Of a DNA stretch of 64,000 nt, positions 1 to 64,000 are shown piece after piece. The translations under genes and the position numbers were made by a program. The stretch's first letter is position 1. Every line of letters starts with the position of its first letter. Source of the stretch: Zobellia uliginosa (GTDB lineage: Bacteria > Bacteroidota > Bacteroidia > Flavobacteriales > Flavobacteriaceae); the NCBI RefSeq assembly GCF_018860745.1, contig NZ_JAHKPY010000005.1, forward strand, positions 34,150 to 98,149, in the 5' to 3' direction. The notes beneath the pieces are model-generated. The model worked only from the letters and a program-made list of their open reading frames with translations. It searched no databases and was not told where the DNA came from.

Positions 1-545
1 GTAGCCAACAGTGTATCCTTTGCTGTTCCTTGTGTTACGCCAGGACTATTGGGACTACCAAAAGTAACCGCACCACTACCCGCTTGTATAAGAAATGAAT
101 CTGAATGACCATGATAGCAACCCGCAAATTTTATGATTTTATCTTTTCCTGTATATCCACGAGCCAAGCGTACGGCACTCATACAAGCTTCCGTCCCGCT
201 GTTAACAAATCTTATTTTATCAATATTTGGCACCATAGATACCGCCAGTTGCGCCAGCTGCGTTTCAATTTCAGTTGGCATTCCAAAAGAGGTACCTTGC
301 TTGGCCTTTTCAATTACCGCATTGATTACCGGTTCATGGGCGTGGCCTAAAATAAGCGGGCCCCAAGAAGCGATATAATCAATTAATTTATTGCCATCCT
401 CATCATAGAGATAAGCACCTTTTGCTTTTTTCACGAAAATAGGGTCTCCACCTACGGCTTTAAAAGCACGAACTGGTGAGTTAACCCCTCCTGGAATATA
501 TTTTTGCGCCTCGGCAAAAAGGGCGCTACTTCTTTGGTATAACAT
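1..545 (-). CDS. hemL: glutamate-1-semialdehyde 2,1-aminomutase, 3' part outside window
   Basis: PLP enzyme that isomerises glutamate-1-semialdehyde to 5-aminolevulinate, the committed C5-pathway step of haem synthesis in the cytoplasm. About 181 N-terminal residues are visible. They carry the family patterns [11 protein letters not shown] near the start, VNSGTEA (PLP phosphate binding), and CYHGHSDS followed by QAGSG. The active-site lysine lies beyond the left edge. The ATG directly abuts the stop of the upstream glucosaminidase gene (545/546), so the two are probably co-transcribed. The only unusual point is the zero spacing. Confidence 0.95.
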
Positions 546-1403
546 CTATTTATTGAAATTTTCTGTCTTAACGGTAATTTTTTGACCAATGGCTAAATTG
601 TTATCATACATATAGTTCCATCGTTTTAATTCATCAACGGAAACGGAATAGGCTCTAGAAATGGAGTACAATGTATCTCCTTTTTGTACCACATGTACTT
701 TATTCTGGCTCCGAGAAGAGGAGGCAATTACAGGCTCTTCCTTTCGTTTGCCATAGCCTTGGCTTACTATCTCCGTATCATATTTATAAAGTTCATAACG
801 TTCTATCAGCGAAATCAACTTCTGAGGATAGCGTTTATCTGTGGCGTAACCCGCCTGTCTTAGGCCTTTTGCCCATCTTTTATAATCATCATTATTATAA
901 TCGAATAAAAAAGCATAACGGGATCGATCTCTTAAAAACAAGCTGTGATCACGGTAAGAATACATGGGGTGGTTATATTTTCTGAAACACTCCCCTTTTT
1001 CATCATCATCATGAAAATCAAAATCGCCTTGCCAACCGGTATGGCATTTAATTCCAAAATGATTGTTGGTTTTAAGGGCCAAAGCTCCCTTTCCAAGTCC
1101 ACTTTCCAGTAAACCCTGAGCTAAAGTTATACTTGCAGGAATACCAAAAGCTTTCATTTCCATTTGGGCAACTTCGGAAAAAGTCTCTACGTATTCTTCT
1201 GGAGAACCTATACTAAAGCGCAAAAATCTCCCTGTATCCTCAGGCATTGGGTATAAACCGTCATCAGTTTTCTTAACCTCTTCTTTAACTACTACTTCTG
1301 CTTTCTTTTTTGGAGATTCGGTTCTAGACGAAACCGTTCGTTTTGCTTTACACCCAATAAAAAATATGCTCAAAAGAGACAATACTACAAGCCTACGTAT
1401 CAT
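546..1403 (-). CDS. glucosaminidase-domain lipoprotein with C-terminal LysM
   Basis: Likely peptidoglycan hydrolase (N-acetylglucosaminidase/muramidase, FlgJ/SagA type), anchored in the envelope. Seen: a lipoprotein signal ending FFIGC (Cys18), a charged linker to about residue 50, and a glucosaminidase domain about 70-215. The domain has LAQGLLESGLG (catalytic Glu about 100), NNHFGIKC and an ARG/LRQAGYATD-type tail. One LysM repeat sits near 237-283 (VQKGDTLYSIS). The start overlaps the stop of the upstream PLP-enzyme gene by 4 bp (ATGA) and the stop abuts hemL. A housekeeping cell-wall role is inferred. Confidence 0.9.
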   Translation of the reverse strand: MIRRLVVLSLLSIFFIGCKAKRTVSSRTESPKKKAEVVVKEEVKKTDDGLYPMPEDTGRFLRFSIGSPEEYVETFSEVAQMEMKAFGIPASITLAQGLLESGLGKGALALKTNNHFGIKCHTGWQGDFDFHDDDEKGECFRKYNHPMYSYRDHSLFLRDRSRYAFLFDYNNDDYKRWAKGLRQAGYATDKRYPQKLISLIERYELYKYDTEIVSQGYGKRKEEPVIASSSRSQNKVHVVQKGDTLYSISRAYSVSVDELKRWNYMYDNNLAIGQKITVKTENFNK

Positions 1404-2311
1404 ATGTTTATTAATGGTAGATTTTTCTTTTGCAAGTTACGGTTCATTCCGTTAATTCCTTGAAGCCCTCCACTATGAACGACCAGAATCTTTGTTTGAG
1501 GAGGGAAGTAATCTTTCTGAATCAAATCTAAAATGCCATACATCATTTTACCCGTATAGATCGGGTCTAATGGTATATGGGTCTCTATTTTAAAATCGTT
1601 CAAGAAATGTATCAACTCTTCGGTAATCTTTGCATAACCTCCAAAATGATAACCTGTTATCAACTCCCAATTTTCCTTCAGTGCAAATTTACAAATATCT
1701 TCTTGTAAAAAATCCCCTTTAAGTGCTGGAAACCCTAAAACTTTTTGCGAATCAAAAGCAGCATTACTAATCCCGGCAATAGTACCTCCTGTTCCTACTG
1801 CACAACAAACTATATCAAAATCAGCATCCGTAGTTCTTAAAATTTCTTCACACCCCTTAATGGCCAAGGGGTTTGTACCGCCTTCTGGCAAAGAATAGAA
1901 AGCTCCAAACTCTTCTTTAAGATGCTCTAAAAATTCTGGATTACTCTTTTCCCGATAGGAAGTTCTAGAAATAAACTTAAATCTCATTCCATGAGAATGA
2001 GCCTGTTTTAAAGTACTGTTTTCCTGCCATTTTTTGGCAAGTTCTTCTCCACGAATAATGCCTATAGTGTTCAGACCATGTATTTTTCCGGCATAAGCGG
2101 TGGCTGCAATATGATTGGAAAAAGCACCTCCAAACGTTAAAAGTGTATCAAAACCTTGTGTTTTGGCTTCCTCCAAATTGTATTTGAGCTTTCTATATTT
2201 ATTACCTGAGATGAAAGGATGTATACGATCTTCTCGCTTAAGAAAAAGATCTACCCCTTTTTGGGCAAGTATATCTAAATGTACTTGTTGATTCTCAGTA
2301 GTTTCTTGCAT
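1400..2311 (-). CDS. 1-aminocyclopropane-1-carboxylate deaminase/D-cysteine desulfhydrase family protein
   Basis: Fold-type II PLP enzyme; family members deaminate ACC or desulfhydrate D-cysteine, and the substrate here cannot be told. Seen: FISGNKYRKLKYN with the expected PLP lysine near residue 38, FGGAFSNH (cofactor phosphate/substrate loop), and VGTGGTIAG. I chose the ATG at 2311 (MQETTENQ) because the longer frame from 2344 adds a hydrophobic lead unlike this cytosolic family. A TAnnTTTG-like element (2318-2325, minus strand) lies only a few bases before this ATG, so a near-leaderless transcript is possible. First gene of the run ending in hemL. Confidence 0.88.
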   Translation of the reverse strand: MQETTENQQVHLDILAQKGVDLFLKREDRIHPFISGNKYRKLKYNLEEAKTQGFDTLLTFGGAFSNHIAATAYAGKIHGLNTIGIIRGEELAKKWQENSTLKQAHSHGMRFKFISRTSYREKSNPEFLEHLKEEFGAFYSLPEGGTNPLAIKGCEEILRTTDADFDIVCCAVGTGGTIAGISNAAFDSQKVLGFPALKGDFLQEDICKFALKENWELITGYHFGGYAKITEELIHFLNDFKIETHIPLDPIYTGKMMYGILDLIQKDYFPPQTKILVVHSGGLQGINGMNRNLQKKNLPLINI

Positions 2312-2378
2312 ACTTAACAAAAGTAATACGAAAAAAAATGCCATTAAAGCAAAGAGGGGATTATGACCGGTACAAGTT

Positions 2379-2720
2379 TTAGCTTACCTGAAATATATAT
2401 TTAAAAAAACTAAAAGCCTTACGCTCATTCGTATAGTTAAGATTATTCTCATTTATATATGCTTCACGTTCAAAACTGATATTCTGATACGCCTTGTAAC
2501 TATCAAAATAGATAGCAGTTCGTATAAGCCATTCTGAGATATAGAAAAAGTAGAAAAAAACAATCAACAGTTCTTGCTGTTGTTTTAAGTGAATCTTCTC
2601 ATGATTGATCAATACAATATCTTCTTTGAGTTCATCATGTTTTAAAATGATGAAGGGCCAAAGTGATAGACCAACATAGTTCTTATAAAAAAAATGTTTA
2701 AAGACTAAGATCATAATCAA
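2379..2720 (-). CDS. small membrane-associated protein with HExxH motif
   Basis: Not assigned to a named family. The 113-aa product has HEKIH at residues 40-44, a zincin-type HExxH pattern, followed by a hydrophobic stretch (about 52-72) that probably spans or lies on the membrane. Similar short proteins with a conserved HExxH occur in Flavobacteriia, and it recalls the core of BlaR1/M56 membrane peptidases. No third zinc ligand can be pinned down. ATGs at 2720 and 2714 are both possible. It stands alone, upstream of the PLP-enzyme run. Confidence 0.6.
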   Translation of the reverse strand: MIMILVFKHFFYKNYVGLSLWPFIILKHDELKEDIVLINHEKIHLKQQQELLIVFFYFFYISEWLIRTAIYFDSYKAYQNISFEREAYINENNLNYTNERKAFSFFKYIFQVS

Positions 2721-2775
2721 AGGTTTAAACGGTACTTAATAGAGTTAATTGTCATTAAGCCGTCATATTCGATAA

Positions 2776-3078
<303 letters not shown>

Positions 3079-3158
3079 AAAAACAGGTTGTTCGGCATGA
3101 TTTTTGAGACTATTTTCTTAGAAAAAGAATGTATTAACACCAAATACTAAAATTTGTT

Positions 3159-3719
3159 ATGAAAAAAATCAAAATCCTTATAGTACCTATGCTAGTACTA
3201 CTTTTCCTAAGCTCCTGTACATCTGTGCGTGTGCTTTCGGATTACGACAAAGAGGCCAATTTCAATAGCTACAAAACGTACGCCTTTTACAAAACGGGAA
3301 TTGACAAAGCCCAAATTTCCGATTTGGACAAAAAACGGATTCTTAGGGCCATTGAGGCCGAGATGACCAATCGCGGTTTTTCAAAATCCGATAACCCGGA
3401 CATTATGGTAAGTATTTTTACTAAAGAAAAAGAACAGGTGGACATCTACAACAACTACTGGGGTGGTGGTTGGGGCTGGGGCTGGAACCCTTATTACTGG
3501 GGTCCTGGCTGGGGCGGAGGTAATAATGTAAGCACTCGCACCGAAGGGTCGCTATATATTGACCTAATAGATTCTAAAACTAAAGAATTGGTATGGCAGG
3601 GCAAAGGTGTTGGTAATTTGAACAACATTAGCAATATAGAGAAAAAAGAACAGCGCATACGTGAATTTGTTTCCGAGATTTTAATGCAATACCCACCCAA
3701 TGTGGTAGCCGCTAAGTAA
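3159..3719 (+). CDS. DUF4136 domain-containing lipoprotein
   Basis: A 186-aa envelope lipoprotein with lipobox LFLSSC (Cys20). DUF4136 features are visible: an N-terminal DYDKEANFNSYKTYAFY segment, FSKSDNPDIMV, and a terminal LVWQGKG block. A Gly/Trp/Tyr-rich insert (about 99-122) interrupts the domain, as is common in this family. Function unknown, presumably periplasmic or outer-membrane. Monocistronic, followed by a strong intrinsic terminator. Confidence 0.9.
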   Translation: MKKIKILIVPMLVLLFLSSCTSVRVLSDYDKEANFNSYKTYAFYKTGIDKAQISDLDKKRILRAIEAEMTNRGFSKSDNPDIMVSIFTKEKEQVDIYNNYWGGGWGWGWNPYYWGPGWGGGNNVSTRTEGSLYIDLIDSKTKELVWQGKGVGNLNNISNIEKKEQRIREFVSEILMQYPPNVVAAK

Positions 3720-3751
3720 CAAAATTGTAATTTGCTTAAACACATTAATAA

Positions 3752-3779
3752 AAGCTCTTTAAATTAAAGAGCTTTTTTT
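3752..3779 (+). terminator. intrinsic terminator after the DUF4136 gene
   Basis: An AAGCTCTTT / AAAGAGCTT stem with a short AT loop is followed directly by a run of seven T residues. It lies about 30 bp after the stop of the DUF4136 gene. Confidence 0.85.
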
Positions 3780-3861
3780 ATGCACCATTCTTAGCTAGTG
3801 AGACGAAAAGCAATACCTCTTTTTCCTTTTTTGTATCTTTATAAAAGAAACCTTTTTTAAT

Positions 3862-5625
3862 ATGACCTACACCAGTAATCCTGTTCTTGACAAACTACCT
3901 GTACATCTGCAGCAGTATATTAAACCTCAAGACTATGGTGAATATACGCCTATTGATCAAGCGGTTTGGCGTTATGTAATGCGAAAAAACGTGGATTACC
4001 TGAGTAAGGTGGCCCATGCTTCATATTTAGAAGGATTACAAAAAACGGGGATTTCCATAGATCACATTCCCAATATGTACGGAATGAACCGTATTCTAAA
4101 GGAGATTGGTTGGGCGGCAGTTGCGGTAGATGGTTTTATTCCTCCATCTGCATTTATGGAATTCCAGGCCTATAATGTTCTTGTTATTGCTTCTGACATT
4201 CGCCAATTAGACCATATTGAATATACCCCTGCACCGGACATTATTCATGAGGGAGCAGGACACGCCCCAATTATAGCAAACCCTGAATACTCTGAATACC
4301 TAAGAAGATTTGGTGAAATTGGTTCTAAGGCTATTTCGAATGCCAAGGATTATGAACTATATGAAGCTGTACGCCACCTTTCCATTATAAAAGAAGCGAA
4401 CGGTACACCACAAGATGAAATTGATAAAGCCGAAAAACATATTGAAGACTTGCAAAACAATATGGGCGAACCCAGTGAAATTGCACTCATCAGAAATCTA
4501 CATTGGTGGACCGTTGAATACGGATTGATAGGCACTCCCGAAAACCCCAAAATATATGGTGCCGGATTACTTTCTTCTATTGGAGAGAGTGCTTGGTGCA
4601 TGACGGACGACGTTAAGAAAAAACCCTATTCTATAGATGCGGCATATACATCCTTTGATATTACCCAACCCCAGCCTCAGCTTTTTGTAACACCAGATTT
4701 TGCCTATTTAAGTCAGGTTTTGGAAGAATTCGCCAATACTATGGCCTTACGGCGTGGTGGTTTAAGTGGAATTCAAAAACTTATCGCCTCAAAAGAATTG
4801 GGAACTATTGAACTGAGTACCGGACTTCAAATTTCCGGTAATTTTGATAGTGTCATAGCGCACGAGGGCAAGCCTGCATTTTTTCAGACTACAGGCCCTA
4901 CAGCACTCTCTTTTCGTGATAAGGAATTAGTAGGACACAGTATTAAAAAACATGCTACTGGCTTTGGTTCTCCCATAGGCAAACTAAAAGGAATGAATTT
5001 GGCCATTGAAGATATGAGCCCTTTAGACCTTAAAGCCTATAATATATTTGAAGGGCAACAAGTTACGCTAGAGTTTGAAGGTCACATAAAAATCACCGGA
5101 GAAATTATAACCGGAACACGCAACTTAAAAGGAGATATCATTTTGGTCACTTTTAAAAATTGCTGTGTTACGCATAATGACAGCGTTCTCTTTAAAAGTA
5201 AAAACGAACTTTATAGTATGGCCGTAGGTCAAGAAATTGCTTCTGCCTACAATGGCCCTGCTGATTTGGATAGTTTTGATTTGGTCACCCATGAGGTATC
5301 TTCCACCACCATCAAAAAAGAAGGTGATGCATCTCAGGACCAATTGGAACAATATTACGAGCAGATACGGCATTTTAGGGAAGGTAAAAATAGTACCATT
5401 TCCAGGCATAAAGTATTTGAGGCCATCAGAGATAATTTTCCTACTGATTGGTTACTGCCAGTGGAGCTTTATGAACTGGCAAAAGAAAATGGCGATCATG
5501 AATTTGGCCATGAAATCTCGGTGCATTTACAGACCGTAAAATTGAATAACCCAAAGGTAGGCCATTTAATAGATGATGGCCTAGACCTGGTAAACCAAAA
5601 ATGTAAAACTGAAAAATTGAATTAA
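3862..5625 (+). CDS. aromatic amino acid hydroxylase (phenylalanine 4-monooxygenase-like)
   Basis: Non-haem iron, pterin-dependent hydroxylase, probably converting phenylalanine to tyrosine. The iron-binding triad is visible: HEGAGH gives His129 and His134, and FGEIG gives Glu152. The catalytic domain covers about residues 1-330. The remaining 250 residues are a C-terminal extension of unknown role, longer than in short bacterial PhhA enzymes (about 260-300 aa) but usual for the Bacteroidota type. The start ATG lies 10-20 bp after an AT-rich stretch containing TATCTTTA, a weak TAnnTTTG-like element. Monocistronic. Confidence 0.9.
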   Translation: MTYTSNPVLDKLPVHLQQYIKPQDYGEYTPIDQAVWRYVMRKNVDYLSKVAHASYLEGLQKTGISIDHIPNMYGMNRILKEIGWAAVAVDGFIPPSAFMEFQAYNVLVIASDIRQLDHIEYTPAPDIIHEGAGHAPIIANPEYSEYLRRFGEIGSKAISNAKDYELYEAVRHLSIIKEANGTPQDEIDKAEKHIEDLQNNMGEPSEIALIRNLHWWTVEYGLIGTPENPKIYGAGLLSSIGESAWCMTDDVKKKPYSIDAAYTSFDITQPQPQLFVTPDFAYLSQVLEEFANTMALRRGGLSGIQKLIASKELGTIELSTGLQISGNFDSVIAHEGKPAFFQTTGPTALSFRDKELVGHSIKKHATGFGSPIGKLKGMNLAIEDMSPLDLKAYNIFEGQQVTLEFEGHIKITGEIITGTRNLKGDIILVTFKNCCVTHNDSVLFKSKNELYSMAVGQEIASAYNGPADLDSFDLVTHEVSSTTIKKEGDASQDQLEQYYEQIRHFREGKNSTISRHKVFEAIRDNFPTDWLLPVELYELAKENGDHEFGHEISVHLQTVKLNNPKVGHLIDDGLDLVNQKCKTEKLN

Positions 5626-5662
5626 AACCAATAACCTCTTAACCAATCCCAAACCAAAAATC

Positions 5663-6919
5663 GTGAGACCACTATTAATTCTATTATTTGCACTGACCAC
5701 ATCAGCACTTAAGGCTCAGCCTCAAGCAAATTATGATGAAACAAAAGTACCCAAATTTTCGGTTCCCGACCCTCTTACTACTTTTGGAGGAGAAACCATT
5801 ACGGACAGCTTGCAATGGGAAGAAAAAAGAAAATTGGAAATCTATCAGTTTTTTGAAAAACAGATTTACGGTAAAGTACCTGCCCTGTTAGATGAATATT
5901 CCTTTAAGGTCATAGAACAAGACAATAATGCACTGGACGGGAAAGCGCAACGCAAACAAATAGCTGTTGGCCTTAAAAAAAACGACCGCTCTTTGAACTT
6001 CAACATTCTACTGTATCTTCCTATAGGAAATGAAAATGCCCCTGTGTTCCTAGGTTATAACTTTCATGGCAACCATACCGTAACGGATGACCCCAACGTG
6101 ATTATAACGGATGTATGGAACGAGAATAGCAAGGATTTACAAATTACGGATAACAAAGCTACAGAGACTTCCAGAGGTTTACGCACCAACCGATGGGCCA
6201 TAGATAAAATGCTGGACAACGGTTATGGATTAGCTACCGTTTATTATGGTGAGATCGACCCTGACAAAAACGATTTTTCAGATGGTCTGCATAGTTTGTT
6301 TTATGATGAAGGGCAGACCAAACCCAAAACCAATGAATGGGGCAGTATTGCCGCTTGGGCATTTGGTCTAAGCCGTGCGATGGATTATCTAGAAAATGAC
6401 ACGAACATATCTAACGTAATTGTCTTTGGACACTCTAGATTAGGTAAAGCCGCTTTATGGGCAGGTGCAACAGACCCGCGCTTTGCTGGGGTAATTAGTA
6501 ATAATTCCGGTTGTGGCGGTGCCGCTTTATCCAAGCGTAAGTACGGGGAGACCATTGGTGATATTAATAATTCATTTCCCCATTGGTTTTCCGAAAGTTT
6601 TAAAAAATACAGTAATAGAGAAGAAACTTTACCGGTAGACCAACATCAGCTATTGGCATTAATTGCTCCAAGACCTCTGTATGTGGCAAGTGCTATTGAG
6701 GATGAATGGGCCGACCCATTAGGCGAGTTTATATCTGCTCAATATGCAAGTAAAGTGTATGAGCTATATGGCAAAGAAGGAATTACATTGACAGATACCC
6801 ATGAGGTTGATCACCCTATATTAGGAACTATGGCATACCATATGAGAAGTGGTAAGCATGATGTTTTAGAATATGATTGGGATCAATACATAACTTGGGC
6901 AGAAACTTTTGCCAAGTAA
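5663..6919 (+). CDS. CE15-type glucuronoyl esterase
   Basis: Secreted alpha/beta hydrolase of the 4-O-methyl-glucuronoyl methylesterase (CE15) type, expected to cut ester links between lignin and glucuronoxylan or related algal polymers. Seen: signal peptide about 1-18 ending KAQ, and the nucleophile motif GHSRLGKAALW with Ser258. Downstream are IAPRPLYVASAIEDEWADP (acid region) and DTHEVDHP with the likely catalytic His. The length of 418 aa is normal. It starts with GTG, chosen because the signal peptide follows directly. The physiological substrate is inferred. Confidence 0.88.
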   Translation: MRPLLILLFALTTSALKAQPQANYDETKVPKFSVPDPLTTFGGETITDSLQWEEKRKLEIYQFFEKQIYGKVPALLDEYSFKVIEQDNNALDGKAQRKQIAVGLKKNDRSLNFNILLYLPIGNENAPVFLGYNFHGNHTVTDDPNVIITDVWNENSKDLQITDNKATETSRGLRTNRWAIDKMLDNGYGLATVYYGEIDPDKNDFSDGLHSLFYDEGQTKPKTNEWGSIAAWAFGLSRAMDYLENDTNISNVIVFGHSRLGKAALWAGATDPRFAGVISNNSGCGGAALSKRKYGETIGDINNSFPHWFSESFKKYSNREETLPVDQHQLLALIAPRPLYVASAIEDEWADPLGEFISAQYASKVYELYGKEGITLTDTHEVDHPILGTMAYHMRSGKHDVLEYDWDQYITWAETFAK

Positions 6920-6936
6920 TCTGTAAGTCAAGTTTT

Positions 6937-7551
6937 CTATTCTTTAAAAAGAACCTCCGGCAGGTTCCGGTTTACCGTTTCATTGTTGTATACCAGCGTC
7001 CAACCCAAGGAATTGGTTAGTATATAAAATTTCTGCAACTCACTTATCAACCTGTTTTCCGCATTGGTTTTCAAAGCAGATGCTTCAACTTTTTTCATTA
7101 GTGAAGCACTTACGTTCTTCTTGATTTTATTATAATCGCTGGCTTCGAACATGTTCAAATAATCCGAGCTTACATCATAATATTCAAAATCAGGGCTAAT
7201 TTTCACTTCGGGTTCCGGTATGCTTTTAATATATAATGTTTTGGAAGACTCATCTACTTCAAAATCTATTTTACTTAAGTCATAAGCAATGGTAACATCA
7301 GCATTAACGACTACCAATGCTTTCTTTTCAGCAGAAATAAAGGGTCCGAAAAGCATTTTAGAATCTTTGTAGTTATAGACTTCCGCAAAGTGACCCTCTG
7401 TAACAATTAACTTACTAACATTGTCTATTTGAGTCTGTATTAGCATGCTGTTTTCCTTGAGAATAGATTTATCTTCCCTATCCTCCGCGCACGAACGGAA
7501 CACTAAAACTACTGCCAAGGTAATAAGAACCCCTACAAATACTTTTTTCAT
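6937..7551 (-). CDS. DUF4230 domain-containing protein
   Basis: A 204-aa protein with one N-terminal membrane segment or signal anchor (about 4-20, ending RSC). A DUF4230 body follows: KLIVTEGHFAEVYNYKD, then a VVVNADVTIAYDLSKI strand and a SLGWTLVY end. Family members are envelope proteins of unknown function. Convergent with the CE15 gene, with an 18-bp gap and no clear terminator between them. Confidence 0.85.
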   Translation of the reverse strand: MKKVFVGVLITLAVVLVFRSCAEDREDKSILKENSMLIQTQIDNVSKLIVTEGHFAEVYNYKDSKMLFGPFISAEKKALVVVNADVTIAYDLSKIDFEVDESSKTLYIKSIPEPEVKISPDFEYYDVSSDYLNMFEASDYNKIKKNVSASLMKKVEASALKTNAENRLISELQKFYILTNSLGWTLVYNNETVNRNLPEVLFKE

Positions 7552-7601
7552 AAGATGAAGTTACAATACATATTGAAATTGACGAAAAAGAAAAAGGGAA
7601 T

Positions 7602-8579
7602 CTAAGACTCTAGGTTTTGGTGGTCGAAATCCATAAAAGGAAAACGCTTTTGAACGTTCGTTATTTTGAGCTCTAATGATTTTAAGAATTTTAAATGCTG
7701 TTTTGATTCTGGATGAAATGGTCTATGATTTAGCCCTTTTTGAATGGCATCAACCAATATCATAGATTCCTGGGCTTCTTTATTAATCCAAACGGAAATA
7801 AACTTCTCCCATATATAATCTATAGCCAATTGACTGGGATGTACCATATCTTCATTATAAAAGCGATAATCCCGCAACTCGTCCATTTGCAATTCATATG
7901 ATGGAAAATAGTTCATATTGAACTCAGAATTATCCATCAACTCATGTATTGCAGTTATTAAATGTGCTTTGCTCCGCTGATTTTCCACAAAGCCATCTTT
8001 TATATGACGTACGGGCGAAACTGTAAAAATGAATTGTACCTTCGGATTTATTGATTTTATAGCCTTTACTATATTTTTCAGGCTTATGACTGTTTCATCA
8101 ACCCCCAATAACTCTTTTTTAAATTCCCTTTGAGGCACTTTATGGCAATTTGCCACTCTTTTATGGGTTTCAAGATGTAGATATACCCAAGCGGTACCTA
8201 GCGTTATACAGATATGAGTTGCTTTTAGCAAATACTCCATTGTATGCGCCATTCCTTGATTAAGTGAATACAAAAGTTCTTCTTTGGAAACAGCACTTAC
8301 ATCTGAATGGGCATCATAGCATTGCCAGCGATCATTGTAAAAAAAGACCTCTTCTTCAGTATACTTCGTATGTAAAACGGCTCGAGACACCAAATTCTCT
8401 ATAGCCAATGGATGAAACAAAATCCCGAACGGATTCTGAAAAGACCGAAACTTATAATAACTGAATTTTTCCCCTATATTTTCCGAGAAACAAGAACCCA
8501 ATAAAACCAATCGACTTCCATAATCGATTTGGTTTTCAGCCTTTTCTAAAGGTATTTGGGTTTGGAGTTTTAATGTCAT
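7602..8579 (-). CDS. GSCFA domain-containing protein
   Basis: A 325-aa GSCFA family protein (SGNH-hydrolase-like fold), thought to act on glycans or glycan esters; the substrate is unknown. The name-giving motif LLGSCFSENIGEKF is at about 27-40. ITLGTAWVY, FTVSPVRHIKDGF and the closing YNEDMVHPSQLA block (Asp and His of a catalytic set) are all present. Its ATG overlaps the stop of the TPR gene by 4 bp, so the two are translationally coupled. Confidence 0.9.
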   Translation of the reverse strand: MTLKLQTQIPLEKAENQIDYGSRLVLLGSCFSENIGEKFSYYKFRSFQNPFGILFHPLAIENLVSRAVLHTKYTEEEVFFYNDRWQCYDAHSDVSAVSKEELLYSLNQGMAHTMEYLLKATHICITLGTAWVYLHLETHKRVANCHKVPQREFKKELLGVDETVISLKNIVKAIKSINPKVQFIFTVSPVRHIKDGFVENQRSKAHLITAIHELMDNSEFNMNYFPSYELQMDELRDYRFYNEDMVHPSQLAIDYIWEKFISVWINKEAQESMILVDAIQKGLNHRPFHPESKQHLKFLKSLELKITNVQKRFPFMDFDHQNLES

Positions 8580-9028
8580 TTGTTTTGTGGTTGCTGTCTA
8601 GAAGATGAACTTAACCGATGAAATGCCTGATATGGATAAATCTCGTAGAACACCTGATCTTCGTTTATCGTATTTTCTTTATTCTCAATTGCCTTATCAA
8701 ATGTTGCCGTAGCTTCCTCCTTTTTTCCAAGCCCATTCAAACAAATAGCCTTATAGAACATGGCATCATCAAAATTACTATAAACCTGTAAAGAAGTATC
8801 AAACATCTTTATGCCTTCTGCATAATTCTTAAGTTCCATTTCCGTTATTCCCAAATAAAACCAATCCATATAATGACAAGCTTCATGCGGCGGGTCATCA
8901 GGAAAACCTTCAAATTGCTGCTCTTTACTTTTTAAAAGAAAAGCTTTGGCCTCATCAAAACGGTTCAACTGTAAGTAATCTAAAGCAATATAAAAATTGT
9001 AGGTATGAGATATTTCATTATGATTCAT
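8576..9028 (-). CDS. tetratricopeptide-repeat protein
   Basis: A 150-aa cytosolic protein with at least two TPR units. LDYLQLNRFDEAKAFL, YLGITEMELKNYAEGIKMF and AICLNGLGKKEEATATFDKA show the TPR helix spacing. Likely a protein-interaction adaptor. Partner unknown, although the 4-bp overlap with the GSCFA gene downstream suggests joint expression. Confidence 0.85.
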   Translation of the reverse strand: MNHNEISHTYNFYIALDYLQLNRFDEAKAFLLKSKEQQFEGFPDDPPHEACHYMDWFYLGITEMELKNYAEGIKMFDTSLQVYSNFDDAMFYKAICLNGLGKKEEATATFDKAIENKENTINEDQVFYEIYPYQAFHRLSSSSRQQPQNK

Positions 9029-9539
9029 CGTTATTTAACTACCTACCATTTCTTATTTTCCAATTACACTTAACGATTAAAAATCCAGTATCATACATTT
9101 TGCTTAGGCTCTTAATAAACCATTGGTGTTTTGCTCTATTTTTGCCATAAAGTAAATATAACTCCTTTTTTACATCTCATACTATACCAATGAATTAACA
9201 AAAACATGAAGAATAACAAGCTTCAGTTTATCTAATTTCTTAATACATTCGCGAGCGAATGTATTAAGGTTATTTATCGTATACACCTTTAAATTAAGAA
9301 TTCTGGCAACGACTTTATTACATATCACCTTTCATAAAATTTATTAAAATTATAGAGAAGGATTTCTAAACAAATACAAAGATCAATTCATTATATCTTT
9401 TAGATTAAGGATTTTACAATAGGTTTTAGCGATTTAAAAATATCTGACTCTTAATAATTGCTTTCTAAATACTTAATAATAAGTTAAAATTGAACGTAAT
9501 TTCTTACCTTTAAAGGCGCCTAAATTAAGTATAGTTCAA
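9029..9539. other. 511-bp intergenic region between divergent genes
   Basis: AT-rich, with no credible coding frame. It separates the leftward TPR/GSCFA operon from the rightward sensor kinase and must hold both promoters. The only clear structure is the long palindrome at 9239-9268. Confidence 0.7.
9239..9268. repeat. 30-bp palindrome
   Basis: The arms TTAATACATTCGC and GCGAATGTATTAA (14 bp each with the flanking C/G) are exact inverted complements around a GA centre. There is no T-tract like that of a terminator on either side. It could be an operator for a dimeric regulator or a cruciform/RNA hairpin; nothing in the sequence decides. Confidence 0.75.
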
Positions 9540-12500
9540 ATGGTATTTAGATTTTTCTTTATAATTCTTAAGGTTTTTATCCTCTACCTTTCCTTATATA
9601 CGGTTCAGTCCCAACATACTGAACCTCTTACTTTTCACCATATTGAAAAAGGAATATCGCATAGTACGGCTACTATACTTTTGGAAGACAGTTATGGTTT
9701 TATTTGGATCGGCACCCGAAATGGCTTGAATAGATACGATGGTAAAGACTTTGAAATATTTAATAAAACCTTAGATGGCAAAACAGGTCTTACCCACGAA
9801 TATATAGTCTCTTTATATGAGGATGAGGACAACTTACTAATTGGCACCAACCATGGCTTAAGTTTTTATGACCGTAGTTTAAACACAGTTATTCCATATC
9901 CATTTAAGAAAGAGGCACAGAAAATAGAAACTAAAAGGTTTGAATGGACTATTAGACTACATGGCTATTTATGGTTAGGTACGGAAAAAGACGGCTTATA
10001 TAGATATCAACCAGAAACTGGAGAATTAAAACACTTTAAGCTTCCTAATGACCATATTAAAGTTAAAAATAGAAGAGTAGATAAAATTATTAAGGTCATG
10101 CCTTTGGATAAAAACCGCATGCTGGTAATTTCTACTTACAATATTTTGGTTATTAATAAGGAAATGGAGGTCCTAAGTGAGCTCAAGGAAACAGATGAGA
10201 TTGTTTCTGCCACACCATTAGAGGGTGAAAATTTCTTATTGGGTACCATTAATGGTATTTTAATTCAATTAAAAGTAGATAGTACCTCGCAGCTAATTAC
10301 CAACAAAAAAACTATAAGCTCTGGCTTTAGTATACGTTCCTTAGCAAAGAACGCTAATGACGAATTGTGGATAGGTACTGAAAATGATGGTTTGTACATT
10401 TACACTAAAACTTTAGAGCCCATAAGACACATAGAGTATAGTGTAACTAGGCCAAATTCTATATCAGGTAATTCTATTTGGTCACTTTTATACACGCGAA
10501 ATGGAGTTATGTGGGTGGCTCCCTATAAAAGCGGACTTAATTTTTATGACCCTGGATATTTTAAATTTAAACACTATACATCAGACCCTTTTAATTCTCA
10601 ATCCTTGAGCAATAAATTGGTCAATTCCTTTAGTGAGGATGCGAACGGAAATATTTGGATAGGAACAGATGGGGGCGGCTTAAATCATTGGAACAGAACT
10701 CTGGATACTTTTGAGCATTATTCGTTAAAAGATAAAAATTTTGGCAGTGATGTAGTTCTTTCTCTACTACAAACAGAAAAAGAAGAATTGTGGGCCGGCA
10801 CATGGACAAATGGAATTACGGTCTTTAATACAAAGAACAAGACATTTAAGGAATTGAATACTGATAATTCCTTTTTAAAATCCAATACCATAGTAAATCT
10901 CTTAAAAGATAAAAAAGGTCGTATTTGGATTGTGAACTACTTTACAGGGCTACAAGTATACGACCCTCAAACAAAAAACCATGAAAACATTAATCTCACT
11001 TCTAATTTGGATGGCTCCGAAATTAATTCGCTAAATAGGATATTTGAAGATAACCAAGGCAATATATGGGTTGGCACTCTAAATTCAGGATTACTTAAGT
11101 TAACAGAAAACAATGGAACTTGGAATACCAACCATTACTATACTAATAATTCGTTGAGCAATGACTTCGTAAATTCCATCATACAAGACCACAACAATAC
11201 TCTTTGGGTTGGCACTCAAGGAGGGCTCAACAAATATATACCCGAAACGAATTCCTTTAAAGCCATAACAAAGACAGATGGACTAAAAAATGAAGCTATT
11301 AAGGAAATTATAGATGATAAAAGAAAACACCTATGGCTAAGTACAGAAGGAGGCATTATCAGGTATAACACAAGCAACGGAAGATCAATTGATTATAATG
11401 TTGGCGATGGTCTACAGGCTAACCAATTTAATCCAAATTCATCTTTAGTTACCAGTAAAGGTGAGTACATATTTGGAGGTGTAAACGGGTTTAACATATT
11501 TACCCCAAAAGATGTAGCCAAACAAAGAGATAAGCTTACTTTATTTATTTCGGATTTAAAAATATTCAATAAGTCGGTTTTACCCAATGATGATTTCGGT
11601 ATTTTGGAAAAAGATATTAGTCAAGTAGATTCCATTACCCTTAACTATGACCAATCTGTTATAAATATTGATTTTAAGGCACTTACCTTTAGGCATCCGG
11701 AAAGTGTAGATTATGCCTTTTATTTAGACGGTTTTGAAAAGGACTGGAAATATGTAGGTAACAATCCACGGGCAACCTATACCAATCTTAATCCGGGCGA
11801 ATATACGTTACGAATCAAATCTACCAATTCCGATGGAGTTTGGGGGGACAATGAATTAGATCTTCATATTACCATTACTCCTCCATATTGGGCAACTTGG
11901 TGGTTCCGGGCTTTAGTAGTAGCATTCGTTTTATTGCTTTTTTACCTTGCTTACGACATTAAAGTTCGAAGCTTCAAAAAAAATCAAAGAAAACTAGTAC
12001 TAAAAGTAGCAGAACGCACGAAAGAATTAAGATATCAAAAAAACAAACTTGTAGAAGTTGCAAATAATTTAGAAGTAAAAAACGAAGAGATTCAACGCTT
12101 TACATTTGCTGTCTCCCATGATTTAAAAAGTCCGCTTAACAATATTAAAGGAATTGCAAGCTTGGTTCCAATGGCTATTGAGACAGAAGATTTCAATACG
12201 GTAGAAGAGTACTTAAACTTAATAGACATTTCTTGTGATAACATGAACGAACTCATTTCGGACATCACCAAGATTGCAAAACTTGGTAAAATCAAAAATA
12301 ATAATGAGATGTTGGACACCAATGAAATACTGAATTTATCAAAAGACCTTATCAAAGGAAAACTTCAAAAAGAACGTATTGAGCTCAATATTGCTCCCGA
12401 TCTACCCGAAATATTCGGAGATCGTAAGAGAATAATCCAAGTTTTTGGCAACTTTTTAGATAATGCAGTAAAGTATATGGGAGACCAGCAAAATCCTGAA

Positions 12501-12803
12501 ATAGCTGTGGAGTTCATAAACAATGGAGATACAAATAGTTTCTTGATTAGAGATAATGGATCCGGCATGGATGACAGAGCCCTAAAGAAGCTATTTACAC
12601 CGTTTGAACGTTTTCATAAGAACGTAAAGGGAACAGGTTTAGGGCTTTACATGATAAAAGAAATTGCCATCTCCCATGGCGGAACTATAGTTGCAGAATC
12701 CGGAGGCAAGGGAAAAGGAACAACTTTCAAACTCATTTTGCCAAATGCCGAAATAGCGAAAGAAAACGCTAAAAATCTATTAGAAATAACAGTTGAATCT
12801 TAA
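9540..12803 (+). CDS. sensor histidine kinase with Reg_prop beta-propeller and Y_Y_Y domain
   Basis: A 1087-aa membrane sensor kinase of the kind Bacteroidota use for polysaccharide or surface signals. Order: signal peptide (1-25), about 14 periplasmic Reg_prop blades (repeated G.IWIGT..GL motifs to about residue 670), a Y_Y_Y domain (about 690-770), one membrane helix (about 785-805), a coiled coil, then HisKA with VSHDLKSPL (phospho-His860). The HATPase follows with DNAVKYM, DNGSGMD and GTGLGLYM. Unlike classical hybrid two-component proteins it has no receiver or AraC domain, so it needs a separate response regulator, which is not encoded nearby. Confidence 0.93.
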   Translation: MVFRFFFIILKVFILYLSLYTVQSQHTEPLTFHHIEKGISHSTATILLEDSYGFIWIGTRNGLNRYDGKDFEIFNKTLDGKTGLTHEYIVSLYEDEDNLLIGTNHGLSFYDRSLNTVIPYPFKKEAQKIETKRFEWTIRLHGYLWLGTEKDGLYRYQPETGELKHFKLPNDHIKVKNRRVDKIIKVMPLDKNRMLVISTYNILVINKEMEVLSELKETDEIVSATPLEGENFLLGTINGILIQLKVDSTSQLITNKKTISSGFSIRSLAKNANDELWIGTENDGLYIYTKTLEPIRHIEYSVTRPNSISGNSIWSLLYTRNGVMWVAPYKSGLNFYDPGYFKFKHYTSDPFNSQSLSNKLVNSFSEDANGNIWIGTDGGGLNHWNRTLDTFEHYSLKDKNFGSDVVLSLLQTEKEELWAGTWTNGITVFNTKNKTFKELNTDNSFLKSNTIVNLLKDKKGRIWIVNYFTGLQVYDPQTKNHENINLTSNLDGSEINSLNRIFEDNQGNIWVGTLNSGLLKLTENNGTWNTNHYYTNNSLSNDFVNSIIQDHNNTLWVGTQGGLNKYIPETNSFKAITKTDGLKNEAIKEIIDDKRKHLWLSTEGGIIRYNTSNGRSIDYNVGDGLQANQFNPNSSLVTSKGEYIFGGVNGFNIFTPKDVAKQRDKLTLFISDLKIFNKSVLPNDDFGILEKDISQVDSITLNYDQSVINIDFKALTFRHPESVDYAFYLDGFEKDWKYVGNNPRATYTNLNPGEYTLRIKSTNSDGVWGDNELDLHITITPPYWATWWFRALVVAFVLLLFYLAYDIKVRSFKKNQRKLVLKVAERTKELRYQKNKLVEVANNLEVKNEEIQRFTFAVSHDLKSPLNNIKGIASLVPMAIETEDFNTVEEYLNLIDISCDNMNELISDITKIAKLGKIKNNNEMLDTNEILNLSKDLIKGKLQKERIELNIAPDLPEIFGDRKRIIQVFGNFLDNAVKYMGDQQNPEIAVEFINNGDTNSFLIRDNGSGMDDRALKKLFTPFERFHKNVKGTGLGLYMIKEIAISHGGTIVAESGGKGKGTTFKLILPNAEIAKENAKNLLEITVES

Positions 12804-12916
12804 GAGCCGTTGACTGTAGTTACAATTAAAAACAATTTATTTAGTAATTGATTCATATCATATTTCTATTTCAATCTATTACTTAGCTTTGGAATATTAT
12901 TTAAGATACATATAAA

Positions 12917-13030
12917 ATGAGAGGTAATTCCAATACTTTGATTTATGTTGTTGCCGGAATAATTATACTACATTTCATTGTTGGCTTTATCTGGCTTATT
13001 TACAAACTAAACAAAAAGAAGAAAGAATAA
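12917..13030 (+). CDS. 37-aa single-span membrane protein
   Basis: A short frame starting MRGNSNTLIYVV, with one hydrophobic helix (about 8-28) and a lysine-rich C-terminus (NKKKKE), which predicts an N-out/C-in small membrane protein. It lies after the sensor kinase and converges with the hydrolase gene. Small proteins of this build are common in Flavobacteriia. No function is known, and the coding call rests on the helix plus basic tail. Confidence 0.55.
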   Translation: MRGNSNTLIYVVAGIIILHFIVGFIWLIYKLNKKKKE

Positions 13031-13035
13031 GGTCT

Positions 13036-13962
13036 TTATTGACTGAGCACAGCCTTAAGCCACTCCACACACTCTATTTCATCTACAATAGACCAAGAAT
13101 GGGGGTGCCTTTCCCCATTACTACGATAACCGGTACCCAAGGTTTGAATAAATTGCGCTTTATCGTTCCCCATTAAGAGCAATCTATTAATGAGCTCCGA
13201 AGTAGCAACAAAATTTTGATGTTGTACACTTTGGTTCCTGTTTTGTAAACGCCATGAAATATCTACATCATGATAGGTTCTAATTGCGATATCTTTCAAT
13301 AGCGCCTCATTTCCAGTACGCTCCGAACGCATGGAAAAAGGCGTCATCCTTTCATAGGCAGGCTCATTGTCTTTAGGGTTACCGTACCTATTACGCAGTA
13401 AATCCTTTACATATTTTGCTTCTTGCACAGCTATTTCGGAACTGTTGTTTTTTATAGTTAGCTCAAAACCGTCCCACAAATGAAAAATATCTATTGGTGA
13501 ATCAACCATAAATACACCTTTGGGCTTAATGGGATATTTTTCAGGAGCTTCCAAACACAATTCCGTATAACGTAACGCTATGGTACCGCCGGCAGAGAAT
13601 CCACCCAATACAAACATATTTTTATCCACGGAAAATCTTTCTATAACATCCTGTAAGACCTTGGTGAATTTCTCTTGAATACTTTGCTCTAACAATAATC
13701 TGGGACCAGCAGCAAAACCAATAGTCAATATATTATTTGTACATGCTTCTTTATGAAGTTGGGTTTCAGTGAAAATGGTTTCAGCCTGCTGTCCAAAACC
13801 AGGTAGCAAAACTAACACGCCCTCAATTTTATTTTCGGCTGGTACTACAGCCAAATAGTACCCACTGGTTTCATCTTCTTCATCCAATACTATTTTCTCA
13901 ACAGATTGAGAAGACCCAAATTGATATATGAGAAAAGATAATAAAACAAGGAAATACTTCAT
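13036..13962 (-). CDS. secreted alpha/beta hydrolase
   Basis: A 308-aa esterase/lipase-like hydrolase. Signal peptide about 1-18 (FGSSQ end), then GVLVLLPGFGQQ (oxyanion region) and FVLGGFSAGGTIALRY with nucleophile serine in GFSAGG. The C-terminal RHPHSWSIV probably carries the catalytic His. I chose the ATG at 13962 over the one at 14016 because the signal peptide then starts cleanly and the upstream bases form the alaS terminator. Substrate unknown. Confidence 0.85.
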   Translation of the reverse strand: MKYFLVLLSFLIYQFGSSQSVEKIVLDEEDETSGYYLAVVPAENKIEGVLVLLPGFGQQAETIFTETQLHKEACTNNILTIGFAAGPRLLLEQSIQEKFTKVLQDVIERFSVDKNMFVLGGFSAGGTIALRYTELCLEAPEKYPIKPKGVFMVDSPIDIFHLWDGFELTIKNNSSEIAVQEAKYVKDLLRNRYGNPKDNEPAYERMTPFSMRSERTGNEALLKDIAIRTYHDVDISWRLQNRNQSVQHQNFVATSELINRLLLMGNDKAQFIQTLGTGYRSNGERHPHSWSIVDEIECVEWLKAVLSQ

Positions 13963-14004
13963 TTTGCCAAACTTTAGATTATACAGTACATAACTCCTTA
14001 AAAG

Positions 14005-14036
14005 AAAACGCCTCACTATAAATAGCGAGGCGTTTT
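14005..14036 (-). terminator. intrinsic terminator of alaS
   Basis: An AACGCCTC / GAGGCGTT stem with a 12-nt loop has a T-rich run on its left side, in the minus-strand direction just after the alaS stop. A weaker T-run on the other side makes it partly bidirectional. Confidence 0.8.
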
Positions 14037-14040
14037 TATT

Positions 14041-16656
14041 TTACTTCAAATAGTCCTTAGCTTTGGACAAGGCCTCTTCTATACCTTCAGGTTTCTTACC
14101 GCCTGCCGTGGCAAAAAATGCTTGGCCACCACCACCACCTTGAATGAATTTACCTAACTCCCTTACAATGGTACCGGCATTCAAATCTTTTGACGCCACC
14201 AATTCTTTTGAGATGTAGCAAGACAATAATGCTTTGCCATTTTGGACTGTAGCAAAAAGAAGAAACAAGTTATCCTTGTTCTGACCTATTTCAAAACTAA
14301 GATCTTTAATTCCAGAAGCGTCTAAATCTACTTTCTTGGCTAAAAACCGAACACCGTTCACCTCTTTCAGCTCGTTTATTAAATCGCCTTTCAAATTCCT
14401 TGCTTTGTCTTTTAGAAGTTCTTCTACTTCTTTTTTTAATTTTGCATTTTCTTCCTGCAAATTAGATACCGCCTTAACCGTATCTTGAGGATTGTTCAAC
14501 AGCCCTTTCATATCTAGAATAATCCTATCATTCTCATCATAGAAATCTTTGACAGCATCAGAAGTAATTGCTTCAATTCTACGTATACCTGAAGCAACCG
14601 CACCTTCTGATTTAATTTTAAAGTGCCAGATATCCCCTGTATTCTTTACATGGGTTCCGCCACAAAGTTCAATAGACTGCCCAAAACGAACTGTTCGTAC
14701 CGTATCTCCGTATTTTTCACCAAAAAGAGCCATAGCCCCCTCTTTTAAAGCTTCTTCCATAGAAATGTTTCTATGTTCAACGAACGGTAACTGCCCCTCT
14801 ATACGAGCATTAACAAAGCTTTCTACCTCACGTAACTCTTCTGGGGATACCTTAGAGAAATGAGAAAAATCAAATCGCAGATATTTAGAGTGCACCGCAG
14901 AACCTTTTTGTTCTACATGAGTACCTAATATCTCGCGCAAAGCTTGATGCAACAAGTGTGTCGCCGTATGATTCGCCTGGGTCCTTTCCCGTTGCTTTTT
15001 ATCTACTACCGCTTTAAATGTGCCGTTAATATCTGCGGGTAAGTTCTTGGTAAAGTGAATAATTTCACTGTTTTCTTTTTTAGTGTCTAAAATGTAAACC
15101 ACATCTCCATTAGGTCTTTCCAAATAGCCCTTATCTCCTACTTGCCCTCCTCCTTCTGGATAAAATGGCGTTAAGTTAAACACCAATTGATATTGTTCTC
15201 CCGCTTTTTTAGAGGTTACTTTTCTATATTTAACCAACTTTACATTGGCCTCAAGCATATCATAACCAACGAATTCCTGTTTTAAATCATCAGAAATAGT
15301 TACCCAATCGTCCTTTGAAATCTCAGAAGCCTTTTTTGAACGGTTCTTCTGCTCTTGCATAGCCACTTCAAAACCATTCTCATCTAGGGCCAAACCTTTT
15401 TCAGAAAGAATAAGAGCGGTTAAATCTATTGGAAAACCATAGGTATCATACAACTCAAAAGCCTTTCTACCATCCACTTCTTTTCCTTTTGCGTTGGCAA
15501 TAACCTGATCTAAAAGAACAAGACCTTGCTCTAACGTTTTTAAGAAAGAATACTCTTCTTCCTTTATTACATTTTCAATAAGTTGGCGCTGCTCCTTTAA
15601 CTCCGGAAAAGCATCGCCCATACTTTCGGTCAGCTCACTGACCAAACGATACATAAAGGGTTCTTTTGTATTTAAAAAAGTAAAGCCATAACGAACGGCT
15701 CGTCTTAAAATACGTCTAATTACGTATCCTGCCCCCGTATTACTGGGCAACTGACCATCTGCTATAGAAAACGATACAGCACGGATATGATCGGCTATTA
15801 CACGAATAGCTATATCTGTCTCTTCATCTTTACCGTACTTACTATGTGTTATGATTTCTATTTCACGAATAATAGGTTTAAAAACATCTGTGTCGTAGTT
15901 AGATTTTACATTTTGAAGTACCATGCATAAACGTTCAAAACCCATACCGGTATCTACATGTTTTGCTGGTAACGGTTCTAATGTGCCATCTGCTTTACGG
16001 TTGTATTGCATGAAAACCAAATTCCATATTTCTACTACCTGCGGGTGGTCTTCATTTACTAACGATGCCCCGGATACCTTCGCCTTTTCTTCCGCAGAAC
16101 GAATATCTACGTGAATCTCCGAACACGGTCCGCATGGGCCCTGATCGCCCATTTCCCAGAAATTGTCCTTTTTATTACCTAATATAATCCGGTCTTCGGG
16201 TACAATGGCCTTCCATAAATCAAAAGCTTCCGTATCCAACGATAGGTTATCCGCATCTTTACTTCCTTCAAAAACGGACACATATAAACAATCCTTATCG
16301 ATCTTAAGTACCTCTGTAAGCAACTCCCATGCCCACGAAATAGCCTCAGGTTTAAAATAATCCCCAAAACTCCAGTTCCCCAACATTTCAAACATGGTAT
16401 GGTGGTAGGTATCCTTACCTACCTCCTCAAGGTCATTATGCTTACCGCTAACACGCAAACATTTTTGACTGTCAACCACTCTTGGACTTTTAGCAACACT
16501 ATTCCCCAAAAAGAACTCCTTAAATTGGTTCATACCCGCATTCGTGAACATAAGTGTAGGATCATCTTTAATGACCATTGGCGCAGATGGCACTATTTTA
16601 TGCTCTTTTTCTTTATAAAAATTTAAGAATTGAGATCGGATTTCCTTGGAAGTCAT
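14041..16656 (-). CDS. alaS: alanyl-tRNA synthetase
   Basis: Charges tRNA-Ala with alanine and edits Ser/Gly mischarging. The 871-aa product has the full order: class II catalytic core at the N-terminus ([10 protein letters not shown], then [13 protein letters not shown]), and a tRNA-recognition region. The editing domain has the zinc-site motifs HTATHLLH and CGGTH, and the C-Ala domain ends [15 protein letters not shown]. Divergent from the M23 peptidase gene. Confidence 0.98.
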
Positions 16657-16706
16657 AGAGAATTATAAGGTTTTACAAAAATTAGCGTTTTAAAGGAAAG
16701 TATTTC

Positions 16707-16714
16707 TATATTTG
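16707..16714 (+). promoter_or_regulatory. -7 element of the M23 peptidase promoter
   Basis: TATATTTG fits the Bacteroidota consensus TAnnTTTG and sits 43 bp before the M23 peptidase ATG. No good TTG -33 element is seen at the usual distance, so the call is moderate. Confidence 0.45.
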
Positions 16715-16757
16715 TTTATCCCGCTAAAACAGCACAAAAATAGGATAAAATAGATAC

Positions 16758-17735
16758 ATGTCTAAGGTAAAGTATTATTACGATCCAGATACGCTGTCGT
16801 ATCGCAAAATCGAAGCTAAAAAATCGAAGCGCTATCGCAATATAGCCCTGTTCTTTATAGGTTCCTTTCTTTTTGGGCTGATGTGTTTGGTTTTCTTAAT
16901 GAATACCAACCTTATCAATACCCCAAGAGAACTTTCGCTTTCGCGGGAAGTAAAAAACTACGAGCTTCAGTTTGAACTATTAAATAGAAAAATGGGTCAG
17001 ATCGAAGATGTTTTGGCCAATATTGAAGAACGGGACAACAATATTTACCGATTATATTTTGAAGCAAACCCAATACCCGAGGAACAGCGTAGAGCTGGTT
17101 TTGGTGGTATTAACCGTTATAAATCCTTAGAGGGTTTCAATAACTCCGAAATGGTCATTGCAACCACAAAACGTTTGGATATCATTAAAAAGCAAATGTC
17201 CATTCAATCTAAATCATTGGATGAAATCACTAAATTAGCGGAGGAAAAAGAAAAATTCTTAATGGCCATCCCGGCCATACAGCCGGTTACCAATGAAAGT
17301 CTTAAACGCATGGCTTCCGGATTTGGATGGCGTTCAGACCCATTTACAAAGGCACGTAAATTACATAGGGGAATGGATTTTTCCGCTCCAAAAGGCACAC
17401 CGGTCTACGCACCTGGTGATGGCAAAGTTACGCGTGCGGATAACGGATCTTCTGGTTATGGCAAACACATTCGTATAAATCACGGTTACGGATATAAAAC
17501 CCTATATGGGCATCTTAGCGAATACAATGTAAAGAAAGGTCAAAAAGTAAAGCGCGGAGATTTAATCGGTTTTGTAGGTAATACAGGTCGTTCAGAAGCA
17601 CCACACTTACATTATGAGGTTTGGAAAGATGAGGAACGCATCAACCCAATAAACTTCTACTACGGCAGTTTAACCGCAGAAGAATTTGAAAACATGCTTA
17701 AATACGCAGCTCAAGAAAATCAATCTTTAGACTAA
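16758..17735 (+). CDS. M23 family metallopeptidase
   Basis: Cell-wall endopeptidase of the LytM/M23 type. One membrane helix (about 28-50), a coiled-coil periplasmic stalk (about 60-175), then the M23 domain about 190-300. The zinc-site motifs are HRGMDF (HxxxD) and HLHYEV (HxH). The sequence SGFGWRSDPF opens the domain, as usual. The stop overlaps the ATG of the MerR gene. It may act in septal or envelope remodelling; an EnvC/NlpD-like activator is the alternative, but the intact zinc ligands favour an enzyme. Confidence 0.92.
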   Translation: MSKVKYYYDPDTLSYRKIEAKKSKRYRNIALFFIGSFLFGLMCLVFLMNTNLINTPRELSLSREVKNYELQFELLNRKMGQIEDVLANIEERDNNIYRLYFEANPIPEEQRRAGFGGINRYKSLEGFNNSEMVIATTKRLDIIKKQMSIQSKSLDEITKLAEEKEKFLMAIPAIQPVTNESLKRMASGFGWRSDPFTKARKLHRGMDFSAPKGTPVYAPGDGKVTRADNGSSGYGKHIRINHGYGYKTLYGHLSEYNVKKGQKVKRGDLIGFVGNTGRSEAPHLHYEVWKDEERINPINFYYGSLTAEEFENMLKYAAQENQSLD

Positions 17736-18064
17736 TGCAGATAGATCTCCCAGAAAAAAGGTACTATGGCATTGGCGAAGTCGCCAAGGCTTTTGACGTA
17801 AACACTTCCCTGATTCGTTTCTGGGAAAAAGAATTTGATGCGCTCAAGCCAAAGAAAAATGCGAAAGGCAATCGCAAATTCACTCCGCAGGACATAGACA
17901 ACCTAAAACTCATTTATCACTTGGTAAAAGAGCGCGGCTTCACTTTAGACGGGGCAAAAACGCATCTAAAGGAGAACCGTCAAAAAACGCTCAACAACTT
18001 TGATATCATTGATAAATTAGAGCGCATAAAAGTAGAATTGACCAAAATCAAAGATCAACTGTAA
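17735..18064 (+). CDS. MerR family transcriptional regulator
   Basis: A 109-aa protein with an N-terminal winged helix: YYGIGEVAKAFDVNTSLIRFWEKEF then a TPQDIDNLKLIYHLVKERGFTL wing. A short coiled-coil dimerisation tail follows. No effector domain or cysteine set is present, so the signal is unknown. Coupled to the M23 peptidase gene by a TAATG overlap; co-conserved neighbours in Flavobacteriia suggest an envelope role. Confidence 0.9.
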   Translation: MQIDLPEKRYYGIGEVAKAFDVNTSLIRFWEKEFDALKPKKNAKGNRKFTPQDIDNLKLIYHLVKERGFTLDGAKTHLKENRQKTLNNFDIIDKLERIKVELTKIKDQL

Positions 18065-18147
18065 CATTTTTGCCAGTTTACGGTCTAATAATCTGAATAC
18101 ACTTTTTTGCTTTATTAGCACATTAACCATAACCTAATATTTTTAAA

Positions 18148-18747
18148 ATGAAAAAAGGATTAATCGTACTCATTGTACTAGGAGTCATTGCCGTAGGTAT
18201 ATATCAATGGGCCGTAGGCTTTAACAATACCGCGGTAGAATTGGAAGCCAATGCAAAAACTGCCTGGTCTAACGTAGAAAGTGCTTACCAGCGCAGAAAC
18301 GACTTAATAGGCAACCTGGTAAAAACAGTACAAGGTGCTGCAGATTTTGAACGTGGTACATTAACAGATGTTATTGAAGCCCGCGCAAAAGCAACCTCAA
18401 CTACAATTGATGCCAACAACTTGACCCCAGAAAATATGGCCAATTTTCAACAGGCACAAAGCGGACTTACAGGTGCTTTAAGTAAATTGATGGTGGTTGT
18501 TGAACGCTACCCTGACCTTAAGGCGAACCAAAATTTTCTAGAGCTTCAGGCGCAATTAGAAGGTACGGAGAACCGTATTAACGTAGAGCGCAACAAGTTT
18601 AATGAAACGGTTAACATTTACGATATACATATTTCCAAGTTTCCAGGTTCGTTCTTGGCAGGCATATTCGGATTTGAAGATATGGCCCGCTACAAAGCAG
18701 ATGCAGGTTCTGAAAACGCTCCTGATGTAGAATTTGATTTTAAGTAG
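18148..18747 (+). CDS. lemA: LemA family protein
   Basis: A 199-aa LemA-fold membrane protein: one N-terminal helix (about 3-22), then the family signature VESAYQRRNDLIGNLVKTV and a later NRINVERNKFNETV. LemA proteins form helical cytosolic bundles of poorly known function and commonly sit beside TPM-domain genes, as here. Three bases separate it from the next gene, so it heads a three-gene operon. Confidence 0.93.
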   Translation: MKKGLIVLIVLGVIAVGIYQWAVGFNNTAVELEANAKTAWSNVESAYQRRNDLIGNLVKTVQGAADFERGTLTDVIEARAKATSTTIDANNLTPENMANFQQAQSGLTGALSKLMVVVERYPDLKANQNFLELQAQLEGTENRINVERNKFNETVNIYDIHISKFPGSFLAGIFGFEDMARYKADAGSENAPDVEFDFK

Positions 18748-18750
18748 AAT

Positions 18751-19188
18751 ATGTCAAGAGTAGAAGCATTTTTAACGGCAGAAGAAGAGCAAGAAATTGT
18801 TTCGGCTATTCATGTAGCCGAAAAAAACACTTCTGGTGAAATCAGGGTTCATATTGAACCTCACACCCGCTTGGAGCCTATTGAAAGAGCTAAAGAAGTG
18901 TTTCTACTCTTAAAAATGGAAAATACCAAAGAAGCTAACGGTGTCTTGATTTACGTAGCAGTAAACGATAGAAAATTTTCCATATTCGGAGATAGCGGTA
19001 TCAACAAAGTGGTACCCGATAATTTTTGGGACACTACCAAAAATGTAATTCAAGACCAATTTAAAAAGGGAAACTTCAAACAAGGTATAATAGACGGCAT
19101 ATTAAAAGCCGGAAAGGAACTGCAAGCCCATTTTCCTTGGGAGCACGGTGATAAAAATGAACTTAGCGATGAAGTATCTAAAGGGTAG
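18751..19188 (+). CDS. TPM domain-containing protein
   Basis: A 145-aa TPM domain (TLP18.3/Psb32/MOLO-1) without signal peptide or membrane segment. Motifs include TSGEIRVHIE, GVLIYVAVNDRKFSIFGDSGI and a QGIIDGILKAGKEL end. Second gene of the lemA operon. Its 3' end overlaps the following gene. Biochemical role unknown. Confidence 0.88.
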   Translation: MSRVEAFLTAEEEQEIVSAIHVAEKNTSGEIRVHIEPHTRLEPIERAKEVFLLLKMENTKEANGVLIYVAVNDRKFSIFGDSGINKVVPDNFWDTTKNVIQDQFKKGNFKQGIIDGILKAGKELQAHFPWEHGDKNELSDEVSKG

Positions 19189-19966
19189 TCTACTTACAAT
19201 CTTACTCTTTTGCTTTACTCTGGTTACGGCTCAGTATCAAATTCCCGATAAGCCGAAACTAGAGACAAGTGTCTATGATTATATTAATCTTTTAAGCTCT
19301 GGTCAAAAACAGAAATTAGAGCAAAAATTGATTCGCTACTCAGACAGTACCTCTACGCAAATAGTTATTGCCATCATTAGTTCTACAGAAGGTGAAAACA
19401 TCAATTTCTTAGGTGCACAATGGGGAGATAAATGGGGAATTGGTCAGGCCGATAAAGACAACGGCATCCTAGTACTTTTAGCTAGAGATGACCGAAGGAT
19501 AGCCATAAATACAGGTTACGGTGTAGAATCTAGACTTACAGACGCCCTATCCCGTAGAATTATTGATCAGGCTATTCTACCTAAATTTAAACAAAACGAT
19601 TATTACGGAGGATTAAACGCCGGTTCCGATGCTATTTTTCAAGCCCTGAACGGCGAGTTTACAGAAGACCGTTCTTTTGACAATGGCGGCGGCTTTCCCA
19701 TTGGCAAATTCCTACCCTTTATCATCTTCTTTATTATTTTAATGATTTTATCAAATCGTAACAAACGCGGTGGCGGAGGCAACAACGGAGGTAAGCGCGG
19801 TCGTGGATTGGACCTTTGGGACATTATCATTCTAAGCAATATGGGCCGTAGTGGTGGTTCCGGAAGCTTTGGAGGTGGTGGCTTTGGAGGAGGTTCCGGT
19901 GGCGGATTTGGCGGAGGCTTCGGAGGCGGCGGTTTTGGCGGCGGCGGCGCATCTGGTGGATGGTAA
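19169..19966 (+). CDS. secreted TPM domain protein with glycine-rich tail
   Basis: Signal peptide (MKYLKG start, VTAQ cleavage region), TPM domain about 30-150 (TQIVIAIISSTEG, WGIGQADKDNGILVL, GYGVESRLTD), one membrane helix about 182-200, and an extreme Gly/Phe/Ser-rich C-terminus. This matches the YgcG-like architecture. ATGs at 19157 and 19169 both fit; 19169 gives the best signal peptide. It overlaps the preceding TPM gene by 20 bp. Last gene of the lemA operon. Confidence 0.88.
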   Translation: MKYLKGSLLTILLFCFTLVTAQYQIPDKPKLETSVYDYINLLSSGQKQKLEQKLIRYSDSTSTQIVIAIISSTEGENINFLGAQWGDKWGIGQADKDNGILVLLARDDRRIAINTGYGVESRLTDALSRRIIDQAILPKFKQNDYYGGLNAGSDAIFQALNGEFTEDRSFDNGGGFPIGKFLPFIIFFIILMILSNRNKRGGGGNNGGKRGRGLDLWDIIILSNMGRSGGSGSFGGGGFGGGSGGGFGGGFGGGGFGGGGASGGW

Positions 19967-20034
19967 CACTTTAAGAATCGCAGCTTGGTTAGACGCAACC
20001 ATTTTTCCTAAAAACATCTTACAAGAAAATCGCT

Positions 20035-20502
20035 ATGAAGAAGTTACTTTTTGCTATACCCCTATTTTTAATTCTTTCGATGTGTACATCTGATGATGTA
20101 ACGGATTATGATTGTTCCGCAGTGACTTGCGCACCTAATTTCTCTAATCTATACTTAGAGCTTATAGATAATGAAAGCGGTGAAAATCTCCTAGCAAACG
20201 AAACTTATCCCACTTCCGATATTACAATATCGGGAAATGAAACTATAGAATTTTCAATTCAAGTTGTATCCGAAAAATCAGTTTTGACCCTTTCCGATTC
20301 CGAATGAGATACTGGAACCTATGATTATGTTTTATCTATTGGAAATGAAAATAGTCTTGACCTAACTTTAAAATTAGAACGGTCAGGCGGTGAAGGTTGC
20401 TGCTCAAACACCCTTTTGCTAGATTCTTTTGAGATTGATGGAAAAGTTCAAGAAGAAGATACATATCTAACATATAAAATCCCTATAAATAACATAGACT
20501 AG
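20035..20502 (+). pseudogene. lipoprotein gene interrupted by in-frame TGA
   Basis: The frame starts with a clear lipoprotein signal (ILSMC, Cys17) and an acidic linker. At codon 91 (20305-20307) a TGA follows SDSE. The same frame then stays open for 64 more codons (DTGTYDYVLSIGNE...), ending TAG at 20500-20502. Composition and hydrophobic pattern run on across the stop, so this looks like one 155-codon gene with a nonsense mutation, or a sequencing error. The product family is not recognised; the second half has a CC pair. Confidence 0.65.
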
Positions 20503-20561
20503 TCTAAATTACTTATAGGGATAATAATGCTTACGAAGAAAATGGAAGTTTAAAACTTCAC

Positions 20562-21866
20562 TTACTTCTTTCTCATGTAAATAGTTACAGGGACCCCTGT
20601 GAAATCAAAATTTTCTCTCAATTTGTTCTCTAAAAATCTTTTGTACGGCTCACGAACATACTGCGGTAAATTGCAAAAGAATGCAAACTGCGGATAGTTG
20701 GTAGGTAGCTGAGTAATATACTTGATTTTAACGTATTTATCCTTATACGCCGGTGGCGGCGTACGCTCAATAACGGATAACATAACATCATTAAGCTGAC
20801 GCGTTTTTATTTTCTTGGAACGACGTTGATACACCTCAACAGCTGTTTCAATAGCTTTATAGATACGTTGCTTGGTTAATGCGGATACAAACAGAATAGG
20901 AACATCTACAAAAGGCTCCATAGCTTTTTGAATGCGTTGGGTATACTGCTTCATTGTATTGGTCTCCTTGTCCTCTATTAAATCCCACTTGTTCACCAAA
21001 ACAACAATACCCTTATTGTTTCTTTGAGCCAACCAGAAGATATTCTCTACTTGACCATCAAACCCACGAGTGGCATCGAACATCAAAATACAAACATCAC
21101 AATGTTCAATAGCACGCACGGAACGCATTACGGAGTAAAACTCCAGATCTTCCTTTACCTTGGCCTTCCTCCTGATACCTGCCGTATCAACAATATTGAA
21201 TTCAAAGCCAAAACGGTTGTATTTAGTGTCAATACTATCTCTTGTGGTACCGGCTATATCAGTAACAATATATCGGTCTTCACCAATAAGCGCATTTATA
21301 AATGATGATTTACCGGCATTTGGCCTCCCTACTACAGCAAATCTTGGCAACTCGCTTTCTTCTTTTTCTTTCTCTGGAAGTACTTTGACCAGATCATCCA
21401 GCAAATCACCGGTGCCACTACCATTTACACTAGATAGCGTATAGTAGTCTCCTAACCCTAGAGCGTAAAACTCAACCGCATCTTCGGCACGTTTGGCATT
21501 GTCCACTTTATTGACCACTAAGAAAACTGGTTTTTTAACCCTGCGTAGCAATTTGGCTACATCCTCATCCATTCCGGTAATACCACTTTCTACATCTACC
21601 ATAAAGATAATGGCATCAGCTTCATCAATGGCAAGCTCTACCTGTTTATCTATTTCCTGCTCAAAAACATCATCACTACCTTGTACGTAACCACCCGTAT
21701 CTATCAACGAAAACTCTTTTCCGTTCCAATCACTTTTTCCGTAATGACGGTCACGCGTAACCCCACTAACAGCATCGGTAATAGCTTCTCTTCTTTGAAT
21801 CAATCGATTGAAAAACGTTGATTTTCCCACATTTGGCCTCCCTACAACGGCAACAATAGCACTCAT
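20562..21866 (-). CDS. der: ribosome biogenesis GTPase Der (EngA)
   Basis: Double GTPase needed for late 50S assembly. Two G domains in tandem: GRPNVGKST with DTGGY and NKVD, then GRPNAGKSS with DTAGI and NKWD. A C-terminal KH-like domain follows ([18 protein letters not shown]...). Length 434 aa is normal. A TATTTTTG -7-like element lies about 18 bp upstream. Confidence 0.98.
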
Positions 21867-21883
21867 ACTTCCTAAATTTGCTG

Positions 21884-21891
21884 CAAAAATA
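21884..21891 (-). promoter_or_regulatory. -7 element upstream of der
   Basis: On the minus strand this reads TATTTTTG, fitting TAnnTTTG, 18 bp before the der ATG. No matching TTG upstream element was found. Confidence 0.4.
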
Positions 21892-21950
21892 GTATTAATC
21901 CCGATGCTATCGTAATTCTAAACAACTAATCGTAAGTAAATTAAAAAGAG

Positions 21951-21982
21951 AATCCCCGAATCTCATACTGAGATTTGGGGAT
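21951..21982 (-). terminator. terminator after the choice-of-anchor I gene
   Basis: On the minus strand, AATCCCCAAATCTCA pairs with TGAGATTCGGGGATT (one mismatch), followed by CTCTTTTT. It lies about 30 bp after the stop of the 22010-23542 gene. Confidence 0.75.
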
Positions 21983-22009
21983 TTACATATTTTAATCTTC
22001 TAGAACCAA

Positions 22010-23542
22010 CTATCTTATCTCATAAATAGAAACTGTATTGGATACCTCATTGGTAATTACCAAAAGATTTTCTCCGTTAGGCGATTCATCTGCCGGTATT
22101 ACCAAAAGACCTTCTGGGGCAACATCTTGTGTATTGAAAATCCACTTTAGAAATTCAGGAGCAGATGGGTTGGTAATGTCATACACCATAGCACCTCCGG
22201 TTCTCTCAAGACCTACGAACAATAAGGTAGACTCTCCTATTTTTAATGTAGTTACGGACTCTGGTTCCGCCCCTTTATCATCACTTCTATCATCTGCCTC
22301 ACCTTCATCGTTATTGAATAAAGCTGGAGCAATTTCCAATGTTTTTCTTCCAATTTCATCTCCACTGTCATAAACGATCTGCCCTTGAGGACTCCAAATA
22401 GTGAACGAACGAGCTCCGTAGGAGTAGATTTTATCAAAGTCTCCATCGCCATCCGTATCGCCATTTGCTGTTGTTGTCTTCAAACGACCCAAGTTTTCAT
22501 CTGCCTGAAGTTCTTCTGCATTAGGGAAAGCCGTTGCATCCAATTCCAAATCTTTTACCCTTTCTTCCTCGGAGTATCCATCATAATCACGAGAATCTCC
22601 TTCATTGGCAGAAATGATGTAACCTGCACCACCTATTTTAGCATAGGTAATAGCATCCGGCATATAGAAGCCAAGAACGGGCCAAGTCTGGAAATTCCCT
22701 ACCATATCATCCTTATTACTGGCATCTATAGCATTTTCAACAAGAGAATGGTCTTTAACACCCAATCCAAAAACATCCGTTAAGGTCATTGTAGTTAAAT
22801 CAACCACGGCCATACCATTATTTTCCTGTAAACTGATGTATGCATATTTACTATCATCGGAAATAGCTACATATTCTGGCTCTATATCTTGTGCCACGGA
22901 CGCATTAGGCCCAAAAACCCGGAAGTCGTTTCCGATAACTTGCCCATTATAATTGGTAAAAAACAAGGTGTTCACTTCATTATTCTCTACATCGATTACG
23001 GAAATGGATCCTTCTGGATCTACTGTATAATCATCATTTGGCTCCCCTTCATTAGCGGCAACAATATATCTTCCATTAGGACTAAAAGCAACCATATCCG
23101 GTAATGCCCCCGCCGGATACGAATTGGCCAATGTCATAGTGGCCGTATCATAAACTTCAACTGTACCATCTGCTTGCTTGTTCTCGTTCTCTACAGCGAT
23201 AGCCAAAAGTCCATCATGAACCGCTACACTATTTGGAATACCGCTTAAAGCGATAGATGCTTGTTTTGACGGGACAGAAGGTTGATTGATGTCCCAAACG
23301 GAAACTTCACCTTCAACAGGATTTACTACGAATAGTTTGCCGGTCTTGGCATCGTAAGCACTGATCTCAGCAAAACCCTCATCACCGGAACCATTTACAA
23401 ACCCACCTATTTTTGTAAAGGTAAGTTCTGACGGATTTACGATTTCATCTTCAATTGGGTGACCTACTACATCTTCTAGCTTTTCGCAAGAAAAAATAGC
23501 CAATGCAATAAGAATAAGCGGAATACTTTTATAATTTTTCAT
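22010..23542 (-). CDS. choice-of-anchor I family lipoprotein
   Basis: A 510-aa exported beta-propeller protein. Lipobox AIFSC (about residue 18), then repeated propeller blades typical of choice-of-anchor I proteins: GLLAIAVENENK, MVAFSPNGRYIVAANEGEPND, GYIISANEGDSRDYDGY, GLERTGGAMVYDI. The acidic loop TDGDGDFDK resembles a calcium-binding site. Family members often accompany alkaline-phosphatase-like enzymes, but none is here. The ATG at 23542 was chosen over the frame start at 23587 because the lipoprotein signal begins there. Confidence 0.82.
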   Translation of the reverse strand: MKNYKSIPLILIALAIFSCEKLEDVVGHPIEDEIVNPSELTFTKIGGFVNGSGDEGFAEISAYDAKTGKLFVVNPVEGEVSVWDINQPSVPSKQASIALSGIPNSVAVHDGLLAIAVENENKQADGTVEVYDTATMTLANSYPAGALPDMVAFSPNGRYIVAANEGEPNDDYTVDPEGSISVIDVENNEVNTLFFTNYNGQVIGNDFRVFGPNASVAQDIEPEYVAISDDSKYAYISLQENNGMAVVDLTTMTLTDVFGLGVKDHSLVENAIDASNKDDMVGNFQTWPVLGFYMPDAITYAKIGGAGYIISANEGDSRDYDGYSEEERVKDLELDATAFPNAEELQADENLGRLKTTTANGDTDGDGDFDKIYSYGARSFTIWSPQGQIVYDSGDEIGRKTLEIAPALFNNDEGEADDRSDDKGAEPESVTTLKIGESTLLFVGLERTGGAMVYDITNPSAPEFLKWIFNTQDVAPEGLLVIPADESPNGENLLVITNEVSNTVSIYEIR

Positions 23543-23648
23543 CTTCAGGTTGATTATTGATCGCCAAAGATGAAATTTCAAGGTCACTTAAAGGTTAGCT
23601 TAAGAATAACCAAAGATTATTAGAACGCAACCAAATTGTTAACTGCTT

Positions 23649-24533
23649 TTAGTTATTGTAACCAAACCGTTTTAATTGGCGGGCATCACTACGCCAATTC
23701 TTATTGACTTTCACATAAAGTTCTAAATGTACTTGCTTGCCAAAAAACTTTTCAAGGTCTTTACGGGACTCTACCCCTACTCTTTTTAACGCACTGCCTT
23801 TATGACCAATAATGATTCCTTTTTGAGAATCACGCTCTACCATTATAACCGATCGCATTCTAATGATATCCTCATCTTCAAAAAACTCTTCGGTCTCGAT
23901 TTCTACGGAGTACGGAATTTCCTTTTTGTAATACATTAAGATTTTTTCCCTAATATTCTCATTTACAAAAAACCGCTCAGGCTTATCCGTAAGTTGGTCT
24001 TTGGGATAATACGCCGGTGCTTCGGGAAGTAATTCTATAATACGTTCAAAAATATTCTTGATATTGAAATTGGATAAAGCCGAAATTGGGTGCAACTCTA
24101 CCGTAGGTAGCATTTCTTGCCAGTACTGTACTTGCTCCTCCAGCAATTCCTGTGTTGCCGTATCCACTTTATTCAATAATAACAGAACGGGGATTTTGCT
24201 ATTTCTTATTTTTTCGAAGAAAGCTTCGTCCTTCAGGGCCTTTTCTCCTATCTCTACCATGTACAAAAGCACATCTGCATCTTCAAAAGCGGACTTCACA
24301 AAATTCATCATAGAAGATTGCAGTTCATAGGCCGGTTTAATAATTCCCGGAGTATCGGAAAGTATCACCTGAAAATCATCGCCATTTACAATACCCAGAA
24401 TACGATGTCTTGTGGTCTGTGCCTTTGACGTGATTATAGATAGCTTTTCACCAACAAAAGCGTTCATTAAAGTAGATTTCCCCACGTTGGGATTACCTAT
24501 AATATTTACAAATCCTGCCTTGTGATTATCCAT
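23649..24533 (-). CDS. era: GTPase Era
   Basis: 16S rRNA-binding GTPase needed for 30S maturation. The 294-aa protein has G1 GNPNVGKST, G3 DTPGI and G4 NKVD. A C-terminal KH domain has VERDSQKGIIIGHKGSALKRVG, the RNA-binding GxxG region. Downstream of the SPOUT methyltransferase gene with an 11-bp gap. Confidence 0.97.
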   Translation of the reverse strand: MDNHKAGFVNIIGNPNVGKSTLMNAFVGEKLSIITSKAQTTRHRILGIVNGDDFQVILSDTPGIIKPAYELQSSMMNFVKSAFEDADVLLYMVEIGEKALKDEAFFEKIRNSKIPVLLLLNKVDTATQELLEEQVQYWQEMLPTVELHPISALSNFNIKNIFERIIELLPEAPAYYPKDQLTDKPERFFVNENIREKILMYYKKEIPYSVEIETEEFFEDEDIIRMRSVIMVERDSQKGIIIGHKGSALKRVGVESRKDLEKFFGKQVHLELYVKVNKNWRSDARQLKRFGYNN

Positions 24534-24544
24534 GTTTCTTTCTT

Positions 24545-25009
24545 TTAACGCATTCGCGGTTTCGATAGATTTCTATCATACATTACAATACTTCCGGCAA
24601 CAGCAACATTTAGACTTTTTACCGATTTAAAACGGACCAAATGATGCGATTTTTCGCAAGCCGTATTGGAAAGTCCGTGGTCCTCCGCCCCCAACAGGTA
24701 AACGCATCGCCTAAGGTGCTCAAACGTTTCCAAGTCTACTGCATTAGTTGTCATCTCTACCCCAACCAACATTGCACCTTTAGGTAAATTGGCATAAAAC
24801 GCCTCAAACGTATCATAATGAAAATAAGGCATTGCCTTAACCGCTTGGTGCGTATCACTTGCCTGTTTTGCGTACCTATTACCAATAGTGAAGATAAAGC
24901 TGGCGCCCAAATTCTGAGCTGTACGCCATAATACCCCTAAATTTTCAGGCGTTTTCCCATTCTGGATACCAATACCAAAAAACTCATGTTCAAAATTATC
25001 AGTGCTCAC
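24545..25009 (-). CDS. SPOUT (TrmH-like) RNA 2'-O-methyltransferase
   Basis: A 154-aa SAM-dependent RNA methyltransferase with the trefoil-knot motifs: TPENLGVLWRTAQNLGA (motif 1, with Arg), LLGAEDHGLS (motif 2), and SLNVAVAGSIVMYD (motif 3). The size is that of the TrmL/TrmH single-domain group; the exact RNA target is unknown. Its start overlaps the 3' end of the AGCS transporter gene by 11 bp, so it is expressed with it. Confidence 0.88.
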   Translation of the reverse strand: MSTDNFEHEFFGIGIQNGKTPENLGVLWRTAQNLGASFIFTIGNRYAKQASDTHQAVKAMPYFHYDTFEAFYANLPKGAMLVGVEMTTNAVDLETFEHLRRCVYLLGAEDHGLSNTACEKSHHLVRFKSVKSLNVAVAGSIVMYDRNLSKPRMR

Positions 25010-26360
25010 TTTTTAACTTCTGAAAATATTTCTTTGCCTCCTTATTCACTTTTGGTGCCAACAAAAGTACGGCAATCATATTGGGTATGACCATTAAAGC
25101 ATAGGAAAGATCTATAAGATTCTTGACCAAATCCAATGAAGCCACTGCTGCAAACACGATCATAATAACAAAATACCAGTTATAAAATTTCCCGATTCTT
25201 GCATTGGTCAAAAAAGAAAGGCACTTTACCCCGTAATACGAATAGGTGAATAAGGTAGACATGGCAAAAGCGGTAACAATAATCATCAGCAAAACATCGC
25301 CATAACCAAAAAGTGTAGTTTCAAAAGCGGACAAGGTCATTACAATGCCACTGCCATCCTCTAAATACGCCCCGCTTAAAATTATAACAACAGCGGTAAA
25401 CGTACACACTAAAATGGTATCTATAAACGGCCCTAGCATAGCTACTAGACCTTCCTTTATAGGATTATCCGTCTTTGATTGCCCATGGTACATAGGCGCA
25501 CTACCCAGACCTGCCTCATTGGAAAACATAGCCCGGCGAACCCCTATTATGACCAACCCCCAGAATCCACCGGTTACGACCGTCTTAAAGTTCCATGCTT
25601 CCGTAATTATCAATTTTAAAGATGGAATAATTTGCGAAGCATTCAAAACCATTACCACTACAACGGCAATTAAGTACACCATAACCATAAACGGAACAAT
25701 GGCAGAGGCCACTTTGGCTATTTTCTCCAATCCGCCAAAAATTACGAAGGAAGTAACCACCGCCAGTACAACACCAATACATAACTGCCAATTAAAACTA
25801 CCCATGTCCGCAATTGTTCGGTTAGGTTCCACCACACTCATAAAGGTCTCCGTAAACTGGTTAGCGGTAAAGACCCCTAAAAACCCGAATAACCCACAGA
25901 CCGCAAAAAATATAGCCAGAGGCTTTGCCTTTGGCCCTAAACCTTGCGTTATATAGTACATGGGGCCTCCTTGCAATTTACCATCTGAATCCGTACTACG
26001 GAACATGACGGCCAAACTACACGAGTAAAACTTGATACACATACCGATAAGCGCCGTAACCCATATCCAAAAAACAACCCCTGGGCCGCCGTCGTGAATA
26101 GCAATTGCTACTCCGGATATATTACCCAGACCCACGGTTGCAGCAACAGCTGCGGACAGGGCCTGAAAGGAGCTTACGTCTCCTTCAGACTTGTCACTAT
26201 CATACTTACCCGCCGTAATTGCAATGGCGTGGCCAAAGAAGCGGTAGGGTAAGAACTTGGAATAAAATACCAAAAAAAGTCCCCCACCAATTAGTAAAAG
26301 AAACATGGGCCACTCCGTATAAGGCAGTGCGGCGGAAATAAAATCGTTTATCGTATCCAT
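24999..26360 (-). CDS. alanine or glycine:cation (Na+/H+) symporter, AGCS family
   Basis: A 453-aa inner-membrane amino-acid transporter with about 11 hydrophobic helices. AGCS signatures: ATVGLGNISGVA, a GGPMYYI loop, and RRAMFSNEAGLGSAPM. It takes up alanine or glycine with Na+ or H+. First gene of the AGCS/methyltransferase/era run. Confidence 0.94.
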   Translation of the reverse strand: MDTINDFISAALPYTEWPMFLLLIGGGLFLVFYSKFLPYRFFGHAIAITAGKYDSDKSEGDVSSFQALSAAVAATVGLGNISGVAIAIHDGGPGVVFWIWVTALIGMCIKFYSCSLAVMFRSTDSDGKLQGGPMYYITQGLGPKAKPLAIFFAVCGLFGFLGVFTANQFTETFMSVVEPNRTIADMGSFNWQLCIGVVLAVVTSFVIFGGLEKIAKVASAIVPFMVMVYLIAVVVVMVLNASQIIPSLKLIITEAWNFKTVVTGGFWGLVIIGVRRAMFSNEAGLGSAPMYHGQSKTDNPIKEGLVAMLGPFIDTILVCTFTAVVIILSGAYLEDGSGIVMTLSAFETTLFGYGDVLLMIIVTAFAMSTLFTYSYYGVKCLSFLTNARIGKFYNWYFVIMIVFAAVASLDLVKNLIDLSYALMVIPNMIAVLLLAPKVNKEAKKYFQKLKSEH

Positions 26361-26436
26361 AAATAGGCTTGCAAGCTCCTAAGGTATGGAATTTGGATAT
26401 TTTTTAAGGTATGCTTAAAAAGTTTCTGTCCTAAGT

Positions 26437-26468
26437 TTGGTTTTAAGTAAAAAACAGTTGTATATTTG
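26437..26468 (+). promoter_or_regulatory. promoter of the initiator tRNA gene
   Basis: TTG at 26437-26439 and TATATTTG (TAnnTTTG) at 26461-26468 are separated by 21 bp, close to the Bacteroidota spacing. They lie about 85 bp before the tRNA. Confidence 0.55.
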
Positions 26469-26552
26469 CAGCCCGTTACAAATAGTAGCGCGCCTTTATC
26501 TCGTCAGTGTAATGACCTGAAGTTGCAAAACAAGTGAGATAAAAACCCATAT

Positions 26553-26625
<73 letters not shown>

Positions 26626-26634
26626 CTAACAAAG

Positions 26635-26671
26635 AAGCCATTAGATTGATTTTCAGTCGGATGGCTTTTTT
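26635..26671 (+). terminator. terminator after tRNA-Met
   Basis: An AAGCCAT / ATGGCTT stem with an approximately 19-nt loop and a following T-run, ten bases after the tRNA end. Confidence 0.7.
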
Positions 26672-27173
26672 ATTTCCTATATTTTCCCGATTTTCTAACT
26701 CCTCTTTTCAATTAGTGAACAATAAAATTGTATCCAATCGGTAACTGAATAAATTTATTTTGCATAATCCTATACATATTTCCAATTTCTTGAAGAAATA
26801 CCAACACACCCGTAGTATTAGATAAAATTTAGGGGAAGATGGCCGGTTGTTCAAAATCTACGAGAAGCTAATAGCGGTGCGGTTGCTCTAAAACCACTAA
26901 AAATCAGTAATCTTTACGAATAAAATTATAGTTGTATGCGTAAAAACATATATGATTCTTTGGCATATGTAGCCCTCTTGATAAACCGGTCAGTTTATAT
27001 GTAGAAGGTCTTTGGGTATTAAGAATCATCTCATGGATTGATATAATTGGTTTACGCTATGGTAAGATATACTAATATCTTCTGATGAAACAGTCAGAAA
27101 AGGGCTTAGTTCTTATTTTAGAGCATTAGTTTTTCACCTTAAGAAATGATAAACGATTTTTGTACCAAGAACG
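26672..27173. other. 502-bp gene-free region before the recombination module
   Basis: No coding frame of credible length, no cassette-type site and no clear repeat. It separates core genome plus tRNA from the zinc-ribbon gene and may contain the left boundary of the acquired region. I see no copy of the tRNA 3' end that would mark an attachment repeat. Confidence 0.6.
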
Positions 27174-27554
27174 TTAAGATTTATCCATATAACTTTGCCA
27201 TTTTACAAGAAGGTATTTGTCCTTACCATTATTCTTGATATTCAAAAACCCGTATTCATACACAAAAAAATATACATTACCCTGTTTGTTCTTCCAATAA
27301 TGAGTAAAGAATTTTGGGTTGAATCCTTTAGAAACGATTTCGGTTTTTCGAATCGTAGCATATCCAGATTTGTTGTATCTCTTCAATATCTTTCTATTGA
27401 TCTTTAGTTGCCTATCTACTTTTAGAAAAAAAGGTTCCTCTTTCTGCCTTTTTTCATATTGATCAATAGACCTACATTTTGAGGAACAAAACCTCTTGTC
27501 CGATCTTCCAAATACGGCATGGCCACATATTGGGCATATTTTCTCAGCTATCAC
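27174..27554 (-). CDS. zinc-ribbon protein divergent from the recombinase
   Basis: A 126-aa protein with an N-terminal zinc-ribbon, CPICG then FCSSKCR (Cys8, 11, 23, 27 region). A basic linker and an aromatic-rich C-terminal half (FFTHYWKNKQGNVYFFVYEYGF) follow. No enzyme motif. It is divergent from the tyrosine recombinase with a 64-bp gap holding a palindrome, so it could be the module's regulator or an accessory DNA-binding factor (inference). Starts with GTG at 27554; no better ATG exists. Not a family I can name. Confidence 0.7.
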   Translation of the reverse strand: MIAEKICPICGHAVFGRSDKRFCSSKCRSIDQYEKRQKEEPFFLKVDRQLKINRKILKRYNKSGYATIRKTEIVSKGFNPKFFTHYWKNKQGNVYFFVYEYGFLNIKNNGKDKYLLVKWQSYMDKS

Positions 27555-27563
27555 AAATAAAAA

Positions 27564-27583
27564 TATATTATACGCATAATATA
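27564..27583. promoter_or_regulatory. palindrome in the divergent gap before the recombinase
   Basis: TATATTAT and ATAATATA are exact inverted complements around ACGC. Its position between the zinc-ribbon and recombinase genes fits an operator controlling both, but no protein is known to bind it. Confidence 0.5.
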
Positions 27584-27618
27584 CTACTAAAAGTTTATAG
27601 GGTTACTACACTTGCCCC

Positions 27619-28746
27619 ATGAATTCCGCAAAATCAATAACGCTTTACCATTTAATGATTAAAAATCAAAAGATGATCGGTATAAAATTTTCACCGGACA
27701 AGCTGATTCAAAACTTAATTAAAGGACTCCCGGACCCAAAATGGAGCACCCAGTACAACATGGCCTACATATGCAATACAAAGGATAACCTAGGTATATT
27801 GTTCCATACATTCAAAGGGGTCGTTTGGATAAACTATAACCGTTTCTTTTCAAACAGACCTGTTAATACCAGTAATAAAACGGTAGATGTGCAATGGTTC
27901 AGAGACCGGATTACCGTACCGGAATATAGACTTTGCCCAGAGGAATACTTAATAAAGTTAGAACTGAAACGCTATGCAAATTCTACCGTTAAAACCTATG
28001 TTACTTACTTTGAAATGTTCATTAACTACTATAAGGACAGAGCGCTAAAAACTCTTGATGAAAGCGATATCAGGGCCTTTCTTCAATTTTTGATTCACAA
28101 AGGCGTATCCAACTCTTATCTAAACCAGGTTATCAACTCCATTAAATTCTATTATGAAGTTGTACTGGGAATGCCCAATAGATTTTACGAAATAGAACGT
28201 CCAAGAAAAGAACATAAACTACCCAAAGTCATTTCAAAAGAGGAAGTAATAGCTATTATTGAACATACCAACAACTTAAAGCACAGATGTATTGTACAAC
28301 TTCTGTATGGTTCTGGTTTGCGCCGTAGCGAGCTTTTGAACCTAAAACTAAATGATATTGATAGCAAACGAATGCTTATAAGAGTTGAAGTAGCTAAAGG
28401 CAATAAAGACCGACTTACTCTTTTATCAAAGAATGCACTCAAAGATTTGAGGATGTATTTTAAGGAATGGAAGCCTAAAGAATTTCTTTTCGAAGGGCGC
28501 AAAGGAGGAAAATATAGCCCAGAAAGTGTAGTACAAATCGTTAAACAAGCGGCTAATAAAGCAGGTATAAAACAAAATGTGTCACCACATACACTTCGTC
28601 ATAGTTTTGCTACACATCTTTTAGAATCTAATGTTGACCTTAGGCAGATTCAAGTACTTTTAGGCCATGGCTCAAGTAAAACAACAGAAATTTACACTCA
28701 TGTTGCAACAAATACTTTTAAAACAATTAAAAATCCTTTAGATTAG
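27619..28746 (+). CDS. tyrosine recombinase of the cassette array (XerC/D-like, not IntI)
   Basis: A 375-aa site-specific recombinase. Layout: an N-terminal extension (1-105), a SAM-like core-binding domain (about 107-190), then the catalytic domain. All six active residues are visible: Arg235 (GSGLRRSELL), Lys260 (AKGNKDR), His324 and Arg327 (PHTLRHSF), His350 (LLGHGSS), Tyr359 (TEIYTHV). Only about 40 residues separate the Lys region from PHTLRH, as in XerD; the approximately 35-residue insert around patch III of integron integrases is absent. The gene reads towards the array, which starts 45 bp after the stop. A role in cassette movement is inferred from position. Confidence 0.9.
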   Translation: MNSAKSITLYHLMIKNQKMIGIKFSPDKLIQNLIKGLPDPKWSTQYNMAYICNTKDNLGILFHTFKGVVWINYNRFFSNRPVNTSNKTVDVQWFRDRITVPEYRLCPEEYLIKLELKRYANSTVKTYVTYFEMFINYYKDRALKTLDESDIRAFLQFLIHKGVSNSYLNQVINSIKFYYEVVLGMPNRFYEIERPRKEHKLPKVISKEEVIAIIEHTNNLKHRCIVQLLYGSGLRRSELLNLKLNDIDSKRMLIRVEVAKGNKDRLTLLSKNALKDLRMYFKEWKPKEFLFEGRKGGKYSPESVVQIVKQAANKAGIKQNVSPHTLRHSFATHLLESNVDLRQIQVLLGHGSSKTTEIYTHVATNTFKTIKNPLD

Positions 28747-28760
28747 AGTTTATATAATTG

Positions 28761-28800
28761 GGATATATGTAATTGTACACATATCCGTACGTTGTGCTAC
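28761..28800 (+). other. attI-like primary insertion site
   Basis: An imperfect inverted repeat (GGATATATGTA / TACACATATCC, 10 of 11 paired) at 28761-28786 is followed by CGTT at 28790-28793. The first cassette tag GTTGTGCTAC begins at 28791. The CGTT matches the right end of all later sites, but there is no long structured body here, as expected for a primary site versus cassette sites. The hairpin may also terminate the recombinase transcript. Confidence 0.65.
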
Positions 28801-28802
28801 AT

Positions 28803-29732
28803 ATGAAAAATCAAATTTTAATCATAATCTCAACATTTCTTTTTCTTACCTGCACGAAGGAAAACATGGCGGAAACATACCTCAATTCTGCTATTGATAT
28901 TATGCAAGAAAATTCAATAAAAACTGAAAGTATCAATTGGAAAAACCTAAGGGATAATGCTAATAAAAATTTGAAAGGTAAACGAACTATCGAAGAAGTA
29001 TATCCAATAATTGAAAGTACATTAAAAGAATTAGGAGACAATCATAGCTTTTTCTTACCAAAATCAACTGATTCAATTAAAGCAGAAAGTGAAGGGACGA
29101 TACCCCAAATTGAAGCTAAAATTTTTAACAAACAAATTGCTTATTTAAAAATCCCTGCATTTAATAACGGTGGAAACCTTGCCAGTAGATTTGCCTCAAA
29201 AATCCAGAATAAAATAAAAGCTATGGATAAACCTGAAATTAAAGGGTGGATTGTAGATTTATCTGAAAATTACGGAGGGAATATGTGGCCAATGTATCTT
29301 GGACTAGCCCCACTAATAGGCGAAGGTATTTCAGGATATTTTTTTGATTGGGAGCAAAACAGCGCAGAATGGAGTTTCAAAAATAACGCTGTGTACAATA
29401 AAGAGGATATTAAACTAGAAATTGAAAACTCATACGTGCTAAATAAGACACCAACTAAGATTGCTATCTTAACTGGTCAAATGACAGCAAGTTCGGGAGA
29501 AGCAATAGTAATAGCATTCAATGGACTTTCTTCTACTAAGTCATTTGGTGAAAAAACTTTAGGACTATCAACAGGAAACACCGTTTATGAACTAAGTGAT
29601 GGAGCTAGACTTATTCTTACCACTACAATTATGGCTGATAGGCTAAAAAACTTATATGGTGGACAAATTAAGCCTGATGTGCTAACCACTAATCCAAAAG
29701 GAAAAGCAATTGAGTGGCTTATGGAAAAGTAA
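28803..29732 (+). CDS. S41 family peptidase (cassette 1)
   Basis: A 309-aa tail-specific-protease-type enzyme. An N-terminal lipoprotein-like signal (TFLFLTC), a helical segment, then the S41 core: QIAYLKIPAFNNGG, GWIVDLSENYGGNM, and MTASSGEAIVIAF with the likely catalytic serine. No PDZ domain is obvious. ATG 28803 lies 11 bp inside the cassette; the longer frame from 28773 would start upstream of the cassette boundary and is rejected. Expected to act in the periplasm. Its substrate is unknown. Confidence 0.85.
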   Translation: MKNQILIIISTFLFLTCTKENMAETYLNSAIDIMQENSIKTESINWKNLRDNANKNLKGKRTIEEVYPIIESTLKELGDNHSFFLPKSTDSIKAESEGTIPQIEAKIFNKQIAYLKIPAFNNGGNLASRFASKIQNKIKAMDKPEIKGWIVDLSENYGGNMWPMYLGLAPLIGEGISGYFFDWEQNSAEWSFKNNAVYNKEDIKLEIENSYVLNKTPTKIAILTGQMTASSGEAIVIAFNGLSSTKSFGEKTLGLSTGNTVYELSDGARLILTTTIMADRLKNLYGGQIKPDVLTTNPKGKAIEWLMEK

Positions 29733-29735
29733 TAC

Positions 29736-29936
29736 GTAGCACAACAAAACCTATAAACAATACGGGCATCGGGCTTAAACGAAAGGTTTGTGTATTTTTA
29801 TGAGGTCGCGAAATCTTTTGGATTTCGCTTTGACACAAAAAAAGAAAAAACAAAACCAAAAGATTTCGCTATGTTCGTGGTGGAAAGCAAACGCTGGTTT
29901 GCTCCCGTACTGTTCATAGCTAGACCGTTCTCTGCA
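29736..29936 (+). repeat. cassette-end site 1 (attC-like, long class)
   Basis: Left arm GTAGCACAAC is the inverted complement of the start of cassette 1; right arm GTTCTCTGCA opens cassette 2. Inner stem CTATAAACAATACGG pairs with CCGTACTGTTCATAG except two A.C pairs. Hairpin GCGAAATC/GATTTCGC with a third matching copy (AGATTTCGC) further right. Confidence 0.9.
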
Positions 29937-29953
29937 AGTTAAAAAACGAATCG

Positions 29954-32161
29954 ATGAAAAAAATACTAATAGTATTACTGACAATTGTTTCGATCAGTTG
30001 TCAAGCCCAAAAACCTGAAAAATACAATCTCGGTTTTGAAAAACAGAGTGACAGTGCATCACTTTCTGACGGATGGGTTAAATGGGGTAATTATGAATTA
30101 ACAACAGATTCCTTTGCTCATTCAGGCACAAAATCAGGAAAAATCACATCTGACCAAACAGGAAGTTCTTTTGGGAGTATTGCATACAAAATCCCAGCAA
30201 ACTATGAAGGAAAAGAAATAAGACTTGAGGGATTTATGAAAATCAAAGATGTTGAAAACGGATTTGCAGGTTTGTTGTTAAGAGTTGACGGGAGTGGTAC
30301 TTCTTTGGCATTTGACAATATGCAAAATCAAAACATAACAGGGACTAGGGATTGGCAGAAGTATAATATAACTCTCAGCTATCCAGAAGGAGCAGAAAAT
30401 ATATTTATTGCAGGAATACTTACAGGCAAAGGCGAAGCTTGGTTTGATGATTTTGTTTTATCAATTGATGGTAAAAATGTACAAACTTTAAAAGAAGTAG
30501 AAAAAAAATTATCAAAAGCACAACTTGACAAAGAATTTGATAATGGGTCTTTAATTGAGTTTTCTAATTTGACTTCTGAAAATACTGAGAACCTTGAATT
30601 GTTAGGCAGAGTTTGGGGATTTCTCAAATATCATCATCCCGAAATTGCAAATGGAAACTACAATTTGGACTATGAACTTTTTAGGTTCTTACCACAATAC
30701 GTTAAGGCAGAAAACACTATCAAAAGAGATAAACTTCTTATTGAATGGATTAACTCTTTTGGTCAAGTAAAAGAATGTACAAAATGTCAGCCGACAAATG
30801 AAAATGCTTTTCTGAAACCCAATATGGAATGGATTAACAATCAAAGTGCAGATTTGAAAAACAAATTGCTTTACGTTTACAACAACCGTTCACAAGGTAA
30901 ACACTATTATATCGGGATTACTACAAATGTTGGCAACCCCGAATTTAAAAATGAAAATCCATATTCAAATATGCCTTACCCAGATGATGGCTTTAGACTA
31001 CTATCACTTTATCGGTATTGGAATATGATTAACTACTTTTTCCCATACAAACACTTAATGGATGAAGATTGGAACAAAAAATTAATAGAATATATTCCGC
31101 TATTCATAAATGCAAAAAATGAGTTGGAATATGAATTGGCAACAGTTCAAATAATTGGTGATATACAAGATACTCACGCAAATCTTTGGGGTGGAGCGGA
31201 CAAAATTGATGAATGGAAAGGCTCAAACTATCCACCAATACACGTTCGTTTTATCAAAAATCATTTGGTTGTCACAGATTATTACAATCAAGAATTAAAA
31301 AACAAAGTTGGATTAAAAATTGGTGATGTAATTACCAAAATAAATGGCAACCCAATCGACAAAATCGTAAATGAAAAATCTAAATATTATCCAGCTTCAA
31401 ATGAGCCAACAAGACTACGAGATATTTCGGCAGACCTTTTACGCTCAAACTCGAATAATATTGAAATTGAGTTTGTTTCGGGTAATTCCAAACCTCAAAC
31501 AAAGAATCTTAAACTATACCCAAAAGATAGCCTTGACATTTATCGTTGGTACAGAAAAAGTGATGGTAAATCCTTTAAAATGTTGGATAACAACATAGGC
31601 TATGTTACACTTCAAACAATCAAAGAAGATGATATTGCACAAATCAAAGATGATTTTAAAAACACTAAAGGAATGATCATTGACATCCGCAATTATCCGT
31701 CAACTTTTGTTCCTTTTAGTTTAGGTTCTTATTTCGTTTCTTCTTCCACACCTTTTGTGAAATTTACGAACGGAAATGTTGATAACCCAGGCGAATTTAC
31801 ATTTACAAGTAATTTAGAAATTCCGAGTCAAGGCAAAACTTACAAGGGGAAATTAGTTGTATTAGTCAATGAATTATCTCAAAGTCAAGCAGAATATACT
31901 TCAATGGCATTTCGAGCAGGCGATAATACTAAAATTATAGGAAGTACAACAGCAGGAGCAGACGGAAACGTATCAGCAATTATGCTTCCCGGAGGATTAA
32001 GAACAATGATTTCAGGAATTGGGGTTAACTATCCAAATGGCGGTGAAACGCAAAGAATTGGAATTGTTCCAGACATAGAAGTTCATCCAACCATTGAAGG
32101 AATAAGACAAGGAAAAGATGAATTACTTGAAAAAGCGATTGAAATCATCGTGAAGGAATAA
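29954..32161 (+). CDS. multidomain S41 peptidase (cassette 2)
   Basis: A 735-aa exported protease. Lipoprotein signal (VSISC, Cys16), a jelly-roll/carbohydrate-binding-like domain about 20-170 (GFEKQSDSASLSDGW..., GEAWFDDFVLSIDG), a helical region, and a PDZ-like segment (KNKVGLKIGDVITKINGNPI). The S41 core has GYVTLQTI, MIIDIRNYPSTFVP and ELSQSQAEYTSMAF (serine). Starts 26 bp inside its cassette. Second S41 gene in a row, yet only loosely similar to cassette 1, so not a simple duplication. Confidence 0.87.
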   Translation: MKKILIVLLTIVSISCQAQKPEKYNLGFEKQSDSASLSDGWVKWGNYELTTDSFAHSGTKSGKITSDQTGSSFGSIAYKIPANYEGKEIRLEGFMKIKDVENGFAGLLLRVDGSGTSLAFDNMQNQNITGTRDWQKYNITLSYPEGAENIFIAGILTGKGEAWFDDFVLSIDGKNVQTLKEVEKKLSKAQLDKEFDNGSLIEFSNLTSENTENLELLGRVWGFLKYHHPEIANGNYNLDYELFRFLPQYVKAENTIKRDKLLIEWINSFGQVKECTKCQPTNENAFLKPNMEWINNQSADLKNKLLYVYNNRSQGKHYYIGITTNVGNPEFKNENPYSNMPYPDDGFRLLSLYRYWNMINYFFPYKHLMDEDWNKKLIEYIPLFINAKNELEYELATVQIIGDIQDTHANLWGGADKIDEWKGSNYPPIHVRFIKNHLVVTDYYNQELKNKVGLKIGDVITKINGNPIDKIVNEKSKYYPASNEPTRLRDISADLLRSNSNNIEIEFVSGNSKPQTKNLKLYPKDSLDIYRWYRKSDGKSFKMLDNNIGYVTLQTIKEDDIAQIKDDFKNTKGMIIDIRNYPSTFVPFSLGSYFVSSSTPFVKFTNGNVDNPGEFTFTSNLEIPSQGKTYKGKLVVLVNELSQSQAEYTSMAFRAGDNTKIIGSTTAGADGNVSAIMLPGGLRTMISGIGVNYPNGGETQRIGIVPDIEVHPTIEGIRQGKDELLEKAIEIIVKE

Positions 32162-32165
32162 AACC

Positions 32166-32301
32166 TGCAGAGAACAATGTATATAAAAAATAGGCGAGAT
32201 AGTAATAAATTCAAGGCTTTTGGCTCGTATCAAACTTTGTGCTTAAACGATAGTTCAGTGCTTCGAATCGCCTACTTTTCATATACTTAACGTTGTAATC
32301 A
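32166..32301 (+). repeat. cassette-end site 2 (attC-like, middle class)
   Basis: 136 bp. Left arm TGCAGAGAAC mirrors the start of cassette 2; right arm GTTGTAATCA opens cassette 3. Inner stem GTATATAAAAAATAGGCG against CGCCTACTTTTCATATAC, with A.C at stem positions 7 and 12. Confidence 0.85.
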
Positions 32302-32362
32302 ATAGCTAAAAAAAACAAATCAACTCCACTTGCCATTAGATTATAAGCTAAATTGATTTTTT

Positions 32363-33514
32363 CTAATCTAACATTAATTGTAGTAAATCAGAAATCAAGA
32401 GTTGACGTTCATCGGGTTGGACTTGAGCATTAAAAAGCAGTACCAAAGCGTTTTTTCCTTCTAGGTCAAGAATCATGGTTGAGCTAAAACCCGCTGTGTC
32501 TCCGCCATGCCATAAAAAAGTTTTTTCAGGTAGAGCCTTGTTTACATATTCATGCCAACCCAAACAGCTTCTTACCTTGAAAAAATCAACATCTTCATAT
32601 TCATTAAAATAAAGAGTATGTGTCATTTTAATTGCATCCCCAAGCCTTGATTCAGATGGATTAAGGTTTGCATAAGCATATGTTAATAAATCCATCATTG
32701 TTGACTTAATAACACCTGCCCCATCTAATGCATTTAAAGATTTCCAGTAGTCCGCTTCTTTACCATTAAGTCCATAACCTTGCGCCCATTGGGCTAAATT
32801 CGTTTCATTAAAATAGGCTGTAGTATTGTTTAAATTCAAAGGCTCTGCGAGTTTTTGGCGAAGTACTTCTCCATAATCCATATCATAATTGCGTTCTAAA
32901 ATGGTGCCTACCACACCCATTCCAGCATTAGAATATGAGTATTGAGTAAAAGGGTCTGCATGCAAACGAGCATTTTCTAAAAACGAGTATAAACGCCGAT
33001 TATCATAATCGGCGTATGCCTTTGCAGGATTCTTTAGAAGTTTAAAATTACTCGGCATTCTAGCTAAACCAGAAGTATGGGTAAGCAAATGTTTAAAATT
33101 AACCTCTATTCCATTTCTATTTAAAGTTGGCAGGTCGTCAGGGAGGTAGGATTTTATCGGTGTATCGACGTTTGAATCTTGTTCTAAAAGCATTTGCGCA
33201 GCCATTATTGCGGTAAAAGTCTTTGTAATAGAACCTATTTCATAAAAGGTGTTTTCATTTGGTATTGTTCCATTCCCTTTTTTAGTTTCACCATAACCAT
33301 AAAAAGAGATGTCCTCACCCTTAATAATACCAATTGATAGACCAACTGTATTTAATTTATCCTTGTAGGTCTCATATACTTCATTAACAGCAATATCCGT
33401 TGAAGAAGATAATGGATTATTAGTAAGTTCTGCTGGTACAAATTCAGCTTTAGAACATGATACGAGAAGAAGAAAAGAAAACGCTAGTAAAACAATGTAT
33501 TTTATTTTTTTCAT
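32363..33514 (-). CDS. beta-lactamase-fold serine hydrolase (cassette 3, reversed)
   Basis: A 383-aa class C beta-lactamase/penicillin-binding-like lipoprotein. Lipobox LLLVSC, then SITKTF (SxxK nucleophile), YSNAGMG (YxN) and HGGDTAGF (HxG, third motif). Such proteins are esterases or D-amino-acid peptidases more often than true beta-lactamases. It lies on the minus strand, opposite to the array. ATG 33514 was preferred to GTG 33520, which would overlap the upstream stop by 3 bp. Second gene of a two-gene reversed unit. Confidence 0.85.
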   Translation of the reverse strand: MKKIKYIVLLAFSFLLLVSCSKAEFVPAELTNNPLSSSTDIAVNEVYETYKDKLNTVGLSIGIIKGEDISFYGYGETKKGNGTIPNENTFYEIGSITKTFTAIMAAQMLLEQDSNVDTPIKSYLPDDLPTLNRNGIEVNFKHLLTHTSGLARMPSNFKLLKNPAKAYADYDNRRLYSFLENARLHADPFTQYSYSNAGMGVVGTILERNYDMDYGEVLRQKLAEPLNLNNTTAYFNETNLAQWAQGYGLNGKEADYWKSLNALDGAGVIKSTMMDLLTYAYANLNPSESRLGDAIKMTHTLYFNEYEDVDFFKVRSCLGWHEYVNKALPEKTFLWHGGDTAGFSSTMILDLEGKNALVLLFNAQVQPDERQLLISDLLQLMLD

Positions 33515-33519
33515 ACCCA

Positions 33520-34170
33520 CTAAAATTTACATAAGATACCTAGAGAAATACCATATTCAAATCCCTCCGTAATTTTTGCATATTTCCCACCATCCAATTT
33601 GATTAACTGATACCCTATAACAGGTGCGAAAGAAGCTGATTTTATTTTAAAAATATCATAACTGTATTGTAATTTAATGGATGGTCCAAAATTACTTTTA
33701 GTACTTTTTTGTTTTACAAATTCACCTTCTGAATTATATTCAAAACGGTCATATAAGAAATTTGTTAAAATATAGTTCCCAGCCAAGGTTACCCTAATAG
33801 CACCACGTTTAACAGGCTCGAAACGATATTGTATTCCGAGACCAATTATATAACGGTTTTCAGTTTCTTCTGAATTATAGAAGCCTAAAGATGAATAATA
33901 GGCAAAAGAATGTTTACGTTTATTGTAAAAATCTTTAGCATAAAAGCCTGAAGCGCCAACATCTAATCCATCCCAGAGGTCTAAAATATAGGTGTCTAAA
34001 AATAAACCTGTAGTAGTAGCTTTTTTTGTTTCTAGTTCATTATTGGTTTGTCCATACCCAGTTGAAAAGCCTAAAATGAATAGAATTAATACGGGAAATT
34101 TAATTGAATATTTGATGCTGTTCTTATTTTTAGATGATTTACTGAAAGTATTTTCTTGTAAACACAACAT
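33520..34170 (-). CDS. predicted outer-membrane beta-barrel protein (cassette 3, reversed)
   Basis: A 216-aa protein with a signal peptide about 23-41 (GFSTGYGQ end). Alternating aromatic/glycine strands follow (FAYYSSLGFYN, RYIIGLGIQYRFE, VTLAGNYILTNFLYDR, GPSIKLQYSYDIF) and it ends in F, as barrel proteins usually do. No family is recognised. It precedes the serine hydrolase gene on the minus strand with no gap. A TAGTTTTG element (34185-34192) lies just upstream, so this cassette carries its own leftward promoter. Confidence 0.65.
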   Translation of the reverse strand: MLCLQENTFSKSSKNKNSIKYSIKFPVLILFILGFSTGYGQTNNELETKKATTTGLFLDTYILDLWDGLDVGASGFYAKDFYNKRKHSFAYYSSLGFYNSEETENRYIIGLGIQYRFEPVKRGAIRVTLAGNYILTNFLYDRFEYNSEGEFVKQKSTKSNFGPSIKLQYSYDIFKIKSASFAPVIGYQLIKLDGGKYAKITEGFEYGISLGILCKF

Positions 34171-34184
34171 GGTTCTCTACAATC

Positions 34185-34192
34185 CAAAACTA
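34185..34192 (-). promoter_or_regulatory. -7 element for the reversed genes of cassette 3
   Basis: On the minus strand this reads TAGTTTTG, a TAnnTTTG match, 15 bp before the barrel-protein ATG. The upstream TTG is not convincing. Confidence 0.45.
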
Positions 34193-34367
34193 GTATTTTA
34201 CAATTTTAGTACTTGACTTAAAAAGTTAAATTAAATGTAATTTGTAAATGAAGCTCCTCTCAGTATAACACAGATGGACATTATCAAGACGCAACAGATG
34301 AGCAGATGGACTTTACTCGGTCGGAAAAAGACGGAATCGAATTGTACCTACTCGGACGGGAAGCTAC

Positions 34368-34569
34368 TGATTACAACAAAACCTATAAACAATACGGGCT
34401 TTGGGTTTAAACCAATGGGTTTGTGTATTTTTATGAGGTCGCGAAATCTTTGGGATTTCGCTTTGACACAAAAAAAGAAAAAACAAAACCAAAAGATTTC
34501 GCTATGTGCGTGGCGGAAAGTAAACGCCAGTTTGCTCCCGTACTGTTCATAGCTAAACCGTTATCTGCA
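34368..34569 (+). repeat. cassette-end site 3 (attC-like, long class)
   Basis: Left arm TGATTACAAC mirrors the start of cassette 3; right arm GTTATCTGCA opens cassette 4. Same subfamily as site 1 (inner stem CTATAAACAATACGG; hairpin GCGAAATC/GATTTCGC; third copy AGATTTCGC). Its orientation is unchanged although the genes of cassette 3 are reversed. Confidence 0.9.
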
Positions 34570-34579
34570 AGCTCAAAAA

Positions 34580-35284
34580 ATGGAGAAAATAAAAACCGAC
34601 ATCAATGTAGGTCAACAAATATTCGACAATGTACCGAGTGCTGTTCGTCCAGATTGGGCTGGTTTAATTTTAAAGCGATTTGATAGACATATTGACAAAT
34701 TACCATCGGAAATAATCGGACTTCAGGAAATCATTGAGGATTCGAAAAAATGGAAAGATGCTCACGAACAATTTACTGCGATTAGAAGATTGAATCTAAA
34801 AAACACAGATTCTGAGTTTGAGATATATCTATGCCTTGCAGAATGTATAGCTAAAATCACATACAATGCTACTGGACTGCCCGCACCTTTCGACTCTGAT
34901 AGTGGATTTTACATTCCGCGATTAGCATTAAAATTTGCGGATACAATTTCGGATGAACATTTAAACCAAGAAGTAAAAGCAACTATTCTAATTTTCAATA
35001 GAAACAAAGGGCTTCGAAAAAGTGTGAAAGCTGCTAAAGACCTAATTACATATAAAAAAATAGACGACATCCTTTGGTATGACTGGGACCCAATTGGAAT
35101 TAATGATGTTGCTCCCAGAGATGAATATTCTAGTTACGTGGCAGGTATTTTTAGTTTAAAAAAGGAAGGAGCAGACCGAATAAAAATAGGAAAAAGACTT
35201 TTGGACTTAGAAACAAATACAATCGGAATGCCAAGTGATTTGGAAGAGTGCCTAATCATAGCGGATAAAATATTAGCCCTGTAA
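34580..35284 (+). CDS. uncharacterised protein (cassette 4)
   Basis: A 234-aa soluble protein, family not named with certainty. The N-terminal half is helical; the C-terminal part has YDWDPIGINDVAPRDEYSSYVAGIFSLKKEGAD. This resembles a short alpha/beta unit (DUF1871-like) common in immunity-type and cassette-borne bacterial proteins. No signal peptide and no catalytic motif. Starts 19 bp inside its cassette. Confidence 0.7.
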   Translation: MEKIKTDINVGQQIFDNVPSAVRPDWAGLILKRFDRHIDKLPSEIIGLQEIIEDSKKWKDAHEQFTAIRRLNLKNTDSEFEIYLCLAECIAKITYNATGLPAPFDSDSGFYIPRLALKFADTISDEHLNQEVKATILIFNRNKGLRKSVKAAKDLITYKKIDDILWYDWDPIGINDVAPRDEYSSYVAGIFSLKKEGADRIKIGKRLLDLETNTIGMPSDLEECLIIADKILAL

Positions 35285-35291
35285 AAAGCCA

Positions 35292-35491
35292 GCAGATAAC
35301 AAAACCTATAAACAATACGGGCTTAGGGCTTAATCAATAGGTTTGCGTATTTTTATGAAGTCCGCAAAATCTTTGGGATTTTGCTTTAAACAAGGAAAAG
35401 AAAAAACAAAACAAAAAGATTTTGCTATGTGCGTGGCGGAAAGCAAACGCTAGTTTGCTTCCGTACTGTTCATAGCTAAACCGTTGGCAAC
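35292..35491 (+). repeat. cassette-end site 4 (attC-like, long class)
   Basis: Left arm GCAGATAAC mirrors the start of cassette 4; right arm GTTGGCAACA opens cassette 5. Hairpin GCAAAATC/GATTTTGC with third copy AGATTTTGC: all three copies changed together relative to sites 1 and 3. Confidence 0.9.
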
Positions 35492-35521
35492 AAGCTGAAA
35501 AACGTAATTAATTATACGGAA

Positions 35522-36205
35522 ATGAAAGTAATATTAGGAATATTTTTATCGTGCTTTTTATTACAAAGTTGTAAGTCACCTTCAGATTTTGATTTAGCAA
35601 AAATCACACTGAATCAAGACAAAATTTCGGACGTAATTCCAAAAGATATAAAATTGAAAACTTATAATATTGGAGTAGCTGATGGTGATTATAAATATAC
35701 ATCAACAGGTTCAGATAAAATATTGATTTTTAATCAAATAAATTTTTCTGGAAAAAATCCAAAAGCTAACTATGAAAATAAAGCTGCATTGTATTTTAAT
35801 ACTCAGGATAGCGTTATAACTAGATATCAATTAGAAACTTTAGCAACTGAACAAAGTAAAGAACTACTTCGAACACTTAAAGAAAAATTAGGAAATCCAA
35901 ATTATACTGGATTTAGAAGAGCAAAAGACAAAATTCAAAATATTCCTGACAGATTTATATGGGAAAAGAACGAAGAAAATACTCTATACCATCTAACCTA
36001 TTTAAAGCAACATTATGGAATAGATGCAACTCTAAATGTTTTACCAATAATGGAAACCTATCCAGCGCTACCAGGAATTAGTCATTGGGAGAGCTTTACA
36101 AGTAGGCGAAAAAAAAGAAAAGACCCAAATTTCACCTATCAACAATACTTAAAAGAAAATTTAGCAAAGGATTCAGACGACATTCAGAATAAATTGTCTG
36201 AATAA
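35522..36205 (+). CDS. uncharacterised lipoprotein (cassette 5)
   Basis: A 227-aa protein with lipobox LLQSC (Cys17), so probably an envelope lipoprotein. The middle is a mixed alpha/beta segment (YKYTSTGSDKILIFNQINFSG). The C-terminal third is rich in Trp, Tyr and basic residues (SHWESFTSRRKKRKDP). No family recognised. Starts 38 bp inside the cassette. Confidence 0.7.
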   Translation: MKVILGIFLSCFLLQSCKSPSDFDLAKITLNQDKISDVIPKDIKLKTYNIGVADGDYKYTSTGSDKILIFNQINFSGKNPKANYENKAALYFNTQDSVITRYQLETLATEQSKELLRTLKEKLGNPNYTGFRRAKDKIQNIPDRFIWEKNEENTLYHLTYLKQHYGIDATLNVLPIMETYPALPGISHWESFTSRRKKRKDPNFTYQQYLKENLAKDSDDIQNKLSE

Positions 36206-36226
36206 CAAATATATCGAATAAAGCCA

Positions 36227-36426
36227 GTTGCCAACAATGGCTAAACGTAATGCGGACTTAAGGGCAAAACCGAAAGGTCTGTGTATATTTATAGTGTCGC
36301 TAAATCTTATGGATTTAGCTTTAGAATAGAAAAAATAAAACTAAACAATAAGTTTTAGCTTAGTGCAAAGAAGGAAACGAAAGGTTTACTTACTACCGCA
36401 CTAAGCTTAGCCCAACCGTTAGCTGC
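36227..36426 (+). repeat. cassette-end site 5 (attC-like, long class)
   Basis: Left arm GTTGCCAAC mirrors the start of cassette 5; right arm GTTAGCTGCA opens cassette 6. Inner stem GGCTAAACGTAATGCGG against CCGCACTAAGCTTAGCC with A.C at positions 7 and 12. Hairpin GCTAAATC/GATTTAGC, third copy TTTTAGC. Confidence 0.9.
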
Positions 36427-36458
36427 AATGGTATAAAAACAGTCTCACCAGCAAACAT

Positions 36459-36494
36459 CTTCTAAAACAAAGGTCATTTTAGGGACGTAAGTCC
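36459..36494 (+). repeat. 36-bp repeat copy 1, possible structured RNA (cassette 6)
   Basis: Identical to 49226-49261 in cassette 18. It contains GGGAC-GTAA-GTCC, a stem closed by a GNRA-type tetraloop. Similarity between the two cassettes continues for roughly 150 bp beyond it. No coding frame explains it, so a non-coding RNA or a shared recombination-derived tail is possible. Confidence 0.6.
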
Positions 36495-36644
36495 TGAATT
36501 TTATACGATTTTAAAAAAATCAGAAATGAATTGTTGAGCAGGGTTGTGTGGATGGACATCACTCTCGCGTAATCGTTGCGCTGATGGACCTTTTAGTTAG
36601 TTTGCTTAATAGAAGAACAATCCACAAAAATATTTGCAAATATT

Positions 36645-36806
36645 TTAGAAAAGTCTTCTTGACCTTTTGTCCCCTATACTTCTGCGGGAGTTACTGCCTT
36701 TTTTGTTAAAGTGAGTTATAATAGTCCAAACTAAAACAACTGCAACAACTGCAGCCATAGCAATGTTTATACCAGTTATATTATTCATAAATTCTTGTAA
36801 ATCCAT
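36645..36806 (-). CDS. 53-aa small membrane protein (cassette 6, reversed)
   Basis: A short minus-strand frame, MDLQEFMNNITG..., with one strongly hydrophobic helix (about 13-32) and a very basic C-terminal tail (KKGSNSRRS, then more Arg). It is the only credible gene of cassette 6. Size and shape fit small membrane toxins or transporter subunits, but no family match is claimed. Opposite to the array direction. Confidence 0.5.
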   Translation of the reverse strand: MDLQEFMNNITGINIAMAAVVAVVLVWTIITHFNKKGSNSRRSIGDKRSRRLF

Positions 36807-37049
36807 AAAATAAATATACTAAAAAAAATTGAATTTCTGTTCAGATTAGAATGCAAATTATTGATTTTCAATAAAATATAAACTTTTATTCTTTTGGAAT
36901 TGAAAACCTTAAGGAAGCGCGTCAATGGACTTTTTAGCAAGTTTGCACAAATGGACTTCACTCCTACCCAATCATTATGTAAATGGACTGGTTACGGAAT
37001 AAAAACGCAAAAAAACGCAAAGTTTCGTGCTAACTCAAACGAAACCACA

Positions 37050-37250
37050 GCAGCTAACAAAACCTAAACGTAATGCGGACTTTAGGGCAAAACCGAAAGG
37101 TATGTGTATATTTATAATGTCGCTAAATCTTATGGATTTAGCTTTGGACAAGAAAAAATAAAACTAAACAATAAGCTTTAGCTTCGTGCTCAGACGGAAA
37201 CGAAAAGTTTCCTTACTACCGCACTACGCTTAGCTCAACCGTTGTAAAAC
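37050..37250 (+). repeat. cassette-end site 6 (attC-like, long class)
   Basis: Left arm GCAGCTAAC mirrors the start of cassette 6; right arm GTTGTAAAAC opens cassette 7. CTAAACGTAATGCGG/CCGCACTACGCTTAG subfamily; hairpin GCTAAATC/GATTTAGC; third copy GCTTTAGC. Confidence 0.9.
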
Positions 37251-37265
37251 ATTTACGAAAAACCT

Positions 37266-38003
37266 ATGAACAGAATTTTAAGCCTACTAATTTGTACTTT
37301 TTTAATAACATCTTGCGGAAATAAACGTGATGGAGAACAAAAAACTGGAATACTATCGAATTTTATAGATATAACTGATAATGAGGACGCTGGAGTAAAA
37401 GAAATTCTTGATTTTTATGGTGGACAATGTAAGTATGCAATTGGAGCTTCGGCTTCAACAAAAGATGGAAGTAAAAAATACTTTGAACTTGAAATGAGCC
37501 AAAGCGAAGCGATTGAAGAACGACTGAATAAAGTACACTTACCTTCATCGAATATTGCATATATATTCTTCAAAAACCTAAAAGAAGAAAAAAAGAACTA
37601 TGATGCAATTCACGTTGTTTTGATTTCTGAAGATAAATCTGAACAGGAATTCAAATTTCCTATTTCGACTCTTGAACAAGTCCAACAAAGAATGGCTTTG
37701 AATGACAAAACGATAAATATATTGAAAGAAAAAAAGTTTGAGGAGCTAAAACCTATGCTCAATAACGAATTAATAACTTTCGATAAAGAAGAACTTATTT
37801 CTCGCTTAATGGAACTTGAACCACAATTTGGAGATGTAAAAGAATATCGCTTTTTCGGATTTAAAGTTGTTCCATACAAAGGAACTGAAATACTGCATCT
37901 ATCTGGAGCTTTACTAAGAGAAAATCAGAATCACGAATTTAGTATAGATATAGATTTTAAATCGGACAAAGACGAACTTTATCAATTACAATATGCACTT
38001 TAA
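37266..38003 (+). CDS. uncharacterised lipoprotein (cassette 7)
   Basis: A 245-aa protein with lipobox LITSC (Cys17), so an exported lipoprotein. The body is charged alpha/beta (GVKEILDFYGGQCKYAIGAS near 60-75; YDAIHVVLISEDKSEQEF later) with no recognised catalytic motif. Starts 24 bp inside its cassette. Function unknown. Confidence 0.72.
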   Translation: MNRILSLLICTFLITSCGNKRDGEQKTGILSNFIDITDNEDAGVKEILDFYGGQCKYAIGASASTKDGSKKYFELEMSQSEAIEERLNKVHLPSSNIAYIFFKNLKEEKKNYDAIHVVLISEDKSEQEFKFPISTLEQVQQRMALNDKTINILKEKKFEELKPMLNNELITFDKEELISRLMELEPQFGDVKEYRFFGFKVVPYKGTEILHLSGALLRENQNHEFSIDIDFKSDKDELYQLQYAL

Positions 38004-38018
38004 TTAAAATAAAAAAAC

Positions 38019-38159
38019 GTTTTACAACACCGTGTATAATTAATTGCTTTGGCAAGTGCTTATTTTGAAAATTCCTTCGGAATTTTCTCGCGTTCGTTTT
38101 TGTTTACTAAATTAGTTGCTTAAACACGCAACTAACCATACACAAAACCGTTGTACCCA
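38019..38159 (+). repeat. cassette-end site 7 (attC-like, middle class)
   Basis: 141 bp. Left arm GTTTTACAAC mirrors the start of cassette 7; right arm GTTGTACCCA opens cassette 8. Inner stem GTGTATAATTAATTGC/GCAACTAACCATACAC; internal hairpin GAAAATTCC/GGAATTTTC. Confidence 0.88.
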
Positions 38160-38243
38160 ATTAACCCAAACAACAACCTCACTACTCAAACTGAACTAAA
38201 TCTATTGAAATTATAAAATAAAAGTTAAAATATTTTTTTATTT

Positions 38244-38264
38244 CTAACCGATTGTTTAGTTTTG
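38244..38264 (+). promoter_or_regulatory. TetR promoter with candidate operator
   Basis: CTAACCGATTGTTTAG (imperfect palindrome) overlaps TAGTTTTG, a TAnnTTTG -7 element, 18 bp before the tetR-type ATG. A closely similar block stands before the next gene, which points to a shared repressor site. Confidence 0.55.
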
Positions 38265-38282
38265 TCCTGTAATTGAATATTA

Positions 38283-38846
38283 ATGCCAAGAACAAAGAAA
38301 TATAGCGAACAGGAAGTTCTCGAAAAAGCAATGAATTTATTCTGGAAAAAGGGTTATGAAACTACCTCTATGCAGATGCTTGAGAAGGAAATGGGAATTA
38401 ATAAGTTTTCCATTTATTCAAGTTTTGGCAGTAAGGATGGCTTATTTGTTGAGAGTATGAAATTCTACAGAAAGCGTTTAAACACAATCACTAATAAATT
38501 ACAGAACTCAAATAACGGAATTATTGGAATTAAAGAATACTTCTATAGTTTTATTGATTTCTCTAAAGAAAATGATTTATGCAAAGGTTGTTTAATTACC
38601 AATACTGCAAATGAAGTTGATAAAGATGCAGACCAAAATATACTTGCCCAAATCGTAAAATTCAGTACAGATGTTAGACAACTATTTATAAAAAATTTAG
38701 AACAGGAAAACACCAAAGCAACATCAGAAATTCAAGAACTAGGAGATTATCTAATCATTTCAATGGTTGGTCTTTCTTCAGCATCAAGAATTTTTAATCA
38801 AAAACAACTAACCAATTATATAGAAAACATTTTCAAACAATTATAA
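38283..38846 (+). CDS. TetR family transcriptional regulator (cassette 8)
   Basis: A 187-aa repressor: N-terminal helix-turn-helix (SEQEVLEKAMNLFWKKGYETTSMQMLEKEMGINKFSIYSSFGSKDGLF) and a helical ligand domain with a C-terminal TetR_C-like region. It probably controls its own gene and the downstream short-chain dehydrogenase, since both promoters carry the same GATTGTTTAGTT block. Ligand unknown. First of four genes in a 2.3-kb cassette. Confidence 0.9.
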   Translation: MPRTKKYSEQEVLEKAMNLFWKKGYETTSMQMLEKEMGINKFSIYSSFGSKDGLFVESMKFYRKRLNTITNKLQNSNNGIIGIKEYFYSFIDFSKENDLCKGCLITNTANEVDKDADQNILAQIVKFSTDVRQLFIKNLEQENTKATSEIQELGDYLIISMVGLSSASRIFNQKQLTNYIENIFKQL

Positions 38847-38863
38847 TATTTTTTTAATCAATA

Positions 38864-38885
38864 ACTAAATGATTGTTTAGTTATG
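38864..38885 (+). promoter_or_regulatory. second candidate TetR operator and promoter
   Basis: ACTAAATGATTGTTTAGT is a palindrome sharing GATTGTTTAGTT with the tetR promoter. It overlaps TAGTTATG, a near match to TAnnTTTG, 16 bp before the SDR gene start. Confidence 0.5.
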
Positions 38886-38900
38886 TAAAACAAACTCAAA

Positions 38901-39707
38901 ATGAAAAATTTAAAATACAAATATGGGAATAAAGCATTAGTGACTGGTGGTTCATCAGGAATTGGAAAGGCATTTGCTTTAGAACTTGCAGAACTTGGAA
39001 TTGAACTAATTATAGTTGCAAGAAACAAAGAGAAATTAAAATCCATTGCAGAGAAAATTTCAAATAAGTACAATATTGTTCCTCAAACTTACTCTGTTGA
39101 TTTATCAAACGAACAAGCTATCATAGACTTTTTAAAAGATATTGATACACAAGAAATTGGAATGCTTGTTCATTGTGCAGGAATGGAAAACAACGGTAGT
39201 TTTCTTAAAATTTCAGAAGAAAAAGAATTACAAATGATTAAACTGAATGTCACTTCAACCTATTTACTGACTAATCATTTCGCAAAAAAAATGTCAGCAG
39301 TTAAAAAAGGAGGTATTTTATTAATATCAAGTATGGCTGGATTAATGGGAACACCATATTTCAGTAATTATGCTGCAACGAAATCTTATGTTCACAATTT
39401 AGGACTATCGTTATATCCAGAACTCAAGGCGAATAATGTAGATATCAGTGTTCTCGCACCAGGTTTAACTGAAACGAATATGGTTGCTGATAATGGAATT
39501 GACTGGTCAAAATTACCTATGTCAAGTATGAAACCCTCTGAAGTTGCCAAAATATCATTAAATAATCTCGGAAAAAAAGGAACAATAATTCCCGGATTTA
39601 TGAACAAAATGATGGTCTTTATGGCTAAAAGAATTTTCTCTATTAAAGGGTTTAGTATAATGAATGGTTGGATGATTAGAAAAGCAATTTCCAATAACAA
39701 AATATAA
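38901..39707 (+). CDS. short-chain dehydrogenase/reductase (cassette 8)
   Basis: A 268-aa NAD(P)-dependent oxidoreductase of the classical SDR type. Motifs: TGGSSGIGKAFA (cofactor binding), HCAGMEN (NAG-equivalent), SSMAGL with catalytic Ser, and YAATKSYVHN (YxxxK). Substrate unknown; KAR/DltE-like sequence style. Follows the TetR gene and is followed 5 bp later by a DUF2892 gene, forming an operon. Confidence 0.92.
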   Translation: MKNLKYKYGNKALVTGGSSGIGKAFALELAELGIELIIVARNKEKLKSIAEKISNKYNIVPQTYSVDLSNEQAIIDFLKDIDTQEIGMLVHCAGMENNGSFLKISEEKELQMIKLNVTSTYLLTNHFAKKMSAVKKGGILLISSMAGLMGTPYFSNYAATKSYVHNLGLSLYPELKANNVDISVLAPGLTETNMVADNGIDWSKLPMSSMKPSEVAKISLNNLGKKGTIIPGFMNKMMVFMAKRIFSIKGFSIMNGWMIRKAISNNKI

Positions 39708-39712
39708 TAACA

Positions 39713-39895
39713 ATGAAAAAAAATGTTGGAACTACAGAACGAATTATACGAGCTATTCTTGGTCTAATTATTATCGCATCAGGATTTTATTTTAAATCTT
39801 GGTGGGGAATTGTCGGAGCAATAATAATGATGCCTACTTTTTTAGCTTGGGATCCGCTTTATGCTATTTTAAATATTAATACATTAAAAAGATAA
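39713..39895 (+). CDS. DUF2892 (YgaP-like) membrane protein (cassette 8)
   Basis: A 60-aa protein starting MKKNVGTTERIIRAILG, the DUF2892 opening, with two hydrophobic helices (about 13-27 and 30-45) and a PLYAILNINT end. These small inner-membrane proteins often travel with rhodanese or detoxification genes. It sits in an operon between the SDR and DoxX-like genes. Confidence 0.9.
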   Translation: MKKNVGTTERIIRAILGLIIIASGFYFKSWWGIVGAIIMMPTFLAWDPLYAILNINTLKR

Positions 39896-39896
39896 A

Positions 39897-40313
39897 ATGA
39901 AAAAATCAGTTAAAATCATAACAGGATTATTAGGCTTTGGAATGTTAATTCCTGGAATAGCCAAGTTTTTTGAACCATTTAAAACTTGGATTTATAGACA
40001 AGTATCGATTACTGAAATGCCCTTCCCAGAAATAATGCAATATTTTGTAAAGTTTGGTGAAGTTGGTGTTGGACTTGCACTATTATTTTTAGTATTTAAG
40101 GCAGATAATTTAGACAGTTCTATAAAAAGAAAATTATTTTATTTAAGTAATTTGACCGTTGCAATTATGATGGTGGTTGCAATTTATGTCCATTTACACC
40201 CTGATGTTCCTGCTGAAATTTTACCAATGGAATCTAAACCACCATATTTAGCTATTTTTTACTTAATTCTAATTTCAATTAACTTCTATTTGAATCGAAA
40301 AGTAAAAAAATAA
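39897..40313 (+). CDS. DoxX-like four-helix membrane protein (cassette 8)
   Basis: A 138-aa inner-membrane protein with four hydrophobic helices (about 6-22, 50-64, 83-99, 115-131). The helix spacing and KFFEPFKTWIYRQ first loop recall the DoxX family of quinone-linked or stress-related proteins. ATG lies 1 bp after the DUF2892 stop. Last gene of the cassette; exact family not certain. Confidence 0.7.
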   Translation: MKKSVKIITGLLGFGMLIPGIAKFFEPFKTWIYRQVSITEMPFPEIMQYFVKFGEVGVGLALLFLVFKADNLDSSIKRKLFYLSNLTVAIMMVVAIYVHLHPDVPAEILPMESKPPYLAIFYLILISINFYLNRKVKK

Positions 40314-40314
40314 C

Positions 40315-40452
40315 TGGGTACAACAACGTATATAAAAAATAGCGGTTTAGGTAACTACCTGAACCGTTTTTGTGTTTTATTGGGTATATTGCTTTCTGAA
40401 AAGTTAGTTCTTCAAAATCCGCTACTTTTCATATACAAGACCGTTACCACAC
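40315..40452 (+). repeat. cassette-end site 8 (attC-like, middle class)
   Basis: 138 bp. Left arm TGGGTACAAC mirrors the start of cassette 8; right arm GTTACCACAC opens cassette 9. Inner stem GTATATAAAAAATAGCGG/CCGCTACTTTTCATATAC, A.C at 7 and 12; inner hairpin GGTTTAGGTA/TACCTGAACC. Confidence 0.88.
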
Positions 40453-40473
40453 ATTTTAGAAAAAATCGAACAT

Positions 40474-41175
40474 ATGAATAATGCCGTTAAAAGGGAGGAA
40501 CTCAAAGAAATAGAAAACTTCGAAACTTTGGAAAGGATTGACGGAAAATATATTTGGAGTGAAATTAGTAGCGTTCTAAACTTTGATAAAGGAATATTTT
40601 ATACCATAAAAGAATTGTTTGTAAGACCAGGTCAAACAGTTCGTGAATTTCTACTTTATGATAGAAAAAGACTTGTTAAGCCAATCATTTTTGTGATTTT
40701 TAGCTCATTATTTTTTGTGATAGCTCAACAAATATTAGGATTCAATACTGGGTCAGCACCAGATAATATAGAAAGTGATGGAGTTAAAAAAGCATTTGAA
40801 TGGGTTGGAAAGAACTTTGGAATTGTAAATATTGTTCTGGGTTTTTTTATTGGATTCTGGATTAGGTTGTTCTTTTTGAAATCAAAATTCAATATTTATG
40901 AAATATTTATTTTAGTTTTTTTTACAATCGGAATTGGAAACTTAATATTTTCATTTTTCGGTATTGTGGAAAGTATTTCAGGTTTTGATGTAAATAATCC
41001 TGCATACCTTTTTGCGCTAATATATTCTTCTTGGGCAATTGGAAACTTCTTTAACAAAAAGAAAATTTCGAGCTATTTAAAAGGTTTACTGGCTTATCTT
41101 TTTGGAACAACGACAGGCTCCTTTCTTATTTTTTTAATTGGAATATTAATTGACCTCTTCAACAAAAGTGGTTAA
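40474..41175 (+). CDS. DUF3667 membrane protein (cassette 9)
   Basis: A 233-aa inner-membrane protein. The cytosolic N-terminus has NFDKGIFYTIKELFVRPGQTVREFLLYDRKRLVKPI, the DUF3667 signature. About five hydrophobic helices follow (first at about 70-85). Function unknown. It shares the cassette with a 55-aa membrane protein. Confidence 0.85.
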   Translation: MNNAVKREELKEIENFETLERIDGKYIWSEISSVLNFDKGIFYTIKELFVRPGQTVREFLLYDRKRLVKPIIFVIFSSLFFVIAQQILGFNTGSAPDNIESDGVKKAFEWVGKNFGIVNIVLGFFIGFWIRLFFLKSKFNIYEIFILVFFTIGIGNLIFSFFGIVESISGFDVNNPAYLFALIYSSWAIGNFFNKKKISSYLKGLLAYLFGTTTGSFLIFLIGILIDLFNKSG

Positions 41176-41243
41176 GATTTGCTATTAACTAAAACCTCGA
41201 ATGTAAAACATAGAGGAATTATAATGTATAAATAACCAACACA

Positions 41244-41411
41244 ATGAAAAACTTTTTCACTTTAAAGAATCTCAAAATAGGTTTTGGATTCGCAACAGGA
41301 TTTCTTATTTATGATTACTTTGTTCATGGAGAATTAAATTGGATTGCGGCTATAGTTACGGGTATAATACTGTCAGCATTAATGCCCCTTTTTTATAAAA
41401 GTAAAAAGTAG
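41244..41411 (+). CDS. 55-aa two-helix membrane protein (cassette 9)
   Basis: A short frame starting MKNFFTLKNLKIG with two hydrophobic segments (about 12-25 and 33-50) and a KSKK tail. No homologue is named. It lies 68 bp after the DUF3667 stop in the same orientation, and the membrane profile supports translation. Confidence 0.55.
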   Translation: MKNFFTLKNLKIGFGFATGFLIYDYFVHGELNWIAAIVTGIILSALMPLFYKSKK

Positions 41412-41549
41412 CAAATGGAATTTCCAATCTGAACGTAAACGGAATATACAATCTTTACGCAAATGGATTTCACTCAAGTGCAACTGTTGCGGATGGACTT
41501 CCAACTCTGGTGGGCTAAAGCGGAAATGCCAACTCGGACGCAAAAAAAC

Positions 41550-41751
41550 GTGTGGTAACAATACCTAAACGTAATGCGGACTTTAGGGAGAAACCGAAAG
41601 GTCTGTGTATATTTATAATGTCGCTAAATCTTATGGATTTAGCTTAAGACAAGAAAAAATAAAACTAAACAATAAGCTTTAGCTTCGTGCGAAGACGGAA
41701 ACGAAAAGTTTCCTTACTACCGCACTACGCTTAGCCGAACCGTTGGGCACA
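41550..41751 (+). repeat. cassette-end site 9 (attC-like, long class)
   Basis: Left arm GTGTGGTAAC mirrors the start of cassette 9; right arm GTTGGGCACA opens cassette 10. CTAAACGTAATGCGG subfamily; hairpin GCTAAATC/GATTTAGC; third copy GCTTTAGC. Confidence 0.9.
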
Positions 41752-41770
41752 ATATCTGAACAGAACGCAA

Positions 41771-42010
41771 ATGAAAGAAAATAAAGATAGAGTGATAATC
41801 GCAAGTGACGTAAATGAACGTGACGGAATCGGAATTGAAATCTATCGAAATGACGAATTGATTGCGGAAATTTTCAGAGACGACACAGAAAAAACTAGAA
41901 AAATCCGAATATTTAAAGAAAATATATCACTTGAATTAATGGAGGAATGTATTCAGACCTTTAAAAAAGAAATACCTTGGGAATTTATAAAATATGACGA
42001 AACCGATTAA
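41771..42010 (+). CDS. small uncharacterised protein (cassette 10)
   Basis: A 79-aa soluble protein with the pattern RDGIGIEIYRNDELIAEIFRDD and a closing KKEIPWEFIKYDE. I recall similar short proteins in cassettes and near toxin/immunity genes but cannot name the family. The product ends with an acidic tail. It overlaps the next gene by 17 bp, indicating translational coupling. Confidence 0.7.
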   Translation: MKENKDRVIIASDVNERDGIGIEIYRNDELIAEIFRDDTEKTRKIRIFKENISLELMEECIQTFKKEIPWEFIKYDETD

Positions 42011-42326
42011 AATATTATTGTCAATTCCATCGATTGTCGGAATTGTTTATATGTTCACTTTTTTGAGTGTTGATTTTTTCAAATGGATTACGAATAATGT
42101 TGTCGGATTTGAATATCAAGGACCAATTGTTAACGGACTGATTTTAATACAAATCGGGTATCTGATTTATCGACTTTGGAATTATAAAAATGTAGAGAAA
42201 AAAACAAAAACTGAATGGACTTGGCTTTTAGTAATATTCAACTTCATTTCAAGTTTATTCTTCATTTGGAAAAAAGATGCTGAATTAAATAATATGAATA
42301 AAAATACTGTGCCCAACAATGTATAA
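41994..42326 (+). CDS. three-helix membrane protein ending inside the site (cassette 10)
   Basis: A 110-aa protein with hydrophobic helices at about 9-27, 40-56 and 72-88. It overlaps the previous gene by 17 bp. The last residues (VPNNV) and the stop codon are encoded by the recombination site itself, so the cassette end supplies the terminus. No family recognised. Confidence 0.65.
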   Translation: MTKPIKILLSIPSIVGIVYMFTFLSVDFFKWITNNVVGFEYQGPIVNGLILIQIGYLIYRLWNYKNVEKKTKTEWTWLLVIFNFISSLFFIWKKDAELNNMNKNTVPNNV

Positions 42327-42445
42327 AAATAATGCTAAATTAGGTGCTTAATCAAAGGTTAGTGCAATTTTGTTACGTCTGATTTTCCTGCGGAAAATCC
42401 TCGCACACAAAACCGCACTATTCTTATACTAGACCGTTACCACAC
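42308..42445 (+). repeat. cassette-end site 10 (attC-like, middle class)
   Basis: 138 bp. Left arm TGTGCCCAAC mirrors the start of cassette 10; right arm GTTACCACAC opens cassette 11 (same tag as cassette 9). Inner stem GTATAAAAATAATGC with A.C at 7 and 12; hairpin GATTTTCC/GGAAAATC. Confidence 0.85.
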
Positions 42446-42459
42446 ATTTGAGCGAACTA

Positions 42460-43221
42460 ATGAAAAAAGGTATATTAATAACAATAATTGGAATTATAAT
42501 TATCGGAATTACATATTTCGGAGTTGAAATGTATGGCTTTGCAAAAGGAGTAAAAGAAGATTCTCAAAAACAAATCGTAATAAAAGAAAACGAATTTATT
42601 GTAACTGGAAAAACGGAGGAAATTATTGTTAACGAACAAATAGGTGAAGAAGAATTGACAATATGCGAAGAACAATCTAAAAATGGCATAATATTCAAAA
42701 CTTGCCTAAAACAATATAATTTATTTACTCTGAAATCATCAGAAGGAGATATTTTATACAAAAACGACAACAATCCTTCAGAATATATATTCACAGATTT
42801 TAACGAAGATGGTTTTTTAGATATTGAACTGCATTTTATGACAAATGTTCCTGGAGTGAATGAAATTCTCATTTTCAATCCAAAGTTGAAACAATTTACA
42901 GAAATAGAGAACTTTTCAAGCTTTCCTGCTTCGATAAAAATAAAAAACACGGATTATTACTATTCTTATCAAAGAAGTGGTTGTGCTGACTCGAATTGGG
43001 ATAGCGATTTATATTATTTAAAAGAAAATAAAGCTGTAAAAATTGGAAATATCCACGCTATAGAATGCGACAATGAAAATGACACCGGAATTTATATTTA
43101 CAAAATTAACGGAGAAAATAAGAAACAAATAAAACTCATTCCGATTAAGAATAAAGACCTTGAGAATAAATGGAAATTTATAGAAAAATATTGGACTGAA
43201 AATTATAAGAAATTTGAATAA
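42460..43221 (+). CDS. membrane-anchored uncharacterised protein (cassette 11)
   Basis: A 253-aa protein with one N-terminal helix (about 4-22) and an exported domain. That domain contains FTDFNEDGFLDIEL, an EF-hand/FG-GAP-like calcium-binding loop, and several Cys. No family recognised. I chose ATG 42460; the in-frame TTG at 42448 is a weaker option. Starts 23 bp inside its cassette. Confidence 0.7.
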   Translation: MKKGILITIIGIIIIGITYFGVEMYGFAKGVKEDSQKQIVIKENEFIVTGKTEEIIVNEQIGEEELTICEEQSKNGIIFKTCLKQYNLFTLKSSEGDILYKNDNNPSEYIFTDFNEDGFLDIELHFMTNVPGVNEILIFNPKLKQFTEIENFSSFPASIKIKNTDYYYSYQRSGCADSNWDSDLYYLKENKAVKIGNIHAIECDNENDTGIYIYKINGENKKQIKLIPIKNKDLENKWKFIEKYWTENYKKFE

Positions 43222-43225
43222 AAAC

Positions 43226-43362
43226 GTGTGGTAACACCGTATATAATTTATTGCTAGTTCTAGCCTACTTACGAAAATCCTCGCGGATTTTCTATTCGGT
43301 TTTTATTTGCTAAATTACGTGCTAAACCACGCAACAAACCATATACAAACACGTTACCTACA
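43226..43362 (+). repeat. cassette-end site 11 (attC-like, middle class)
   Basis: 137 bp. Left arm GTGTGGTAAC mirrors the start of cassette 11; right arm GTTACCTACA opens cassette 12. Inner stem GTATATAATTTATTGC/GCAACAAACCATATAC; hairpin GAAAATCC/GGATTTTC. Nearly the same as site 24. Confidence 0.88.
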
Positions 43363-43382
43363 ATATTGAAGAACCTTAAACC

Positions 43383-43805
43383 ATGATTTACCAAATACCG
43401 TATCAGGTCTATGAATTCAACGGAAAATTAATTGACCGACAGACTTACGAAAACTTAAAAAGTGCGTTCGATGCTAATCCTTACTTGGATTTTCCAGAAC
43501 CGAAGTCATATTTTCAGGAACATCGGAGCGAATCAATGATGGTTCTTGTGCCATTTATGATTTGCTTGGTTCTTGTGCCATTTGGAGAAATGATAGATGG
43601 GACTTTTTTGATGCTAGTTTTAGCCATTTCTTTCATCTTTTTACTTTTTGGTGTAATTTTTCAAATTTCACAATTCCGTTCATTTCAGAAAGCAAGAAGA
43701 AAACAAAGAAAATTTTTCAATAATCTCAAACAAGATATTATTGCGTCTGAGAATTATCAAGATTTAGTTTCTCTTCAACGTAAAAGAAAAATTCAATATG
43801 TCTAG
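43383..43805 (+). CDS. two-helix membrane protein (cassette 12)
   Basis: A 140-aa protein with a soluble N-terminal part (about 1-50), two hydrophobic helices (about 53-72 and 76-97) and a basic cytosolic tail (QKARRKQRKFFNNLKQD). No family recognised. It overlaps the next gene by 8 bp, so the two are probably a functional pair. Confidence 0.65.
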   Translation: MIYQIPYQVYEFNGKLIDRQTYENLKSAFDANPYLDFPEPKSYFQEHRSESMMVLVPFMICLVLVPFGEMIDGTFLMLVLAISFIFLLFGVIFQISQFRSFQKARRKQRKFFNNLKQDIIASENYQDLVSLQRKRKIQYV

Positions 43806-44415
43806 TAATAGAAGTGGTGGTGGATGTTCACTAATTATTTTAATCCTCCTTGGTATTTATTTGGCATATCAGCATTTTGTTATAACTCCAAGAGAAGATG
43901 CAATCGAACTTCAGGAACAAATTGACTTTTGGGGGGAATCGACTGTAAAATATTTTGGAACATTCGATTGCGAAAACTTAAACCACACGGAAATCCAGAC
44001 GGACATTGAAGTTTTCTTTGTGCTATTTTCGGGAAAAGACGATAAGTGTGAGATTAACGACTACATTATAAAGGATTTTGAACAAAGTTCAAAAGTAAGT
44101 CCATATTACAGCAGAGATATTGACAAAGCAAATGTTATTGTTTGGCTAGACATTGTCTCAGGTAATGTAGAAGGCAAATATTCAAACGGAGCATCTGCAA
44201 TTAGAAATCAAGTGGAACTAAAGTTGATTGACAAACATTCAAAAGCGGTTTTCAGGACTGAAATTTTCGACGCTGTAGGTTCAGCACGAGATGAAATTAA
44301 GAGAAAAGGTGGAGACAAAAGACCAGAACATTTTGGGAGAATTCCATATTTTGATATTATAGAATTTTTACACTCCGAAATAAATACTGTAGGTAACAAT
44401 GGCTATAGCAAATAG
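43798..44415 (+). CDS. membrane-anchored uncharacterised protein ending in the site (cassette 12)
   Basis: A 205-aa protein with a Gly/Ser start, a helix at about 9-24, and a DUF4410/DUF4136-like periplasmic body (ANVIVWLDIVSGNVEG..., VELKLIDKHSKAVFRTEIFD). The C-terminal residues NNGYSK and the stop lie inside site 12. The same kind of tail (NNTYSK) ends the cassette 14 protein, which is otherwise unrelated. Confidence 0.68.
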   Translation: MSSNRSGGGCSLIILILLGIYLAYQHFVITPREDAIELQEQIDFWGESTVKYFGTFDCENLNHTEIQTDIEVFFVLFSGKDDKCEINDYIIKDFEQSSKVSPYYSRDIDKANVIVWLDIVSGNVEGKYSNGASAIRNQVELKLIDKHSKAVFRTEIFDAVGSARDEIKRKGGDKRPEHFGRIPYFDIIEFLHSEINTVGNNGYSK

Positions 44416-44593
44416 GGCAAAAAGTGCAATATTTAAAGGCTTGGGCGTGTTTACTAAATCCGCCAAATCTTTTGGATTTGGCAATTGAAAAAAGAAAAAT
44501 AATTACAAAACAAAAAGCTTTGGCTTGTAGACCAGACGGAAACGAAAAGGTTTCCTTGCTGCCCTACTTGCCATAGCCGAGACGTTACCCAAC
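44388..44593 (+). repeat. cassette-end site 12 (attC-like, long class)
   Basis: Left arm TGTAGGTAAC mirrors the start of cassette 12; right arm GTTACCCAAC opens cassette 13. Inner stem GGCTATAGCAAATAGGGC/GCCCTACTTGCCATAGCC, A.C at 7 and 12; hairpin GCCAAATC/GATTTGGC; third copy GCTTTGGC. Confidence 0.9.
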
Positions 44594-44609
44594 ATTTAAA
44601 GAAACATCA

Positions 44610-45080
44610 TTGAAAAAGGTAATATTCTATATTATAATAGGTTTAATTTATTCTTGTGATTATGTGAGAAATCAGGAAATTCCAGACAAAGCAAATATTT
44701 TGGAAGAATCAACGGTCTGTTCTCCTGCGGCATATAGAATAAATAAGATTGATTTAAAAAATAGCGTACCACTTGACGAATGGCAGGATAATTTAACGTG
44801 CGAAGGTTATTCGAAAAGACCGATGCAACAACCTTGGACACCATATAAACTTCTATCTGAAAGAAGAAAAAAAGAGATTCTTCAGATGTTTGATTTTTTT
44901 CACAAAAATTACCCGGAATGCAAGGTACTCCAGGATTTGAAGTTTGAAGAGGGATTTTTTGGTGCCTGTATCACAGAACAATTTTATCAGTCCAAGAACG
45001 AGATAAAAACTAGCTTTCACACAATGTTTATTTTGAATAAAGAAAAAAAAGTCCTCTACACTATTAAAGATTTAAATTGA
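44610..45080 (+). CDS. uncharacterised lipoprotein (cassette 13)
   Basis: A 156-aa protein with a short lipoprotein signal (LIYSC, Cys16). Further Cys residues in the mature part (about 37, 64, 100 and 118) could form disulfides. No family recognised. It starts with TTG at 44610, because no ATG gives the signal sequence. The 117 bp after the stop hold no gene. Confidence 0.65.
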   Translation: MKKVIFYIIIGLIYSCDYVRNQEIPDKANILEESTVCSPAAYRINKIDLKNSVPLDEWQDNLTCEGYSKRPMQQPWTPYKLLSERRKKEILQMFDFFHKNYPECKVLQDLKFEEGFFGACITEQFYQSKNEIKTSFHTMFILNKEKKVLYTIKDLN

Positions 45081-45197
45081 AACATAAGTTCTTGAAAAAC
45101 CAACAGATGGATTGATAAATTTTATCGAAATTAAAAAATTAGCCTAAATTCGGATTGGAGAAAATTATAGGTTGAGAGAATCAGTGAAACAAAAAAC

Positions 45198-45400
45198 GTT
45201 GGGTAACAAAGGCTATACTCAATGCGGGCGTAAGTGCCTAAACCAAAGGTCTGGGCGTGTTTTCGAACACCGCAAAATCTTTTGGATTTTGCTTTTACGC
45301 GGGACAAGATAAAACCAAAACAAAAAGATTTTGGCTATTGCGTGGGGCAAAAGCAGTTTCATGCAGCCCCGCACTGAGCATAGCCGAGACGTTGGCACCA
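45198..45400 (+). repeat. cassette-end site 13 (attC-like, long class)
   Basis: Left arm GTTGGGTAAC mirrors the start of cassette 13; right arm GTTGGCACCA opens cassette 14. Inner stem GGCTATACTCAATGCGGG/CCCGCACTGAGCATAGCC, A.C at 7 and 12; hairpin GCAAAATC/GATTTTGC; third copy GATTTTGGC. Confidence 0.9.
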
Positions 45401-45408
45401 ATTTAAAA

Positions 45409-45900
45409 ATGACAGAAGAAGTATTAAATACATATCCAAACCCGTGGGATTTTTTTAATGGAAACCCTCAATTGATTTCAAATGACGGAATTAATAAAAT
45501 TGAGTATGACAATTTAATGGAAATTGCAATGGGTGCGCCATTGGGCGGACCTTGTTCTTGGATTAACCAAACTGGGGAAAAACAAATATTGGAAAAATGG
45601 TGTGGCGGACCCGCTTTATGGAATACCACAGGGACTAAAGTTGCCATACCAGGTTGGACAAGAAAATTCCTGAGAGGGACTGTCCAGCAGATAATGGTTT
45701 TAGATATTGAAAAAAGAGAATTGATTCGGTATAAAAAAATATTTAATGTACTGGATTTACGGACTTTTGATGGTAATGAAATTTGTGGATATGACAGCCC
45801 AATGTATCGTAAGAAAATTGTGAGGTTTGACCTTTTAGCGGAAAAAGTAACTGAAAGGAAAAAAATAAAAACTGGTGCCAACAACACCTATAGCAAATAG
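45409..45900 (+). CDS. uncharacterised protein ending in the site (cassette 14)
   Basis: A 163-aa soluble protein, TEEVLNTYPNPWDFFNGNP at the start and a beta-rich body (WCGGPALWNTTGTKVAIPGW, MVLDIEKRELIRY). No family recognised; immunity-like size and composition. The longer frame from 45331 begins inside the previous site and is rejected in favour of ATG 45409, 17 bp inside the cassette. Its last residues and stop lie inside site 14. Confidence 0.7.
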   Translation: MTEEVLNTYPNPWDFFNGNPQLISNDGINKIEYDNLMEIAMGAPLGGPCSWINQTGEKQILEKWCGGPALWNTTGTKVAIPGWTRKFLRGTVQQIMVLDIEKRELIRYKKIFNVLDLRTFDGNEICGYDSPMYRKKIVRFDLLAEKVTERKKIKTGANNTYSK

Positions 45901-46078
45901 GGCGTAAAGTATTAAATTTAGTGGTTTGCGCTTATTTACTAAGTCCGCCAAATCTTTTGGATTTGGCTTTTAAAATGAAAAAAATAAAAACAAAACAAAA
46001 AGCTTTAGCTAAGTGCGCAGACGGAAACGAAAAGTTTCCTTACCTGCCCTACTTGCCATAGCTTAGACGTTAGGCGTA
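45873..46078 (+). repeat. cassette-end site 14 (attC-like, long class)
   Basis: Left arm TGGTGCCAAC mirrors the start of cassette 14; right arm GTTAGGCGTA opens cassette 15. Inner stem CTATAGCAAATAGGGC/GCCCTACTTGCCATAG; hairpin GCCAAATC/GATTTGGC; here the third copy (GCTTTAGC) does not follow the change. Confidence 0.9.
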
Positions 46079-46101
46079 ATACACAAACTTCATTTAAGAA
46101 T

Positions 46102-47268
46102 ATGAACAATATAAATATTTTTATCAGTTCAACTTGCTATGATTTAGCACAAATTAGAGTTGATATTTCAGAATTCATCAATAACTCTGGACATAATCCT
46201 ATCTTATCTGAGTTCGAAAATTTTCCAATTACTCCAGAGTTAAACACAATAGAGAACTGTATTAAAATTGTGAAAGACAATGCTGATATTTTGGTGCTTA
46301 TTGTTGGTAATAGATATGGAAGTATAATTGATAATGGAAAATCAATTACCAATAATGAATTTTTAGTAGCTAAGAAAAAAGGAATTCCTATTTTTTGCTT
46401 TATTGATAAAACCACATTAAATGCATTAAGCTTTTGGAGAAAGAATAAAGAAGGGGATTTTTCTGATATTGTAGATAACACACAAATATTTGAATTTATA
46501 GATGACATTAGAAATAATTCAAAAATTTGGACTTTTCCTTTTGATAAAGCGCAAGACATAATAAGTACCCTAAAAATTCAGTTATCTTATCTTTTTAAAG
46601 ATAGTTTAAAGGCTAAAAATAAAATAGATGAAAAAATTTCTGATTTTTTTCAATTAAACCTTTCCGATAAAGCTCTGAAAATCATAATTGAAGAAAATAC
46701 AATGTTTGAATATATGTTCTTAGCTCAAGTTTTTGTAGACGAAATTCAAAAAAATGAATTTTTAAAAAATGACATTGAATATTCCATTTTAACAGAACCC
46801 AAACATACTGTTAACGATTTAAATGATATTCCTATTTGGGCAGGAGAAAGACTTGCAACTGCACAAAATCTTATTGGAGGTTTTTCTAGTTTAGTAAATG
46901 ATGCTTTAATTAAGTTTTTAAATGAGCCTGGCAAGCCTGCTGATTTAAAAGGGCTTTATTATGTCGCCCTAAAGTACTCTCAATTATATAAAAGTCTTTT
47001 AAATTGGAGTATTGAAACGAAAAGTACATACATAGACGAAGAATATAATCACATAAAAATGGATCTTTCAGAATTAATTTTAAAACCATCTGAACAGATT
47101 TGGAATTTTCCTTTTAGAATTAAAGAACAATTAAAACAAGCTAAAGAAAAAGTTCTCAATGGGGAAAAAGATATAAGTTTAGAGTTCAAGCTAACATTAG
47201 AAATGGATGAAAATGTTTTAGATAGAGTTAATGCAAACACAAGAGAATTAGGAAACTTGATGATGTAA
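46102..47268 (+). CDS. DUF4062 domain-containing protein (cassette 15)
   Basis: A 388-aa cytosolic protein. The N-terminal DUF4062 domain (about 1-90) is a TIR/SLOG-like Rossmann unit: INIFISSTCYDLAQIRVDI, EFENFPITPE and VLIVGNRYGSII. The C-terminal half is helical and of unknown role. DUF4062 proteins occur in NTPase-linked signalling and suspected defence proteins, so an anti-phage role is plausible but unproven. No STAND NTPase is attached. Confidence 0.85.
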   Translation: MNNINIFISSTCYDLAQIRVDISEFINNSGHNPILSEFENFPITPELNTIENCIKIVKDNADILVLIVGNRYGSIIDNGKSITNNEFLVAKKKGIPIFCFIDKTTLNALSFWRKNKEGDFSDIVDNTQIFEFIDDIRNNSKIWTFPFDKAQDIISTLKIQLSYLFKDSLKAKNKIDEKISDFFQLNLSDKALKIIIEENTMFEYMFLAQVFVDEIQKNEFLKNDIEYSILTEPKHTVNDLNDIPIWAGERLATAQNLIGGFSSLVNDALIKFLNEPGKPADLKGLYYVALKYSQLYKSLLNWSIETKSTYIDEEYNHIKMDLSELILKPSEQIWNFPFRIKEQLKQAKEKVLNGEKDISLEFKLTLEMDENVLDRVNANTRELGNLMM

Positions 47269-47276
47269 TAAATTAC

Positions 47277-47478
47277 TACGCCTAACAAGGTGTATAAAAC
47301 ATAGCTAATAAGTGTTTAACCTAGAGGTTTGTGTTTATTTACAAAGACCGCCAAATTTTTTAATTTGGCTTTTTAAAAGAGAAAATTAAAAACAAAATAT
47401 AAAAATTCGGCTCTGTGTTAACCCGAAAAGTTAGTGTCTTTTTGCACGCTACGTTTCATACACAAACCGTTGCCAACA
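47277..47478 (+). repeat. cassette-end site 15 (attC-like, long class)
   Basis: Left arm TACGCCTAAC mirrors the start of cassette 15; right arm GTTGCCAACA opens cassette 16. Inner stem GTGTATAAAACATAGC/GCTACGTTTCATACAC, A.C at 7 and 12; hairpin GCCAAATT/AATTTGGC; third copy AAATTCGGC. Confidence 0.9.
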
Positions 47479-47498
47479 ATTAAAACTAACCTAGAGAG

Positions 47499-48320
47499 TT
47501 GAGACCAAACATTTCTGAAATAAGATATTTTGAAACTTACTACTTCGCAAACATTGTGAATAATATTTTAAATGACCCTTTCGAATATTTACGTTCTCTA
47601 AATGATTTTTTCGGAGATGAAAATTATGTGAATTTTATTGAACCATTTCCTAAAGTTTCCCGGTTACACGATTTTATAAGTTTTATAATTGATTCTATAA
47701 ATTATGATGATACGAAAGAAGCTGAAAATGAATCTTTTCTTAATGGAAAAAGAAAGTTGTGGATTGAGTTAGCTCTTGAGCATTATGAATTAGAATATGA
47801 TAGTTTTCAAGATTGGCTAAAAGAAAAAGACAAAAATATCTCACAAGCAATAGATGATGACATTGCCGACTATTTTAGAGATTTAATGTTTTATGGCCCT
47901 TATGAAGAACTATTAGAAAAAATGTCTGAAGAAATTTTCTTTATACTATTTTTAAATAGACAGACTTTACAAAGATTTAACCAATTAATTTCTCACCAAA
48001 TTCAGGACAAAGAATTAGACGAACTAAATCAGGAGGATTTACCTTATTTTAGAAAAAATGGAGTTTTAAAAAGAGTAAACATTCCTAAATGGGTACAAAG
48101 AGCAGTATTACACCGTGACCGAGGAATGTGCGCTAGCTGTAATAAAGACGTAAGTGGACAAATTAGTATAGGTGAAATTGGGAATTTTGACCATATAATT
48201 CCTCTAGCAATTGGTGGAATTAATGACGTTACAAATATTCAACTTTTATGTGAAAACTGTAATAAGACAAAACAAGCAAAAAATATCCCAACCTCAATAA
48301 AATATGAAAAGTGGTACTAA
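47499..48320 (+). CDS. HNH endonuclease (cassette 16)
   Basis: A 273-aa protein with a helical N-terminal part and a C-terminal HNH nuclease (about 200-262). RAVLHRDRGMCASCNKD (first zinc Cys pair), GNFDHIIPLAIGGINDVTNIQLLCENCNKTK (HH/N/H motif, second Cys pair). Could act in defence against foreign DNA. It starts with TTG at 47499 because the frame has no upstream ATG inside the cassette; a later ATG would remove much of the N-terminal part. Confidence 0.85.
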   Translation: MRPNISEIRYFETYYFANIVNNILNDPFEYLRSLNDFFGDENYVNFIEPFPKVSRLHDFISFIIDSINYDDTKEAENESFLNGKRKLWIELALEHYELEYDSFQDWLKEKDKNISQAIDDDIADYFRDLMFYGPYEELLEKMSEEIFFILFLNRQTLQRFNQLISHQIQDKELDELNQEDLPYFRKNGVLKRVNIPKWVQRAVLHRDRGMCASCNKDVSGQISIGEIGNFDHIIPLAIGGINDVTNIQLLCENCNKTKQAKNIPTSIKYEKWY

Positions 48321-48327
48321 AAATAAC

Positions 48328-48526
48328 TGTTGGCAACACTATATATAGCAAATTGGGCGATTAGTTTTTAATCCAAAGGCTGTTGTCTATTTACAAAGTC
48401 GCCAAATCTTTTGATTTGGTATTAAAATGAAAAATTAAAACAAAATAAAAAGATTTGGCTTGGGACTAAACCGAAAGTTATTTTTTATTTTCTGCCCAAC
48501 TTGCCATATATTTAACGTTGTAGTGC
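48328..48526 (+). repeat. cassette-end site 16 (attC-like, long class)
   Basis: Left arm TGTTGGCAAC mirrors the start of cassette 16; right arm GTTGTAGTGC opens cassette 17. Inner stem TATATAGCAAATTGGGC/GCCCAACTTGCCATATA, A.C at both usual places; hairpin GCCAAATC with third copy GATTTGGC. Confidence 0.88.
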
Positions 48527-48549
48527 ATTTTGACAAAATTTTTGCAAGA

Positions 48550-48948
48550 ATGAAGGAAGTCGATAAAATCGCATTTATAGAAATAAAAAATGGACAGATT
48601 CTAAGCACCAAATCCAAAGGGAAATCGAAATATTATATTCCTGGTGGAAAAAGGGAATCTGGAGAAACGGACGAGCAAACTTTGATTAGAGAAATATCCG
48701 AAGAGTTAAACGTACGGATTGATAATAATACGATTGGATACGTTGGGACCTTCAAAGCTCAATCTGACGGAGCAAAAGAAGGAGTTATTGTAAAAATGAC
48801 TTGTTACAAAGCGGAGTATGAAGGAATTATGGAACCGACTAGCGAAATTGAAGAAATTAGATGGCTAAACTATAAGGATTTGGACATCATATCTGAAGTG
48901 GACAAAAAAATATTTAAATTTCTAAAAGATAACGGAGAATTGGAATAA
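48550..48948 (+). CDS. NUDIX hydrolase (cassette 17)
   Basis: A 132-aa pyrophosphohydrolase with a complete Nudix box: GGKRESGETDEQTLIREISEEL (G-x5-E-x7-REUxEExGU pattern). Substrate unknown, a nucleotide derivative being most likely. The longer frame from 48460 would start inside the previous site, so ATG 48550 was chosen, 32 bp inside the cassette. Confidence 0.9.
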   Translation: MKEVDKIAFIEIKNGQILSTKSKGKSKYYIPGGKRESGETDEQTLIREISEELNVRIDNNTIGYVGTFKAQSDGAKEGVIVKMTCYKAEYEGIMEPTSEIEEIRWLNYKDLDIISEVDKKIFKFLKDNGELE

Positions 48949-48993
48949 CCAATCTTTACGCAAGCAGAAATGGACAAGTTTGCGGAAAAAAAC

Positions 48994-49195
48994 GCACTAC
49001 AACAATGCCTAAACGTAATGCGGACTTTTGGGCAAAACCGAAAGGTCTGTGTATATTTATAGTGTCGCTAAATCTTATGGATTTAGCTTTGGACAAGAAA
49101 AAATAAAACTAAACAATAAGCTTTAGCTTCGTGCGCAGACGGAAACGAAAAGTTTCCTTGCCTCCGCACTACGCTTAGCCTAACCGTTGTCATTA
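48994..49195 (+). repeat. cassette-end site 17 (attC-like, long class)
   Basis: Left arm GCACTACAAC mirrors the start of cassette 17; right arm GTTGTCATTA opens cassette 18. CTAAACGTAATGCGG subfamily; hairpin GCTAAATC/GATTTAGC; third copy GCTTTAGC. Confidence 0.9.
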
Positions 49196-49491
49196 ATGAT
49201 AAAAAATATTTCGACCGATAAACAACTTCTAAAACAAAGGTCATTTTAGGGACGTAAGTCCCGATTTTTTTTGGCTTTTCTCGAACTCTAAAATGAATTT
49301 CTGAACAACTTTGCGCAAATGGACTTCACTCCTATCTAATCGCTGCGCAGATGGACTTCTTAGCAAGTTTGCGCTGATGGACCTTACTCAGACGCAACTG
49401 TTATGTTGATGGACTTTTTAGCTTCGTTATGAAACAACCAATCAGAACGCAGTAATACGCAAGCAAAACGTGCCAATAGTGCGAAAATCAC
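49187..49491 (+). other. gene-free cassette 18
   Basis: This cassette has proper ends but no credible frame on either strand. It combines the 36-bp GNRA-type hairpin block shared with cassette 6, four degenerate ATGGACTT units, and a 3' tail of about 115 bp closely similar to that of cassette 21. It also uses the same end tag as cassette 21. Confidence 0.7.
49226..49261 (+). repeat. 36-bp repeat copy 2, possible structured RNA (cassette 18)
   Basis: Identical to 36459-36494. In this copy the hairpin is perfect: GGGAC-GTAA-GTCCC, with a GNRA-type loop. The flank to about 49,370 also resembles cassette 6. Confidence 0.6.
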
Positions 49492-49630
49492 TAATGACAA
49501 CAAAACCTATAATTAATTGCTTGGGATTTTCCTGCGGAAAATCTAGCGCAATTTAATTAACTTAGTTGCGTGGCGGGAAATCCTGCGGATTTCAACGCCG
49601 CAACTAATCATAGCTAAACCGTTAGCATAC
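49492..49630 (+). repeat. cassette-end site 18 (attC-like, middle class)
   Basis: 139 bp. Left arm TAATGACAAC mirrors the start of cassette 18; right arm GTTAGCATAC opens cassette 19. Inner stem CTATAATTAATTGC/GCAACTAATCATAG; hairpins GATTTTCC/GGAAAATC and GAAATCC/GGATTTC. Confidence 0.88.
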
Positions 49631-49653
49631 ATACTCTAATAATTTTAATCTAA

Positions 49654-49884
49654 TTGAGAAAAGTAAAAGACTTTTTTGTAAACCTGATTGACACCTATCC
49701 AATCCATTTTGGAATATTGTTTTTAGTCCTTGGCATCCTAGTTTTTGTCTATCAGATTAGGAAAAAAGAATCTTTTAACATGAATAAGCATGACTTATTC
49801 ACTTGGAAAGCTTTTGTAAATACTTGGGTGGTGGCTCTGATATTAATCATGTTTGGCATAACCCTACTGATTAGAAACTTCTAG
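49654..49884 (+). CDS. small two-helix membrane protein (cassette 19)
   Basis: A 76-aa protein with hydrophobic helices at about 18-34 and 53-70, and a basic N-terminus (RKVKDFF). No family recognised. TTG start at 49654, as no ATG precedes the first helix. The following SRPBCC gene starts 3 bp after its stop, so the two form an operon. Confidence 0.65.
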   Translation: MRKVKDFFVNLIDTYPIHFGILFLVLGILVFVYQIRKKESFNMNKHDLFTWKAFVNTWVVALILIMFGITLLIRNF

Positions 49885-49887
49885 ATT

Positions 49888-50364
49888 ATGCCAAGAATAG
49901 AACTAAAAACTCTAATAAACGCCAATAAAGAAATCGTTTTTGACTTATCTCGGAGTATCGACCTTCACAAAATTTCTATTGAACACACCAACGAAACTGC
50001 AATTGCGGGAAAAACTAGCGGATTAATTGGAATGGATGAATCTGTTACGTGGAGAGCAAAACACTTTGGGATCTATCAACTGCTTACGTCGAAGATTACG
50101 GAATTTGAACGCGCCAATTTGTTTGTAGATGAAATGGTAAAAGGAGCTTTTAAGGGTTTTAGACACGAACATCATTTTACGGAATCGAATGGCGGGACTT
50201 TGATGACCGACTATTTTGATTATGAATCTCCTTTTGGAATCTTGGGCAAGTTAGCGGACAAGTTATTCTTGCTAAAATATATGACGGACTTATTAGCAGA
50301 GCGGAATAGAATCGTAAAGGACTTTGCGGAAACGGACAAATGGAAAAAAATAGTTGCGGAGTAA
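49888..50364 (+). CDS. SRPBCC family protein (cassette 19)
   Basis: A 158-aa START/Bet v 1-like ligand-binding protein. Opening PRIELKTLINANKEIVFDLSRSIDLHKIS, then GKTSGLIGMDESVTWRAKHFGI, GAFKGFRHEHHFTESNGGTLMTDYFDYESP and a C-terminal helix are typical of the group related to SRPBCC/cell-division-inhibitor-like proteins. Binds a small hydrophobic ligand, unknown. Coupled to the preceding membrane protein gene. Confidence 0.87.
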   Translation: MPRIELKTLINANKEIVFDLSRSIDLHKISIEHTNETAIAGKTSGLIGMDESVTWRAKHFGIYQLLTSKITEFERANLFVDEMVKGAFKGFRHEHHFTESNGGTLMTDYFDYESPFGILGKLADKLFLLKYMTDLLAERNRIVKDFAETDKWKKIVAE

Positions 50365-50372
50365 AAAAGTAC

Positions 50373-50573
50373 GTATGCTAACAAAACCTAAACGTAATGC
50401 GGAGTTTAGGGAAAAACAGAAAGGTCTGTGTATATTTATAAAGTCGCTAAATCTTATGGATTTAGCTTTGGACAAAAAAAATAAATCAAAACAATAAGCT
50501 TTAGCTTCGTGCTCAGACGGAAACGAAAATTTTCCTTACAACTGCACTACGCTTAGCTCAGACGTTGTAAAAC
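50373..50573 (+). repeat. cassette-end site 19 (attC-like, long class)
   Basis: Left arm GTATGCTAAC mirrors the start of cassette 19; right arm GTTGTAAAAC opens cassette 20 (the tag of cassette 7). CTAAACGTAATGCGG subfamily; hairpin GCTAAATC/GATTTAGC. Confidence 0.9.
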
Positions 50574-50613
50574 ATTTACACAAACATTAATTTCAATCAT
50601 AAAATAATATCTA

Positions 50614-51213
50614 TTGGAAACAAATAATGATGGATTTGAATATGTTTACGTTGAAATTGATGGAACTGTAAGAGAACTGGACAAAGGAGAAATTGAATAT
50701 TTGGAAACAAAATTCGAGCCTTCAGATGGAGCAAGACCCTATATTAAAAGTAGCTACAATCAGTTAACTCCCGACAAAAAGATTTTAGGATTTCTTCACC
50801 GTGATAAGGTCCCAGAAAATATTAAAATTTCAAAAACTGAATTAAGGTTTTTAGAACTAAGATTTCCTTTTAGTATTCATAATTCTGGTCAAATAATAGA
50901 ATTACCAGTTGGCATATACAGCGTTAAAGTTCTTGGCGGTTGGTAAGTTTCAATTGGAGACTTTTCGTTCTCTTTAAAAAACAGAGAAACTAATAAAATT
51001 ATATCCCCGAAAAATACGGATTGGAGAGTTCAGTCATACGAATTCGGAGAAAGAGCAAAGAAAATAATGGTTCTGGATGTTCCCGAATACGGATATTATT
51101 ACATTAAACTAAAAAATCAACAAGACCTAAAAGTTCGACCATCTAATCTAATTTTCACAAGATTATGGGAAAAACAGATTCCGAATCAGGATTTAAGAAT
51201 TTGGATTGGATAA
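50614..51213 (+). pseudogene. uncharacterised gene interrupted by in-frame TAA (cassette 20)
   Basis: The first part (110 codons, TTG start at 50614) ends IYSVKVLGGW then TAA at 50944-50946. The very same frame stays open for 88 further codons (VSIGDFSFSLKN... to LRIWIG), ending TAA 51211-51213 just before the site. The beta-rich pattern runs on across the stop, so a nonsense mutation or sequencing error is likely. The intact product would be about 199 aa, soluble, family unknown. Confidence 0.6.
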
Positions 51214-51218
51214 AAAAC

Positions 51219-51420
51219 GTTTTACAACAATGCCTAAACGTAATGCGGACTTTAGGGCAAAACCGAAAGGTCTGTGTATATTTATAATGTCGCTAAATCT
51301 TATGGATTTAGCTTTGGACAAGAAAAAATAAAACTAAACAATAAGCTTTAGCTTCGTGCGCAGACGGAAACGAAAAGTTTCCTTGCCCCCGCACTACGCT
51401 TAGCCCAACCGTTGTCATTA
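51219..51420 (+). repeat. cassette-end site 20 (attC-like, long class)
   Basis: Left arm GTTTTACAAC mirrors the start of cassette 20; right arm GTTGTCATTA opens cassette 21. A clear example of the main subfamily: CTAAACGTAATGCGG/CCGCACTACGCTTAG, hairpin GCTAAATC/GATTTAGC, second hairpin GGAAAC/GTTTCC. Confidence 0.9.
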
Positions 51421-51444
51421 ATGATGAAAAAATAAAATCGTGTA

Positions 51445-51828
51445 ATGGAATTTGACCGAACAGGAATAATATTATATACTCTTGAATACAACAATTGCGT
51501 AGAGTTTTATGAAAAAATTCTAGGTCTTAAAAAAATGTTTGAGGGCAAAAATTTGACTTGTTTTAAATTCGGACAAGCATATTTGATGGTGGAGTTGGAT
51601 GACGAATATGATGGACAAAAAACTGGAACGGAACGGACAAAAATGTGTTTGCGTATGAATGTTCCAAATGTAAAAATACTTTCGGATAGATTGACTTCTA
51701 ATAATATAGAAGTGGACTATCAAGAACATTCTTGGGGTACCATTGCAAAATTCCGAGACCCTGACGGTAATTTATGTGCATTTAAAGACAGTTCTAAATT
51801 CGAAAAGCAAATCTCGGATTTTAAGTAA
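51445..51828 (+). CDS. VOC (glyoxalase/bleomycin-resistance) family protein (cassette 21)
   Basis: A 127-aa single-domain vicinal-oxygen-chelate protein: TGIILYTLEYNNCVEFYEKILGL at the start and IAKFRDPDGNLCAFKDS at the end, the usual beta-alpha-beta-beta-beta repeats. A drug-binding or lyase role is possible; the metal ligands (Glu/His) are only partly conserved, so a binding protein is as likely as an enzyme. Confidence 0.88.
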   Translation: MEFDRTGIILYTLEYNNCVEFYEKILGLKKMFEGKNLTCFKFGQAYLMVELDDEYDGQKTGTERTKMCLRMNVPNVKILSDRLTSNNIEVDYQEHSWGTIAKFRDPDGNLCAFKDSSKFEKQISDFK

Positions 51829-51949
51829 ATGGACAACTTACTCAAACGCAACTGTTATGTCGATGGACTTTCTAGCTTCATTGCGAAAACAACCAATCAA
51901 AACGTAATAGTTACGCAAGTAAAACGTGCCAAGCAGAACGCAAAATCAC

Positions 51950-52149
51950 TAATGACAACAATGCCTATACTTAATGCGGGCTTAGGTTTAAACGCCAAGT
52001 TCTGTGTATATTTATGAAGTCGCTAAATCTTTGGGATTTAGCTTTGGACAAAAAAAGAAAAAGCGAAACCCAAAGGTTTAGCTAAGCGCGAGACAGGAAA
52101 TCCGCTGGATTTCCGCCCCGCACTAAGTATAGCCGAACCGTTGTATGCC
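51950..52149 (+). repeat. cassette-end site 21 (attC-like, long class)
   Basis: Left arm TAATGACAAC mirrors the start of cassette 21; right arm GTTGTATGCC opens cassette 22. Inner stem CCTATACTTAATGCGGG/CCCGCACTAAGTATAG: position 7 is paired here, position 12 is A.C. Hairpin GCTAAATC/GATTTAGC; third copy GGTTTAGC. Confidence 0.88.
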
Positions 52150-52164
52150 ATAAAGCTGAACCGA

Positions 52165-52851
52165 ATGACTAATTGGAATGAAATAATAAAACTTTACAAT
52201 ATATCTGAAAAAGAAAATGAGTTTGGCTATCGAGTGGATGAGATAAATGAAGTTGAATCTCGATTAAAAACCAAAATCCCTCAAACACTAAAAAGTTATT
52301 ATCTTTCTTTAGGAAAGAACGAAAACATAAATAACTCTCACAACAGACTTTTAAAACCAAATCAAGAAATTGGATTTTCTGATGACGGATATTTAGTCTT
52401 TTATGAGGAGAATCAAGCATCAGCATATTGGGGAGTTAAACAAGAAGATTTAAAACTTGACAACCCGCCTGTTTGGGGGAATTATGGAACAAACGAATCT
52501 CCTGATTGGCATTTAGAAACAAATACAATTGAGAATTTCTTATTACTTATGGGGGTTTATAATGGAACATTAGGTGGACTAGAATATAATGCAAACTGTT
52601 TTGAAAATATAGAACCTGATACAGTAAAAAAGATTCAGGAAATTTGGAAAGAAATCGATAAAATCAGTTGGGAAAAGCAACGAATTTACACTATTGATTT
52701 TGAAGAAGTTATTAGCCTGAGTTTTGATCAGAACAATAATTGTACGGCTATTTTTATTGGAACAAGTCATAGAGAACGATTTGATAATCTTTTAGAGAAC
52801 TTAAATATTAATAATTGGTCATATACTTCATTTGAAGATGACTATGAATAA
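52165..52851 (+). CDS. SMI1/KNR4 (SUKH) family protein (cassette 22)
   Basis: A 228-aa SUKH-fold protein: INEVESRLKTKIPQTLKSYYLSLGKNENIN, then GYLVFYEENQASAYWGVKQEDL and DNPPVWG, the family core. SUKH proteins are often immunity proteins against polymorphic toxins; no toxin gene is in this cassette. ATG 52165 chosen, since the in-frame TTG at 52141 is the cassette end itself. Confidence 0.87.
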   Translation: MTNWNEIIKLYNISEKENEFGYRVDEINEVESRLKTKIPQTLKSYYLSLGKNENINNSHNRLLKPNQEIGFSDDGYLVFYEENQASAYWGVKQEDLKLDNPPVWGNYGTNESPDWHLETNTIENFLLLMGVYNGTLGGLEYNANCFENIEPDTVKKIQEIWKEIDKISWEKQRIYTIDFEEVISLSFDQNNNCTAIFIGTSHRERFDNLLENLNINNWSYTSFEDDYE

Positions 52852-52859
52852 AATAATAC

Positions 52860-52917
52860 GGCATACAACAAGGTATAAATGGCATTAAAACGACCATTTA
52901 TACGAGCCGTTACCTGC
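52860..52917 (+). repeat. cassette-end site 22 (attC-like, minimal 58-bp form)
   Basis: Left arm GGCATACAAC mirrors the start of cassette 22; right arm GTTACCTGC opens cassette 23. Between them lies only one perfect stem, GTATAAATGG/CCATTTATAC, with an 11-nt loop. It shows the least structure that still forms a cassette end. Confidence 0.88.
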
Positions 52918-52927
52918 AAGCTGAAAA

Positions 52928-53614
52928 ATGAAAACCGAACGAAAAATAAAAATAGCCGAATCATTCTCGAATAAATATGCCGAGACTGAATTGGATATTG
53001 ACTTATCACAAAAAGAGTTCGAGCTTTTAGACAGAGGTATTTTTGCCAGAAGTATGGATGAAAAATGGAATATATTCATTCATAAGGATTCGCTATTCTT
53101 TACAAGAAGTTGGACTAACAATTGTATTTACAAAGCTGATTTAGAAATCAAAAGACGTAGAATAAAACTCAACAACTTAAAAGTTACGAGAAATACAGAT
53201 GAATACAAGGGAACAGATTTAAAGTCGGACACTGACCTCTTTAAAAAATTGCTTCAAATGTATTTGGGTAGAGAAGATTTATATATTGACGACAGAGTTA
53301 ACCTTCCACTAATTAAATTAATAATAGAAAAATATAGTAAAGAGAATAAATTGAGAAAAAGCATTGGTTCTCAAAGTATCGAATTGAATTTGCGGATTTA
53401 TAACTCTTTGATAGAATCAAGTTCCGATTATATAACTGTAAACGGACTTGAGGAATTGACTAATAACACTAAAAAGTATGACTCGAATTACGAACTGTTA
53501 AGTTTGCATATTTCGAACAAAGAAGACCCGAAGAATTCGACAACTTTCTTTTTCAATCAAGAAGGAACAGAATTAGTTGGGGAAATAACAACCGAAAGAA
53601 AAGCCAGCAGGTAA
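52928..53614 (+). CDS. uncharacterised protein whose stop lies in the site (cassette 23)
   Basis: A 228-aa soluble protein. The stretch DRGIFARSMDEKWNIFIHKDSLFFTRSWTNNCIYKADLEI resembles a small conserved domain seen in unnamed bacterial proteins. The C-terminal half is helical. The stop TAA is part of the left arm (CAGGTAAC) of site 23. Immunity-like size; no function assigned. Confidence 0.7.
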   Translation: MKTERKIKIAESFSNKYAETELDIDLSQKEFELLDRGIFARSMDEKWNIFIHKDSLFFTRSWTNNCIYKADLEIKRRRIKLNNLKVTRNTDEYKGTDLKSDTDLFKKLLQMYLGREDLYIDDRVNLPLIKLIIEKYSKENKLRKSIGSQSIELNLRIYNSLIESSSDYITVNGLEELTNNTKKYDSNYELLSLHISNKEDPKNSTTFFFNQEGTELVGEITTERKASR

Positions 53615-53806
53615 CACGGTGTATAAAACATAGCTAATAAGTGCTTAACCGAAAGGTTTGTGTTTATTTGCATAGACCGCCAAATTTTTAATTTGGCTTT
53701 AAGAATAGAAAAGTTAAAACAAAATGTAAAAATTTGGCTCAGTGCTAAACTCAAAATGTAGTATCTTTTTACACGCTACGTTTCATACACTGGACCGTTG
53801 GCAAAC
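53607..53806 (+). repeat. cassette-end site 23 (attC-like, long class)
   Basis: Left arm GCAGGTAAC mirrors the start of cassette 23; right arm GTTGGCAAAC opens cassette 24. Inner stem GTGTATAAAACATAGC/GCTACGTTTCATACAC, A.C at 7 and 12; hairpin GCCAAATT/AATTTGGC; third copy AAATTTGGC. Confidence 0.9.
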
Positions 53807-53830
53807 ATTTAAGAAAAACCGAAATCCGAA

Positions 53831-54283
53831 TTGAAAAAAAGACATTTAATAATAATTTCGATTTTACTAATTATACTTTCCTTTTGGTTCGGAATGAAAG
53901 TAGAACGTGAATTTGCAAGTTGGGACGAAATAGGAAAACCTGTATTTGAAAGGGAACAGATTTACTTTCCGAATAAAAAAAGTTCTCTGTATCTGAAAAG
54001 TAAAAATTGGGGATTAACGGCTGACCATAAAATATCTGTGATTTCTACGAAAAGAGAAATGGAATTTCAACCTGACTCAATATCTGAATATATTTTTCAC
54101 GGATTTGGCGGAATAATATACAAAACGGAAAATGATACTCTGAAAATTTACTCAACTCAAAAACCGAAAATCCCACCGAAATTTGAATCAGAAATTAAAG
54201 TGGAAATAATAGAAATTAAGAGTAATCCAGAATGGATTAAACTGAATGACAAAATAAAAAATGACTACCGAAAATTTGAATAA
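53831..54283 (+). CDS. membrane-anchored uncharacterised protein (cassette 24)
   Basis: A 150-aa protein with an N-terminal helix (about 5-22) and a beta-rich exported part (YLKSKNWGLTADHKISVISTK). No family recognised. TTG start at 53831, chosen because the helix starts at once. Confidence 0.65.
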   Translation: MKKRHLIIISILLIILSFWFGMKVEREFASWDEIGKPVFEREQIYFPNKKSSLYLKSKNWGLTADHKISVISTKREMEFQPDSISEYIFHGFGGIIYKTENDTLKIYSTQKPKIPPKFESEIKVEIIEIKSNPEWIKLNDKIKNDYRKFE

Positions 54284-54290
54284 AAAACGA

Positions 54291-54427
54291 TTTGCCAACA
54301 CCGTATATAATTTATTGCTAGTTCTAGCCTACTTACGAAAATCCTCGCGGATTTTCTATTCGGTTTGTATTTGCTAAATTAGGTGCTTAAACCACGCAAC
54401 AAACCATATACAACAACGTTGTAACAC
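54291..54427 (+). repeat. cassette-end site 24 (attC-like, middle class)
   Basis: 137 bp. Left arm TTTGCCAAC mirrors the start of cassette 24 over 9 bp, the weakest arm pair of the array. Right arm GTTGTAACAC opens cassette 25. Almost the same body as site 11. Confidence 0.85.
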
Positions 54428-54436
54428 ATACGAGAA

Positions 54437-55072
54437 ATGAAGACAGTAATAATAATTTTGGTCGTTTTGATAGTCTTGATTTTGGCGTATACGCAAATGA
54501 ATAAAACGGAAAATAAATCAAACTCTGATTTAACCGAAATCAAAAACTCTTCAAAAGAAATTAAAGGAACAATCTTTTATCACGAAGATGATTTTGGACA
54601 AGTAGAAATTATTCCAAATGAAAATTTTGATAGACTAATTAAAGAGGCAGAAAACGTAAAAGACTTTGCGGAAAAGCATTTTGACGGAGGAAGTTTTACT
54701 GATATGTATGTTAGAGAAGAAAGCGGCCTAAAACTCGAAGAGCGGAAAATAAAAGTTTCTGAACTTAATGAAATACTATCTAAACTATCTGTAGAAAAAC
54801 ATACAATAGCAACAACTGGAATTAGACCTGACGAAATGTTGAGTAAAAACACGTTTGGATATGGCGAAAATTACAATGGACTGTTCTTTGATTTTAACCA
54901 AGACATAGTTTCTAATATCTGGATTTCAGGGAGATTAGACGTGAATGACGAAAAGCTAATAAGTGTATTAAATGAAATAGGAACGAAATGGAATTTGCTA
55001 CTTATGGATTGGAATTCACTCGAACTAATTGACTTGAAAAATAAAGAGCAGATAAAAAAGTATGTGGAATAG
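54437..55072 (+). CDS. membrane-anchored uncharacterised protein (cassette 25)
   Basis: A 211-aa protein with one N-terminal helix (about 3-18) and a mixed alpha/beta body (IFYHEDDFGQVEIIPNENF, AEKHFDGGSFTDMYVREE, NEIGTKWNLLLMDWNS). The pattern recalls immunity proteins of polymorphic toxin systems, but I cannot name a family. ATG 18 bp inside its cassette. Confidence 0.68.
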   Translation: MKTVIIILVVLIVLILAYTQMNKTENKSNSDLTEIKNSSKEIKGTIFYHEDDFGQVEIIPNENFDRLIKEAENVKDFAEKHFDGGSFTDMYVREESGLKLEERKIKVSELNEILSKLSVEKHTIATTGIRPDEMLSKNTFGYGENYNGLFFDFNQDIVSNIWISGRLDVNDEKLISVLNEIGTKWNLLLMDWNSLELIDLKNKEQIKKYVE

Positions 55073-55075
55073 TAC

Positions 55076-55276
55076 GTGTTACAACAACGTGTATAAAACA
55101 TAGCTAATAAGCGCAAATCGAAAGGTTTGTGCTTATTTACAAAAACCGCCAAATTTTTAAATTTGGCTTTTAAGATTGATAAGTTAAAAACAAAATATAA
55201 AAATTCGGCTCTGTGTTAATACGAAAAGTTAGCGTCTTTTTACACGCTACGTTTCATACATAAACCGTTGTACGCC
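55076..55276 (+). repeat. cassette-end site 25 (attC-like, long class)
   Basis: Left arm GTGTTACAAC mirrors the start of cassette 25; right arm GTTGTACGCC opens cassette 26. Inner stem GTGTATAAAACATAGC; hairpin GCCAAATT/AATTTGGC; third copy AAATTCGGC. Same subfamily as site 15. Confidence 0.9.
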
Positions 55277-55304
55277 ATTTAGCAAAAAATAACATTAAGT
55301 GATA

Positions 55305-56237
55305 ATGAAAACCATTTTAGTAATATTAGCGTCGTTTATTCTATTTTCTTGCACAGCTCAAGTCTCGGATAATTTCACTATTGAAACGAGCGACATTCCA
55401 AATTTTTGGAAAGCTTATGATTCTATACAGAACTCAGCTGAAAAAGCGAAAGTGTTTTCTGAACTCTATTTAGATAAGGCAAGTGAGCCATTCAAAAAAA
55501 TGATTGCACTTTCAGGAGACATAAGAAACCCAGAAAATTATTTAAGCAGCTTTGAGGAATATCCGAAATTTTGGAATAGCCTAAGAAATCCCACATTAGA
55601 ATTACAAAATATAGAGAGTGAAATTATTGAATGCTTTAGCAGAGTAAAAGAATTGTATCCGAATTTTAAACCGGGCGATGTTTGCATATTCATTGGTGTT
55701 CGTTCTATTCAAGCAAGTGTTCCTAATAATGGAAATTTGATATTTATGGGCGGAGAATTGAACTTACAATTCGATAAGATTGATTTGAGCGAGTTTAAAC
55801 CCGGAGAAACTTTCCCCTACCAAAATAGCATTAAATCAACAATAGTTCATGAAACAATTCACTTACAACAAAAAGGAGATGTGGAAACACTTTTAGGACA
55901 AGCCATCCATGAGGGTTCAGCAGATTTTCTTGCCGAACTATTCTTGAATGAACCCTATAAGAGCCAAGCCTACATTTATGGGCGTAAAAACGAAGAAAAA
56001 CTCTGGATTGAATTCGCAAAAGAAATGGATTCAGCCGACATTTCAAATTGGTTTTATATAGAAAGCGGAAAAAAAGATAGACCAGCCGACTTAGGCTATT
56101 TCATTGGTTATATGATTTCACAATCTTATTATGAAAAAGCTATGGACAAAAACAAAGCAATTCAAGAAATCATAGAAGTTACGGACTTTGAAAAATTTCT
56201 TGAGACTAGCGGTTACGCAGACAAATTTGGCGGATAA
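55305..56237 (+). CDS. predicted zinc metallopeptidase lipoprotein (cassette 26)
   Basis: A 310-aa lipoprotein (LFSC, Cys16). The zinc motif STIVHETIHLQQ (HExxH) is followed about 20 residues later by HEGSADFLAE, giving a plausible third ligand (gluzincin pattern). The layout resembles DUF2268/GldB-type metallopeptidases. Periplasmic or surface action is inferred. ATG 55305 chosen over GTG 55299. Confidence 0.8.
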   Translation: MKTILVILASFILFSCTAQVSDNFTIETSDIPNFWKAYDSIQNSAEKAKVFSELYLDKASEPFKKMIALSGDIRNPENYLSSFEEYPKFWNSLRNPTLELQNIESEIIECFSRVKELYPNFKPGDVCIFIGVRSIQASVPNNGNLIFMGGELNLQFDKIDLSEFKPGETFPYQNSIKSTIVHETIHLQQKGDVETLLGQAIHEGSADFLAELFLNEPYKSQAYIYGRKNEEKLWIEFAKEMDSADISNWFYIESGKKDRPADLGYFIGYMISQSYYEKAMDKNKAIQEIIEVTDFEKFLETSGYADKFGG

Positions 56238-56241
56238 AAAC

Positions 56242-56444
56242 GGCGTACAACAATACCTAAACGTAATGCGGACTTTAGGGTAAAAACGCTAAGGTCTGGG
56301 TATATTTATTAAGTCGCTAAATCTTATGGATTTAGCTTTAGACAAGAAAAAATAAAACTAAACCAAAAGCTTTAGCTTCGTGCTCAGACGGAAACGAAAA
56401 ATTTCCTTGCCTCCGCACTACGCTTAGCCTGACCGTTAGCAAAA
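56242..56444 (+). repeat. cassette-end site 26 (attC-like, long class)
   Basis: Left arm GGCGTACAAC mirrors the start of cassette 26; right arm GTTAGCAAAA opens cassette 27. CTAAACGTAATGCGG subfamily; hairpin GCTAAATC/GATTTAGC. Confidence 0.9.
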
Positions 56445-56475
56445 ATATTATCAAAAAAAAGACCAATTAACTAAT

Positions 56476-56973
56476 ATGTCAAAATATAACTCAAAAACAA
56501 ACCTAGTTTGGGAGTCATCTGCAGCTGGCATAATTATAGCCGTTATTGGGTATGGAATTTTTTCTGCTCTAGAAAATACTACATATCAAATCCTTGTGAT
56601 TTCTATTACTTTATTCCTAATTGGCTTCGTAATTTATTATGCAAGAACAAATACATTTTCTATTCTGTTTGAAGAAAAACATGTAGTCGTAAAATATCGT
56701 TTTATCAACAAGACAAATTATATTGATTATTCAGATATTACGGAATTGAAATATATAAATGCTTCCAAAAGCCCAACCACAAACGAAATAAAATTCAAGC
56801 ATGAAAAACAGAATATGTCCATAAAATTCTTAACAATTGATAATATTGATTATATCGAATTTGTTAAATGGATTAAATCAAAAAACGAAAAAATTGAATT
56901 GACAGTATTTCCATCTGACAATTACATGAATCATAGACTGCAAGAAATATATGGATTTAAGTACAGAAAGTAA
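56476..56973 (+). CDS. two-helix membrane protein with PH-like domain (cassette 27)
   Basis: A 165-aa protein with two hydrophobic helices (about 14-31 and 37-55) followed by a cytosolic beta-rich domain (FEEKHVVVKYRFINKTNYIDYSDITELKYI), like the STM3941/PH-domain membrane proteins. Function unknown. ATG 40 bp inside its cassette. Confidence 0.72.
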   Translation: MSKYNSKTNLVWESSAAGIIIAVIGYGIFSALENTTYQILVISITLFLIGFVIYYARTNTFSILFEEKHVVVKYRFINKTNYIDYSDITELKYINASKSPTTNEIKFKHEKQNMSIKFLTIDNIDYIEFVKWIKSKNEKIELTVFPSDNYMNHRLQEIYGFKYRK

Positions 56974-57037
56974 TTATGGACTAATCAATGTTCGCGCATA
57001 ACTGAGCGCAAATGGACTTTACTCGGACGGAAAATAC

Positions 57038-57239
57038 TTTTGCTAACAAAGCCTAAACGTAATGCGGACCTTTGGGCAAAATCGAAAGGTCTGTGTATAT
57101 TTATAAAGTCGCTAAATCTTATGGATTTAGCTTTGGACAAGAAAAAATAAAACTAAACAATAAGCTTTAGCTTCGTGCGCAGACGGTAACGAAAAGTTTC
57201 CTTACTACCGCACTACGCTTAGCCTAGCCGTTATATGCA
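57038..57239 (+). repeat. cassette-end site 27 (attC-like, long class)
   Basis: Left arm TTTTGCTAAC mirrors the start of cassette 27; right arm GTTATATGCA opens cassette 28. CTAAACGTAATGCGG subfamily; hairpin GCTAAATC/GATTTAGC. Confidence 0.9.
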
Positions 57240-57248
57240 ATTACAAAA

Positions 57249-57827
57249 ATGAACTTAGAAAAATTTTTCTCATCTGAATTGATTCTTGAAAACGAGTCTG
57301 TTTTGTTGCGCCCTTTATCGATTAATGATATTGATACGATAGAATCTATAAGTTATAATAAAGAACTTGGTGAGTTTGGAGCAAGAGTAAAAAACAGAAC
57401 TGATTTAATGAGTTATTTTGACTTTTGTCTTAATTCAAAAAAAGAAAAAGAACTTTACCCTCTAATAATTGTAAATAAAGATGATAATAATCCAATAGGA
57501 TTGACAATGTTTGGAAATATTAATTTCCAGAGCAAAAGATTGGAAATCGGATGGACGTGGATTGGTGAAAAATTCCAAGGAACAGGAATTAATTCAATTT
57601 GTAAACGGCTTCTTCTAAACTATTGCTTTGACGATTTAAAACTTAGAAGAGTAGAATTCAAAATAGATATAAAAAATCTGAAATCACAAAAAGCAATAGA
57701 AAAACTTGGGGCAGTTAAAGAGGGGCTTTTAAGAAATTACAACATTCAATCTTATGGGGAAAGTAAAGGAACTTACGTTTACAGTATCCTGAAAGAAGAA
57801 TGGAAAAAAGCATATAACAAGGTATAA
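57249..57827 (+). CDS. GNAT family N-acetyltransferase (cassette 28)
   Basis: A 192-aa acetyltransferase of the RimJ/RimL-like subgroup: SVLLRPLSINDIDTIESI start, EIGWTWIGEKFQGTGINSI (acetyl-CoA loop), and RRVEFKIDIKNLKSQKAIEKLGAVKEGLLRNY. It may modify a toxin, an antibiotic or a protein N-terminus. The last residues and stop lie in site 28. Confidence 0.92.
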   Translation: MNLEKFFSSELILENESVLLRPLSINDIDTIESISYNKELGEFGARVKNRTDLMSYFDFCLNSKKEKELYPLIIVNKDDNNPIGLTMFGNINFQSKRLEIGWTWIGEKFQGTGINSICKRLLLNYCFDDLKLRRVEFKIDIKNLKSQKAIEKLGAVKEGLLRNYNIQSYGESKGTYVYSILKEEWKKAYNKV

Positions 57828-58007
57828 AAAACATAGGGCGGTTTTGGCTTGCCGAAAGGTCTGTGTTTATTTATAAAGTCGCCAAATATAAAATTTGGCA
57901 TTTTCAACAAAAAAGATAAAAGCAAAATATTATATTTGGCTTAGTACCAAACCGAAACGTATCGCTTATCACCTGCCCTACATTTCTTATACTTATCGTT
58001 GTGCTTA
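57810..58007 (+). repeat. cassette-end site 28 (attC-like, long class)
   Basis: Left arm GCATATAAC mirrors the start of cassette 28; right arm GTTGTGCTTA opens cassette 29. Inner stem GTATAAAAAACATAGGGC/GCCCTACATTTCTTATAC; hairpin GCCAAAT/ATTTGGC; third copy ATATTTGGC. Confidence 0.88.
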
Positions 58008-58017
58008 ATTTAAAAAA

Positions 58018-59121
58018 ATGAAAATCAGAACATTTATTCTCATCATATTTCTAGCAATTTATACTTCAGCCTATTGTCAATTGAGTAGGTCAGAAGAGCA
58101 AAAATTAGACAGTTTAATGAAAGAGAATAAGATACCTGGTGCAAGCTTGAGTATTTTAAAAAACAGCAAAGTTGTCTATAACAAAGGATTCGGAATTAGT
58201 AATGCCTCTAATAAGGTCAACGAAAAGACAATTTTCCAAGCAGCATCACTAAGTAAATTTCCAACTGGATTATTATTTCTTATTAATACTCAAAATCAAA
58301 TATTTGACCTCGACAATGACGTGAATGTCTACCTAAAAACTAATAAGTTAGATGGTTATAACTCAGAGCCAAATACGATTCCAACAATTTCACAACTACT
58401 CAGTCATACAGGTGGTATGAATACGCACGGATTTCTTGGTTATAAACCTAATAGAAAAATTATACCAACCATTGAAAATGTAATTGATGGAAAACATACA
58501 TTTTTGTGGGAATCTGAAATCAAAATTAAGAATAAAGTAAATAGTGAATTTAATTATTCTGGCGGGGGCTATTGTTACTTACAGAAAGTAATAAAAGACA
58601 CTAAGGGAGAGTTATTCAGAACTGTTATGCAAAAAGAGTTATTGCAACCTTTAAATATGAAGAATAGCTATTTTGGTTTAAACCCAAATAAAGAAGATGA
58701 CATCGCATATGGTTATAAAAACGGGAAACCTATTAAGTTTGGATATAGAGTTTATCCCCAAGAAGCTGCCGCAGCATTATGGACTAATTCTTTTGATTAC
58801 TCCCAATTACTACTTGAAGTACTAGCAGGTTTAAACGATGACAAATCTTCAATTTTAACCAAAGAATCCATCGCTTTATTGAAATCACCCGCAAAATTAT
58901 CAAATGGTAAGTTAATTAGGTCTGGATTAGGAGTAGGTCTTCAGTTAGATGAAAATAAAAAAGTGAAAGGGATAAGTCATGGTGGTGCCAATGTAGGATA
59001 TTCCTCTTTTTTCTATTTAAACTTAACCAATGGTTCTGGTTATGTAATTCTTACAAATGCCCATTATGCAAACTTAAAAGAGATAAAAAACCTTATAACG
59101 GAAAACATCGCAGAAAACTAA
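58018..59121 (+). CDS. beta-lactamase-fold serine hydrolase (cassette 29)
   Basis: A 367-aa secreted hydrolase. Signal peptide about 1-20 (TSAYCQ), AASLSKFPTG (SxxK), FNYSGGGYCY (YxG/N position), and HGGANVGYSS (third motif). Same superfamily as the reversed gene in cassette 3 but not close. The stop TAA is the first part of the left arm (TAAGCACAAC) of site 29. Confidence 0.88.
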   Translation: MKIRTFILIIFLAIYTSAYCQLSRSEEQKLDSLMKENKIPGASLSILKNSKVVYNKGFGISNASNKVNEKTIFQAASLSKFPTGLLFLINTQNQIFDLDNDVNVYLKTNKLDGYNSEPNTIPTISQLLSHTGGMNTHGFLGYKPNRKIIPTIENVIDGKHTFLWESEIKIKNKVNSEFNYSGGGYCYLQKVIKDTKGELFRTVMQKELLQPLNMKNSYFGLNPNKEDDIAYGYKNGKPIKFGYRVYPQEAAAALWTNSFDYSQLLLEVLAGLNDDKSSILTKESIALLKSPAKLSNGKLIRSGLGVGLQLDENKKVKGISHGGANVGYSSFFYLNLTNGSGYVILTNAHYANLKEIKNLITENIAEN

Positions 59122-59320
59122 GCACAACAAAACCTATAAACAATACGGGCTTCGGGCTTAATCGCAGGGTTTGCGTATTTTTATGATGTCCGCAAAATCT
59201 TTGGGATTTTGCTTTAAACAAGGAAAAGAAAAAACAAAACAAAAAGATTTCGCTATGTGCGTGGCGGAAAGCAAACGCTAGTTTGCTCCCGTACTGTTCA
59301 TAGCTAAACCGTTGTAGCTA
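59119..59320 (+). repeat. cassette-end site 29 (attC-like, long class)
   Basis: Left arm TAAGCACAAC mirrors the start of cassette 29; right arm GTTGTAGCTA opens cassette 30. Inner stem CTATAAACAATACGGG/CCCGTACTGTTCATAG; hairpin GCAAAATC/GATTTTGC; third copy (GATTTCGC) differs at one base. Confidence 0.9.
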
Positions 59321-59350
59321 ATTTGTAACAACAATCGTGTCAATGACAAA

Positions 59351-60220
59351 ATGAAAAGCAAAATAGAAAACATCAATTTTTCACAGTTTGTTAACCAATC
59401 TATTCCTTTTGAGATTCTCTCAATTAAAGAACTTTATGAAAAACTTGATAAAACTAATTTTGATTTATCTAAACCACATAGAATCGAATTTCATGCACTT
59501 ATTATTATAACAGAAGGAGAAAGCAATCATAATTTAGATTTTAAGGATGAAATTCTTTCGCCTGGTGTAATTCTTCCGCTAGTAAAAGACCAAGTACATT
59601 CATTTAACAAAAAGCTTCTGGTTAAAGGTTATGTGATTTCGTTTGAAGAAAGTTTTATTACTCAGTATTTAAACGAAAAGAACTTATTTCACTTTTTACA
59701 TATTTATCATTCACCAAGTATTTTAATTGGCAAAGAAAACCTAATTAGGTTGAATCCTTTTTTACAAACACTTCAAAATTTACAAAACGATTCCAATAAT
59801 AATCTAAAAGCCGAAATAGTGAATTCAGTTTTTATAGCTTTACTCTTTCAGATTAAACGCTTATCAATCTATCAACACAAAATATTTAAAAGTCAGCGCT
59901 TTAAAGACTTTATTCAATTCAAACAATTAATTACCGAGCATTATAATGAGACACATAATGTAAATGATTATGCCTATAAACTATCTGTTTCCTACAAATA
60001 TTTGAATGATATCTGTAAAGAAATAAGTCAAAAAACAGCCAAAGAATTTTTAGATAGTTGGCTATTGTTAGAAATAAAAAGGAATATTTCTGAAAACAAA
60101 TACACTTCTCAAGAGATTGCCTATAAAATGGGCTTTAACGAACCTTCTAACTTTATTCGTTTCTTTAAAAAATATACAGATTTTACACCAAATCAATTCA
60201 AAGAAAAACTAGTTAAATAA
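59351..60220 (+). CDS. AraC family transcriptional regulator (cassette 30)
   Basis: A 289-aa regulator with an N-terminal cupin-like sensor (about 20-150) and a C-terminal double helix-turn-helix (NDYAYKLSVSYKYLNDICKE ... SQEIAYKMGFNEPSNFIRFFKKYTDFTPNQF). It stands first in a five-gene cassette and likely controls the following detoxification-type genes through the repeats at 60228-60261. Confidence 0.92.
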   Translation: MKSKIENINFSQFVNQSIPFEILSIKELYEKLDKTNFDLSKPHRIEFHALIIITEGESNHNLDFKDEILSPGVILPLVKDQVHSFNKKLLVKGYVISFEESFITQYLNEKNLFHFLHIYHSPSILIGKENLIRLNPFLQTLQNLQNDSNNNLKAEIVNSVFIALLFQIKRLSIYQHKIFKSQRFKDFIQFKQLITEHYNETHNVNDYAYKLSVSYKYLNDICKEISQKTAKEFLDSWLLLEIKRNISENKYTSQEIAYKMGFNEPSNFIRFFKKYTDFTPNQFKEKLVK

Positions 60221-60227
60221 TTTCCAG

Positions 60228-60261
60228 TTAGATATTGACTATCTAAAATTTCTAATAGATA
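60228..60261. promoter_or_regulatory. candidate operator of the AraC-type regulator
   Basis: TTAGATA-TTGAC-TATCTAA is a perfect inverted repeat (60228-60246), and TAGATA occurs once more at 60256-60261. The cluster lies between the regulator stop and the peroxiredoxin-like gene, about 55 bp before its ATG. Confidence 0.45.
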
Positions 60262-60314
60262 ATCAGTTAACTCCTACTCCTTCCAACCTTTGCATCAAAT
60301 AAGAATTGATAAAA

Positions 60315-60977
60315 ATGAGACTTGGAAAACAATTAAAACAAATGAAAGAGGCATCTATAGAGCGTATGCCTCAATCGATAATTCAGATTTTTGAAAATAG
60401 TATTGAAGAAATCAAGAATAACGGATTAAAAGAGAAAGCACTTAAAATAGGGGAACAAATTCCAGATTTACCATTGACAAGCATTGATGGAGAAACGGTT
60501 CTTTTAAGTGAATTACAAAAAGCTGACTATCTAATTCTTAACTTTTATAGAGGTGGGTGGTGTCCTTATTGTAATATGGAGCTGCGTGAATATGAAAGAT
60601 TAAGAAAAGACTTTAATCAATTAAATACTGATATACTAGGTATTAGTGCAGAAAGAGTAGAATATACTAGTCAGACCTTTGATAAGAATTCATTGTCATT
60701 TCCTATTCTTACAGATGTAAATGCTCAGTTGATGAAGGAAATCGGGATTGTATTCCAATTAGACACTGCATCAAAAGAAGAGTATATCAATTTTGGAATA
60801 CATCTAGATGAAATTCATGCCAATAATAGTTTCGAATTACCTGTACCTGCTGTTTATGTCATAAATAAAGATAGAGAAATAGTATATGTCCATATAGAAG
60901 AGGACTATATGACAAGGCTAGAGCCGTCTATCTTATTAGAACTTATAAAAAATAAATTAACAGCTGTTAAATCTTAA
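60315..60977 (+). CDS. peroxiredoxin-like (AhpC/TSA) protein (cassette 30)
   Basis: A 220-aa thiol-peroxidase-type protein: helical N-terminus (1-45), then the thioredoxin fold with YRGGWCPYCNMELREYE. This is a CxxC at the peroxidatic position, as in the 'peroxiredoxin-like' subgroup. Likely reduces peroxides or disulfides in the cytoplasm. ATG 60315 chosen over TTG 60306. Followed 5 bp later by the hydrolase gene. Confidence 0.9.
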   Translation: MRLGKQLKQMKEASIERMPQSIIQIFENSIEEIKNNGLKEKALKIGEQIPDLPLTSIDGETVLLSELQKADYLILNFYRGGWCPYCNMELREYERLRKDFNQLNTDILGISAERVEYTSQTFDKNSLSFPILTDVNAQLMKEIGIVFQLDTASKEEYINFGIHLDEIHANNSFELPVPAVYVINKDREIVYVHIEEDYMTRLEPSILLELIKNKLTAVKS

Positions 60978-60982
60978 CTAAG

Positions 60983-61828
60983 ATGAAAGGAAAAACAATT
61001 AGTATCAACAATTACTCTATCTTTTACAGAGAGGCAGGTAATCCTGAAAATGAAACCATTCTTTTATTACATGGCTTTCCATCTTCGTCTCATATGTATA
61101 GAGAAATCATTAATGAATTATCAGACAAATATCATCTGGTAGCACCTGATTATATAGGTTTTGGGCTGAGTGATATGCCTTTGGTCTCTGAATTTGAATA
61201 CACATTTGAGAACATTGCCAAGTCAGTTTCAGATTTTATAGAAACACTTGGACTCAAGTCTTTTTATTTGCTCATGCATGATTATGGAGGCCCCATAGGA
61301 TTTAGAATAGCCACGACATATCCTAGTTATATCAAAGGTTTAATCATCCAAAATGCTAATGCTTATATGGAAGGTATTGGAGAATGGGGAATGAAAATTG
61401 GCACGTTTAAAAAGAATAATGACATAGAAGGACTCTTAAAGTTTAAGGACTATCTAATTTCTCTAGAAGGGTTAAAAGATCAATACTTAAACGAAGCTTC
61501 TAATCCTGATAAAGTAGACCCAATATCTTACTTGACAGACAAGGCTTTTCTAAACAGAACAAATGCCAACGAGGTTCAAACAGCATTGTTTTCAGATTAC
61601 GGTAGTAATTTCCCAAAATACACAGAATGGCAAGAATATTTTAAAAATCACCAACCTAAAACACTAGTTCTTTGGGGTAAAAATGATAGATATTTTAATC
61701 AAAATGGAGCCAAAGAATACAGTAAGGATCTTCAAAATATTGAAATGCATTTCTTTGAAGGAGGACATTTTATGCTTGAAGAATATGCTAAAGAAGCAAC
61801 AGAATTAATTACAAACTTTATAAACTAA
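60983..61828 (+). CDS. alpha/beta hydrolase (cassette 30)
   Basis: A 281-aa haloalkane-dehalogenase/epoxide-hydrolase-like enzyme: LLLHGFPSSSHMYRE (oxyanion HG), LLMHDYGGPIGFR with Asp as the nucleophile in HDYGG, LWGKNDRYF (acid) and EGGHFMLEE (His). Asp at the nucleophile elbow favours dehalogenase or epoxide hydrolase over esterase. Third gene of the cassette operon. Confidence 0.9.
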   Translation: MKGKTISINNYSIFYREAGNPENETILLLHGFPSSSHMYREIINELSDKYHLVAPDYIGFGLSDMPLVSEFEYTFENIAKSVSDFIETLGLKSFYLLMHDYGGPIGFRIATTYPSYIKGLIIQNANAYMEGIGEWGMKIGTFKKNNDIEGLLKFKDYLISLEGLKDQYLNEASNPDKVDPISYLTDKAFLNRTNANEVQTALFSDYGSNFPKYTEWQEYFKNHQPKTLVLWGKNDRYFNQNGAKEYSKDLQNIEMHFFEGGHFMLEEYAKEATELITNFIN

Positions 61829-61834
61829 ATAATT

Positions 61835-62221
61835 ATGAAAAAAAATAAAATCATTTATTGGATAGCAACTGGACTATTAACGCTCTTATTTTTCGCTGGA
61901 GCAATGATGTATATTTTTAACTACCCAAGAGCAGAAGGCTTTTTTATAAGCCTTGGATTTCCAACTTGGATTATTTATCCCTTGGCAATACTTAAAATTT
62001 TAGGAGTAATTGCGATATTAACTAAGAAATCCAATTTCTTGAAAGAACTCGCTTATTCTGGTTTCTTATTTGACGTGATTTTAGCCCTAGCAGCTCACAT
62101 TATCGTAAGTGATGGAGAATATGCTCCGGCAATAATAGCTTTAGTTCTTATAGCTATTTCATGGTTTTTCGATAGAAAAGTATTTGGAAACTACATTCAA
62201 AGAGTTATTAAAAAAGAATAG
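61835..62221 (+). CDS. DoxX-like membrane protein (cassette 30)
   Basis: A 128-aa protein with four hydrophobic helices (about 8-28, 45-62, 72-90, 97-113) and FISLGFPTWIIYPLAILKILGVIAIL, the DoxX_2-type core. Often linked with stress genes. Fourth gene of the cassette, 6 bp after the hydrolase gene and 3 bp before the next. Confidence 0.85.
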   Translation: MKKNKIIYWIATGLLTLLFFAGAMMYIFNYPRAEGFFISLGFPTWIIYPLAILKILGVIAILTKKSNFLKELAYSGFLFDVILALAAHIIVSDGEYAPAIIALVLIAISWFFDRKVFGNYIQRVIKKE

Positions 62222-62224
62222 TTT

Positions 62225-62623
62225 ATGGACATTAAAAAAAACGAAGCTGTAGTAAAAAAAGTTATAGATGATCTTATACAAACAGCGACTAATTTTGATA
62301 TTAAAAAATTAGACCATATATATCATGACAACCTCAGCGTTATTATGATAGATACAGATGATAATTTAAATATAGCAGATAAAGAAACTTTTAAGAGAAT
62401 TTTCAAAAGTAAAAAAGAGGCTGGTGACCCGCCAATGAATACTTGGGCTAAGTATCATAAAATTGATGTGAATAACAATAAAGCTCATGTACTAATATCT
62501 AGAAAGAATAATTTGAGTGGGATAGATCAAATTTTACTTTTAAGTATTGACTTGATTTTCGAAGATAATCGTTGGCAAGTAATACGTGAAGTCATTTTTT
62601 TGAGACCTGATTTGACAAAATAA
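62225..62623 (+). CDS. nuclear transport factor 2-like/DUF4440 protein (cassette 30)
   Basis: A 132-aa cone-fold protein: VVKKVIDDLIQTATNFDIKKLDHIYHDNLSVIMID, a middle segment DKETFKRIFK, and a beta-sheet end (AHVLISRKNNL..., WQVIREVIFLRP). A small-ligand or hydrolase-related role is typical. Last gene of the five-gene operon; its stop lies 5 bp before the left arm of site 30. Confidence 0.85.
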   Translation: MDIKKNEAVVKKVIDDLIQTATNFDIKKLDHIYHDNLSVIMIDTDDNLNIADKETFKRIFKSKKEAGDPPMNTWAKYHKIDVNNNKAHVLISRKNNLSGIDQILLLSIDLIFEDNRWQVIREVIFLRPDLTK

Positions 62624-62627
62624 AAAC

Positions 62628-62763
62628 TAGCTACAACAATGTATAAAAGCAATAGCGGCTCGAGTTCAAATTCGAACCGTTTTTGTGTTTATTTAAGTAT
62701 CTTACTTCCTGAAAAACAAGTGTAATATAACCGCTACTGCTCTTATACGAGCCGTTAGCTACC
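62628..62763 (+). repeat. cassette-end site 30 (attC-like, middle class)
   Basis: 136 bp. Left arm TAGCTACAAC mirrors the start of cassette 30 (3.4 kb away); right arm GTTAGCTACC opens cassette 31. Inner stem GTATAAAAGCAATAGCGG/CCGCTACTGCTCTTATAC, A.C at 7 and 12; hairpin GGCTCGAGTTC/GAACC-type. Confidence 0.88.
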
Positions 62764-62777
62764 ATATCTAAAAAAAC

Positions 62778-63635
62778 ATGAAAAAACTAATCAAAATTAT
62801 TGTAGTTCTATTAATTTTAGTAACAGCATATGGAATTTTTAAATATCAATCCGACCCTTATATAAAGGCTTTGGTAAACAATGATGAGTCTAAACTTTTC
62901 TACCGACCATCGACTGAAATCCAAAATTTAGATGATTTTGAATACTCTGAAAACATATTAAGTGTAGAAGATTCAATTAAAATCCACACCTATTTGTTTA
63001 ACCCAAAAACGGAATTGAAAGCAAACGTTTTTCTAATTCGTGGAAATAGCGGAAATACCAGTCAAGGCAAAGAATTAATTACACCATTAATCGACAATGG
63101 ATTTAAAGTTTATTCAACGGACTGGAGAGGATATGGAAAGTCAAATGGTATACCTAATTACAAAGGAGTAATGAAAGACACCCAAACAGCTTTTGTGGAT
63201 TTTTTGAACCAAACAAAAAATGATAGCGTAAAAACCATAGTTTATGGAATGTCTTTAGGCGGTCAATTAGCAGTTAAGTTAGCTAGAGACAATCAAACTA
63301 AAATTGATGCTTTGGTATTAGACGGAGCATTAGAATCCGCACATAGCTTTATAACTGACAATTTTCGAGAGTTCTATTTACAGAGTTTTACAAAAAATCC
63401 AGAGAATTACAATCAAGAATATGTTGCAATAAGAGATATTACTGACATAAAAAACATCCCTAAGCTTATTATTCATAGTACAGAAGACAGAGCTGTACCA
63501 TTCCAGAGAGGACAGAACCTTTTTGCTAAGGCTAAAGAACCGAAAATGTTTTGGGAAACAAATACTGGACATATTAAAACTCTAACGGACTTACCAGAAG
63601 AGTTAATTGAAAAACTGAACGCATTAATGCGGTAG
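62778..63635 (+). CDS. membrane-anchored alpha/beta hydrolase (cassette 31)
   Basis: A 285-aa serine hydrolase (BEM46/S9-like). N-terminal helix about 4-20, FLIRGNSGNTSQG (oxyanion), DWRGYGKSNG, YGMSLGGQLAVKLA with nucleophile Ser, HSTEDRAVPF (Asp) and TGHIKTL (His). The stop TAG is inside the left arm of site 31. Substrate unknown. Confidence 0.9.
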   Translation: MKKLIKIIVVLLILVTAYGIFKYQSDPYIKALVNNDESKLFYRPSTEIQNLDDFEYSENILSVEDSIKIHTYLFNPKTELKANVFLIRGNSGNTSQGKELITPLIDNGFKVYSTDWRGYGKSNGIPNYKGVMKDTQTAFVDFLNQTKNDSVKTIVYGMSLGGQLAVKLARDNQTKIDALVLDGALESAHSFITDNFREFYLQSFTKNPENYNQEYVAIRDITDIKNIPKLIIHSTEDRAVPFQRGQNLFAKAKEPKMFWETNTGHIKTLTDLPEELIEKLNALMR

Positions 63636-63832
63636 CTAACAATGCCTAAACGTAATGCGGACTTTAGGGCAAAACCGAAAGGTCTGTGTATATTTATAAA
63701 GTCGCTAAATCTTTGGGATTTAGCTTTGGACAAAAAAAGAAAAAGAAAAACCAAAAGCTTTAGCTTCGTGCTCAGACGGAAACGAAAAGTTTCCTTGCCT
63801 CCGCACTACGCTTAGCCGAACCGTTACCCAAC
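63631..63832 (+). repeat. cassette-end site 31 (attC-like, long class)
   Basis: Left arm GGTAGCTAAC mirrors the start of cassette 31; right arm GTTACCCAAC opens cassette 32 (the tag of cassette 13). CTAAACGTAATGCGG subfamily; hairpin GCTAAATC/GATTTAGC. Confidence 0.9.
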
Positions 63833-63922
63833 ATTTGGTACGATATACAAACATCCTTTACAGAGTTATAGAAACATCGTTTACACTTTTTAAGTTGCAT
63901 TTGAAACCAAAATTCAGATGCT

Positions 63923-64000
63923 ATGCCTTGGAAAGAACAGACGATTATGGAACAAAAAATTGAATTTATCTGTGAATGGCGAACTGGAAAATATACCATC
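63923..64000 (+). CDS. IS481-type transposase, N-terminus only
   Basis: Only 26 codons are visible: PWKEQTIMEQKIEFICEW then RTGKYTI. The opening MPWKE..MEQ..EFI.EW is typical of IS481/IS3-like transposases with an N-terminal helix-turn-helix. The rest lies beyond the right edge. It could be an insertion sequence inside cassette 32 or cassette cargo; IS ends cannot be set from this window. Confidence 0.6.
   Translation, partial: MPWKEQTIMEQKIEFICEWRTGKYTI

Follow-up and report, generated by a model that had tools for sequence, protein, structure and literature searches.

The 64,000-nucleotide stretch of Zobellia uliginosa (Flavobacteriaceae) analyzed here, from contig NZ_JAHKPY010000005.1 and referred to below as the window, contains an array of 31 complete cassettes that runs from position 28791 to the contig end in a single orientation, with an integron-like layout, beside a tyrosine recombinase gene. 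Judging from sequence comparison, it is very probable that the adjacent recombinase, which is not of the IntI type, excises these cassettes and inserts them, in the form of folded bottom strands, at a palindromic attI-like site. The recombinase, the palindrome at fixed spacing and the array recur as one unit in many genomes, and the array can be read as a second type of integron, one independent of IntI.

Each cassette starts with GTT followed by 6–7 variable bases and ends with the exact reverse complement of its own start. The two arms of a cassette matched over 9–10 exact bases in 31 of 31 cases, whereas the end of one cassette and the start of the next never reached a match of 9 (0/31); the other start/end pairings that matched (6 of 930) all fell within the cassette pairs 7/20, 9/11 and 18/21, which have common arms. 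A detector that required 8 exact bases in the arm, 3 or more matches among 5 further positions and A·C at arm position 11 gave 33 matches on the array strand, 29 of them non-overlapping, and a single match on the opposite strand of the array; 50 dinucleotide shuffles of the array yielded a mean of 1.1 and a maximum of 4, and both strands of the other 28.7 kb of the window yielded none. A sequence-only reading had proposed 31 structured sites in one orientation, in a region from 28791 on, and cassettes closing with the inverted complement of their own first bases; the site scan and arm comparison bear this out, with the first cassette at exactly 28791. It had also placed the core outside RYYYAAC/GTTRRRY beyond AAC/GTT, in agreement with an invariant GTT/AAC and a full GTTRRRY at only 2 of the 32 starts in the window (with relatives included, in 18 of 429 distinct adjacent cassettes). 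Since contig C2 ends at position 64000, the array is truncated by the assembly; the genome has more cassettes on its contigs C5, C1, C10 and C8.

The cassettes all lie on the forward strand and are listed here with their own coordinates followed by those of the site; the arms match over 9 exact bases in cassettes 4, 5, 6, 23, 24 and 28 and over 10 in the other complete ones. According to Pfam, S41 peptidases are encoded in cassette 1 (28791–29926; 29743–29929) and, with a PDZ domain, in cassette 2 (29927–32291; 32173–32294), while cassette 3 (32292–34559; 34375–34562) carries minus-strand genes for a PF00144 serine hydrolase and an unknown protein. Another PF00144 serine hydrolase is found in cassette 29 (57998–59310; 59126–59313). 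Cassette 8 (38150–40442; 40322–40445) combines a TetR regulator, a short-chain dehydrogenase, a YgaP-like membrane protein and an unknown protein of 138 aa, and cassette 30 (59311–62753; 62635–62756) an AraC regulator with AhpC/TSA, alpha/beta hydrolase, DoxX-like and SnoaL-like proteins; cassette 31 (62754–63822; 63638–63825) encodes an alpha/beta hydrolase. Further recognizable cargo comprises DUF3667 in cassette 9 (40443–41741; 41557–41744), a DUF4062 protein in cassette 15 (46069–47468; 47284–47471), an HNH nuclease in cassette 16 (47469–48516; 48335–48519), a NUDIX hydrolase in cassette 17 (48517–49185; 49001–49188), a 76 aa protein and a polyketide-cyclase-like one of 158 aa (below gathering score) in cassette 19 (49621–50563; 50380–50566), a glyoxalase-family protein in cassette 21 (51411–52139; 51957–52142), a weak SMI1/KNR4-like match in cassette 22 (52140–52908; 52867–52911), a GldB-like lipoprotein in cassette 26 (55267–56434; 56249–56437) and a GNAT acetyltransferase in cassette 28 (57230–57997; 57816–58000).

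Unknown proteins are encoded in cassettes 4 (234 aa; 34560–35482; 35298–35485), 5 (227 aa; 35483–36417; 36233–36420), 7 (245 aa; 37241–38149; 38026–38152), 11 (257 aa; 42436–43352; 43233–43355), 13 (156 aa; 44584–45390; 45205–45393), 14 (45391–46068; 45880–46071), 20 (110 aa; 50564–51410; 51226–51413), 23 (228 aa; 52909–53796; 53613–53799), 24 (150 aa; 53797–54417; 54297–54420) and 25 (211 aa; 54418–55266; 55083–55269). Cassette 10 (41742–42435; 42315–42438) encodes 79 and 110 aa, cassette 12 (43353–44583; 44395–44586) 140 and 205 aa, and cassette 27 (56435–57229; 57045–57232) 165 aa; cassettes 6 (36418–37240; 37056–37243) and 18 (49186–49620; 49499–49623) have no ORF of at least 60 aa, and cassette 32 (63823–64000) is incomplete at the contig end. 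A defence-island reading was rejected, as ten cassette proteins compared with PADLOC gave weak matches only, all to one HNH nuclease. Rfam, applied to 26000–64000, detected a tRNA above gathering score and no attC-type match; two weak sub-gathering matches were set aside as chance.

Every complete cassette has its own trailing hairpin site of 45–192 bp, mostly 120–190 bp, as the earlier description of long sites had it; the shortest, a plain hairpin of 45 bp, belongs to cassette 22. Arm position 11 is an A·C mismatch in 29 of the 31 window cassettes (the exceptions are 24 and 28) and in 218 of 227 chained cassettes from the window and the relatives' loci. In the L stem, A·C occurs at position 13 in 23 and at position 18 in 24 of the 31 sites, with top-strand G·T at neither position in any of them. 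These three frequent mismatches turn into G·T pairs on the bottom strand only, so that the bottom strand folds better: its energy was the lower in 30 of 31 sites (mean −34.4 vs −30.7 kcal/mol; mean z −5.7) and still in 29 of 31 after position 11 had been made Watson–Crick. A bottom-strand hairpin closing each cassette, a trait of IntI-type integrons, is present here, in 30 of 31 sites and with the wobble positions described.

The recombinase (27619–28746, forward strand; 375 aa) matches Pfam PF00589 with 141 bits and PF13495 with 53 bits, and comprises an extra N-terminal domain of about 105 residues, a SAM-like core-binding domain (113–184) and a catalytic domain (204–364), with R235, K260, H324, R327, H350 and Y359 invariant among 20 aligned sequences. 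It likely inserts and shuffles the cassettes. A model of the N-terminal domain reached a mean pLDDT of 81.7. Pfam gave no match to this domain at E 0.01, and Foldseek none to its model within E ≤ 0.001; YgfZ and XPB chains came closest (best E 0.075), along with the SMARCAL1 HARP domain (E 0.45). It may help to read DNA structure; short-form relatives without it likewise have arrays.

We considered whether this is an ordinary IntI integron whose diverged integrase and attC sites were merely missed by the models, and judge it improbable. The cassette and bottom-strand hairpin logic is the same, and in a tree of IntI, the recombinase family and XerC/XerD, whose bootstrap was not fully settled (0.978), IntI and the family stand together against XerC/XerD with support of 100/100; the IntI model also gives the window recombinase 207.6 bits. 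Moreover, in classical integrons the cassettes start 5′ of the integrase gene on the opposite strand, and the genus mates G304 and G001 have this arrangement with a short-form recombinase. Against this, the 16 IntI proteins form a clade of their own (100/100) with the window recombinase outside it, GTTRRRY is hardly kept, and the insertion of about 40 residues specific to IntI is absent: the KGxKxR and HxLRH motifs lie 106 residues apart in the 15 measurable of 16 IntI sequences but 64–65 apart in 33 of 33 members of the family, and the two best stretches matching 2a3v leave IntI residues 180–243 unmatched. The IntI profile had been expected to fail and did, with TIGR02249 giving 207.6 bits against a cut-off of 265, while the NCBIfam model NF040815 (recomb_XerA_Arch) is passed at 237.2 against 220. 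The earlier label "not IntI-like" is right in that the protein, lacking the insertion and scoring below the cut-off, is not IntI, but too strong in that IntI stands nearest to it among the groups tested. As for the order of IntI and the family, the latter holds together as a single group in 32% of the 200 bootstrap trees. Orthology with XerC/XerD failed, the window recombinase being apart (100/100) both from the XerD of this genome (L203, which exceeds the XerD cut-off) and from another paralogue, the putative XerC (L215).

Between the recombinase gene and the first cassette lies the putative attI-like site (28761–28793, forward strand), made up of a 26-base imperfect palindrome (28761–28786), a 4-base spacer and GTT. 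The first GTT (28791) follows the recombinase stop (28746) by 45 bp, and the palindrome centre precedes that GTT by 17 bp. We infer that this is a recombination site. In relatives, the position of the palindrome is kept and its sequence is not: a palindrome with at least 10 of 12 positions paired, 16–18 bp before GTT, was found in 32 of 52 stretches, whereas 40 shuffled sets, in which at least 10 paired positions counted at any spacing, averaged 0.15 and peaked at 2 of 52. The other 20 stretches, the window's own included (9 of 12 paired), fall below the threshold of 10. The cassette adjoining the attI-like site is repeated deeper in the array, at 95% identity or more, in G080, G256, L077 and L097.

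Evidence for cassette movement comes from copies within relatives' arrays and from comparison between species; the window itself holds no copied pairs of this kind. In the relatives' arrays, cassettes with bodies at least 99% identical recur, together with their own site, in other surroundings. Homologous cassettes share their trailing site at a median identity of 95.9% (85 pairs), while the upstream sites are at 56.9% (70 pairs), against 54.3% for random site pairs; between genomes, some close cassette relatives do differ in the trailing site (e.g., 96% body, 61% site). Body identity reaches at least 99% in 43 pairs, which are not independent, as array G080 gives 19 of them. Of these 43, 26 allowed the right edge to be located: it sits exactly at the end of the next GTT in 15, at 4–8 bases in from its G in 9, and inside the site in 2. 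The left edge lies 0–3 bases before GTT in 29 of the 43 pairs. Identity extends more than 3 bases left in 14, several of them owing to joint movement or copying of neighbouring cassettes, and continues into the next cassette in 4; homologous recombination could equally be the source of this extended identity. The proposal that cassettes move as units thus gains support, at the level of sequence, from copies whose homology mostly stops at or near GTT, and single movement of cassettes with their own site (wherever the site allowed comparison), another trait of IntI-type integrons, is seen on comparative evidence in relatives.

A different account of the same rearrangements, which we regard as very unlikely, would treat the sites as a dispersed repeat, with homologous recombination between sites reordering the cassettes and the recombinase a bystander. 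Many sites are indeed alike within the genome (at least 90% over the whole site in 11 places), and some copies moved as blocks. Yet the complementary ends belong to the cassette and not to the site, for most copies the upstream sites differ and the breaks fall at or close to GTT, and the spacing from palindrome to first GTT beside the recombinase is fixed in many genomes.

Related recombinases followed by such arrays occur in other Flavobacteriaceae and other Bacteroidota, with a recombinase match at E ≤ 1e-70 in 72 of 299 sampled Flavobacteriaceae genomes. In 14 of the 37 loci examined, the longest cassette chain begins 44–111 bp past the stop codon of the recombinase, and in 19 others it begins more than 111 bp from the gene; the 4 loci with no cassette are ones where the contig ends within about 250 bases. 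Cassettes of this type were absent from 5 of 20 loci outside Flavobacteriaceae, 2 of which had 20 kb of sequence to scan. A contrast scan of the IntI regions of eight Bacteroidota genomes gave chains of at most 5 and one A·C at position 11 among the chains listed, which is only a hint, since cassettes are poorly recognized there. A reading in which an island occupies the tRNA 1 kb upstream, with the recombinase as its integrase and the array as passive cargo, is scarcely credible: several genus mates do have the tRNA 3′ end again on the same contig, but the recombinase family comes with the same kind of attI-like palindrome and with arrays in many other genomes, and on two plasmids examined.

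Dispersed repeat, island integrase with passive cargo and classical integron were all considered and rejected, and we return to the integron-like reading with its own recombinase. Under this proposal, both arms of one cassette would meet in the excised circle and close the hairpin, consisting of an R stem (11–14 bp beginning with GTT), short unequal spacers, an L stem and a variable loop. The recombinase would bind the folded single strand, cut at GTT and join the cassette to the attI-like site beside its own gene, so that newly acquired cassettes would come to lie next to the recombinase. For the recombinase, the attI palindrome probably serves as a landing site in double-stranded form, with the near half taking the place of the L stem.

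The array shares with IntI integrons the single orientation beside a tyrosine recombinase, the complementary ends, the end-of-cassette hairpin, the favoured bottom strand and the GTT/AAC core. It differs in a recombinase without the IntI insertion, in not keeping GTTRRRY, in arms of 9–14 bp with frequent A·C at position 11, in sites of mostly 120–190 bp and, in most loci, in an attI-like palindrome 3′ of the recombinase gene with cassettes in the gene's direction. The term CALIN denotes cassette arrays without integrase. Contigs C5 and C8, whose cassettes have no recombinase match in the stretch read, resemble CALIN, a word also used in the description of IntegronFinder 2.0, whereas C1 and C10 differ in keeping the attI-like palindrome, and the sites are of a new type. 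The name of NF040815, "site-specific tyrosine recombinase/integron integrase", is a sequence-family label that mentions no arrays, attI or sites. Passages in Smyshlyaev et al. (2021, PMC8138268) describe an "integron-like" tyrosine-recombinase subgroup in which the IntI insertion is not fully conserved; the window family may belong there, and the passages on that subgroup describe no such arrays or sites. Among the papers listed in searches of open-access literature, no title or displayed abstract described these arrays.

On a broader proposal we are evenly divided, namely that the Bacteroidota use a second class of integron, independent of IntI and equipped with its own recombinase, a palindromic attI and a wobble code marking the recombined strand. 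IntI would then be a sister or an offshoot of this class, and one array of the class would have captured tet(X3) before the gene arrived in Acinetobacter. If true, the arrays would show integrons as they were without the IntI domain. IntI with its extra domain is usually taken to define integrons; a cassette system lacking this domain throughout a phylum would show integron-style gene movement to be independent of it and offer a test of integron origins. It would also mean a large cassette pool that IntI searches pass over, given the recombinase match in 72 of 299 sampled family genomes. An attI-like site of this kind also stands before tet(X3) on a plasmid, which suggests a route by which this tigecycline-resistance gene left its source family.

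The array works like an integron, with closed cassettes that carry a folded site, a single landing place and a single direction. It lies outside the IntI integrons, according to three integrase tests and one core test; the claim of the sequence-only reading that the core is not of the IntI type was thereby upheld. The source genome comprises 4.86 Mb in 15 contigs; the window covers 34150–98149 of its contig C2, and the two share the same end. From left to right, the locus consists of a tRNA (26553–26625), a small gene (27174–27554) with a weak match to Pfam DUF2116 under its cut-off, the recombinase gene (27619–28746), 45 bp containing a palindrome, and cassette 1, which starts at 28791. In several genus mates, the 3' end of the tRNA is repeated elsewhere on its contig, comparable with island insertion sites; the genus sample was nine genomes, including the source genome.

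The window contains 31 complete cassettes and a truncated 32nd. Each complete cassette starts with GTT and ends with AAC, and the base after GTT is a purine in 30/31; the units measure 316 to 3327 bp from GTT to AAC, and the sites, which extend from AAC as far as the following GTT, 45 to 192 bp. It had been proposed that each cassette closes with the inverted complement of its own start, and all 31 do so over at least 9 exact bases: the two ends are perfectly reverse-complementary over 9 bases, and over 10 in 25 of 31. Arm position 10 is sometimes mispaired, position 11 opposes A to C in 29/31, and more pairs follow as a rule. The arms flanking one site in the row reached at least 9 exact complementary bases in 0/31 cases, because they derive from two different cassettes; a cassette's own arms meet only once it is closed on itself. 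The complementary ends are a property of the cassette, the same logic as in integron cassettes. Three pairs (7/20, 9/11 and 18/21) have identical arms and bodies without homology at the threshold used, and look as if cassettes had swapped an end. A degenerate repeat, approximately TGGACTT...GCAANTTTGCGC, was seen in the tails of some cassettes, outside the sites (36525–36994 and 49292–49420, family D18). The cargo families in the window include peptidases, PF00144 serine hydrolases, regulators, GNAT, NUDIX, glyoxalase and HNH proteins, and many cassette proteins have no assigned family. No ORF of 60 aa was found in cassettes 6 and 18, and the genes of cassette 3 lie on the opposite strand.

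For every window cassette, the closed site was folded per strand using DNA parameters, and the bottom strand had the lower folding energy in 30/31 sites, the exception being cassette 5. The bottom strand folds better because it forms G.T pairs where the top strand has A.C mismatches, at set positions that include arm position 11 (29/31). With numbering from the initial A of AAC, positions 13 and 18 of the L stem, the inner stem of the hairpin, carry A.C in 23/31 and 24/31 sites, respectively, with no top-strand G.T at either position in the 31 sites. The remaining L-stem pairs covary, e.g., at position 14 (C.G 11, A.T 10, A.C 6, G.C 3, T.A 1), and the bias persisted in 29/31 sites when arm position 11 was set to Watson–Crick. 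Across 332 sites from the window and its relatives, the A.C share at a fixed offset of 2 was 0.40 at position 13, 0.47 at 14 and 0.38 at 18; by best fit, the right-hand spacer exceeded the left by 2 or 3 bases in 329/339 distinct sites. Arm position 11 was A.C in 218/227 chained cassettes, under a filter requiring at least three of five permitted matches, of which A.C at 11 counted as one. The corresponding figure of 418/429 cassettes leans high, since the detector gave extra weight to A.C.

An attI-like site, made up of palindrome, spacer and GTT, lies 3' of the recombinase gene (28761–28793, +). In relatives aligned from the recombinase stop, the palindrome is kept, with letters that vary by genome, and its centre falls 16–18 bp before a GTT. 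At least 10 of 12 positions were paired in 32/52 stretches, 22 of them at 17 bp; at least 9 were paired at 16–18 bp in 40/52, including the window (9 at 17 bp). Shuffled controls (40 sets) gave means of 0.15 and 0.275 of 52 at the two thresholds, with maxima of 2 and 2. Elsewhere in the source genome, attI-like palindromes precede short cassette arrays on contigs C1 (L264:7244) and C10 (L265:11262, minus strand), and neither palindrome is flanked by a recombinase match; the recombinase on C2 may serve them, or they may be relics. The C10 palindrome is preceded by TTTAGATTAG, which matches the end of the recombinase gene and may be a remnant or chance. Cassettes also cover most of the 9,057-base contig C5 on the minus strand (L263:298-8266), probably as part of the same array or another.

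Association and spacing suggest that the neighbouring recombinase acts on the cassettes. Its catalytic residues are all present and invariant across 20 aligned sequences. The protein had been described as not IntI-like, and this was borne out: it exceeds the NF040815 cut-off and falls short of that of the IntI profile TIGR02249, sequence comparison found no IntI insertion in it, and in a tree of 74 proteins it falls outside the single clade of 16 IntI of the phylum (100/100). IntI and the recombinase family group together against XerC and XerD, also at 100/100, in a tree that allows either to be nested in the other. Within the N-terminal domain of ~105 residues (27619–27933), W42 and S43 are invariant in 15 sequences; its slight structural resemblance to XPB and HARP domains was non-significant. 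IntI scored above the model cut-off in 84/296 genomes sampled from Bacteroidota, none of them own-family genomes, which is commoner than the literature consulted would suggest. Several of these IntI-positive genomes also carry relatives of the recombinase.

Counting forms without the N-terminal domain, the recombinase was matched in 72/299 family genomes (E <= 1e-70), and in 63/296 genomes of the order and 79/395 of the phylum (E <= 1e-62), samples that contain own-family genomes. Named organisms with relatives are Maribacter, Pricia, Flagellimonas, Arenibacter, Cellulophaga and Lacinutrix. Cassettes share the recombinase's strand in 42 of the 46 contig strands with at least two A.C cassettes; the four exceptions all come from genus mates with distant recombinases (40–44% identical). 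One genome, G301, has an array of 10 adjoining the recombinase on the same strand and a second array of 7 on the other strand, ~80 kb off. In IntI integrons, cassettes lie 5' of the integrase gene and run away on the opposite strand. A similar layout was found in two genomes with a short-form recombinase, G304 (C3, L133:15749-17334) and G001 (C13:60661-65465; L061 is a portion of its more distant cassettes), where the cassettes lie on its 5' side, start 57–83 bp from the match and head away on the opposite strand. Among 20 loci outside the family, 7 have a chain of at least three cassettes and 2 a chain of two; 6 show one candidate each and 5 have none, three of the last because their contig breaks off immediately. 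Cassettes also occur on plasmids of Chryseobacterium and Pontibacter.

Cassette movement was assessed on 505 cassettes from 47 contig strands, which yielded 112 homologous pairs (two being the same DNA twice). Where neighbours were comparable, the cassette's own trailing site was about as similar (median 95.9%, 85 pairs) as its body (96.7%, 112 pairs). Upstream sites were 56.9% alike versus 54.3% for random sites, and the bodies of neighbouring cassettes 51–52% alike, the random level. Among the 43 pairs whose bodies are at least 99% identical, 26 allowed the right edge to be located: 15 end exactly after the next GTT, 9 end 4–8 bases in from its G, and 2 differ within the site. Of the other 17, 4 stay identical beyond the site and into the cassette that follows; for the remaining pairs, the start of the following cassette is either not known or not equal. 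On the left, the edge falls 0–3 bases ahead of GTT in 29/43 pairs. In genome G080, the first cassette, 48 bp past the recombinase stop, has four more copies in the array, all with the same body sequence. Between genomes, 24 pairs were found at 70–96% identity, with dissimilar neighbours wherever comparable and trailing sites 49–91% alike.

For tet(X3), PMC7494873 reports the gene order xerD-tet(X3)-res-orf1-ISVsa3; according to this paper, direct alignment of the tet(X) surroundings between Flavobacteriaceae and Acinetobacter plus Enterobacteriaceae gave zero hits, and the text next turns to a 397-bp fragment. A recombinase relative on plasmid pHH1107, which carries tet(X3), aligns only to residues 138–375 of the window recombinase, at 54% identity. 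No closing arm of a tet(X3) cassette was found within 6 kb. Between the recombinase relative and tet(X3) lies an attI-like palindrome with a GTT (L100:6055-6916); 9 of 12 positions are paired, centred 17.0 bp before the GTT (spacings of 15–18.5 bp were tried), and tet(X3) starts 18–24 bases past the G of that GTT. This arrangement resembles a first cassette, and suggests that tet(X3) may have arrived as one.
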